From: Candidatus Faecaligallichristensenella faecipullorum
GTDB taxonomy: Bacteria > Bacillota > Clostridia > Christensenellales > Aristaeellaceae
Assembly: GCA_018716505.1 (NCBI GenBank)
Contig: DVJW01000167.1
Span: forward strand, 1 to 42,580
Direction of reading: 5' to 3'
DNA: 42,580 nucleotides
In this document: piece by piece, positions 1 through 42,580 of the stretch
How positions within the stretch are numbered: the stretch's first letter is position 1
How the letters are laid out: each line of letters begins with the position of its first letter
The notes under the pieces: model-generated
The model's input: only the letters and a program-made list of their open reading frames with translations
Database searches by the model: none
Told to the model about the DNA's origin: nothing
Program-made: the position numbers and the translations under genes

Positions 1-15
1 GCCTTCGACTTCTCG

Positions 16-204
16 CCCCGGGCCGCGTTTCACTTGCCCGGGGTTCCGGCCCTGCGGAGCGCTAAGGCGCTGTCCTCGGGCCTTCAGCCGCGTAAACGCG
101 GCCTCCGACCGGCCGTCACCAAAGGTGACAAAGGAGGGAGGGCGTTAGCCCGACTAGCGACGGCGAATTGAAAATTCGCCGAGCGTACCCGGCGAAGGGC
201 AAAG
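16..204. repeat. Hairpin-rich intergenic array at window start
   Basis: Dense run of short perfect inverted repeats with no credible gene. Stems seen: CCCCGGGC/GCCCGGGG (16-43), AGCGC/GCGCT (58-71), GCCGCGT/ACGCGGC (87-102), GTCACC/GGTGAC (115-129) and CGGCGAATT/AATTCGCCG (161-181). AAGGGC/GCCCTT (195-209) runs on into the repeat copy that follows. The GTCACC stem with its CCGGCC lead recurs at 27424-27443, so these are shared modules rather than chance palindromes. A GTG-started minus-strand frame crosses the array but looks like read-through of the stems. Confidence 0.7.
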
Positions 205-206
205 CC

Positions 207-294
207 CTTTGACGGGCGACAAAGGAAAATGATGCAACTCAGGAAAATGAAAAATTCATTTTCCTGACAGCGTGTCGACTTTTTCGACACGCTG
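207..294 (+). repeat. Dispersed two-hairpin repeat, copy 1
   Basis: Three parts: a lead ending ATGATGCAACTC (207-240); hairpin C with 12-bp arms CAGGAAAATGAA (240-251) and TTCATTTTCCTG (255-266); hairpin D with 11-bp arms CAGCGTGTCGA (268-278) and TCGACACGCTG (284-294). C and D recur nearly unchanged at 25064-25129 and 27449-27515. The 34-nt lead recurs exactly, inverted, at 42458-42491. Hairpin D directly abuts the terminator stem at 295. Confidence 0.85.
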
Positions 295-335
295 CGGCGG
301 ATAAAGCGAAAATGCCTTATCCGCCGGGTTTTTGA
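295..335 (+). terminator. Intrinsic terminator (convergent end of the SGNH gene)
   Basis: Arms CGGCGGATAA (295-304) and TTATCCGCCG (317-326) are followed by GGTTTTTG on the plus strand. The minus-strand SGNH gene ends at 338, so the stem probably served that gene too. Read on the minus strand, the stem is followed at once by hairpin D of the repeat instead of a T-tract. Confidence 0.7.
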
Positions 336-337
336 TC

Positions 338-874
338 TCAGGCCAGCTCCGGAAAGATGGTCTCAAAGATTACCCGGGCGATGAGCTGGCTGCCCGCCGG
401 GGAGGCATGGCTGCCGTCCTCACAAAAGAGCTCCACCTCGGGATGCTCGCGGCGCTCCTTCTGCCAGACGTCGCCCACCGGCGCCACCGGTATATGCAGC
501 TCCCTGCCCAGGTCGAAATAAGCTTTGGACATGGCCGGTTGCGCGCCTTCATCGCCCCGGGCCGCCCAGGTTTGATACAACACCGCCCGGCTGCCAGCCT
601 GGCTTATCCAGCCGTGTATGGTGCGCGCGCCCTGGCGCATGGCCTCCAAATCCCCCATGGGATGGGCGGTATGCTGCAAAACCACCACGTCGTAGCCCCC
701 GAACAGGATATTGAAACGGGTCTGGGGCTCCACCGCGTGATAATCCAGGCCCATGCCGCCCTTGGCCAGCAGGGTTACCTCCACATCCATGCCGTGATCG
801 GCGCACATCTCCTGAAACCGGGCGGGCATGTCGTTTCGATAGGTATGACTGTTACCGATGAATAATACCCTCAT
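338..874 (-). CDS. SGNH/GDSL-family hydrolase
   Basis: 178-residue protein of the SGNH fold, whose members are esterases, deacetylases or lipases using a Ser-Asp-His triad. Block I is FIGNSH with nucleophile Ser9, and block V is DGSHASPAGS with Asp153 and His156. A KGG-M-GLDYH stretch (38-46) and the YDVVVLQ strand (61-67) fit the fold. No signal peptide is seen, so it is probably cytoplasmic. The ATG at 874 has an AGGAGGA site, and its ATGA overlaps the tadA stop, indicating translational coupling in a sulfatase-tadA-hydrolase operon. The frame stays open further upstream, but that part is antisense-like sequence inside tadA. A carbohydrate-esterase role is plausible next to the sulfatase; the substrate is unknown. 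Confidence 0.85.
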   Translation of the reverse strand: MRVLFIGNSHTYRNDMPARFQEMCADHGMDVEVTLLAKGGMGLDYHAVEPQTRFNILFGGYDVVVLQHTAHPMGDLEAMRQGARTIHGWISQAGSRAVLYQTWAARGDEGAQPAMSKAYFDLGRELHIPVAPVGDVWQKERREHPEVELFCEDGSHASPAGSQLIARVIFETIFPELA

Positions 875-1410
875 TTTAATCGTCCTCCTGTCCGTTCGAA
901 ATCCTTTTCGTCCCCCGAGCCAACGGTCTTGGGAGCGCTGCCCAACCGCCCTCGGAAAAATTCGCTCATGATTTGCGCGCATTCCGCTTCCAGCAGGCCG
1001 CCGTCGCAGGGGCAAAAGCCGGGCAGCGCCGGATCTTCGGGGATTCGGTATATGCTTCCGCAGCAGCCGGCCCGCTCGTCCCTTGCTCCGAAGATCACCC
1101 GGCTCAGGCGGGCCTGTTGGATGGCCCCGGCGCACATGGGGCAGGGCTCCAAAGTCACATACAGCGTGCAGCCCTCCAGCCGCCAATTGCCCAGCGCCTG
1201 GGCCGCGGCCCGGATGGCCAGCAGTTCCGCATGGCCCAAGGGGTCCTGGGAGGCCTCCCGAAGGTTATGGGCCAGGACCAGCGGGCGCTCATTCCGGACA
1301 ATCACCGCGCCCACCGGGACCTCGCCCATGCGGCCGGCCAGGCGGGCCTGATCCAGGGCCATGCGCATGAAGAGTTCATCCTGAACAGTGAAATTTGTCA
1401 ATAGGGACAT
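871..1410 (-). CDS. tadA: tRNA-specific adenosine deaminase TadA
   Basis: Deaminates adenosine 34 to inosine in the anticodon of tRNA-Arg(ACG), an essential wobble modification. The 179-residue protein has the zinc deaminase motifs: HAE (His60, catalytic Glu62) and PCPMC (Cys90, Cys93). The spacing and flanking sequence (DPLGHAELLAIR, LEPCPMCAGAI) are typical of TadA rather than cytidine deaminase. The C-terminal tail of about 20 residues looks unconserved. The ATG at 1410 lies 4 nt after the sulfatase stop, with a GGGAGG site inside the end of that gene. The stop overlaps the SGNH start. Co-transcription with a sulfatase is unusual for this housekeeping gene. Confidence 0.95.
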   Translation of the reverse strand: MSLLTNFTVQDELFMRMALDQARLAGRMGEVPVGAVIVRNERPLVLAHNLREASQDPLGHAELLAIRAAAQALGNWRLEGCTLYVTLEPCPMCAGAIQQARLSRVIFGARDERAGCCGSIYRIPEDPALPGFCPCDGGLLEAECAQIMSEFFRGRLGSAPKTVGSGDEKDFERTGGRLK

Positions 1411-1414
1411 GGGT

Positions 1415-2800
1415 TTATTGTCCCTCCCAATAGGCCCGGCTCATGGGATGGCCACTGTCCTCCCATTGGGCGCGGAATTCCTCGCGCAGCCTGAGCAGGC
1501 GCTCCACCTGGCCCTGATAGGCCGGGTCATCGATGAGATCGCGCGTTTCCCAGGGATCGTTTTGAAGGTCGAACAGCTGGCGGCGGTGGGCGAAGTTGCG
1601 GTATTCGATGAGCTTAAAGCGCTCGTCCTTTACCGAGCGGATCAGCTCCGCATAGCCGAAGTACAGCGCCCTGCGGGTGGTATGGTTGGGGTCGCGGAAC
1701 ATGGGCGCGAAACTCAGGCCCTCCACCGAATCCGGAATGGGCAGGTTTACCAGATCGCACAGGGTGGGGTAGATATCCATCAGATACACATAGCGGTTGA
1801 TCTTTTGGCCGGCAGGAATGCCCGGGCCGGCCATCAGCAAAGGCACCCGAATGCTGTGCTCATAGTGATTCTGTTTGCCCATCAGCCCATGTTGGCCCAC
1901 GGCCAGGCCGTTGTCCCCGGCCATGACGATGATGGTGTTATCCAGAAGATTCTTGCGCTTCAGCGCCTCCATGACCCGGCCGATCTGATGATCCAGATGG
2001 GTGATCATGGCGTAATATTCGGCGATATGGCGGCGGATCTCCCGTTCGTCCCGGGGATAGGCGGCCAGCACCTCGTCCCGAATGGTGTGTACCCCAAAGT
2101 CAAAATGGGTGGTCTGGAAATTGGGGGGCAGCTCAATATCCTCCGGGTTGTACATGCGCCTGAATTCCTCGGGCATGGTGCGGGGATCATGGGGCGCCAG
2201 ATAGGCCAGGTACAGGAAAAAAGGATCCTCTCCATCCAGATTATCCAGGGCCGAAATGGCGGTGTCGGTGAGCAGCTCGCTGGAATGGCGGCCTGGCTCG
2301 AATTTATCGCAATGCACCCTGAGGGGCGCGTTATCCTCAAAGAAATTGGCCACGAAGTTGATCTCGTTGTCATATTCCCCGGTGGGGTCATAGCGGTTCA
2401 GGGGCACGTTCCAGTGATCCCACATGCCGCCGAAAAAGATATTGTCCCCTTCCGAAAAGCTGCGGGCGAAGGCCGCGGGGCCGTTGTGCCACTTGCCGCA
2501 GCCAAAAGCCCGATAGCCGCCCCGGCGCAAAGTCTCGCCCAAGGTGATGTGCTCAGGCGGGATCGCTTCCCCCTGATTTTCCAGATGGAACAAGGTGCGG
2601 CCCGAATGGATCATGGCCCGGCTGGGCATGCACACCGCCCCGCTGGTGCCCGAGGGAATATGGGCCTGGGTAAAGGCGCAGCCCCGTGCGGCCAAGGCGT
2701 CCAGATTGGGGGTCTTGAGCCGTTCTGCGCCCAAGGAGTGGATCATATCAAAGCGCTGATCATCGGTCAAGATAAACAGGATGTTGGGGCGCTTGTCCAC
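1415..2800 (-). CDS. Cys-type sulfatase (alkaline phosphatase superfamily)
   Basis: Type I sulfatase of about 461 residues that hydrolyses sulfate esters of glycans or other substrates. The start is PNILFILTDDQ with the first metal-binding Asp pair. The signature CMPSR (Cys57 from the GTG start) is the cysteine that must be oxidised to formylglycine. A late MAGDNG stretch supplies further metal ligands. No signal peptide is visible, so it should act in the cytosol. The GTG at 2800 is preferred because AAGGAGGG lies 7 nt upstream; the in-frame ATG at 2824 has no ribosome site. No sulfatase-maturing enzyme is encoded in the window. First gene of the operon with tadA and the SGNH hydrolase. Confidence 0.9.
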   Translation of the reverse strand: MDKRPNILFILTDDQRFDMIHSLGAERLKTPNLDALAARGCAFTQAHIPSGTSGAVCMPSRAMIHSGRTLFHLENQGEAIPPEHITLGETLRRGGYRAFGCGKWHNGPAAFARSFSEGDNIFFGGMWDHWNVPLNRYDPTGEYDNEINFVANFFEDNAPLRVHCDKFEPGRHSSELLTDTAISALDNLDGEDPFFLYLAYLAPHDPRTMPEEFRRMYNPEDIELPPNFQTTHFDFGVHTIRDEVLAAYPRDEREIRRHIAEYYAMITHLDHQIGRVMEALKRKNLLDNTIIVMAGDNGLAVGQHGLMGKQNHYEHSIRVPLLMAGPGIPAGQKINRYVYLMDIYPTLCDLVNLPIPDSVEGLSFAPMFRDPNHTTRRALYFGYAELIRSVKDERFKLIEYRNFAHRRQLFDLQNDPWETRDLIDDPAYQGQVERLLRLREEFRAQWEDSGHPMSRAYWEGQ

Positions 2801-2839
2801 GGTGAGGCCCTCCTTCGAATGCAATGAATAATTTACTCT

Positions 2840-2869
2840 ATTATAACATCATCCGGGGTAAATTGGAAA
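2840..2869 (-). promoter_or_regulatory. Putative sigma-A promoter of sulfatase-tadA-SGNH operon
   Basis: Minus-strand TATAAT (2840-2845) with a weaker -35 TTTCCA (2864-2869) and an 18-bp spacer, about 40 bp upstream of the GTG start. Confidence 0.55.
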
Positions 2870-2974
2870 CTGTTTTGAAGGAAAAACAGGCGGGAGGCGT
2901 TGTTTCTGCCTTGATGGGGAAAATGGCGGGGCGCCTTTGCGGGCGGGGATCATGAATTTTCGTGAAAACAGAGT

Positions 2975-3358
2975 TTATTCTGCCGGTTCATTCAGCAGGG
3001 AGCGCACCCGCTCCACCGGAAAGCAGTCCGGTATATCCACAATTTCAAACAAATGTTCGGGCAGTTCCGCCTGATTGATAAGCGTAAGATATTCTGGAAC
3101 CGCCCGGCGGTCGATGATAATTTTGCCATGTCCCGCCCAATGCCGGTTGGTCTCACGCCTTTTCAGGCCGGAGATCCAATACGCCTCTCCGCTTTCCACA
3201 TCTCTGTAATTGGCAAAATTTCCGATACATTTTTGAAAGGCATGATCATTAAAGCAAATGGTCTTTTTGCTCTTTGAAGTTTTCACATAGCCAATCCATG
3301 CCGGGCCATCGTCCGAATGGCCCGTTTTCAGCTCGATATACATCAAGTCGTTGATCAT
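2975..3358 (-). CDS. Conserved small protein of unknown function
   Basis: 127 residues, soluble, with many aromatic and basic residues. Landmarks are MYIELKTGHSDDGPAWIGYV near the N-terminus, then YRDVESGEAYWISGLKR and HWAGHGKI. From memory, similar short proteins are widespread in bacteria and are sometimes mislabelled as 1-deoxyxylulose-5-phosphate synthase; nothing here supports that enzyme. The ATG at 3358 has AAGGAG 6 nt upstream. The frame stays open to 3493, but that extension has no ribosome site. It lies about 200 nt downstream of the cytidine deaminase gene in the same direction, across a spacer with two palindromes. Confidence 0.75.
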   Translation of the reverse strand: MINDLMYIELKTGHSDDGPAWIGYVKTSKSKKTICFNDHAFQKCIGNFANYRDVESGEAYWISGLKRRETNRHWAGHGKIIIDRRAVPEYLTLINQAELPEHLFEIVDIPDCFPVERVRSLLNEPAE

Positions 3359-3427
3359 TTGGTTCTCCTTGAAAAATCGGATGAAAGATGCTGACACCAT
3401 GGAGCTGGCGCGGCATAGCAATTGTGC

Positions 3428-3472
3428 AACGGCGCCGTTCGGTTGCCGTGGGCGTCCTTGCCAACGTTGGCA
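3428..3472. promoter_or_regulatory. Two palindromes in spacer before the small conserved gene
   Basis: The 202-nt gap 3359-3560 has no gene. It contains perfect palindromes AACGGCGCCGTT (3428-3439) and TGCCAACGTTGGCA (3459-3472). The second has the central CG and arm shape of LacI-family operators. Operator function is inferred from symmetry and position only. Confidence 0.35.
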
Positions 3473-3560
3473 TGCCGCTCGAGGATTTTCCATGGCCGGA
3501 ATGGACCGGGGAAAGGCCCATCGATCAAACCGGGCGAGGGGGAAGGCGGGACGGCGGGCG

Positions 3561-3953
3561 CTATATCCACCATTCCGGGGTCAATTGACCGAGGGTCATG
3601 ACCTTGCCCTGGTCATAGTCCAGCATGACTTCCACGCGCTTATATCCGGCGGGCATGAGCTGGGCCATCAGCTCGCGGCAGGCCCCGCATGGGGGGATGG
3701 CCTTGCCCTCCCAGTTGATGGCGATCACCCGTCGAATGGCGCTTTCGCCATGGGTAATCATGTTGAAAATGGCGTTTCGCTCGGCACAGATGCCCAAGGT
3801 GCAGGCGGCGTCTACGCAGACGCCCACATAAATTTTTCCGGAAGCGGACTCGATGGCGGCCGCGACGCCGCCGGATTCGATCATTTCGGAGACCTTCCTG
3901 GGATTCAAGACGGCCTTTGCCGAGTCGTACAGGGTTTTCCATATGGGTTCCAT
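3561..3953 (-). CDS. cdd: Cytidine deaminase-family zinc enzyme
   Basis: 130 residues with the short cytidine deaminase layout: a CAE motif (ICAERNAIF, zinc Cys and catalytic Glu) and PPCGACRELMAQ with two more zinc cysteines. Family members deaminate cytidine/deoxycytidine for pyrimidine salvage; blasticidin-S deaminases are close relatives, so the nucleoside substrate is not certain. The ATG at 3953 has AAGGAGG 8 nt upstream. It has its own consensus promoter (3992-4021) just after the rhaA terminator. Confidence 0.85.
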   Translation of the reverse strand: MEPIWKTLYDSAKAVLNPRKVSEMIESGGVAAAIESASGKIYVGVCVDAACTLGICAERNAIFNMITHGESAIRRVIAINWEGKAIPPCGACRELMAQLMPAGYKRVEVMLDYDQGKVMTLGQLTPEWWI

Positions 3954-3991
3954 GGGATTCGCCTCCTTGCGATGGCCATTTGGTTGGGGCC

Positions 3992-4021
3992 ATTGTAGCA
4001 TAACGCGAGCGGGAATGTCAA
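3992..4021 (-). promoter_or_regulatory. Strong sigma-A promoter of the deaminase gene
   Basis: Minus-strand -35 TTGACA (4016-4021), 18-bp spacer, -10 TACAAT (3992-3997), about 38 bp upstream of the ATG. Confidence 0.75.
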
Positions 4022-4025
4022 CGGA

Positions 4026-4060
4026 ACAAAAAGCCCGTCATTCTTTTTCGAATGACGGGC
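4026..4060 (-). terminator. Intrinsic terminator of rhaA
   Basis: Perfect 11-bp stem: plus-strand arms GCCCGTCATTC (4033-4043) and GAATGACGGGC (4050-4060). On the minus strand a TTTTT tract follows directly, 25 nt after the rhaA stop. Confidence 0.9.
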
Positions 4061-4084
4061 GGAAAAACGGCTTTTTAAGCAGCC

Positions 4085-5356
4085 TTAGCCGCGCTTGGAG
4101 AGCACATCCTTTTCGTACTCCTTAACCTTGCACAGCCACTCGTCGCCGGTGGGCACGCCCTGCTTTGCGCAATAGGCATCCCAGACCGCGGAGAAGGGCA
4201 AAGTCTTGTTTTCTTCCAACAGGGCCAGGCGGGTGGTGTAATCCATTTCGGATTCGGCCTTGCGGGCGGCGCAGATGGGATCCACGAAGGCGCGCAGCAG
4301 GGCCTTCTGGGCGTTGCGCATGCCGATGACCCAGGCGGCCACCCGGTTGATGGAGGCGTCGAAATAGTCCAGCGCGATGCACACACGGCCGGTGTAGTCG
4401 TTGCGCACGATCTCGTTCATGATGTTTTGCAGCTCGTCATCCCAGGTGATGACATGGTCGCTGTCCCAGCGCACGCCGCGGGACACATGCAGCAGGATGT
4501 TGTCCATATACTGCAGGCAGGCCGAGATCTTGGCGCTGATCATCTCGGTGGGATGGAAATGGCCGGCGTCCAGGGTGTAGGAGATGCCGCGGGAAAGGGC
4601 ATAGCCCATCATCAGCTCGTGGGAGCCCACGGTGTAGCTCTCCACGCCCAGGCCGAACAGCTTGCTCTCCAGGGAATCCAGCACCAGGCACTTATCGATC
4701 TTCTTGGCCGAGAAGATGGCGTCCAGGGCCTCGATCATGCGCTTGCGGGGGGCCACGGTGTCGGCCGGGATATCCTTGTATCCGTCGGGCATCCAGAAGT
4801 TGATGGCGCACTGTTCGCCCAGGCGCTTGGCGAATTCCTCGCCGATCTCGCGGCAGCGCTTGCCGTGCTCAATCCAGAAATCCTGAATTTTCTTGTCCGC
4901 GCTGGCCAGGGTGAAGCCATCCTCGGCATAGGGATGGGAGAAATAGGTGGGGTTAAAGTCCAGGCCCAGCTTGGCGTCCTTGGCCCAATCCACCCAGTTC
5001 ATGAACTGCTCGATGGTATAGGCGTCGCGGTCGATCTTTTTGCCGCCCAGCTCGGCATAGCTGGCGTGCAGGTTGACCTTTTTCTTGCCCGGGATCAGGC
5101 TGAGCGCCACGTTCAGATCCTGGCGGATCTCATCGCCGGTGCGGGCGCGGCCCGGATAGTTGCCGGTGGTGGCGATGCCGCCGGAGGCGCCGCCGTTGTC
5201 GCTGTCGGTGCCCACCACGTCGTCGGCCTGCCAGCAGTGCATGGAGACCGCCACCTTGGAAGCCTTTTCCATGGCCGCGTCGATGTCCACGCCCTTGGCG
5301 GCGTAGAGCTCCTTGGCATAATCATAGCCCTGGGCAATTTGTTTTTCAGTCGGCAT
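4085..5356 (-). CDS. rhaA: L-rhamnose isomerase
   Basis: Interconverts L-rhamnose and L-rhamnulose, the first cytoplasmic step of rhamnose catabolism. At 423 residues it has the usual family length. Recognisable blocks are SMHCWQADDV and TGNYPGRARTGDEI near the N-terminus, LNVALSLIPG, KLGLDFNPTYFSHPYA, the metal-site segment YTLDAGHFHPTEMI, and HVSRGVRWDSDHV. The ATG at 5356 follows GGAGGG at 8 nt. It is second in an operon with the GH2 gene 36 nt upstream. RhaB, RhaD and a transporter are not in the window. A strong terminator follows. Confidence 0.97.
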   Translation of the reverse strand: MPTEKQIAQGYDYAKELYAAKGVDIDAAMEKASKVAVSMHCWQADDVVGTDSDNGGASGGIATTGNYPGRARTGDEIRQDLNVALSLIPGKKKVNLHASYAELGGKKIDRDAYTIEQFMNWVDWAKDAKLGLDFNPTYFSHPYAEDGFTLASADKKIQDFWIEHGKRCREIGEEFAKRLGEQCAINFWMPDGYKDIPADTVAPRKRMIEALDAIFSAKKIDKCLVLDSLESKLFGLGVESYTVGSHELMMGYALSRGISYTLDAGHFHPTEMISAKISACLQYMDNILLHVSRGVRWDSDHVITWDDELQNIMNEIVRNDYTGRVCIALDYFDASINRVAAWVIGMRNAQKALLRAFVDPICAARKAESEMDYTTRLALLEENKTLPFSAVWDAYCAKQGVPTGDEWLCKVKEYEKDVLSKRG

Positions 5357-5392
5357 AATCGTTTCCCTCCATTAAAATAGAATTTTGAATCA

Positions 5393-7117
5393 TTAGTCCC
5401 GCTCGCAGGCCGCCTTTTGGCGGTTGATGGCGGAAATAATTTCGGGGTCAAATTTGGGCACCCGCTCGTAGGTGTACAGGCCGTTGACCTCCTGTTCCAC
5501 GTCGGTGAGCTGGGTATAGCAGAAGCCGCAATGGTCGGGGTTATTCAGCAGCACCTCGGTCAGGCCCTTATAACGGGCCAGGAATTCCTCTTCACTCTTG
5601 GGCCGTTCGCCATAGCCCCAACCCGCCTCATTGCCGGGCTGCCACCAGATTCCGCCGTACTCGCTGACGAAAACCGGCTGGCCGGCGTAGTGCTGGCGGT
5701 CGGAGAAGCGGTCGGTGATGGGCGCGGTTCCGGCCTTGTAGCTCTCGGAGAACTTTTCCGGGTTCTGCTCATAGTCGTGTACGTCAAAGATATCGGTCTC
5801 CACATGGAAGTTGCCGCTGGTATCGATCACCGGGCGGGAGGAATCCAGGGCCTTGGTGGCCCGGTACACGCACCTGAGCACCTCGTCGTCCTGGCGATGG
5901 CCATTTTGATCCCAGGTCTCGTTGAAGGGGCACCAGCCGATGATGCTGGGCGCGCTGTAATCCCGCTTGACCGCCTGCAGCCATTCCTTCAGGAAGGGGG
6001 CCAGGCCGGCGATCTTGCTGTGGTCCAGGCCCCAGTTGGCCATTTCGCCCCAGCAGATATAGCCCATATGGTCTGCCCAATACAGGAAGCGGGCCTCGAA
6101 TACCTTTTCGTGCAGCCGCGCGCCGTTAAAGCCCATGGCCAGGGACAGCTCGATATCGCGCTTCAAATCCGCGTCGGTGGGCGCGGTGTAGATGCCGTCC
6201 GGATAGAAGCCCTGATCCAGCACCAGGCGCATGAACACCGGCTTTCCGTTGATGGTGAATTTCATGCCGTCAAAGGCCACGGTGCGCAGGCCGAAATAGC
6301 TGTCCAGGGTATCCACCTGGGCGCCGTCCTTGACCAAAGTCAATTTTAAATCGTACAGATTGGGCTCGCCCACGTTCCAATAATGGGCCTCGGTCAGGTT
6401 CAGGGTGGCGCGGATCACGCGGCCCAGGCCCTGAGCCTTCACGCTTCCTGAGTCCTTGCCCTCAAAGGAGGCCTGGGCGCACAGGGTTACCCCCTTGAGC
6501 CCGCCCTCCACCTCGGCCTCGATGGACAAGGTGTTGTTCACCGCGTCCGGGGTGAGCTTGACCGAGGAGATATACTGTTCGTTTACCCATTCCAGCCACA
6601 CGGTCTGCCAGATGCCGGTGGTGCGGGTGTACATGCAGCCATAGGAGGCGTACAGTTCGCACTGCTTTCCGCTGGGCTGCAGGCCGGACTTTACGTCGTC
6701 CTCGGCGCAGACCACGATCACGTTTTCGCCGGATTTGAGCGCCTTGGTAATTTCGAAGCTAAAGGACACATAGCCGCCCTCATGAACGCCCACCGAAACG
6801 CCGTTCACCCAAACCTCGGTGCGGTAATCCACCGCGCCGAAATGCAAAATCACCCGCTTGCCCTGGGCCGCCTCGGGCAAAGTGAAGGTGCGGCGATACC
6901 AGACGCAGGCCATGAAGTCGGTATGCTGAACCCCGGACAGTTTGCTTTCCGGGCAGAAGGGCACCAGGATTTCATCCTTGAGGGGCGTTTCCACAAGGCC
7001 GCGGGCCCGGCCGCTCATGCCCTGATCGATTTCGAATTGCCAGATTCCGTTCAAATTCATCCAGCCGTCCCGCACAAATTGGGGGCGGGGATATTCCGCG
7101 CGGGGAATATTGGTCAT
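5393..7117 (-). CDS. Glycoside hydrolase family 2 enzyme
   Basis: About 574-residue GH2 protein: N-terminal sugar-binding jelly roll (DGWMNLNGIWQFEID; FGAVDYRTEVWVNG), immunoglobulin-like middle, C-terminal TIM barrel. Counted from the first in-frame ATG (7126), the acid/base is Glu403 in FNETWD and the nucleophile is Glu489 in VFVSEYGG. The family covers beta-galactosidase, beta-glucuronidase, beta-mannosidase and others; specificity cannot be read from sequence alone. No signal peptide. The ATG at 7117 is preferred because AGGAGG sits 9 nt upstream; the ATG at 7126 directly touches that site. Operon with rhaA suggests release of a residue linked to rhamnose, as in rhamnogalacturonan-type or rhamnosylated glycans (inference). 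Confidence 0.92.
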   Translation of the reverse strand: MTNIPRAEYPRPQFVRDGWMNLNGIWQFEIDQGMSGRARGLVETPLKDEILVPFCPESKLSGVQHTDFMACVWYRRTFTLPEAAQGKRVILHFGAVDYRTEVWVNGVSVGVHEGGYVSFSFEITKALKSGENVIVVCAEDDVKSGLQPSGKQCELYASYGCMYTRTTGIWQTVWLEWVNEQYISSVKLTPDAVNNTLSIEAEVEGGLKGVTLCAQASFEGKDSGSVKAQGLGRVIRATLNLTEAHYWNVGEPNLYDLKLTLVKDGAQVDTLDSYFGLRTVAFDGMKFTINGKPVFMRLVLDQGFYPDGIYTAPTDADLKRDIELSLAMGFNGARLHEKVFEARFLYWADHMGYICWGEMANWGLDHSKIAGLAPFLKEWLQAVKRDYSAPSIIGWCPFNETWDQNGHRQDDEVLRCVYRATKALDSSRPVIDTSGNFHVETDIFDVHDYEQNPEKFSESYKAGTAPITDRFSDRQHYAGQPVFVSEYGGIWWQPGNEAGWGYGERPKSEEEFLARYKGLTEVLLNNPDHCGFCYTQLTDVEQEVNGLYTYERVPKFDPEIISAINRQKAACERD

Positions 7118-7202
7118 GGAATTCATCCTCCTGACATGATGATGCTGTATTTTGACAGTTCAGGGCGCCAGGCCCTTTGATGCAAAATGGAATTTTGATT
7201 TC

Positions 7203-7231
7203 ATTATACTGTATTTTGTGCCGCAAGTAAA
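7203..7231 (-). promoter_or_regulatory. Promoter of GH2-rhaA operon with repeated CTGTATTTTG
   Basis: Minus-strand -35 TTTACT (7226-7231), 17-bp spacer, -10 TATAAT (7203-7208). The plus-strand decamer CTGTATTTTG occurs at 7209-7218, just upstream of the -10, and again at 7145-7154 in the leader, the latter as CTGT-6-ACAG. These could be operator half-sites. Confidence 0.6.
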
Positions 7232-7379
7232 TCACGAATTAACTTCTGCCAGGGGGAATTATACATTATCCGACCTGAGATTGGCCGTCCGGTCATAACT
7301 TTGTTTGAGCGGGAATGCCTTTGAAGACAGCGCGGAGCGCCCTGATGATTTTAGAAGGTTTAAGAAATGGAAACGCCCC

Positions 7380-7408
7380 TTGCAATTTCATCGCGATTCC
7401 CGTATAAT
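7380..7408 (+). promoter_or_regulatory. Sigma-A promoter upstream of secG
   Basis: TTGCAA (7380-7385), 17-bp spacer, TATAAT (7403-7408), giving a leader of about 90 nt before secG. Confidence 0.7.
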
Positions 7409-7430
7409 AAATTCCATATGCTGGGGACTT

Positions 7431-7453
7431 GTGCAAATGGGATTGATTTGCAC
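7431..7453. promoter_or_regulatory. Inverted repeat GTGCAAAT-N7-ATTTGCAC upstream of secG
   Basis: Perfect 8-bp arms (7431-7438 and 7446-7453) lie downstream of the first promoter. The right arm contains a possible second -35 (TTGCAC), with TAATAT 17 bp further on. It is operator-like in shape and position; no regulator is identified. Confidence 0.45.
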
Positions 7454-7502
7454 GCTGAGTTATGATAGAATAATATGTCTTTTATATGAGGAGGCGGCTG
7501 GA

Positions 7503-7739
7503 ATGGACGCATTGTTGGTGGTTATCAATGTTTTTCTGATTATCGCGGCGCTGGTTTTGATTGTGTCGGTGTTGATGCAGCAGGGCAGAACCCAGGGCTT
7601 GGGCGCGATCAGCGGCGGCGCTGAAACCTTCCTGGGCAAAAATAAGGCCAAGAGCTATGAGGGTAAGCTGGAGCTGTGCACCAAGATTTCCGCGGCTGTG
7701 TTCATTGTGCTGGCCATTTTGATGGCCGCGCTGCAGTAA
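7503..7739 (+). CDS. secG: Preprotein translocase subunit SecG
   Basis: 78-residue membrane protein of the SecYEG channel. It has two hydrophobic segments (about residues 3-24 and 58-76) and the SecG loop with a QQG stretch, GLGAISGGAETFLGKNKAKS. The ATG at 7503 follows GAGGAGG at 8 nt. The frame is open upstream to 7305, but that part covers the promoter region and has no ribosome site. rnr follows, the usual Firmicutes order, with a terminator-like hairpin between them. Confidence 0.95.
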   Translation: MDALLVVINVFLIIAALVLIVSVLMQQGRTQGLGAISGGAETFLGKNKAKSYEGKLELCTKISAAVFIVLAILMAALQ

Positions 7740-7769
7740 GCGGTTTTTGCTATAAAATTGGAACGCATC

Positions 7770-7801
7770 AAGACCGGGGCCATGGCCGACGGTCTTTTTG
7801 T
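7770..7801 (+). terminator. Terminator-like hairpin between secG and rnr
   Basis: Arms AAGACCG (7770-7776) and CGGTCTT (7790-7796) followed by TTTG. The short stem may give partial termination, lowering rnr relative to secG. Confidence 0.6.
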
Positions 7802-7862
7802 CGTATAGAAAAGGCAAATAAAGCCCAAATTAGTGGGGATGGACAGTGAGAGGATTATAGAA

Positions 7863-10013
7863 ATGGAAGAGAATAAACGGAGGATTTTGGATTATTTGGA
7901 GGAAGCGGTCCGGCCGGTGGAGATATTTGAGGCGGCCGGGGCGCTGAATATGGAGGCGGACGAGGCCTTGAGCGCCCTGGAAGCGCTCAGGAAGGAAGGC
8001 CGGGTGGCGCTGACCAAGAAAAAGAAATACGCCCTGCCCAAACAGATCGGCCTTTTGAGCGGGCGGGTCATGGCCACCGCCAAGGGCGCGCTGTTTGTGC
8101 GGGTGGCGGCCGGGGAAAAGGACGTTTTCCTGGACTGCGGCAAGCAGTTGGCCATGGACGGGGATCTGGTGCTCCTTCGCCTGACCGAGACCGGCGAGCG
8201 GCCCCGGGGCAGCCTGGAGGAGATTTTGCAGCGGGCGCACGAGACCCTCACCGGCATTTTGAGCATAAAGCCCCAGGAACAGGCCCGCAAAGGCAAAAAA
8301 AAGGCGGCCGGACGGGGCAAAAAGAAAAAGGACAGGCCCGAAACCCTGTATCGGGCCAGCGCCGTGCCCATCGACCGCCATCTGGCGCTGGATATCGACG
8401 TGGAGGGCGAACTCATGGGCGCGGCCAACGGGGATTTGGTGACGCTGAAGGTCACGCGCTGGCCCTCGGTCCACCGGCGCATGGCCGCGAGCATTCAGGC
8501 GGTGCTGGGTCCATCCGAACAGCCCTCGGTGCGCATGCGCGCTTTGGTGGGCGAACATCAGCTGCCGGACAGCTTTTCCGAGGCCGCGCTCAGGCAGGCC
8601 GCCGCCCTGCCCGGCCAGGTGATGGAGCAGGAACTGGAGGGCAGGCGGGATTTAAGGGGACTTACCCTGTTTACCATAGACGGGGCGGACGCCCAGGACT
8701 TTGACGACGCGGTTTCGCTTCAAAAGCAGGATGGGGATTGGGTGTTGGGGGTTCATATCGCCGACGTTTCCCACTATGTGACCGATCTGTGCGCCATCGA
8801 CCGGGACGCTCTGGAGCGGGGTACCTCGGTGTACCTGCCCGGATTGACCCTTCCCATGCTGCCCGAGGCGCTGTGCAACAATTTGTGCTCCCTGCGGCCC
8901 GACGTGGACCGGCTGGCCATCAGCTGCATGATGCGCATGAACGGCAGCCAGGTTATGGACTATGAGATCGTGCCCTCGGTGATTCATTCCCGGGCCCGGC
9001 TGGTGTATGACGACGTGAACAGGATGTTGGCCGGACAGGACAACACCGTGCCCGAGGCGCTGCACGGAATTTTAAAGGATATGGCCGCGCTTTCGGAGGA
9101 GATTCGCCGGGCGCGCACCGCCAGGGGTTCCCTGGACTTTGATCTCGACGAGGCCCAGATCAGCCTGAACGAGCAAGGGGAGCCGGTGGGGGTTTCGGCC
9201 CGGGAGCGGGGCGTGGCCCACAAGATGATCGAGGATTTCATGATCGCGGCCAACGAGACCGTGGCCCGGCACGCCCGAAATTGCGAGCTGCCCTTTTTGT
9301 ACCGGGTGCACGGCGCGCCGGACGGGGAAAAGCTGGAGGCGCTTTCGGTGTTCCTCAACGGGCTCAACCTTTCGGCCCGGTTCGGCAACCCGCCCCATCC
9401 CAACCAGCTTCAGCGGGTGCTGAACATGGTGGAGGGCAGGAGCGAGGCCCCGGTGGTGTCCCGGGTCATGTTGAGGGCCCTGAAGCGCGCCGAATACAGC
9501 CCCGAGCCCAAGGGCCATTTTGGATTGGCGGCCAAGGATTACTGTCACTTCACCTCGCCCATCCGGCGCTATCCCGACCTGGTGGTGCACCGGATGCTCA
9601 AATTGCAGCTATCCGGGGGCATGGAGCGCAAGGCCCACGAGCTTTGGGAGGGGCGCATGCCCGAATTGGCCCGGCAATGTTCGGACACCGAGCAGCGCGC
9701 CACCCAGGCCGAGCGGGAGGCCGACGATTTGATGTGCGCCTACTACATGTCCGGGCACATCGGCGAATGCTTTGAGGGCGTGGTGTCCGGGGTGACGGCC
9801 TGGGGCGCGTATGTGGCGCTGGAAAACACGGTGGAAGGCCTGGTGCACGTCAAGGATATGGACGATTACTATGAGTTTAACGAGGCCCAGTATTGCCTGA
9901 TTGGCGAGCGGACGAGAAAGGTCATCCGGCTGGGCGACCGGGTACGGGTGCGGGTGGACCGGGTGGATCTGCGCGCCGCACAGATTGGTTTTTTGTTGGA
10001 GGAAGAGGAATAA
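7863..10013 (+). CDS. rnr: Ribonuclease R (RNB-family 3'-5' exoribonuclease)
   Basis: Processive 3'-5' exoribonuclease that degrades structured RNA and works with tmRNA in quality control. Domain order: winged-helix N-terminus, two cold-shock OB folds split by a lysine-rich stretch, RNB catalytic domain, C-terminal S1 domain (about the last 80 residues). The catalytic motif IDGADAQDFDDAV carries the four metal-binding aspartates, and the late HFTSPIRRYPDLVVHR block is diagnostic. Start choice is uncertain: ATG 7863 has GAGAGG about 9 nt upstream, while GTG 7833 and ATG 7839 lack good sites. smpB, which often follows rnr, is absent; a strong terminator follows instead. Confidence 0.95.
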   Translation: MEENKRRILDYLEEAVRPVEIFEAAGALNMEADEALSALEALRKEGRVALTKKKKYALPKQIGLLSGRVMATAKGALFVRVAAGEKDVFLDCGKQLAMDGDLVLLRLTETGERPRGSLEEILQRAHETLTGILSIKPQEQARKGKKKAAGRGKKKKDRPETLYRASAVPIDRHLALDIDVEGELMGAANGDLVTLKVTRWPSVHRRMAASIQAVLGPSEQPSVRMRALVGEHQLPDSFSEAALRQAAALPGQVMEQELEGRRDLRGLTLFTIDGADAQDFDDAVSLQKQDGDWVLGVHIADVSHYVTDLCAIDRDALERGTSVYLPGLTLPMLPEALCNNLCSLRPDVDRLAISCMMRMNGSQVMDYEIVPSVIHSRARLVYDDVNRMLAGQDNTVPEALHGILKDMAALSEEIRRARTARGSLDFDLDEAQISLNEQGEPVGVSARERGVAHKMIEDFMIAANETVARHARNCELPFLYRVHGAPDGEKLEALSVFLNGLNLSARFGNPPHPNQLQRVLNMVEGRSEAPVVSRVMLRALKRAEYSPEPKGHFGLAAKDYCHFTSPIRRYPDLVVHRMLKLQLSGGMERKAHELWEGRMPELARQCSDTEQRATQAEREADDLMCAYYMSGHIGECFEGVVSGVTAWGAYVALENTVEGLVHVKDMDDYYEFNEAQYCLIGERTRKVIRLGDRVRVRVDRVDLRAAQIGFLLEEEE

Positions 10014-10020
10014 AATGAAA

Positions 10021-10053
10021 GGGGCTGTCTCCCTAACGGAGGCAGCCCCTTTC
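10021..10053 (+). terminator. Intrinsic terminator of rnr
   Basis: Twelve-pair stem (one G-U pair) from GGGGCTG/CAGCCCC outer arms, CTAAC loop, then CTTTCG, 7 nt after the rnr stop. Confidence 0.85.
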
Positions 10054-10196
10054 GCAGTCAAAAACCATGGGAGAGCGCGGGGGGCCGAAGCCCTTTTTGC
10101 AGTTTCCGCGCCCGGAAATCCGCAGGATTTCAGCCGAACCCGGTAAGGGCGGCCGCGGCGGGGGAGCTTGCTCTTCCGTTCACCAGCTTGCCCGTG
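10054..10196. other. Intergenic spacer with small hairpins
   Basis: No gene seen. Contains GAAATCC-GCA-GGATTTC (10115-10131) and a few shorter GC-rich inverted repeats. It resembles the hairpin-rich spacers elsewhere but carries none of their shared modules. Confidence 0.4.
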
Positions 10197-11426
10197 CTAG
10201 GCCGCAAGGCCGCCGTCCTCTTCTTCGGCGCGCCGCAAGGTCTTGGAACCCAGCCAGAACACAAACAGGCTGAAATGGAGCAGGCCGGTGATCAGGTACC
10301 AGAAGGCGATGGGCACCGATTCGCTCAGGAACGCGGCCACGATCAGGCCGATGGGCACGGTGGTGTTGTCCAGGGAGGACAGCACCGAGAACACCCGGCC
10401 ATGGTAGGCCTGAGGAACCTTGGTCTCATAAAAGGCATCCAGTCCGGCGCTGCCGATGGCCATGAACACCCCGGCTGCGAACATGAACGCCACCAGCAAA
10501 GAGAAGCCGTTCCCCGGAAGCAGCGCGATGGCGCAGTAGCTTACCCCCACTCCGCCCCAGCCGATGGCGCTGGTGACCAGGTTGCGCCGGCAGCCGCCCC
10601 AAAGGCCCATGACCGCCCCGCCCACGATCAGGCCCAGACCCGAGGCCGCGGTGATCCAGGAGAGCTGCATGACCCCGCCCCCAAAGACCTCGGTCACCAT
10701 CAGCGACTTTAAAGCCTCGCAGGGGCCCACGCAAAAGTTGGCCAAGGTGCAGGTGCCCACCACGAACAGCAGGCTTTTGGTCTTTGCCACATACCGCAAC
10801 CCGTCCAGGGTTTCGCCCAGGATGGAGGGTTTGGAGGCCGTTTCCCGGGCCGGGTTGGGAATGGCGCTCAGCAGCAAGGTGATCACCGCAATGGCCGCGG
10901 TGGCCAGATCAATACACAGCACCGAGACGATTTCAAACAGCTCGATCAACATGGCGCCGGCCACCGGGGCCACGATGGTCATGGCTCCGGACAGCACCCG
11001 GTTCATGCCGCCCACCCGGGGCAGATGTTCGGGGGGAACCAACAGGGCGGTGGCGGATTTCATGGCGGGCTGATGAAACATCGCGCCCAGAGAGCGCAGC
11101 AGCAGCACGCCCATGACCATGGGAACCGAGACCGCGTCCAGGGCAAACAGGGCGATGAGCGCCGCGGTCACCAGGGCGATGCCCCCGTCCGCGAGCACCA
11201 TCACCCGCTTGCGGGGCATGCGGTCGATCAGCGAGCCCGCAAAGGGCCCCAGGATCATTCGGGGCAGCAGGGCCAGCAGATTGCTCAAAACCAGAATGCG
11301 CTCCGAGCCGGTGACCTCGGTCAGGTACCAGATCAGCGCGAAATCCACCAGGCTGGAGCCCAGCAAAGAAAAGGCCTGGCCGGTCCAGATGGTAAAAAAA
11401 CGAACTTTCCAACTTCGGTTTTCCAA
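10197..11426 (-). CDS. MFS transporter, macrolide-efflux-like family
   Basis: 409-residue integral membrane protein with about 12 hydrophobic segments. The N-terminal WTGQAFSLLGSSLVDFALIWYLTEVTGS and the loop-2/3 motif GPFAGSLIDRMPRKRVM are typical of the MefA/MFS_3 efflux branch. It probably exports a drug or metabolite by proton exchange; the substrate is unknown. The start is TTG at 11426, 3 nt after the helicase stop, with AAGGGGG 8 nt upstream, so it is translationally coupled to the helicase-nuclease gene. No later ATG gives a complete first helix. Confidence 0.85.
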   Translation of the reverse strand: MENRSWKVRFFTIWTGQAFSLLGSSLVDFALIWYLTEVTGSERILVLSNLLALLPRMILGPFAGSLIDRMPRKRVMVLADGGIALVTAALIALFALDAVSVPMVMGVLLLRSLGAMFHQPAMKSATALLVPPEHLPRVGGMNRVLSGAMTIVAPVAGAMLIELFEIVSVLCIDLATAAIAVITLLLSAIPNPARETASKPSILGETLDGLRYVAKTKSLLFVVGTCTLANFCVGPCEALKSLMVTEVFGGGVMQLSWITAASGLGLIVGGAVMGLWGGCRRNLVTSAIGWGGVGVSYCAIALLPGNGFSLLVAFMFAAGVFMAIGSAGLDAFYETKVPQAYHGRVFSVLSSLDNTTVPIGLIVAAFLSESVPIAFWYLITGLLHFSLFVFWLGSKTLRRAEEEDGGLAA

Positions 11427-11429
11427 AGC

Positions 11430-13769
11430 TCACGCCCCCTTAAGCGAATTGGGATTTTGCCAAAAGCGGCGCAGCCGGCCTTCCATATCGGAAACCGTGC
11501 GCACGGATTCCACCCGCCAATGGGGCGGAAAGAGCGCCTCATAGTCCGGGCGGAAATAGCGGTCGTCCAACAGCAGCAGCGCGCCCCGGTCGGTTTCTGT
11601 GCGGATGACCCGGCCCGCGGCCTGAAGGATGCGGCACAGGCCGGGATACTGATAGGCATAGCGAAAGCCGTCCAGGCCGCGCCCGGCATATTGGGCGCGC
11701 AGGGTATCCAGCTCCGGGCAGAGCTGGGGCAGGCCCACCCCTATGATGGCCGCGCCCGACAGCCGGTCGCCAGGCAGGTCGATGCCCTCGGAAAACACCC
11801 CGCCCATGACGACGCACCCCAGGAGGCTGTCCTCAGGATCGGGCTTAAATTCGCCCAAAAAGGCGTCCCGGGCCGCGTCATCCATCTCGTTTTGCTGAAC
11901 CAGCAGCCGGATATCCCCCAGATCCTCCCCCAGGCGCTCCACCAGCGCGCGCATATAGGCATGGGAGGGAAAGCAGGCCAGATAATTGCCCTTTTTGCCC
12001 CTGACCAGGCCCAGAATCGCCCCCGCCACATCGTTCAGCGAGCGCTCCCGGTCTTTGAAGCGGGTGGACAGGGGAAGGCGCATGACCAGAAGATTTTCCG
12101 GCGGAAAGGGGGAGGGCAGCGAGAGCAGGGCGTCGCCCTTTTCCAAATCCAGGCCGCACAGATCCGCATAATAGCGCATGGGGCTCAAGGTGGCGGAAAA
12201 CAGCACCGAACCCCGCACCTTTGAAAGGCATTCCCTCAGATACCCCGACGGGTCGTAGCACCAGAGCTTGACCTTATTTTGGCCGCACATCACCTGATAG
12301 CGCTCGGGCGCAAAATCCTCGCCCACCCGGTTGAAGCAAAGCGCTTCCAAAATCGCCAAATTGACCGGTTCCCCCAGGGGGCCGGCGCTTTCCAGCAGCG
12401 GGCGCGCCTCCTCCACAAAGCGGCCGGCGGCCTTGATCAGACCTTCCGGCTTTTCGCTCAGGGCGGCGGGCTGCTCCAGGGGCTTCAGATATTCGTTCAG
12501 CGAACGGATCAGGCCGGAAAGGCAGCGGTACAGCGGCGCTTTTCGGCCCAGCGCCTTGCCCACCTCCCTGCGCAGCTCGCGCAGCGCGGTTTCATCCAGC
12601 TGGGCCGAGTACATTTCCCGGGCCCGGTCGGGCAGGTTATGGGCCTCGTCCACCAACAGCGCATAATTGCCCTTGTCCATAAAATAGCGCCAGAGCTTGA
12701 CCCAGGGGTCAAAGGCGTAATTGTAATCGCAGATCACCACCTGGGCGATTTCCGAGAGGTCCAGCGAGAGTTCGAAGGGACACAGGGCATGTTTTTCGGC
12801 CAGGGCCTCGATGTCTGGCCGGTCCAACCGCTCCATATTCAGCGCCTCATACAGCGCGGCGCGCCGCCGGTCATAATAGCCCCTGGCCCGTTCGCACTCG
12901 TCGGGGCGGCAGCGGCAGCCCTTGCAGGCGCAGATTTTATCCCGGGCGGTCAGGGTAACCGAGCGCAAGATCAGCCCCCGATCCCGCATTTTTTCCAGGG
13001 CATTTTGGGCGGCAAGGCGGGTGGTGGTGCGGGCGGTCAGATAAAACACCGCGTCCACCAGGCCGGCGCCCATGGCCTTGAGGGCCGGAAACAGGGCGGC
13101 CGCGGTTTTTCCGATGCCGGTGGGCGCCTGGCAGAGCAGATTTTTTTGATCCCTGAGCGCCACATAGCCATGGGCGGCAAAGGTGCGCTGGCCCGAGCGG
13201 AAGCGGTCAAAGGGAAACGGAAGGGAAGCCAGGCTGGGCTCCATGCGGGCGCGGTCGCTGAGCAGCGAACGGGTCCATTGCACATAGGGGGAAAGCCATT
13301 CCTCGAACTTTGCCCGCAGGGCTTCGCGGGTAAAGCTTCGGGTGAAGCTGGCCTTGCCGCCGGACAGGTTATAATAGGTCAGGCGCACCTGGGCCCGGGA
13401 ACCGCCCTCATTTTCCAGCAGCATATGGGCATAGATCATGGCCTGGGCCCAGTGCACCGGATAGTCGTCGGCCCCGATGGTATCCGGGGACAGCACCGTG
13501 GTCTTGATCTCCTCAATCAGCGGGTCGCCCAAATGCGCGCCCAGGCCGTCCATACGGCCGAACAGGGAAAAGGAAATGCCCGCCCGCTCAAAGTCCAGGC
13601 GGATGGGCACCTCCCGCTGAAAATGTTCCCCATAGGCGCTTTGCACCGCCTGATGGCCCCGGATTCCGTCCTGCATGCGGTTTACCGCCTGGCCGGTCAG
13701 CCAAAGGTCGCCGCCCTCCAGGGCAAATTCAGCCAGCGCGCGCACGCTGACTTTGATAACGGACGCCAT
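11430..13769 (-). CDS. PDDEXK nuclease-XPD/DinG-like helicase fusion
   Basis: About 779 residues. The N-terminal part has a Cas4/AddB-like nuclease pattern (GRMDGL with Asp74, then IEEIK with Glu87 and Lys89). An SF2 helicase of the Rad3/XPD-DinG type follows: Walker A APTGIGKT (215-222), a cysteine cluster CACKGCRC...C plus a later Cys (about 280-330) that probably holds an Fe-S cluster, DEAH (374-377), and a C-terminal half with GVFSEGIDLPG and QAAGRVIRTETDRG. It should unwind and trim DNA in repair. The ATG at 13769 has GGGAGGG 8 nt upstream; a longer frame to 13823 lacks a site. It heads an operon with the MFS gene. Confidence 0.88.
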   Translation of the reverse strand: MASVIKVSVRALAEFALEGGDLWLTGQAVNRMQDGIRGHQAVQSAYGEHFQREVPIRLDFERAGISFSLFGRMDGLGAHLGDPLIEEIKTTVLSPDTIGADDYPVHWAQAMIYAHMLLENEGGSRAQVRLTYYNLSGGKASFTRSFTREALRAKFEEWLSPYVQWTRSLLSDRARMEPSLASLPFPFDRFRSGQRTFAAHGYVALRDQKNLLCQAPTGIGKTAAALFPALKAMGAGLVDAVFYLTARTTTRLAAQNALEKMRDRGLILRSVTLTARDKICACKGCRCRPDECERARGYYDRRRAALYEALNMERLDRPDIEALAEKHALCPFELSLDLSEIAQVVICDYNYAFDPWVKLWRYFMDKGNYALLVDEAHNLPDRAREMYSAQLDETALRELRREVGKALGRKAPLYRCLSGLIRSLNEYLKPLEQPAALSEKPEGLIKAAGRFVEEARPLLESAGPLGEPVNLAILEALCFNRVGEDFAPERYQVMCGQNKVKLWCYDPSGYLRECLSKVRGSVLFSATLSPMRYYADLCGLDLEKGDALLSLPSPFPPENLLVMRLPLSTRFKDRERSLNDVAGAILGLVRGKKGNYLACFPSHAYMRALVERLGEDLGDIRLLVQQNEMDDAARDAFLGEFKPDPEDSLLGCVVMGGVFSEGIDLPGDRLSGAAIIGVGLPQLCPELDTLRAQYAGRGLDGFRYAYQYPGLCRILQAAGRVIRTETDRGALLLLDDRYFRPDYEALFPPHWRVESVRTVSDMEGRLRRFWQNPNSLKGA

Positions 13770-13812
13770 GGGGGCTTCCCTCCCTTTGAAGACGGATTTT
13801 GCGGAACGATGC

Positions 13813-13841
13813 TTGAATGGCAACGCGCTGTGGTGTAAAAT
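13813..13841 (+). promoter_or_regulatory. Promoter of manA, facing the helicase promoter
   Basis: TTGAAT (13813-13818), 17-bp spacer, TAAAAT (13836-13841). The -10 is part of the left arm of a 12-bp inverted repeat. Predicted leader about 80 nt. Confidence 0.6.
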
Positions 13842-13886
13842 AAATAAGGAAAAATCGAAGCGTTTTTACAGGGTTTATTTATTTTA
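13836..13886. repeat. Perfect 12-bp inverted repeat spanning two -10 elements
   Basis: TAAAATAAATAA (13836-13847) and TTATTTATTTTA (13875-13886) are exact reverse complements separated by 27 nt. They are very AT-rich within GC-rich DNA. Each arm contains the -10 of one of two face-to-face promoters. Confidence 0.7.
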
Positions 13887-13909
13887 GCCCAGATCAAAAG
13901 AAACGTCAA
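13881..13909 (-). promoter_or_regulatory. Promoter of helicase-MFS operon
   Basis: Minus-strand -35 TTGACG (13904-13909), 17-bp spacer, -10 TAAAAT (13881-13886). Transcripts from this and the manA promoter would overlap by about 25 nt. Confidence 0.6.
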
Positions 13910-13927
13910 TCCAGGGGAGGAAGAAAC

Positions 13928-14941
13928 ATGTATCCGCTACTTATGAGTCCCTATTTCCGCCACGGCGAACAGACGCCCTGGGGCGGCAGTCAATTAAAAC
14001 AGCTTTTCGGCAAAAATTCCCCGGATGACAGGACCGGGGAGAGTTTGGAAATTTCGGCGCTGCCCGGCATGGACAGCGTGGTGGCCAACGGCGAACTGGC
14101 CGGGGTTACCCTGTCCAAGGTCATTGAGCTTTGGGGCGAGGGCCTGACCGGGCTGAAGGACAATTCGGTGTTCCCGCTCTTGCTCAAGCTCCTGGACGCC
14201 AAGGAGATGCTGTCGGTGCAGGTGCATCCGGGGGACGGTTACGCCATGGAGCACGAGGGCAAGCTGGGCAAGACCGAGGCCTGGGTGGTGCTGATGTGCG
14301 AGCCCGGGGCCAAGCTGGTGTACGGGGTCAACGTGAAGAGCCGGGAGGAACTTCAAAAGATGGTGGACGGAGGACAGTTGGAGCAGGCGCTTCAATGGAT
14401 CTCCATTCAGCCCGGGGATGTGCTCTACATTCCCCACGGCATGGTGCACGCCCTGGGCGGCGGCATCATGGTGTATGAGATTCAGCAGTCCAGCGACGTG
14501 ACCTACCGCTTCTGGGACTGGGGCCGGGTGGGCAAGGACGGCAAGCCCAGGGAGCTTCACACCCGCAAGGCCATCGAGGTCACCAGGCCCGAGCTTGAGA
14601 TGGGCAAACTGCCCGGCGCCACCATCATCCGGGAGGGCGGCAACCAGACCTATTACATTTCCGACGAGAATTTCGAGCTTTCGCGGCTGAGCGTAAGCGG
14701 CAAAATGCCTTTGGAGGGCGGCCGCATGCGCATGATTACCGCCCTGGGCGAGGCTCGCCTGAGCTGGGACGGGGACGGGCTTGACCTCAAGGCCGGGGAC
14801 AGCGTATTGATTCCCGCGGGGATGGACAAGGTGTATTTGGAGGGCAGAACCACGGCCATGTGCGTTCAGACCCCGGACGGCGAAAACCTTAAGGAGGCGC
14901 TGGGCTACCGCGCCGACCAGGTGGCCGGACTGTCTTTATAA
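13928..14941 (+). CDS. manA: Mannose-6-phosphate isomerase, class I
   Basis: Zinc enzyme interconverting mannose-6-phosphate and fructose-6-phosphate, linking mannose use to glycolysis and supplying mannose-6-phosphate for glycans. 337 residues, the short Firmicutes form. The N-terminal RHGEQTPWGG, the metal motif QVHPGDGYA (Gln98, His100), Glu117 in KTEAW and His174 in GMVHALGGG are all present, followed by EIQQSSDVTYRFWDW. The ATG at 13928 follows GGGAGG. It could serve the GH38 alpha-mannosidase encoded later in the window. Confidence 0.95.
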   Translation: MYPLLMSPYFRHGEQTPWGGSQLKQLFGKNSPDDRTGESLEISALPGMDSVVANGELAGVTLSKVIELWGEGLTGLKDNSVFPLLLKLLDAKEMLSVQVHPGDGYAMEHEGKLGKTEAWVVLMCEPGAKLVYGVNVKSREELQKMVDGGQLEQALQWISIQPGDVLYIPHGMVHALGGGIMVYEIQQSSDVTYRFWDWGRVGKDGKPRELHTRKAIEVTRPELEMGKLPGATIIREGGNQTYYISDENFELSRLSVSGKMPLEGGRMRMITALGEARLSWDGDGLDLKAGDSVLIPAGMDKVYLEGRTTAMCVQTPDGENLKEALGYRADQVAGLSL

Positions 14942-14947
14942 GTAAAA

Positions 14948-14988
14948 GAGCGCTCCGCGGAATACAATATAAACGGCGCGGAGCGCTC
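14948..14988 (+). terminator. Hairpin between manA and murB
   Basis: Perfect arms GAGCGCTCCGCG (14948-14959) and CGCGGAGCGCTC (14977-14988) with a 17-nt AT-rich loop. No T-tract follows (AAATTC), so it may be an RNA-end stabiliser or weak terminator. Confidence 0.5.
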
Positions 14989-15011
14989 AAATTCAATTCG
15001 GGAGGAAACGC

Positions 15012-15920
15012 ATGCTGGAATCGGTTTTGCGCAGGATAGAGGAGACAAAGGCCCAGGGAAGGCTGCTCATCCATGAACCCATGGCGCGCCACACCACCTT
15101 TCGGGTGGGCGGACCGGCGGATGCCCTGTTTTTGGCGGACAGCGAGGACGCCATGCTTTCGGTCATGGCGGTTTGCCGGGAGACGCACACGCCCATGACC
15201 TTTATCGGGCGGGGCTCCAACCTCATCGTCAGGGACAAGGGCATTCGGGGCCTGGTCATCGCCCCGGGAGAGGGCATGGCGCGCATGGAGCGGGAAGGGG
15301 ACATCCTGACCGCCGGGGCGGGCGCCTCTTTAAGCGCGCTCAGCGCCGAGGCGGCCCGGTGGGGCCTTTCCGGGCTGGAGTTTGCCTCGGGCATACCGGG
15401 CAGCGTGGGCGGCGGAGTGGCCATGAACGCCGGGGCCTACGGGGGCGAGATCAAGGACGTGCTGGTGGACGCCCGGGTGTATATGGAGGGCGAGATACGC
15501 ACCTTGAACCTTCAGCAGATGGAGATGGGCTATCGAAGCACCCTGCCGCTTCGGGCGGGCGCGCCGGTGCTCTCGGCCCGGTTTCGCCTGACACCGGGGG
15601 AGAGAGAGGCCATTTTCCGGCGGATGAACGAGCTCAATCAGCGCCGGAGGGATAAGCAGCCGGTCAACCTGCCCAGCGCGGGTTCGGTATTCAAGCGGCC
15701 CGAGGGATATTTCGCCGGAACCTTAATCGAACAGGCCGGCTTAAAGGGCAGGCGCATTGGCGACGCCCAGGTTTCGGAGAAACACGCGGGCTTTATCGTC
15801 AATGTGGGCCAGGCCAAGGCCGAGGATATCCTGGCGCTCATCGCCCTGATTCAGCGCGAAGTCAAAGAAAAGTTTTCGGTAAGCCTTCAGACCGAGGTGC
15901 GGGTGCTGGGCGAAGAATGA
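15012..15920 (+). CDS. murB: UDP-N-acetylenolpyruvoylglucosamine reductase
   Basis: FAD/NADPH enzyme that reduces UDP-GlcNAc-enolpyruvate to UDP-MurNAc in peptidoglycan synthesis. 302 residues, type II form. Seen: HTTFRVGGPAD near the N-terminus, the FAD-binding GRGSNLIVRDKGIRG, GIPGSVGGGVAMNAGAYGGE, catalytic Ser225 in PSAGSVFKRP, and SEKHAGFIVN with the C-terminal Glu region. The ATG at 15012 has GGGAGG. rapZ starts 16 nt after its stop, as in many Clostridia. Confidence 0.97.
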   Translation: MLESVLRRIEETKAQGRLLIHEPMARHTTFRVGGPADALFLADSEDAMLSVMAVCRETHTPMTFIGRGSNLIVRDKGIRGLVIAPGEGMARMEREGDILTAGAGASLSALSAEAARWGLSGLEFASGIPGSVGGGVAMNAGAYGGEIKDVLVDARVYMEGEIRTLNLQQMEMGYRSTLPLRAGAPVLSARFRLTPGEREAIFRRMNELNQRRRDKQPVNLPSAGSVFKRPEGYFAGTLIEQAGLKGRRIGDAQVSEKHAGFIVNVGQAKAEDILALIALIQREVKEKFSVSLQTEVRVLGEE

Positions 15921-15936
15921 AAGGGGAACAAAAGGC

Positions 15937-16818
15937 GTGAGACTTACAATGCTCACCGGCATGTCGGGCGCGGGCAAGACCACGGCGCTGCGGCTGTTGG
16001 AGGATATGGGGTATTTCTGTGTGGACAATCTGCCCTGGCAGCTTTTGGACGCCTTTGTGGAACTGTGTCAGGCCTCCAGCATGCGCCGGGTGGCCATCGG
16101 GGTGGACAGCCGGGGCGGCAGCTTTTTCGACGCCAACCGGGTCATTGAGGCCATGCACAGCATGGGCAGGGAGAGCGGCATGACCATGGAGCTGGTCTAC
16201 ATGGATTGCGCCGAGGAGGCGCTCATCGCCCGGTACAAGGAGACCCGGCGCGACCACCCCATGGCCAAGGACCGGCCGCTTCAGAGCGGCATCGCCCTGG
16301 AAAGGGAGCTGCTCCTGCCCCTCAAGGAGGCCGCCACCCACATCATCGACACCACATCCCTGAGCGTGCGCCAGCTCAGGCAGACCATCAACCAGCTGTT
16401 CGGCGAGGAGACGGCCAGCTTGGGCCTTCGGGTGGAGGTGGTCTCCTTTGGGTTCAAGCGCGGGCTGCCCAGGGACGCGGATATGGTGTTCGACGTGCGG
16501 TTTTTGCCCAACCCCTTTTACGAGGCCAGCCTGCGCCGGCTCACCGGGCGCGACCCGGCGGTGCGGGCGTATGTGCTGGAAAAACCCGAAACCCAGAAAT
16601 TTCTGGAACAGGTGACCGGGCTTTTGCTTTCGCTTTTGCCCCAATTTATCCAGGAGGGCAAGAACCGGCTGATGATCGCGGTGGGCTGCACCGGAGGCAT
16701 GCATCGTTCGGTGGCCCTGGCCGACGAGATCGGCCGCAGGATCATGGAAAAGGGCTATCGGGTGGATATCGCCCATCGGGATATGCTGGAGGAGCGTTCG
16801 CGCTATACCATGGAATAA
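15937..16818 (+). CDS. rapZ: RapZ/YvcJ nucleotide-binding protein
   Basis: RapZ-family P-loop protein. In E. coli it is the RNase adaptor controlling glmS; in B. subtilis (YvcJ) it is a GTPase/ATPase acting on competence. 293 residues with Walker A GMSGAGKTTAL (8-18), SFGFKRGLPRDADMVFDVRFLPNPF and the C-terminal CTGGMHRSVALADEIG signature. The start is GTG at 15937, with AAGGGG about 10 nt upstream. It lies in the classic rapZ-whiA-HPr-like block, but the usual yvcK gene between rapZ and whiA is absent. Confidence 0.95.
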   Translation: MRLTMLTGMSGAGKTTALRLLEDMGYFCVDNLPWQLLDAFVELCQASSMRRVAIGVDSRGGSFFDANRVIEAMHSMGRESGMTMELVYMDCAEEALIARYKETRRDHPMAKDRPLQSGIALERELLLPLKEAATHIIDTTSLSVRQLRQTINQLFGEETASLGLRVEVVSFGFKRGLPRDADMVFDVRFLPNPFYEASLRRLTGRDPAVRAYVLEKPETQKFLEQVTGLLLSLLPQFIQEGKNRLMIAVGCTGGMHRSVALADEIGRRIMEKGYRVDIAHRDMLEERSRYTME

Positions 16819-16884
16819 AACGGGCCGGCGGCAGGGCGGGCGCCCGCAAGGAGAAATGCGTAAGCAGGTCGAAGGAGACAGGAA

Positions 16885-17835
16885 ATGTCGTTTTCAACGG
16901 ACGTTAAACAGGAAATTATCCACGAAATATGCGAAAAGCCCTGCTGCGCCTTTGCTGAGCTCAACGGGATGATGATGGTTGCGGGCAGCTTAAGCCTTCG
17001 GGGCATGGGCCGGTACGGGCTTTCGGTGAATACCGAGAGCGCCGGCGTGGCCAGGTACATATTTACTTTAAGCAAGAAATTTTTGGGCGTGCAGCCCGAG
17101 ATCCGCGCCATGAAGGTGAGCAGGTTGGGCATGCATTCCAGCTACAGCCTGGTCTACCCCGAGGAAAAAGTGGGCGAGATCCTGGAAACGCTGCGCCTTT
17201 TGGACAGCCGCCAGGCCTTTGGCATCCGCAGGGGCATATCCCACAAGATCGTGGGCCGGGACTGTTGTAGGCGCGCGTTTTTGCGGGGGGCTTTTTTGGG
17301 CGGCGGTTCGCTCAACAACCCGGAGCGCGGCTATCACATGGAATTTGTGGCCCAAAGCCAGGAGCAGGCCGAAGGCATTGAAAAAATTTTAAATAAATAT
17401 GAACTGGGGGCCAAGACGGTGGCCCGCAAGGCGCAATTTGTGGTATACTTAAAAGAAAGTGAAAAGATTATAACATTGCTCACGCTGCTGGGGGCGCATC
17501 AGGCGGTGTGTGCGCTGGAGAACGTCAGGATTATCAAGGATATGCGCAATTCGGTCAACCGGCTGGTAAATTTCGAAACCGCCAATGTGAGCAAGACCGC
17601 GGACGCCGCGGCGCGGCAGGTGGAGGCCATTGAGTACCTTCGGGATCACGTTGGGCTGGAGCATTTGAGCGCCGGGCTCCGGCAGATGGCCGAGGTTCGG
17701 TTGAACCACAAGGAGGCCACCTTGGCCGAGCTGGGCGAGCTCATGGATCCGCCCATGGGCAAATCCGGGGTAAACAACCGATTGAGACGGCTGGAAGCCA
17801 TGGCGCTTCAGCGGCGGGGCGACGAGGGCCAATAG
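16885..17835 (+). CDS. whiA: DNA-binding protein WhiA
   Basis: 316-residue WhiA: an N-terminal LAGLIDADG-homing-endonuclease-like fold (RAFLRGAFLGGGSLNNP, YHMEF) and a C-terminal helix-turn-helix (TLAELGELMDPPMGKSGVNNRLRRLEA). It controls sporulation genes in Streptomyces and influences cell division and chromosome segregation in Bacillus. The ATG at 16885 follows a GAAGGAGA site. The 66-nt gap after rapZ is too short to hide yvcK. Confidence 0.96.
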   Translation: MSFSTDVKQEIIHEICEKPCCAFAELNGMMMVAGSLSLRGMGRYGLSVNTESAGVARYIFTLSKKFLGVQPEIRAMKVSRLGMHSSYSLVYPEEKVGEILETLRLLDSRQAFGIRRGISHKIVGRDCCRRAFLRGAFLGGGSLNNPERGYHMEFVAQSQEQAEGIEKILNKYELGAKTVARKAQFVVYLKESEKIITLLTLLGAHQAVCALENVRIIKDMRNSVNRLVNFETANVSKTADAAARQVEAIEYLRDHVGLEHLSAGLRQMAEVRLNHKEATLAELGELMDPPMGKSGVNNRLRRLEAMALQRRGDEGQ

Positions 17836-17878
17836 GCAGTTTTCAGGCCGGGAAAAAATTGAAAAGGAGGAGAATCGT

Positions 17879-18151
17879 ATGGTTAACCGGGAAGTTACGA
17901 TTATGAACGACGAGGGAATTCAGGCTCAGGCAGCGTCTTTGCTGGTTCGAGCCGCCAGCCGCTTCTCCAGCCGCATTTCCATCGAGCGCGGCAACCGGGT
18001 GGTCAACGCCAAGAGCATGATGGGCGTATTGTCCATGGGCGCCACAAAAGGGGAAAAACTGGTGCTGACCTTTGAAGGAGAGGACGAGCGCCAGGCCGCG
18101 GATACTTTGGTCCGGTTTATCGAGTCCGGATTTACCGAGATTATTCGGTAA
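17879..18151 (+). CDS. Crh-like HPr paralogue lacking the active histidine
   Basis: 90-residue HPr-fold protein. The normal PTS motif GLHARPA, with phosphorylatable His15 and Arg17, reads GIQAQAA here: Gln15 and Gln17. The regulatory Ser46 segment NAKSMMGVLSM is intact. This is the Crh pattern: in B. subtilis Crh, Gln15 prevents PTS phosphotransfer while HPr kinase still phosphorylates Ser46, allowing CcpA-linked catabolite control. Its position after rapZ and whiA matches the Bacillus yvcJ-yvcK-yvcL-crh operon. The ATG at 17879 follows AAGGAGGAG. Loss of Arg17 as well goes beyond Bacillus Crh. HPr kinase and CcpA are not in the window. Confidence 0.9.
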   Translation: MVNREVTIMNDEGIQAQAASLLVRAASRFSSRISIERGNRVVNAKSMMGVLSMGATKGEKLVLTFEGEDERQAADTLVRFIESGFTEIIR

Positions 18152-18244
18152 GAAAAGGGTGTGTGTTTGGGTTTCCGCCTGAGCGCGCCCCCGTTTTTGC
18201 AATGAACAATATACAGCCCCATGGGGACAAGGAGGATAAGCGCC

Positions 18245-19891
18245 ATGAAGTTGGACATGATGTTGCTCAGCCCGCTGAGCAAGGTATTCGCGGATCAGCG
18301 GCCCGGCGGCGCGCTGGGGGAAAAGGGAATTCAGGGCTTTTTGAACGAGACGCAATCCTTCCAAATCGCCCTGCACACATCCGAGCCCAGGGGCGCGGCC
18401 ATCCATATTCAGTTGGAGAGCCCGCTCAAAGAGGCCATCACCGTGCGCAGGGTGCGGTTGGTGCCGGTGGAAATCGCCACTTTTATGGACGCGGACGACA
18501 ATTACCTGCGGAAGACGCCCGGCATGTATCCCGACCTTTTGGTTCCGGCCGGGGAGGAGATTCCCCTTTACCCCGGTCAATGGATGAGCCTGTGGGTGGA
18601 CGTGGAGCCCGAGGGGCGCATGGAGGCCGGACGCTATCCCGTCAGGATTACCGCCACGGATTTGCGGGGGGAGATTCTGGACCGGCAGACGCTGGAGGTG
18701 GAGATCTTAAACGCCCGCCTGCCCAAGCAAAAGCTCATTCACACCAAATGGTTCCACACCGATTGCCTGGCCAATTACTATCGGGAAGAGGCCTTTTCCG
18801 AGCGCCATTGGCAGATTATTGAGGCCTTCATTCAGACCGCGGTCAGGCGCGGCATCAACATGATTCTGACCCCCATCCACACCCCGCCCCTGGACACCCA
18901 GGTGGGGGGCGAGCGGCTCACCACCCAGCTGGTGGATGTGTTTGTAAACGGCGGGAAATACTCCTTTGGCTTTGACAAGCTCATCCGTTGGATTGAGATT
19001 TGCAAGCGCGCCGGGGTGGAGTACTACGAGATGGCCCATCTGTTCACCCAATGGGGCGCGCTGTACACCCCCAAGATCATGGCCACGGTGGACGGGACGT
19101 ACAAGCGCATTTTTGGGTGGGACGTTTCGGCCACCAGCGACGAATACAAGGCCTTCGTGGCCGAGTATCTGCCCGCGCTGAGAGAGGTGCTCAGGCGGGA
19201 GGGCATTGAGCAGAACACCTATTTCCATATTTCCGACGAGCCCTCGGGCGAGCACATCGAGGCCTACAAGGCCGCGCGCAAGGTGGTGGAGCCCTATCTC
19301 AAGGGCTGCATCATCATGGACGCGCTGAGCGAGTATGCGTTCTATGAATCCGGGGCCGTGACCAAGCCGGTGCCGGCCAACAACGCCATCGAGCCCTTTT
19401 TGGAGCACAAGGTGCCCGGACTGTGGACGTATTACTGCATCGGCCAATACAAGGACGTGAGCAATCTGTTCATGGCCATGCCCTCGGCCCGCGCCCGAAT
19501 CTTTGCCGAGCAGCTGTACAAATACCACATTGAGGGCATTTTGCAATGGGGCTACAACTTCTACAACAGCCAATACTCGAGGTATGCGGTCAACCCCTTT
19601 GAGCACACCGACGCCGACGGCTTCACCCTCTCGGGCGACGCCTTCCAGGTCTATCCGGGCCCGGACGGAAAGCCGCTGGAATCCATCAGGCTGATGGTGA
19701 TTCTGCACATGCTTCAGGATTTGCGCGCCTTTGAGATGCTGGAAGGGCTCACCAGCTATGAGTATGTCATGGGCCTCATGGAGGACGGGTTGGATCAGCC
19801 CATCACCTTTAGCCGCTATCCCCGTTCGGACGGATACATTTTAAACCTCAGGGAGCGGGTCAACCGGGAGATTATGAGCCGGATGGGTTAA
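18245..19891 (+). CDS. DUF4091 / GH123-like glycoside hydrolase
   Basis: About 548 residues. The N-terminal beta-rich part includes VPVEIATFMDADDNYLRKTPGMYPDLLVP and QWMSLWVDVEPEG. The C-terminal TIM-barrel part has HTKWFHTDCLANYY, YEMAHLFTQWG and FHISDEPSGEH. The Asp331-Glu332 pair in that last motif matches the catalytic DE pair of GH123 N-acetylgalactosaminidases; DUF4091 proteins are distant relatives and mostly untested. No signal peptide, so probably cytosolic. The ATG at 18245 is chosen for AAGGAGG 9 nt upstream; the frame also opens at 18221. Confidence 0.82.
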   Translation: MKLDMMLLSPLSKVFADQRPGGALGEKGIQGFLNETQSFQIALHTSEPRGAAIHIQLESPLKEAITVRRVRLVPVEIATFMDADDNYLRKTPGMYPDLLVPAGEEIPLYPGQWMSLWVDVEPEGRMEAGRYPVRITATDLRGEILDRQTLEVEILNARLPKQKLIHTKWFHTDCLANYYREEAFSERHWQIIEAFIQTAVRRGINMILTPIHTPPLDTQVGGERLTTQLVDVFVNGGKYSFGFDKLIRWIEICKRAGVEYYEMAHLFTQWGALYTPKIMATVDGTYKRIFGWDVSATSDEYKAFVAEYLPALREVLRREGIEQNTYFHISDEPSGEHIEAYKAARKVVEPYLKGCIIMDALSEYAFYESGAVTKPVPANNAIEPFLEHKVPGLWTYYCIGQYKDVSNLFMAMPSARARIFAEQLYKYHIEGILQWGYNFYNSQYSRYAVNPFEHTDADGFTLSGDAFQVYPGPDGKPLESIRLMVILHMLQDLRAFEMLEGLTSYEYVMGLMEDGLDQPITFSRYPRSDGYILNLRERVNREIMSRMG

Positions 19892-19907
19892 AGTTTGGAA
19901 AGGGCGA

Positions 19908-19936
19908 TTTACAGATTCGCCAAACCGCGTTAGAAT
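19908..19936 (+). promoter_or_regulatory. Promoter of pepC
   Basis: TTTACA (19908-19913), 17-bp spacer, TAGAAT (19931-19936), 38 bp before the ATG. Confidence 0.65.
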
Positions 19937-19974
19937 AGGAGCGGAAACCTAAGCAACAAAGGAGCTGTTAGGAT

Positions 19975-21303
19975 ATGAAGGGACTTTCCGAGGAACTGCT
20001 GAAGCGCTATGCCCAGGCGTTCAAGGCCGATCCGGTCAACACCATGCGCATGAACGCGGTGGTCAAGAACGGGTTAAGCGACGCCGCGGAGAACCAGCAG
20101 GAATATATCGACAACCCCATGACCTTCTCCATCGAGCTGGAGTCGGGCAAAATCACCAACCAGAAGTCTTCGGGCCGCTGCTGGCTGTTCGCGGGATTGA
20201 ACACCATGCGGTACGAGATCATGCAGAAATGCAACCTGGAGACCTTCGAGCTTTCCCAGAACTACGCCATGTTCTTCGACAAGCTGGAGAAATCCAACTA
20301 TTTCCTGGAGAGCATCCTGAATACCTTGGATGAGCCGCTGGAGGGCCGGCTGATCGCCCATCTGCTCACCGCGCCCATTCAGGACGGCGGCCAGTGGGAT
20401 ATGTTCTGCGCGCTGGTGGACAAATACGGCTGCGTGCCCAAGAGCGTCATGCCCGAGACTTTCCAGAGCAGCAACAGCAACATGATGAACAAGTACATCA
20501 CCCTGAAGCTGCGGGAATACGCCATGCAGCTGCGCGACGCGGCCAAGGCGGGCAAGGGCATGGACGAGTTGGAGCAGATGAAGGAGCAGATGATGGGCGA
20601 GGTGTACGGCATGCTGTGCATCTGCCTGGGCCAACCCCCGCAGACCTTCACCTGGGAATACCGCGACAAGGACAAGAACTTCCATCGCGAGGAGAACCTC
20701 ACCCCCAAGGCCTTCTTCGACAAGTTTGTGGGCCAGAAGCTGGACGAGTTCATCTCCATCATCAACGCGCCCACCGCGGACAAGCCCTACAACCGCACCT
20801 ACACCGTGGCCTATCTGGGCAATGTTTGCGAAGGACGCCAGATCAAGTACCTGAACCTCACCAGCGAGGAGCAGAAGCAGCTGGCCATCAAGCAGCTGGA
20901 GGACGGCCATCCGGTTTGGTTCGGATGCGACGTGGGCCAGTTCCTCACCCGGGACAGCGGCATCATGGGCATGAAGAACTTTGGCATGGAGCAGCTCCTG
21001 GGCGTGAAGTTCGGCATGGACAAGGCCCAGCGGCTGGATTACCATGAGAGCGTGCTCACCCACGCCATGGTGTTCCTGGGCGTGAACCTGGTAAACGGCA
21101 AGCCCAACCGCTGGAAGGTGGAAAACTCCTGGAGCGACAAGAGCGGCCAGGACGGTTACTATCTGATGACCGACGAGTGGTTCGACGAGTTCAACTATCA
21201 GGTGGTCATCAACAAGAAGTATCTGACCGACGAGCAGCGCAAGGCCTTTGAGCAGGAGCCCATCGTGCTCAAGCCCTGGGATCCCATGGGTTCGCTGGCC
21301 TAA
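19975..21303 (+). CDS. pepC: C1-family aminopeptidase (PepC / bleomycin hydrolase)
   Basis: Cytosolic cysteine aminopeptidase that forms a hexameric barrel and trims peptides. 442 residues, typical length. Catalytic residues are Cys69 in SSGRCWLFAGLN, His363 in LTHAMVFLGV and Asn384 in KVENSWSDKSG. The Gln of ITNQKSSGRC forms the oxyanion hole. The C-terminus lies near the active site in this family, here DPMGSLA. The ATG at 19975 has AAAGGAG 10 nt upstream. Single-gene unit between its own promoter and a strong terminator. Confidence 0.96.
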   Translation: MKGLSEELLKRYAQAFKADPVNTMRMNAVVKNGLSDAAENQQEYIDNPMTFSIELESGKITNQKSSGRCWLFAGLNTMRYEIMQKCNLETFELSQNYAMFFDKLEKSNYFLESILNTLDEPLEGRLIAHLLTAPIQDGGQWDMFCALVDKYGCVPKSVMPETFQSSNSNMMNKYITLKLREYAMQLRDAAKAGKGMDELEQMKEQMMGEVYGMLCICLGQPPQTFTWEYRDKDKNFHREENLTPKAFFDKFVGQKLDEFISIINAPTADKPYNRTYTVAYLGNVCEGRQIKYLNLTSEEQKQLAIKQLEDGHPVWFGCDVGQFLTRDSGIMGMKNFGMEQLLGVKFGMDKAQRLDYHESVLTHAMVFLGVNLVNGKPNRWKVENSWSDKSGQDGYYLMTDEWFDEFNYQVVINKKYLTDEQRKAFEQEPIVLKPWDPMGSLA

Positions 21304-21319
21304 TCATTGGGGCAAAATC

Positions 21320-21352
21320 AAGGGGCGTCCGAATGAATCGGACGCCCCTTTT
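21320..21352. terminator. Bidirectional terminator between pepC and the zinc-ribbon gene
   Basis: Perfect 13-bp arms AAGGGGCGTCCGA and TCGGACGCCCCTT with a 5-nt loop, then TTTTG on the plus strand. It also lies just after the stop of the convergent minus-strand gene. Confidence 0.85.
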
Positions 21353-21365
21353 GTGCTTTGCAGCG

Positions 21366-21779
21366 TCAGGCGGTCTGATCGAATTTGTGGCCGCAGCTTT
21401 TGCAGGTCACCGTGATATGGCCCACGCCCCGGGGGACGCGCAGCTTTTGATGGCAATTGGGACAATCGAAGTAGCGGTAGAGCTTTCGGTTGCGGAAGCG
21501 GTTGAAGGCCTGGCGCACCCGGGTCAAAAACGGGTTCACCAGATTCATAAACCAGACGTTTTCCTTTATGCGCTTCTCGCGATTTCGGGACAGGATTCGA
21601 AAGGCCGTATAGACAAGCAGGGCCAAGGATAGAAAATTCAAAAAGCTCATGCCCGGGATCATCGACAGCAGGCACAGCAGCAGCGCCGCATAGGTCAGGG
21701 CCAGGGAAAGGTGATCCAGGCCATGGCGGCCGGTCATAAATTTTTGAAGGGAAAGCTGTAGACGCTCCAAGAATTTCAT
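21366..21779 (-). CDS. Small membrane protein with C-terminal zinc ribbon
   Basis: 137 residues. Two adjacent hydrophobic stretches (about 24-42 and 45-60) are followed by a basic region and a zinc ribbon, CPNC (Cys106, Cys109) and CKSC (Cys126, Cys129), near the C-terminus. The metal site probably faces the cytosol. No specific function recognised. The ATG at 21779 has an AAAGGATG site. A -10-like TATACT lies in the AT-rich upstream region, but without a convincing -35. Confidence 0.75.
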   Translation of the reverse strand: MKFLERLQLSLQKFMTGRHGLDHLSLALTYAALLLCLLSMIPGMSFLNFLSLALLVYTAFRILSRNREKRIKENVWFMNLVNPFLTRVRQAFNRFRNRKLYRYFDCPNCHQKLRVPRGVGHITVTCKSCGHKFDQTA

Positions 21780-21882
21780 GATACAACATCCTTTTATATG
21801 AGAGTAAAGACAGTATACCCGATAATTTTGATCGAAATATGAACTCAGGGGGACAAAAATGGCTTGCGGGCGGATTGTTGGA

Positions 21883-21911
21883 TTGAAAACTTTACCTCGC
21901 GGGCCTAAAAT
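21883..21911 (+). promoter_or_regulatory. Promoter of azlCD
   Basis: TTGAAA (21883-21888), 17-bp spacer, TAAAAT (21906-21911), leaving a leader of about 65 nt. Confidence 0.6.
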
Positions 21912-21982
21912 AGTATATCAACGGCCAAAAGGGCCGCTTTTACGATCACGCGAGCAGAGGCGAAATACAGAAGGGAAAGAGA

Positions 21983-22687
21983 TTGGTGAAGCAGTTTTTG
22001 CAGGGCATACGCCACGGCATTCCCATTGGATTGGGCTATATATCGGTTGCGTTTACCTTTGGCATGATGGCGGTGAGCGAGGGATTGAGCATCGGGCAGG
22101 CGGTGCTGATCTCCATGACCAATGTGACCTCGGCCGGGCAGTTTGCCGGGTTGGACCTGATGCTGGCCGGGGGCAGCATGATTGAGATGGCGCTCACCCA
22201 GCTGACCATCAACCTGCGGTATGCGCTGATGTCCCTTTCGCTTTCTCAAAAGATGGACGAGAGCATGAACAGTTTAAGGCGCATGATTTTTGCCTTCGTC
22301 AATACCGACGAGGTGTTTGCGGTGGCCAGCGGCCAGCCGGGCACGGTGGGCAAGAACTATCTGTTCGGATTGATTTTGACGCCCTACTTGGGCTGGGCAT
22401 TGGGCACGCTCATGGGCGCGGCGGCCGGATCCTTGCTTCCGGTCATGGTGCGCAACGCCCTGGGCATCGCCATTTACGGCATGTTTTTGGCCATATTCAT
22501 TCCGCCGGCCAAAAAGCTTAAAAGCGTGCGGGTGGTGGTGGCCATTTCGGCCATTCTCAGCTGCGTCATGCGCTATACCCCGTACCTGAACCAGATCTCC
22601 GGCGGATTTGTGATCATCTTGTGCGCGGTGAGCGCGTCGGCGCTGGGCGCGTGGCTGTTCCCGGTAAGGGAGGTGGAGCAGGAATGA
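21983..22687 (+). CDS. azlC: AzlC-family branched-chain amino acid exporter subunit
   Basis: Large subunit of the AzlCD two-component exporter, which pumps out branched-chain amino acids and analogues. About 234 residues with 6-7 hydrophobic helices; GIPIGLGYISVAFTFGMMA and ANLTSAGQF-like MTNVTSAGQFAG are family blocks. The start is TTG 21983 or the next codon GTG 21986; AAGGGA upstream suits both. The stop overlaps the azlD start as ATGA. Confidence 0.92.
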   Translation: MVKQFLQGIRHGIPIGLGYISVAFTFGMMAVSEGLSIGQAVLISMTNVTSAGQFAGLDLMLAGGSMIEMALTQLTINLRYALMSLSLSQKMDESMNSLRRMIFAFVNTDEVFAVASGQPGTVGKNYLFGLILTPYLGWALGTLMGAAAGSLLPVMVRNALGIAIYGMFLAIFIPPAKKLKSVRVVVAISAILSCVMRYTPYLNQISGGFVIILCAVSASALGAWLFPVREVEQE

Positions 22688-23010
22688 CTACCGCACGCTT
22701 TATGGCCTATGTGGCGGTGATGGCCCTGGTGACGTATTTGATTCGAATGCTGCCGCTGGTGGTGTTCAAGAAAAAGATCACCAGCCGGTTCATCCGTTCC
22801 TTTCTGTTTTATGTGCCCTATGCGGTGCTGGGCGCCATGACGCTTCCGGATATTTTGTATTCCACCGGGAACACCTTGACCGCTGTGGCGGGTTTTGGGG
22901 TGGCGTTGGTGCTCAGTTGGAAGGAAAAACCCCTTTTGGTGGTGGCGCTCAGCGCCTGCGCCGCGGTTTTGGTTCTTCAGCTGATTCTGAACGCCCTGGG
23001 CATGGCCTGA
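22684..23010 (+). CDS. azlD: AzlD-family transporter subunit
   Basis: 108-residue small subunit of the AzlCD exporter with 3-4 helices. The motif TYLIRMLPLVVFKKK and the later SFLFYVPYAVLGAMT are characteristic. The ATG at 22684 overlaps the azlC stop by 4 nt, ensuring coupled translation. An in-frame ATG further upstream lies inside azlC and has no site. Confidence 0.92.
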   Translation: MTTARFMAYVAVMALVTYLIRMLPLVVFKKKITSRFIRSFLFYVPYAVLGAMTLPDILYSTGNTLTAVAGFGVALVLSWKEKPLLVVALSACAAVLVLQLILNALGMA

Positions 23011-23100
23011 GGGACGCAATCATAAAGAAATAAAATTTTAATATAATGGAAAATATATTGCAATAGAAATGGCGCAAACTCTCGCGAAATGGCGGTTTTC

Positions 23101-23130
23101 TTGACAGCTCGGGGGCGAATGAACTAGAAT
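23101..23130 (+). promoter_or_regulatory. Strong promoter of the repeat surface protein
   Basis: TTGACA (23101-23106), 18-bp spacer, TAGAAT (23125-23130), 38 bp before the ATG. Confidence 0.75.
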
Positions 23131-23168
23131 AATAGAGCTTCAAGAATTACATGGAAAGGAGGAGCGCT

Positions 23169-25064
23169 ATGGACAAACAAAAGGAAAAGAAATCGCGGCT
23201 TTGGCGCGGCTTTATGGCGCTTCTCGTTTTCATGCTATGGATGAATCAGGCCGCGTTGGGTGAGGGAACCCCTCAGCCCGCGCCGGGCAGCGCGCCCGAA
23301 GCGCAGGAGGTTGCGTTGGGCGAGGGCGGGGAAGCCCAGGCCACCCCGGTGCCCGCCGAAGCGTCCACCCCGGCGCCCGAGGTTACCCCCGAACCCACGC
23401 CCGAGGTCACCCCTGAGCCCACCCGGGTCATAGACCCGGAGGCTGATCAGCAGGCGCTCAAGGTTACCTCGGCCATCACCCCTGAGCAGATGGTCACCGC
23501 AGGCGAGGCCACGGTGCGTATCAACCTGGGCAATACCACAAACGCCATATTGGACGATGTGACCCTTTACGACGCGGAGGGCAACATCGTCTATGGGCCG
23601 GTTCAGATTCCGGCCGGGGAAAGCGAAGGCATGCGCAGTTACAGCGAGGATATTCAGGTAACCAAGGGCCAGCTTTCCGACGGGCAGATCGGTTATGCGG
23701 CGCGATTTGTGCTGGACAAGGGCACCGAAAGCGAGCGCACCATCGAAAAACAGATCCTGATTGAGGTCAAAAAGGTCAAGGCCAGCCCCCAAATAGAATT
23801 TTCCAGGGAAATCAGCAGCCTGTTTGTAACCGAGGGCAGTGAGGTCACCTTGACCTACCGCATTCGCAACACCGGCAACGTCAAATTGACCGATATCAAG
23901 GTTACCGACGAACTGGGCGGCGAGGTGGGTTCGTTGTCCAGCCTGGATGTGGGCAAAAAAAAGACTTTTACGCAAAAAGTGGTCATCCAGGAGGGGCAGA
24001 TCAGCCAGCCCAAGGTCAGCTATTCCTATGAGGGTGGCGAAAAGACCTATAGCGAAAAGTTGAAATCCAGCGAGATCGCGTTGGCCAGGGAAGAGCTTGT
24101 CCTTGAGCTCAGCGCCAGCCGCACCAGCGTTACCCCGGGCGAGACCATCAACCTGAACCTTCGGCTCATCAACAACGGCAATGTATCCTATAGCAAGCTG
24201 CGCATCAGCGACCCGGTTCTGGGCGATTTGGGCAGCTTGGCCAACGATCTCAAGGCCGGACAGGAATATGTGTTCAGCAAAGAGGTGCCCATCAAGAGCA
24301 GCACCAGCTTTCAGTTCCATGTGTCCGGCCGCTGTGCCACCAACAAAGAGATCAGCTACAAATCCAACGTTTGCACGGTTTCGGTGCTCAACGAGGATCA
24401 AAGCGGCATTCATTTGCGGCTTGAGGCAGAAACCACGAGCCAATCCATCAGCGGCCCTGGGCCGGTAACCTTTACATTGCACCTGTACAACGAGGGCGAT
24501 TTGGATATACGGGACGTCATGCTGTCCGAACAATCCAACGGCGACATCAAGCGCATGGCGGTTTTGGCCCCGGGCGAGACCCAGTTGGAGCAGACCTATC
24601 AATTGACCCAGAGCGGAACCTTTGTGTTTGTGGCCCAGGTTTCCGACGGTCAGGGTGGGAGCCTGACCGTGCTCTCCAATCCCATCGAGATTGAGGTGGG
24701 CAGCGGGGAGGCCGCGGTGGTGGCATCGCCCGACGCGGACGCGCCCCCGCCAACCCAGGCCGAGGGCAATGCCCTCAAACTGCCGGAAAATCCTGAGACT
24801 TTCCGCAACATGATGATTCTGGCCGGAGGCTTTCTGGCGATTATCCTCATTTTGGCCCTGAGCGCGGGCATGCGGGGCCGGAAAAAGCGCATGGCCCAGC
24901 GCAAGCGCGCGGCGGTTCAGCGCAAGGCAAGACCTCGCAAAGAGGAGGCGCGCCGGAGGCCGGCCCGGCACATGCCCCCGGTGGGCGTGGCGGACAAGCC
25001 GGACGAGATGGGCGATACCCAGCGCTTTCACATGGGCCAGCACCGGCCCACGGATATAAGCTGA
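23169..25064 (+). CDS. Membrane-anchored protein with CARDB/DUF11-like repeats
   Basis: 631 residues. An N-terminal basic stretch and hydrophobic segment (about 11-30) act as signal or anchor. A Pro/Thr/Glu-rich linker (PEVTPEPT repeats, about 40-95) leads to four beta-sandwich units of about 110 residues with RIRNTGNVKLTDIKVTD, RLINNGNVSYSKLRISD and LYNEGDLDIRDVMLSE. These are CARDB/DUF11-like adhesion or scaffold folds. A C-terminal transmembrane helix is followed by a strongly basic cytosolic tail. It is an outer-face protein of unknown partner. The ATG at 23169 follows AAGGAGGAG; the ATG at 23151 precedes that site. Confidence 0.85.
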   Translation: MDKQKEKKSRLWRGFMALLVFMLWMNQAALGEGTPQPAPGSAPEAQEVALGEGGEAQATPVPAEASTPAPEVTPEPTPEVTPEPTRVIDPEADQQALKVTSAITPEQMVTAGEATVRINLGNTTNAILDDVTLYDAEGNIVYGPVQIPAGESEGMRSYSEDIQVTKGQLSDGQIGYAARFVLDKGTESERTIEKQILIEVKKVKASPQIEFSREISSLFVTEGSEVTLTYRIRNTGNVKLTDIKVTDELGGEVGSLSSLDVGKKKTFTQKVVIQEGQISQPKVSYSYEGGEKTYSEKLKSSEIALAREELVLELSASRTSVTPGETINLNLRLINNGNVSYSKLRISDPVLGDLGSLANDLKAGQEYVFSKEVPIKSSTSFQFHVSGRCATNKEISYKSNVCTVSVLNEDQSGIHLRLEAETTSQSISGPGPVTFTLHLYNEGDLDIRDVMLSEQSNGDIKRMAVLAPGETQLEQTYQLTQSGTFVFVAQVSDGQGGSLTVLSNPIEIEVGSGEAAVVASPDADAPPPTQAEGNALKLPENPETFRNMMILAGGFLAIILILALSAGMRGRKKRMAQRKRAAVQRKARPRKEEARRRPARHMPPVGVADKPDEMGDTQRFHMGQHRPTDIS

Positions 25065-32415: not shown

Positions 32416-34208
32416 GAAAGAGCGTGCTGATGCGCCGGGTCTTCGGCATGGTGATCCTGGCGGTGCTGTTGACGGTGCTCTTCACCGCCCTGGCCTACAC
32501 GGCCATCAGCCGGACGGTTTTTACCCGGCTCAAGGCCAACGAGCTTTTGCCCAAGGCTCAGCTGCTCAGCAGGCTGGCCTACCGCTATCAACAGGGCGGA
32601 GTGGCCCAAGAGCTGATGGACGCGATTTTGGAAGTGAGCGGAGAGACCAGCGATTCCATTTTGGGGGCCTATGCGCTGGTGGTGAATCGAAATGGGCAGA
32701 TGATTTTGAGCAGCTCGTTTCTGGAAAACGTGAATTTGGAGCCGCTGAGCGGCTATATGAGCCGGATTTTTAACGGCGAGCAGGTGGCGGCCAGCGCGTA
32801 TCTGCAAAACACCAGGATGGATATGGTCTGCGTGGGCACCCCGATTGTGGATGCCTCGGGTCAGGTTCAGGGCGCGGCCATGCTCTTTGTGCCCATGGTG
32901 GAGGCCATGGCGGCCATGGGCAGCCTGAACAGCGCGCTGCTCCTGTCGCTGGCGCTGGTCATGCCGTTCATGCTGCTGCTTACCTTTATGGGGACCAAAT
33001 ATGTGGTCAAGCCCTTGAAGACCATGCGTGACGCGGCCATCGCCATGGCGAACGGCGATTTCAGCATTCGCGCCGACGATACCCAGCGCGGGGAGATCGG
33101 CCAATTGGGCAGCTCGCTGAATTTTTTGGCCAGGGAGCTTTCCCACAATATCTCTGAACTCACCGTGGAGCGCAACCGGTTCAGACAGATCATCGACGGC
33201 TTGAGCGAGGGCATTGTGGCGGTGGATACCTTGGGCAACATCACCCACCACAATCCGGCTTTGGTTCAGCTCTTTGAGCGGCAGGCGCGGCATAGCGACG
33301 ACGCGCGCATGCAGCTTATACCGGACGAGAGCGTTTGGGAAGATTTTGACCGGGCGCTCAGCGAGGGCAACCCGGTCATGCGCAGCCTGAACCTGCCGGA
33401 TCGGGTCTTGCGCATTATCATCAGTCCCCTGGCCGACGAGGAGGGCCATCCGGCGGGGGCGGTGGGGCTCTTCAGCGATATCACCCAGAGCGAACGGCTG
33501 GAGCGCACCCGGCGGGATTATGTGGCCAACGTGAGCCACGAAATGCGCACCCCGCTCACCGCTATGCGCGCGCTGGTGGAGCCCATGCGCGACGGAATGG
33601 TCAAATCCGAACAGGCGCGCCAGCGCTACTATGACATCATCCTGCGGGAAACGCTGCGGCTGAGCCGGCTGATTGACGATTTGATGCAGCTTTCCAAGCT
33701 CCAAAGCGGCAATCTGGCCTTGACCACCGAGCCCATCTCCTTGAATACCCTGCTTCAGGACATAGCGGAAAAATACCGCTCCACCGCAGCTGAGGCGGGC
33801 ATGGAGTTTACCATGGAGTTGGATCCCGGGCAGTGCCCGATGGTGGTCTCCAATGCGGATCGGATTGAGCAGGTGTTGGTCATTTTGCTGGACAATGCCA
33901 TCAAGTATACCAAAGTTGCCCGGCCCGAGGGCGGAAAGATTGCCTTGGGCGGGCGGATTGAGAAGAACCGGCTGGTTTTGTTCGTGCGGGACAACGGAAT
34001 CGGCATTTCGCCGGCGGATCAACCCTATGTGTTCGATCGCTTTTACAAGGTGGACAAGAGCCACAGCGGCCTGGGCAGCGGGTTGGGCCTGTCCATTGCC
34101 AAGGAGATTTTAAATGGCATGGGCGAGAATATCGACGTCAAGAGCACGCCGGGCGAGGGTTCGGAGTTTTATTTCACCATGAAACTGGCCGGGGAGGACC
34201 GGCCATAG
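32412..34208 (+). CDS. WalK-like sensor histidine kinase
   Basis: 598 residues. TM1 (about 10-32), extracellular sensor domain (about 33-170), TM2 (about 173-194), HAMP (about 195-248), PAS (about 255-360), HisKA with phospho-acceptor His376 (VSHEMRTPL), and HATPase with LLDNAIKYTK, DNGIGIS and GLGSGLGLSIAK. This TM-sensor-TM-HAMP-PAS layout is that of WalK/PhoR-type kinases that sense wall or phosphate state. The accessory genes walH/walI and phoU are not next to it, so the signal is undecided. Confidence 0.94.
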   Translation: MRKSVLMRRVFGMVILAVLLTVLFTALAYTAISRTVFTRLKANELLPKAQLLSRLAYRYQQGGVAQELMDAILEVSGETSDSILGAYALVVNRNGQMILSSSFLENVNLEPLSGYMSRIFNGEQVAASAYLQNTRMDMVCVGTPIVDASGQVQGAAMLFVPMVEAMAAMGSLNSALLLSLALVMPFMLLLTFMGTKYVVKPLKTMRDAAIAMANGDFSIRADDTQRGEIGQLGSSLNFLARELSHNISELTVERNRFRQIIDGLSEGIVAVDTLGNITHHNPALVQLFERQARHSDDARMQLIPDESVWEDFDRALSEGNPVMRSLNLPDRVLRIIISPLADEEGHPAGAVGLFSDITQSERLERTRRDYVANVSHEMRTPLTAMRALVEPMRDGMVKSEQARQRYYDIILRETLRLSRLIDDLMQLSKLQSGNLALTTEPISLNTLLQDIAEKYRSTAAEAGMEFTMELDPGQCPMVVSNADRIEQVLVILLDNAIKYTKVARPEGGKIALGGRIEKNRLVLFVRDNGIGISPADQPYVFDRFYKVDKSHSGLGSGLGLSIAKEILNGMGENIDVKSTPGEGSEFYFTMKLAGEDRP

Positions 34209-34357
34209 GCCGGCCGCACACAGCGGCGTTGGTTTGGGGCTTATCTCGAAAGGGATAGGCCCTTTTCCTTTGCTCTTCCGGGATTTCCCGGCCCGGCACA
34301 CCATGGCGCGAGGGGGAGAATAGAATGCAGTAAATCCAAGGAAAGAAAGGGATTCAC

Positions 34358-35426
34358 ATGGCATGGTATCAACAATTTTGGAACGGATACTATGGAGGCG
34401 TTACATATCCTGGCTATGGGTGGCCGGGCGTGGTGTATGCCACTCAAACCCGGAAAAGATGCGGAAGAAACTGCGTCATTGCCCCGCCCAGAAGGCCGGG
34501 GGGGATAGGTCCCACCGGCCCGACCGGTCCTATGGGAATGACGGGAAGACCGGGTCCCACTGGGCCCACCGGTCCCATGGGAATGACGGGAAGACCGGGC
34601 GCCACCGGGATCCACCGGGGCGACCGGGCCCACCGGACCCACCGGGGCAACCGGGCCCGCGGGGCATGACGGACTTACGGGCGCCACCGGAATCGCGGGC
34701 GAGACGGGGATGACGGGCGCCACCGGGATGACGGGAATCACGGGAATAGCGGGGGATATGGGGGCGACCGGGCCTGCCGGGGCGACCGGGCCTGCCGGGG
34801 CGACCGGTGCAACCGGGGCGACCGGGCCTGCCGGGGCGACCGGGCCTGCCGGGGCAACCGGGCCTGCCGGGGCGACCGGAGCGACCGGGGCAACCGGGCC
34901 TGCCGGGGCGACAGGTGCGACCGGAGCGACCGGGGCGACCGGAGCGACCGGAGCGACTGGGCCTGCCGGAGCGACCGGGCCTGCCGGGGCGACCGGAGCC
35001 ACTGGCCCGGCGGGAGAGGCGCCCGAGGATTCCTTTGCCTCTTTTGTCAGCTTTATGGGACAGTACGCCGATGGACAGCTGATTTCCATCTTTCCCAGTG
35101 TGGGCGATCCCACCGGGCAGATTGTGGCCAGCGATGAAACCCATGTGCAACTGGATCCAGGTACTTATCTGGTTTCCTACGGCGTGTCGGTGATCTTTCG
35201 AACGCCCAGCTATATGCAGGTTACCCCCTTCTATAATGGCGTGGCTCATTTGGAAACCGGCATATACTTCGCCACCAGCGCCAACGGATCTTCCGCCAGC
35301 GGCTCGGCCCATTTCATACTGGTGGCAGCCCAACAAACCCTGTTCAGCTTAACGTTTAACAGCTCCAGCACGGCCACCGACGGGGCGGTTACCCTGAGCT
35401 TTTTAAAATTGAATACCCCGGGATGA
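34358..35426 (+). pseudogene. Collagen-like (BclA-type) glycine repeat protein, frameshifted
   Basis: Two frames make one gene. The N-terminal part from ATG 34358 (MAWYQQFWNGYYGG, then RKRCGRNCVIAPPRRPGG and [13 protein letters not shown] repeats) runs out of frame after GRPGATG. Removing one G from the GGG at 34607-34609 restores Gly-X-Y reading ([10 protein letters not shown]...) through to 35426. The joined protein would have about 355 residues: short head, about 200 residues of Gly-X-Thr/Pro repeats, then a C-terminal beta-rich domain of about 130 residues like the trimerising BclA-C/C1q-TNF fold. Such proteins form hair-like filaments on spores or cells. The frameshift may be real, phase-variable or a sequencing error; if an error, this is an intact gene. 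Confidence 0.8.
34740..35007 (+). repeat. Gly-X-Y coding tandem repeats
   Basis: Near-identical 9- and 18-nt units of the type GGGGCGACCGGGCCTGCC encode [12 protein letters not shown] triplets. Such arrays readily change length by slippage or recombination. They also open a long antisense Pro-Ala-Gly frame, which is not a gene. Confidence 0.8.
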
Positions 35427-35509
35427 GGGCCGGATGGCGGATTCTTCCTCCTTCCGGCGGCATACCGATGGGAAAATTGCGCAAAGATCCGGTTGGAGGC
35501 CTGGTCTTA

Positions 35510-35538
35510 TTGTGCCCGGCGCGGTTCCAGTGTATAAT
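35510..35538 (+). promoter_or_regulatory. Promoter of the WbsX/GH99-like gene
   Basis: TTGTGC (35510-35515), 17-bp spacer, TATAAT (35533-35538). It leaves a leader of about 160 nt with no recognisable riboswitch. Confidence 0.6.
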
Positions 35539-35701
35539 GTCAGTATTCTGCGGAATCGTTTCAAGGGATGCTGTCTTTCCGGGCCGCCGGACGAACCGGT
35601 TTTGGATGAAGGCCCTGAAGGACGCTTGCGCAGAAGGGTTTTCAGGGAAACGCTCATGGCGAAAAGGAGTAAAAAAACCAGCGCTTTTGGAGGAAGAATG
35701 T

Positions 35702-36814
35702 ATGAAGAAGCAGTACGACGTGGCGGCCTATATCTGGCCCGCGTACACGGGCGACGAGCCCAGGACCCGTATTTTCTGGCCCGAGGGCATGGGCGAATGG
35801 CAGTCGGTCAAGGCGGCCCAGGCCAAATTTCCCGGGCATCAATGGCCGCGCAAACCCCTTTGGGGCTATGTGAACGAGGCCGACCCCTATGTCATGGAAA
35901 TGGAAATCGAGGCCGCGGTGGATCATGGGGTGAATGTGTTCATCTATGACTGGTATTGGTACGACCGGCGGCCGTTTTTGGAGAACTGCTTAAACGACGG
36001 CTTTTTGAAGGCCAAGAACAACGGGAAAATGAAGTTTTACCTGATGTGGGCCAACCATGACGCGGGCGCCCTTTGGGATAAGCGCAACAGCCACGACCTG
36101 GAGACCGTGGTCTGGCAGGGCGGGGTGGAGCTGGCCGAGTTCAAGCGGGCCATGTCCCGGGTTATTGAAAAATATTTTCATCTGCCCAATTATTACACCA
36201 TTGACGGCAAGCCGGTGTTCATGATTTACGACATTCCGGGCCTGGTCAAGGGGTTGGGCGGGGTTCAGGCCGCCCAAGAGGCCATTGAATGGTTCCGGGA
36301 GGCCTGCGTGCGGGCCGGATTGCCCGGGCTGCATTTGCAGTTCACCATGTGGAGCGACGCGGCCACCAACCTGAGCGGGGTGGATGGGGAGAAAAACGTG
36401 CCCGCCGAGCGCTTTAAAGAGCTGGGCTTTGACAGCACCAGCCACTATCAGTTCGCCCATTTCCTGAACGTGGATCAGGATTACGCGGACCTGTTGCCCC
36501 AGGTCAAGGCCGAATGGGCGCGGTTGGAAAAGAAGTTCGACTTCCCGTATTTCCCCCATGTGTCCATGGGATGGGACAACAATCCGCGCTTCATCGAGTT
36601 CAGGCCGGGCATCATTCGGGATTGCACCCCGGAAAAGATTGAGCGGGCCCTGCGCATGGCCAAGGAATATGTGGACAGCCATCCCAACCAGCCGCCCCTT
36701 ATCACCATCAACAGCTGGAACGAATGGACCGAGACCAGCTATTTGCAGCCCGATGATTTGTATGGCTACGGCTATTTGGAGGCCATCAAGCGGGTGTTTA
36801 AGGATCAGGAATAA
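35702..36814 (+). CDS. WbsX / GH99-like domain protein
   Basis: 370 residues of the Glyco_tran_WbsX group, related to GH99 endo-mannosidases and found both in polysaccharide clusters and in gut glycan loci. Seen: VAAYIWPAYTGDEP, DHGVNVFIYDWYWYDRRPFLENCL, KFYLMWANHD, YYTIDGKPVFMIYD, FPYFPHVSMGWDNNPR and a terminal NSWNEWTE, the usual family signature. It may hydrolyse or transfer mannose-type glycans; the activity is unproven. No signal peptide. The ATG at 35702 has GGAGGA 7 nt upstream; the frame is open far upstream but without a site. Confidence 0.82.
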   Translation: MKKQYDVAAYIWPAYTGDEPRTRIFWPEGMGEWQSVKAAQAKFPGHQWPRKPLWGYVNEADPYVMEMEIEAAVDHGVNVFIYDWYWYDRRPFLENCLNDGFLKAKNNGKMKFYLMWANHDAGALWDKRNSHDLETVVWQGGVELAEFKRAMSRVIEKYFHLPNYYTIDGKPVFMIYDIPGLVKGLGGVQAAQEAIEWFREACVRAGLPGLHLQFTMWSDAATNLSGVDGEKNVPAERFKELGFDSTSHYQFAHFLNVDQDYADLLPQVKAEWARLEKKFDFPYFPHVSMGWDNNPRFIEFRPGIIRDCTPEKIERALRMAKEYVDSHPNQPPLITINSWNEWTETSYLQPDDLYGYGYLEAIKRVFKDQE

Positions 36815-36821
36815 ATACAAT

Positions 36822-36856
36822 GCGGGCGCTTCCAAATTTGGGGAGCGCCCGCTCCT
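36822..36856 (+). terminator. Terminator-like hairpin after the WbsX-like gene
   Basis: Arms GCGGGCGCT (36822-36830) and AGCGCCCGC (36844-36852), then TCCTTA. The weak T-tract may allow partial read-through. Confidence 0.6.
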
Positions 36857-36863
36857 TATGGGC

Positions 36864-36892
36864 TTGCAAAATGCTCGGGAATGGGGTATAGT
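36864..36892 (+). promoter_or_regulatory. Promoter of the URO-D-like gene
   Basis: TTGCAA (36864-36869), 17-bp spacer, TATAGT (36887-36892). Confidence 0.65.
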
Positions 36893-36928
36893 GTTAAAAC
36901 AAATTGTAGAATATGGGAGGGATTTCCC

Positions 36929-37945
36929 TTGACATCCAAAGAGCTCGTAATCAGCACGTTGGAGTTTCGAAATACCTCGCTGCGCGTTCCGCGCCAGCTT
37001 TGGACTTTGCCCTGGGCCAATGAGCATTGCCCGGAGATGATTCAAAAGCTTGATAAGGACTTCGAATGGGACTTCAGCGGGCCGGAAACGGTCTATGCCC
37101 AGACGCCCAAGACCTCGGGCGATCCCTACGCGGTGGGCGAATATGTGGACGAATGGGGATGTGTGTTCACCAATATCCAACGGGGCGTGATCGGCGAGGT
37201 CAAACACCCGCTGGTGACGGAGGAGGATTGGAGCGACGCGGACAAGGTGCATATTCCGGAGGAATATCTTTCCTTTGATGTGGATCAGGTCAACAGGAGC
37301 TGCGCGCAGCGGGCGGACAAATTCCTGATCGCCGGATGTTGCCCCCGGCCCTTTGAGCAGCTTCAGTTCATCCGGGGCACGGTGAATCTGTACATGGATC
37401 TCATGGATCCGCCCAAGGGATTTTGGGCCTTCCTGGAGAAGATGCACGACTATTATTGCCGGTTGCTCAAGAAATGGGCCCAGACCGATGTGGATGCCCT
37501 CAACATGATGGACGATTGGGGCTCGCAGAACAGCCTGCTCATCAATCCCAGGATATGGGAAAAGGTGTTTATGCCCATGTACCGGGATTATATCGACATT
37601 GCCCACGCCCACGGCAAGAAAATGTTCATGCACTCGGACGGCAACACCTTAAGCATCATTCCCCGGCTCATCGACCTGGGGCTGGATGCCTTGAACACCC
37701 AGATTTTCTGCATTGGGGTGGAAAAGCTGCGGCCGTTTAAGGGCAAGATCACCTTCTGGGGCGAGATCGACCGGCAAAACCTGATTCCCCACGCCAGCCT
37801 GGAGGAGATTGACCGGGCGGTTCAGAAGGTGTACGACACCCTCTGGCAGGACGGCGGCTGCATTGCCCAGTGCGAATTTGGCGCGGGCGGAAATCCGGAC
37901 AACGTGTACCGCATCTATCAGAAGTGGAGCGAGCTCAGGCCCTGA
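36929..37945 (+). CDS. Uroporphyrinogen decarboxylase-family protein (non-HemE type)
   Basis: About 338 residues of the URO-D superfamily barrel. This includes HemE and the methyltransferases that move methyl groups from corrinoid proteins. Seen: VDEWGCVFTNIQRGVIGEVKHPL, MMDDWGSQNSLLINPRIWEKVFMPMYRDYI, KMFMHSDGNT and FWGEIDRQNLIP. This style occurs in many gut Clostridia beside glycosidases; the substrate is unknown and HemE function is unlikely. The start is TTG 36929 with GGGAGGG 7 nt upstream, where the ATG at 36881 overlaps the promoter. The stop lies only 7 nt from the end of the convergent dus gene. Confidence 0.85.
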   Translation: MTSKELVISTLEFRNTSLRVPRQLWTLPWANEHCPEMIQKLDKDFEWDFSGPETVYAQTPKTSGDPYAVGEYVDEWGCVFTNIQRGVIGEVKHPLVTEEDWSDADKVHIPEEYLSFDVDQVNRSCAQRADKFLIAGCCPRPFEQLQFIRGTVNLYMDLMDPPKGFWAFLEKMHDYYCRLLKKWAQTDVDALNMMDDWGSQNSLLINPRIWEKVFMPMYRDYIDIAHAHGKKMFMHSDGNTLSIIPRLIDLGLDALNTQIFCIGVEKLRPFKGKITFWGEIDRQNLIPHASLEEIDRAVQKVYDTLWQDGGCIAQCEFGAGGNPDNVYRIYQKWSELRP

Positions 37946-37952
37946 GGCGCGT

Positions 37953-38912
37953 TTACCGGGGCGGGCAAAATTCCGGGGCCGGGGAAAGCGGTTTGTTTTC
38001 GAACAGCTCGTTCACCGCGCCTTGATAGTCGCTCAGGCGCGCGGCCTTTTTGATGCGCTTGGCCGGCTTGGCCGCGTCCTCAAAGGCGAAGATCATATAC
38101 AGCCAAAGTTCCTTCATCTTGCACAGCGCGTTGTGCTCGCCCGAAACCGTCTCAAGGTATCCTTCCAGGATTTGGTCGTGGAAGGCGCGCAGGGCGGCCC
38201 TCAAACGGCGTTCATCCAGATGGGGCGACAGCATGCCGGGCGCGGCCAGCAGGCCCCGGCCCAGCATCACCGAGTTCAGGCCCGGATGGGCACGCGCAAA
38301 ATCCCTGAGTTTTTGGGCGCTGAACAGGTCGCCGTTATAGCCCACCGGCGCGCGCAGGCTGCTCAGCGCGGCCTCAAAGCGGGACAGGTGGGGCGCGTTT
38401 TTGTAGTAGTCGGTTTGAAGCCGGGGATGGATGATGAGCTCATGGATGGGATAGCGGTTGAAAATTTCCATGAGACAGGGAAATTCATCGGTTTGGGACT
38501 TGCCCAGGCGGGTCTTGACCGAGATTTTGGCCCGGGTGGAAGCAAAGACCTGATCCAGAAAGGCGTCCAGCGCCTGGGGCTGGGCCAAGAAACCCGAGCC
38601 CTTGCCCTTGGCCACCACGGTCATGGAGGGACAGCCCAGATTCAGGTTGATTTCCTCATAGCCCATGGCATACAGATCTTCGGCTGCCCAGATAAAATCC
38701 TCGGCCCGGTTGGTCAGCAGCTGAGGCACCAGCGTGAGGCTCCGGTTATGGTCGGGCCGGATGTCCTCAAACTCCCGATGGCTGAATTTATGATGGGCGT
38801 TGGGGGAGAGGAAAGGGCTGAAATATTTATCCACCCCGCCGAAACAGGCGCTATGGGCGTTTCGGAAGACATAACCGGTTATGCCCTCCATGGGCGCGAA
38901 ATAATGATACAT
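37953..38912 (-). CDS. dus: tRNA-dihydrouridine synthase
   Basis: FMN enzyme that reduces uridine to dihydrouridine in tRNA. 319 residues: N-terminal YFAPMEGITGYVFRNAH, catalytic Cys94 in NLNLGCPSMTVVAKGKGSGF, SVKTRLG, ELIIHPRLQTDYYKN, VGYNGDLFS and VMLGRGLLAAPG. The C-terminal helical tRNA-binding region is present. The ATG at 38912 has GAGG about 6 nt upstream; a longer frame to 39104 would run antisense into the GH38 gene. Own promoter at 38949-38978. Confidence 0.95.
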   Translation of the reverse strand: MYHYFAPMEGITGYVFRNAHSACFGGVDKYFSPFLSPNAHHKFSHREFEDIRPDHNRSLTLVPQLLTNRAEDFIWAAEDLYAMGYEEINLNLGCPSMTVVAKGKGSGFLAQPQALDAFLDQVFASTRAKISVKTRLGKSQTDEFPCLMEIFNRYPIHELIIHPRLQTDYYKNAPHLSRFEAALSSLRAPVGYNGDLFSAQKLRDFARAHPGLNSVMLGRGLLAAPGMLSPHLDERRLRAALRAFHDQILEGYLETVSGEHNALCKMKELWLYMIFAFEDAAKPAKRIKKAARLSDYQGAVNELFENKPLSPAPEFCPPR

Positions 38913-38948
38913 AACAGGCCTCGCTTGAACAATGGGATTTTTGTATTC

Positions 38949-38978
38949 AGTATAAGCCATGAAGCGGGCGGGTTTCAA
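38949..38978 (-). promoter_or_regulatory. Promoter of dus
   Basis: Minus-strand TTGAAA (38973-38978), 18-bp spacer, TATACT (38949-38954). Confidence 0.65.
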
Positions 38979-39018
38979 GCCTTGCCCCATAAAATGAATG
39001 CGATTTGGAGGATGGATC

Positions 39019-41460
39019 ATGAGTTTACACATGATTGGAAACGCCCATCTGGACCCGGTCTGGCTATGGCAATGGCCCGAGGGATACAGCGAGATCAAGG
39101 CCACCTTTCTCTCGGCCCTGGACCGGTTGGACGAACATCCGGGCTTTATCTTTACCTGCGCCTGCGCCGCCTATTATGAATGGGTGGAGCAGAATGCGCC
39201 CGAGCTGTTTGAACGGGTGCGGGCGCGGGTCCGGGAGGGCCGCTGGCATGTGGTGGGCGGCATGTGGATTCAGCCCGACATGAACGTGCCCCAGGGGGAA
39301 TCCATTGCCCGCCATCTGCTGCGCAGCCAGCGCTATTTTCGGGAAAAATTCGGCATTACCGTCCGCACCGGCTACAACGTGGACACCTTTGGCCACAACG
39401 CCATGCTGCCCCAGATTCTTTTAAAGGCCGGCATGGACAGCTATGTCTGGATGCGGCCCGGTTTGCATGAAAACCCGGATATTCCCCAGGGCCCCATGAT
39501 CTGGCAGGGGTCGGACGGGGAAGGAATCATGGCCTTTCGGATTCACGGGGAGTACACCTGTTTTCAAGAGGTAGGCCGCAAGATTGAGCAGGAAATGCGC
39601 CTGGGCGATGAATTGGGCAAGAGCATGATGTGCTTCTACGGGGTGGGCAACCACGGCGGCGGACCCACCATTCAAAACCTGGCCGAGATCGACGCGTTCA
39701 AGAAGGAGAACGCCCGGGGAGACGAGGTGTGTTATTCGGCGCCGGATCTGTACTTCCGGGCGCTGGAGGGTGAAAAAAGCCGGCTTCCGGTATGGAAGGG
39801 CGAGTTGCAGCACCACGCCAGCGGATGTTACTCGGCGCATTCGGCCTCCAAGGCGCTGCACCGGCTGGCCGAGCACCGGCTCTTGCGCATGGAGGCGCTG
39901 GGGGTGCTGTCGCGGCTTTGCACCGGCCATGAACCCAGGCGGGATTTTGTGCGCCAGGCATGGGACAACCTGATGTTCAACGAATTTCATGACATCATGG
40001 GCGGATGCGCGCTGCCCGAGGCGCTGGAGGACGCCTGCACAGCCCTGAGCGAGAGCGTTTCCATCGCCGCCCGGGAGGAAAACGCGGCCATTCAGCGGAT
40101 TTCCTGGAGCATTGACACCATGAAAGAGCATCCCTCGGCCCGGCATGGGCGCGACTTCACCCAATGGGGCGTTTCGGACTTGGGCATTCCGGTGGTGGTC
40201 TTCAATCCCCACGGCTTTGAGGCCCGGGGCGAGGTCAAGCTGCGCAGAACCATCGGCCGGGTGACCGACGAAAGCGGCCATGAGGTGGCCTGCCAGAGGG
40301 TGCGCGCCACCCGCACCAACGGCGAGGACAAATGGGACGGGATTTTCACCGCCCAGGTGCCCGCGCTGGGTTGGCGGCTGTATTGGGTATGGAGAGAAGG
40401 GCAGGCGGCGGCCAAGGGCGGCGGACTGGAAATTTCGGAATACGCCATGGAAAACCAGAAGATCGCGGTGCGCTTCGACCCGGAGACCGGGGCCATGATT
40501 AGCCTTTTGGACAAGGCGTCGGGCCAGGAGGCGCTTTCCGGCCCGGCCCAGGCGCGGCTGATGGACGTGGAGCATTGCGACACCTGGGCGCACGGGGTGT
40601 TCCGCTTTGACCGGGAGGCCGGGGTGTTCGAAAAGCCCGAATTCCGGATTGTGGAGCGCGGGCCGGTGCGCGCGGTGCTCAGGATCACCACCCGCTTCGG
40701 CGGCTCCTTATTGCGGACCGATTACATCTTGTACGACGGGGCGGACCAGCTGGAGATGCAGGTCAAGCTGGATTTTCATGAGCCCCATCGAATGGTCAAG
40801 CTCTGCTTCCCGGTGGCCGGGCAGGATCACAAGGTTCATGCCGAAATTCCCTTCGGGGCGTTGGAGCGCAAGGGCGTGGGCGAGGAGGATCCCTGCCTGG
40901 GCTATGTATCCGTTGACAGTGCCGCAGGCGGATTGATGATGTTCAACGATGGACGGTACAGCTACAGCGTGGAGCAGGGCGAGCTGCGCATGACCATAGC
41001 GCATTCCGCCATCTTTGCCGACCATTATGGGCAGAAACAGCGGGATCAGGATTGTCTGTTCATGGATCAGGGGGAAATGGTCAGCCGCTATGCGCTTCGG
41101 CCCTTTGGCGGAAGCTGGCGGGATCAGCGGCCCGAGCGCCGGGCCGCGCTGCTCAACCGGTCGTTGCCCCATGTGGTGGAGACCTACCACCCGGGCGAAC
41201 TGCCCGAGCGCATGGAGGGCATCCGCCTCAGCGAAAGCGGGGTTATGATGGAGGCCATCAAGCGCTCCGAGGACGGTCAGGGCTATATCCTGCGCCTGTC
41301 CGAGCGGGACGGCAAGGCGGTTGCGGTCAAGGTGTGCCTGAGCGCCATGAAGCGCGAATTTGAGGCCGGACTTGAGGCCTTTGAGATCAAGACGCTCTAT
41401 ATTCCGGATCAGGCCGGTCTGCCGGTGAAGAACGTGCTCATCACCGAATGGGAGGCATAA
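39019..41460 (+). CDS. Alpha-mannosidase, GH38
   Basis: 813-residue retaining alpha-mannosidase that releases mannose from N-glycan- or mannan-type oligosaccharides. The zinc site begins with HLDPVW (His10, Asp12). The nucleophile/zinc ligand is Asp122 in GYNVDTFGHNAMLPQIL, and FNEFHDIMGG supplies a later ligand. A helical middle domain and C-terminal beta-sandwich domains follow (PVVVFNPHGFEARG, VSVDSAAGGLMMFNDGRYSY, YALRPFGGSW, ETYHPGELPE). No signal peptide, so it acts on imported sugars; manA could feed the product onward after phosphorylation. The ATG at 39019 has GGAGG 7 nt upstream. Confidence 0.93.
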   Translation: MSLHMIGNAHLDPVWLWQWPEGYSEIKATFLSALDRLDEHPGFIFTCACAAYYEWVEQNAPELFERVRARVREGRWHVVGGMWIQPDMNVPQGESIARHLLRSQRYFREKFGITVRTGYNVDTFGHNAMLPQILLKAGMDSYVWMRPGLHENPDIPQGPMIWQGSDGEGIMAFRIHGEYTCFQEVGRKIEQEMRLGDELGKSMMCFYGVGNHGGGPTIQNLAEIDAFKKENARGDEVCYSAPDLYFRALEGEKSRLPVWKGELQHHASGCYSAHSASKALHRLAEHRLLRMEALGVLSRLCTGHEPRRDFVRQAWDNLMFNEFHDIMGGCALPEALEDACTALSESVSIAAREENAAIQRISWSIDTMKEHPSARHGRDFTQWGVSDLGIPVVVFNPHGFEARGEVKLRRTIGRVTDESGHEVACQRVRATRTNGEDKWDGIFTAQVPALGWRLYWVWREGQAAAKGGGLEISEYAMENQKIAVRFDPETGAMISLLDKASGQEALSGPAQARLMDVEHCDTWAHGVFRFDREAGVFEKPEFRIVERGPVRAVLRITTRFGGSLLRTDYILYDGADQLEMQVKLDFHEPHRMVKLCFPVAGQDHKVHAEIPFGALERKGVGEEDPCLGYVSVDSAAGGLMMFNDGRYSYSVEQGELRMTIAHSAIFADHYGQKQRDQDCLFMDQGEMVSRYALRPFGGSWRDQRPERRAALLNRSLPHVVETYHPGELPERMEGIRLSESGVMMEAIKRSEDGQGYILRLSERDGKAVAVKVCLSAMKREFEAGLEAFEIKTLYIPDQAGLPVKNVLITEWEA

Positions 41461-41506
41461 AAAAGACGCCCCCGGCATGGTTTCCGTTCGCCATGCCGGG
41501 GCGTTC
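41461..41506 (-). terminator. Bidirectional terminator, GH38 / XRE gene
   Basis: Stem with outer arms CGCCCC/GGGGCG and inner CGGCATGG/CCATGCCG. On the minus strand it is followed by TCTTTTTT, just after the XRE stop at 41529; on the plus strand it closes the GH38 gene. Confidence 0.8.
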
Positions 41507-41528
41507 AACCCTGGAGGGAGGCGATGAA

Positions 41529-41771
41529 CTAATTCGGGTCATCGCCCCACAGGATATAATCGGTGGAAAGCTGATACAAACAGGCCAAAAAGCACAGCTC
41601 GGCCACGCTCATTTTGCGCGCGCCCTGTTCTATCAGGTTGATGCGCGGCTCTGGAATCTTCAAAATCAAAGAGACCTGAGCAGCGGTCAGGCCGGTGGCC
41701 AGGCGGGCATCGCGCAATCGAAAGCCAATTTCGCGCAGGTTTAGCGCCACATCATGAGGGATGACACACAC
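41529..41771 (-). CDS. Small XRE-family helix-turn-helix regulator
   Basis: About 80 residues. The HTH_3-like domain is IGFRLRDARLATGLTAAQVSLILKI, then PEPRINLIEQGARKMSVAELCFLACLYQLSTDYILWGDD; this length and C-terminal DYIL..DD ending are usual for stand-alone XRE proteins. The start is uncertain: GTG 41771 touches the AGGAG site and no in-frame ATG follows nearby. Divergent from the second XRE gene across an AT-rich spacer. Confidence 0.82.
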   Translation of the reverse strand: MCVIPHDVALNLREIGFRLRDARLATGLTAAQVSLILKIPEPRINLIEQGARKMSVAELCFLACLYQLSTDYILWGDDPN

Positions 41772-41889
41772 CTCCTGTCTACTGTGGTAACTATTAGAAG
41801 TATAGTAGTTCGTAATATGAAGAACGGTTATATTATAGCATGATCTCGGCTACAATGCTAGTATGCCCATTGAGCTAGGAGATCGAAAT
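41772..41889. promoter_or_regulatory. AT-rich divergent control region between two XRE genes
   Basis: 118 bp much richer in A+T than its surroundings. -10-like TATAAT and TATACT occur on the minus strand and TACAAT on the plus strand; no -35 is convincing. The interrupted inverted repeat ACTAT/ATAGT may be an operator for one of the XRE proteins. Confidence 0.4.
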
Positions 41890-42219
41890 ATGGATAAATG
41901 CAACCTGGATACGGTCGGAGGAAGGGTAACCTACTTAAGAAAGCTAAAGGGTTGGACACAGGAGGAGTTGGCCGAAGCGGCGGATGTGTCGGTTCAGTTT
42001 ATATCTTCCGTGGAGCAGGGACGCACCAACGTCAGGAGCGACTATATTGTGATGTTAGCCAGGGTGTTGGAGGTCAGCGTGGATTTTATCTTGGAGGGGA
42101 AGACCACGCCGCGGGACGCGGAGGCGCTGGTTTCGATGATCGGCGGTCTCAGCGGGCCGGCTTACATTCACCTGAGAAACATCGTCGTCGAATATTGCAA
42201 ATCCCACGGCCAGAACTAA
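41890..42219 (+). CDS. XRE-family regulator with C-terminal extension
   Basis: 109 residues. The HTH is GRVTYLRKLKGWTQEELAEA, then ADVSVQFISSVEQGRTNVRSDYIVMLARVLEVSVDFIL; a helical tail of about 35 residues (ALVSMIGGLSGPAYIHLRNIVVEYCKSH) follows. It is probably a repressor of its own or the divergent gene. The ATG at 41890 has AGGAG 8 nt upstream; an earlier ATG at 41863 has none. Confidence 0.88.
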   Translation: MDKCNLDTVGGRVTYLRKLKGWTQEELAEAADVSVQFISSVEQGRTNVRSDYIVMLARVLEVSVDFILEGKTTPRDAEALVSMIGGLSGPAYIHLRNIVVEYCKSHGQN

Positions 42220-42436
42220 GGGAAGGAGGCCCGCGGGACCGTCGCGGGGAGGATGGCGTTATTTGGCGCTGAGCGGGCGATGTCAGGAGGCGAAAATCCT
42301 TTGGGTTCTAAGTGGAAGAGGCTTGACTTCTAAATGACTTTTACATTACAGTTTAAAAGAAGCCGAGTCTTTTTTTCGTGACCCATTTTTTGGGGGTAAA
42401 GGGAAAGAAAAGATAAAAAATCATGCGCCCATGAGT
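42220..42436. other. Non-coding tail with possible terminator
   Basis: No gene seen. An imperfect stem bounded by GGCTT (42320-42324) and AAGCC (42360-42364) is followed by a seven-T run (42370-42376) and may end the XRE transcript. The rest is AT-rich sequence without recognised motifs. Confidence 0.4.
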
Positions 42437-42580
42437 CGAAAAAATTTTCATTTTTTCGAGTTGCATCATTTTCCTTTGTCGCCCGTCAAAGTCTGCGCCC
42501 CGGCCTCAGCTCGGCTGGGCCGGGGTTTCGGTGTGCGAATTCATTCGCACACCTTCAGGTTGGCGTTGCCAACCCTTCGA
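42437..42580 (-). repeat. Hairpin repeat array, copy 4 (inverted, diverged)
   Basis: The exact 34-nt reverse complement of 207-240 lies at 42458-42491. The adjoining hairpin is CGAAAAAA/TTTTTTCG (42437-42458) in place of hairpin C, and D is missing. Beyond it lie CCCCGGCC/GGCCGGGG (42498-42525), GGTGTGCGAAT/ATTCGCACACC (42530-42553) and GGTTGGC/GCCAACC (42558-42574). It lies downstream of a plus-strand gene, the same relation to its upstream gene as in the other copies. Confidence 0.75.

Follow-up and report, generated by a model that had tools for sequence, protein, structure and literature searches.

Short hairpin-built repeats bordered by duplicated terminator hairpins in Candidatus Faecaligallichristensenella faecipullorum: probable passengers of IS1182-family transposases

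The hairpin-built intergenic repeats present in about 90 copies in the genome of Candidatus Faecaligallichristensenella faecipullorum are very likely short, non-autonomous, MITE-like elements mobilised by IS1182-family DDE transposases, with joining taking place at the 5' feet of a cruciform. The sequence shows that most of their ends abut a hairpin, usually that of an intrinsic terminator, which most complete copies carry in full on both sides.

The window, i.e. the whole stretch of DNA that was analysed (42,580 nucleotides, contig DVJW01000167.1), holds four copies, of which only 27294-27515 is complete. As described in a previous sequence-only reading of this DNA, the C and D hairpins with their lead are present at 228-294, 25064-25129 and 27449-27515, the lead recurs inverted with a different C-type hairpin at 42437-42470, 34 exact bases are common to 207-240 and 42458-42491, and GTCACC/GGTGAC stems lie near 115 and 27429. 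The repetition of a terminator hairpin on both borders of the complete window copy had escaped that reading. The features are as follows:

1-294, minus strand: element, long form, truncated by the contig start (D at 268-294, C at 239-267)
295-326, minus strand: terminator hairpin bordering the 1-294 copy on its left; the same 32 bp recur identically at the right end of an element on contig C44 (L061; split pair L010/L061)
25064-25129, minus strand: fragment reduced to D, C and lead, immediately next to the stop codon of the convergent gene
25130-25163, minus strand: terminator-like hairpin abutting the D of this fragment
27267-27293, minus strand: host terminator hairpin, distal copy, read as the right target-site duplication
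27294-27515, minus strand: complete compact element of type 1, from its D end at 27515 to its right terminal repeat at 27294
27324-27460, minus strand: E-F-G-H multi-hairpin interior (146.7 bits with covariance model R1, in which this copy is itself included)
27460-27488, minus strand: C hairpin
27489-27515, minus strand: D hairpin, made of the left terminal repeat and its inverse
27516-27542, minus strand: the same host terminator hairpin, gene-proximal copy (96% identical to 27267-27293), read as the left target-site duplication
42437-42580, plus strand: type 2 element without D, truncated by the contig end (C hairpin at 42437-42460)

The four copies had been taken to imply many more in the genome. 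Indeed, when the 2.93-Mb genome was searched with up to 3 mismatches, the C hairpin was found at 42 places (41 forward and 41 reverse matches), the D hairpin at 39 places and the H module in 91 matches, while the reversed-pattern control of each gave 0. We delimited 36 complete copies of 220-422 bp (23 of them 220-224 bp), a size too short for a transposase gene. Fifteen lie between convergent genes, 14 in tandem sense, 5 in tandem antisense and none between divergent genes, 2 being unclassified; at least one gene end thus adjoins each of the 34 classified copies, in keeping with the description of the family as mosaic, intergenic and placed beside gene ends. The further claim that all copies are oriented alike with respect to the gene upstream of them is true of the four copies in the window and only in part elsewhere, 5 complete copies being tandem antisense. 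An orientation bias may nonetheless exist, given 14 tandem sense versus 5 antisense copies and 63 sense versus 20 antisense orientations at 87 left flanks. No named family had been recognised in the repeats, and no Rfam family reached its gathering score within the window; relaxed Rfam searches of two element copies returned sub-threshold matches only. Viral contigs contained no match to the H module or to the type 2 left end.

The ends of the elements are imperfect terminal inverted repeats, which read CAGCGTGTCGAAAAA / CAGRCTGTCAAAAAA in type 1 and CAGGGTGTTGACAAA / CAGACCATTGACAAA in type 2. Hybrids that combine type 1 and type 2 ends (L003, L004, L023, L025, L026, L036 and L142) and nested copies also occur. 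We scored a hairpin as abutting an end when a stem of at least 6 bp lay at most 3 nt from the boundary. This was so for 68 of 88 right ends and 51 of 69 left ends, to be compared with means of 5.5 and 3.6 (maxima 15 and 8) in 40 sets of shuffled flanks, and with 8 of 88 and 5 of 69 at control positions 60 nt away. Exact direct repeats of 16 bp or longer (16-41 bp) border 21 of the 36 complete copies as well as 7 contig-split pairs; the duplication is of only 6-10 bp in 4 complete copies, and none was found at the borders of 7. The sequence of the duplicated hairpin is particular to each locus, and the hairpin directly adjoins the element on either side. A T-run (at least 4 T in 8 nt) follows the hairpin in 45 of 68 right copies and in 1 of 51 left copies, for a background of 7 of 88. 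Similar duplications were observed in relatives: in 9 of 13 copies (all its H places) in the near-complete genome G025, in 4 of 5 examined copies in G203 and in 3 of 12 in G030. The match at L351 and the second match at L367, which are not border duplications, were left out of this count. A comparison of the own-genome loci with 71 H-module loci yielded no empty site, the best neighbouring DNA being 67-78% identical.

The link to the IS1182 family comes from insertion sequences of related genera, whose ends are closely similar to those of the repeats. The type 2 right end CAGACCATTGACAAACC matches CAGACCGTTGACAAACC of the IS1182 locus L206 at 16 of 17 positions, and the right end of the G030 element at L237, CAGCCTGTCAAAAAA, is identical over 15 of 15 positions to that of the IS1182 loci L213 and L214 (the own-genome type 1 right end, for comparison, reads CAGRCTGTCAAAAAA). 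The left ends are similar in layout, not identical. Furthermore, a whole hairpin of about 20-32 bp is duplicated at 6 of 30 IS1182 loci (L207, L208, L210, L213, L214 and L234). At the other 24, some of which are cut by contig ends and some of which have other ends, no hairpin duplication was found; an 18-bp direct repeat at L220 was rejected because it is not a hairpin, and 10 further stretches contributed nothing beyond a second view of L210. Among the hallmarks of IS1182 MITEs, the repeats display terminal repeats common to IS1182 insertion sequences, a short size and a partner-like target-site duplication; the hallmark they lack is a partner transposase in the same genome, which is 84% complete and gave 0 matches to NF033551 and PF05598. 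Such a partner was not treated as a requirement for MITEs. Note that IS1182 matches were not in clear excess in genomes containing the interior module (14 of 25, versus 94 of 200 overall). ISfinder lists IS1182 direct repeats of up to about 60 bp; if these are hairpins, part of the hairpin duplication is already known there. Two other partners were considered and set aside. The ISAs1-family element of the own genome has its transposase, but was rejected on account of its ends, which read CACGGAAATCAATTTT and are not shared with the repeats. As for IS1634, known for long variable repeats, the sole PF01609 match in the four genomes searched is this ISAs1 element, which scores far below the IS1634 cut-off.

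The earlier reading had noted changed loops but kept stems, had taken them to suggest selection on RNA or DNA structure, and had called for a covariation test. The stems are indeed maintained as the sequence varies. In the interior, changes on both sides of a pair were found at 18 of 41 pairs in 40 sequences and at 29 of 35 pairs in 36 sequences from several families, and none of 500 shuffles reached the observed number of paired cells, both-side changes or covariation score. By contrast, the number of further pair types in the 40-sequence set was equalled or exceeded in 497 of 500 shuffles. Covarying stems and conserved junctions span five families. Within the order, the interior architecture was found at E <= 1e-9 in 15 of the 297 genomes searched and at the looser E <= 0.001 in 23; only the former were counted, because E-values from this model are approximate and the H hairpin gives matches on the complementary strand too (18 of the 55 covariance-model matches were weak, all of them opposite a strong one). 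The interior is probably a structural part with a putative role in mobility or tolerance. More tentatively, and with considerable doubt, C-E-F-G-H might be a functional nucleic-acid machine shared by at least five families and carried in trans by IS1182 ends of several kinds (type 1, type 2 and hybrids), either as a folded-DNA transposition signal or as a 3'-UTR RNA. If so, it would represent a structured selfish element defined by its fold rather than by a gene, whose hairpin-duplicating landing leaves a working terminator.

The covarying stems and conserved junctions, together with the gene end adjoining every classified complete copy, could also be expected of free-standing, non-mobile RNA or DNA structures retained downstream of genes as regulators of 3'-end processing, mRNA stability or termination. 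We consider this very unlikely, given the terminal inverted repeats, the target hairpin duplicated at both borders, the roughly 90 module copies in one genome, some nested or antisense, and the rarity of G-U pairs (4 of about 1561 paired cells in A1 and 26 of about 1109 in A4). Insertion after terminators in the manner of a retroelement, via a 3'-UTR RNA, is hardly credible: whole-hairpin duplication, inverted-repeat ends and insertion in both orientations all speak against it, and no Rfam intron family was detected at gathering score in the window or in the relaxed searches of two copies, even though the interior has an RNA-like look and group IIC introns do insert beside terminators.

REP/BIME elements of enterobacteria are likewise hairpin-built mosaic repeats at gene 3' ends, and the present family resembles them in being intergenic and in its many copies. 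Mobilisation by a Y1 (RAYT) transposase acting on single-stranded hairpins is nevertheless highly improbable, since the ends are inverted repeats, the duplications are long, and some IS1182 elements end in closely similar sequences. REP/BIME elements depend on a Y1 transposase, and neither they nor Y1 transposition are known to produce a target duplication. Finally, the duplicated hairpins might be tandem terminators or by-products of recombination between copies, as the existence of hybrid ends and the seven copies devoid of a detected duplication could suggest; that the duplicated hairpin is locus-specific and abuts both element ends, and that IS1182 elements of other genera show the same duplication, makes this extremely improbable.

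Under the preferred reading, transposition by an IS1182-family enzyme, the landing route is best read as one that Wan et al. (2017; PMC5678879) sketched as a hypothetical pathway. The transposase would recognise a cruciform (or hairpin) extruded at a terminator, and each 3' end of the element would be joined at a 5' foot of the hairpin, one on either strand. Gap repair would then copy the hairpin, hence a duplication as long as the hairpin itself. The D-side copy would lose its T-run and the far copy would keep it, so that termination would be preserved and the element would join the 3' end of the gene. The position downstream of genes would thus follow from terminators being the target. Hairpins within elements would be targets too, which could explain nesting and mosaics.

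The closest known systems are IS1272 and TnSha1, IS1182-family elements of Staphylococcus that, in the portions consulted of PMC5678879 and PMC4923244, target inverted repeats and terminator hairpins whatever their sequence; TnSha1 occurs at one terminator in either orientation, and IS1272 has 16-bp inverted-repeat ends. They share with the repeats the transposase family proposed here, hairpin and terminator targeting and inverted-repeat ends. According to the same portions, however, they replace or partly delete the stem-loop without duplication, an insertion mode not displayed by the present repeats, in which the whole stem-loop is duplicated; such duplication appears there only as the hypothetical pathway b of PMC5678879. 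The ISMac2 partners of Methanosarcina acetivorans, MITEs listed in the part of PMC3852290 consulted with lengths of 160 and 169 bp and direct repeats of 4 and 0, respectively, are also short non-autonomous IS1182-family derivatives, and ISPse1 of Paracoccus (IS1182 family) is listed with a direct repeat of 4 in that of PMC3281130; unlike for the present repeats, these excerpts report no hairpin-sized duplication. The BOX, RUP and SPRITE repeats of Streptococcus pneumoniae resemble ours in being intergenic, inserting into one another and having terminator-like members, but the excerpt of PMC10969869 reports neither terminator-hairpin duplication nor IS1182-type ends. Across the literature searched, of which a small part of the texts was covered, no report of whole-hairpin duplication was found.

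If the preferred reading holds, several genera and the IS1182 elements themselves provide natural evidence that a transposase can make target duplications sized by a DNA hairpin (16-41 bp) and not by a fixed stagger, and cruciform targeting becomes directly testable. It also suggests a low-harm way for a parasite to spread: because the terminator is copied, termination should survive. Every insertion would add a conserved multi-hairpin structure to the 3' end of a host transcript. At three loci (L361, L146 and L030), the loop is inverted between the two hairpin copies, which could be a product of hairpin or cruciform processing.

The four places in the window where the sequence-only reading had located the repeat were confirmed as described, and its expectation of many copies in the genome was borne out: with at most 3 mismatches, the own genome contained 42 places for hairpin C, 39 for hairpin D, 84 matches to the junction TTCATTTTNNNGAGTTGCATCATTTT and 91 matches to hairpin module H (GGGG..GCCCCTTCATGCATCCCC), the reversed-pattern controls giving none. 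The non-redundant set comprised 78 left junctions, 69 of which keep D, and 92 right modules, of which 89 have a terminal motif that can still be recognised. Contig ends coincide with many of the copies, so the assembly appears to break at the repeat. Starting at D, the order of parts in a compact copy is D; C; GTTGC; hairpin E; hairpin F; TCCTCG; hairpin G; CTGCGGATT; hairpin H; CATCCCC; right end, with the following features:

Left end, hairpin D: CAGCGTGTCGAAAAAGTCGACACGCTG in type 1, CAGGGTGTTGACAAAGTCAACACCCT in type 2
Right end: GGTTTTTTGACAGYCTG in type 1, GGTTTGTCAATGSTCTG in type 2
Hairpin E: conserved GGCC on one strand
Hairpin F: closed by GGA/TCC

The element's two ends form imperfect inverted repeats. 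Among the 36 copies called complete by script (at least 200 bp available on both sides), 23 measure 220-224 bp and 13 measure 286-422 bp, the latter containing extra hairpins. Type 1 and type 2 ends are combined in seven hybrid copies (L003, L004, L023, L025, L026, L036 and L142), and in L051, L132 and L153 the right end directly abuts the D-type hairpin of another copy.

The elements are bordered by duplicated hairpins. At locus L029, AGGGATTCCGCCCAAAGAAGCGGAATCCCT immediately precedes the element and recurs immediately past it, the second copy being followed by TTTTTTT. An exact duplication of at least 16 bp (range 16-37 bp) was found for 21 of the 36 complete copies, and for 7 more pairs split over two contigs each (19-41 bp); in L001 the duplicated repeat is displaced 4 nt inwards from the border. 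Within the window, flanking duplicates of the complete copy (27294-27515) are at 27267-27293 and 27516-27542, and the copy at 1-294 belongs to a split pair whose partner end, L061 on contig C44, shares a 32 bp duplication. The other 15 complete copies display an inverted-loop version of the hairpin (L030, L146), a mismatched direct copy (L135, L020), a duplication of only 6-10 bp (L003, L046, L071, L126) or no duplication that we could find (L025, L026, L038, L051, L132, L136, L142). L003, L046 and L071 are complete insertions devoid of a hairpin, with duplications of 6-8 bp. At the left end of L126 (own-genome contig C136), the duplication is only the 5' half of the terminator hairpin (AGGGGCCT).

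A hairpin starting no more than 3 nt from the boundary was present at 68 of 88 right ends (1 of the 89 was too short for the test) and at 51 of 69 left ends, as compared with averages of 5.5 and 3.6 (at most 15 and 8) in 40 dinucleotide shuffles, and with 8/88 and 5/69 at positions 60 nt further out. These border hairpins look like terminators. In 45 of the 68 right copies the hairpin is followed by at least 4 T within 8 nt, as compared with 1 of 51 on the left and with 7 of 88 positions taken as background, indicating that the far copy retains the T-run and the D-adjacent copy loses it. The claim that each copy has the same orientation relative to the gene it follows held for the four window copies but only in part elsewhere. 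With gene orientation called by a codon score for which the window served as training set, the 36 complete copies lie between convergent genes (15), in tandem sense (14) or in tandem antisense (5), never between divergent genes, with 2 unclassified, and the gene at the left flank (n=87) is sense in 63 cases, antisense in 20 and undecided in 4. Orientation is therefore not fixed; a bias towards sense is possible.

The interior was examined for compensatory changes in 40 copies, representing four genera, that were aligned by plain MAFFT. Helices E, F, G and H are paired in 96.5% of 1618 cells, and none of the slid versions of the alignment pairs above 57%. Of 41 pairs, 18 changed on both sides, with 157 such cells versus 50.1 by shuffling. 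The measure of further pair types was not above shuffles (497/500 as high). In a second alignment of 36 model-aligned copies from many genera, which is fitted to the structure and leans towards it, both-side changes were observed in 29 of 35 pairs (212 cells versus 50.7 by shuffling). In all 40 copies hairpin C can form a stem of 12 bp or more containing no more than 1 mismatch, its arms varying both between and within genera. G-U pairs are rare (4 of ~1561 paired cells in the 40 copies, 26 of ~1109 in the 36), which is more in keeping with DNA palindromes kept perfect, or with swaps of whole hairpins, than with slow covariation of an RNA; an RNA would nonetheless be compatible with the conserved junction strands.

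A first comparison revealed relatives in 3 of 59 other genomes, namely G030 and G015 of the same family and G057 of another. Among 200 genomes of the family, 25 contain module H, representing 10 of 50 genera (reversed control 0). R1, a covariance model of E-H built with copies from G000 (the own genome), G030, G015, G057, G203 and others, matched 15 of 297 genomes of the order (11 genera, 5 families) at E<=1e-9, the E-values being rough. Border duplication recurs in 9 of the 13 copies of G025 (main contig 3.97 Mb; 16-39 bp; all its H places) and, among copies looked at, in 4/5 in G203 (one inverted, one mismatched), 3/12 in G030, 1/1 in G011, 1/1 in G092, 1/2 in G069 and 0/1 in G128. Among the matches listed, the module-H records are titled uncultured Clostridia or Clostridiales, and several come from goat, sheep and deer gut samples, one set being labelled 'Lapin'. 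The same architecture of several hairpins, strongly diverged, is seen at L373 (G273) and L379 (G417), both from other families of the order.

The search for a partner transposase covered the PF01609, PF05598 and IS1182 families. The ISAs1-family transposase of the own genome was rejected because its IS ends differ from those of the element. At L184 (own-genome contig C49), the ISAs1-family IS adjoins CAGACTTTGTCAATGTTC and the palindrome ACAGGCCGGCCTGT, which may mark the end of a different element that targets hairpins. Of 200 genomes of the family, 94 have IS1182-family transposases (above the curated cut-off in 24), and none was found in the own genome. A duplicated hairpin flanks 6 of the 30 IS1182 loci examined:

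Duplications at IS1182 loci
L207: 31 bp
L208: 22 bp, broken reading frame
L210: 25 bp
L213: 25 bp
L214: ~20 bp
L234: 32 bp, broken reading frame

At L205, L206, L209 and L212 a hairpin lies at the one end that could be placed; ten further stretches yielded nothing new beyond a second view of L210. The IS1182 ends, CAGACCGTTGACAAAC or CAGCCTGTCAAAAAAGG, are close to the right ends of the elements, of type 2 (16/17 with L206) as well as type 1, and G030 elements carry CAGCCTGTCAAAAAA exactly (L237). Some IS copies (e.g. L206) have an inverted copy of the left end after it, like D of the repeats, and a decayed IS1182 copy in G030 shows the end GGGGCTTTGTTGACAGGCTG, then a hairpin. Module H and IS1182 are not clearly linked within genomes (IS1182 in 14 of 25 H genomes versus 94/200 overall).

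Wan et al. 2017 (PMC5678879) report that new insertions of IS1272, an IS1182-family member, replaced stem-loops and that no duplication was present, whereas most complete elements studied here are flanked by duplicates of the whole hairpin. In figure 13 the same paper draws, as a possibility, a pathway b in which joins made at the 5' foot of each cruciform stem-loop would duplicate the stem-loop in full. The borders observed here are as this pathway predicts: a duplication length set by the hairpin, an intact hairpin on both sides and both orientations. Furi et al. 2016 (PMC4923244) report that terminators are targeted in either orientation and that the hairpin is partly deleted. In L361 (G203), L146 and L030 (both own genome), one copy of the duplicated terminator hairpin has its loop inverted relative to the other, which may be a trace of cruciform processing; these inversions suggest that the hairpins underwent extrusion and processing, and we infer that the transposase itself carries out the joining. 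No empty site, i.e. a locus lacking the element, was found.

Two other features of the window were observed:

34358-35426: collagen-like reading frame with repeats (13 protein letters, not shown) of 9-nt period
25194-26030, minus strand: putative LysM-like protein, so labelled from reading the sequence

The collagen-like frame is broken inside the repeats in frame 1; a frameshift, phase variation or an error in the assembly could account for this. The linker TPSTPSLPSTP of the LysM-like protein is the source of the 9-nt DNA repeat at 25525-25641.
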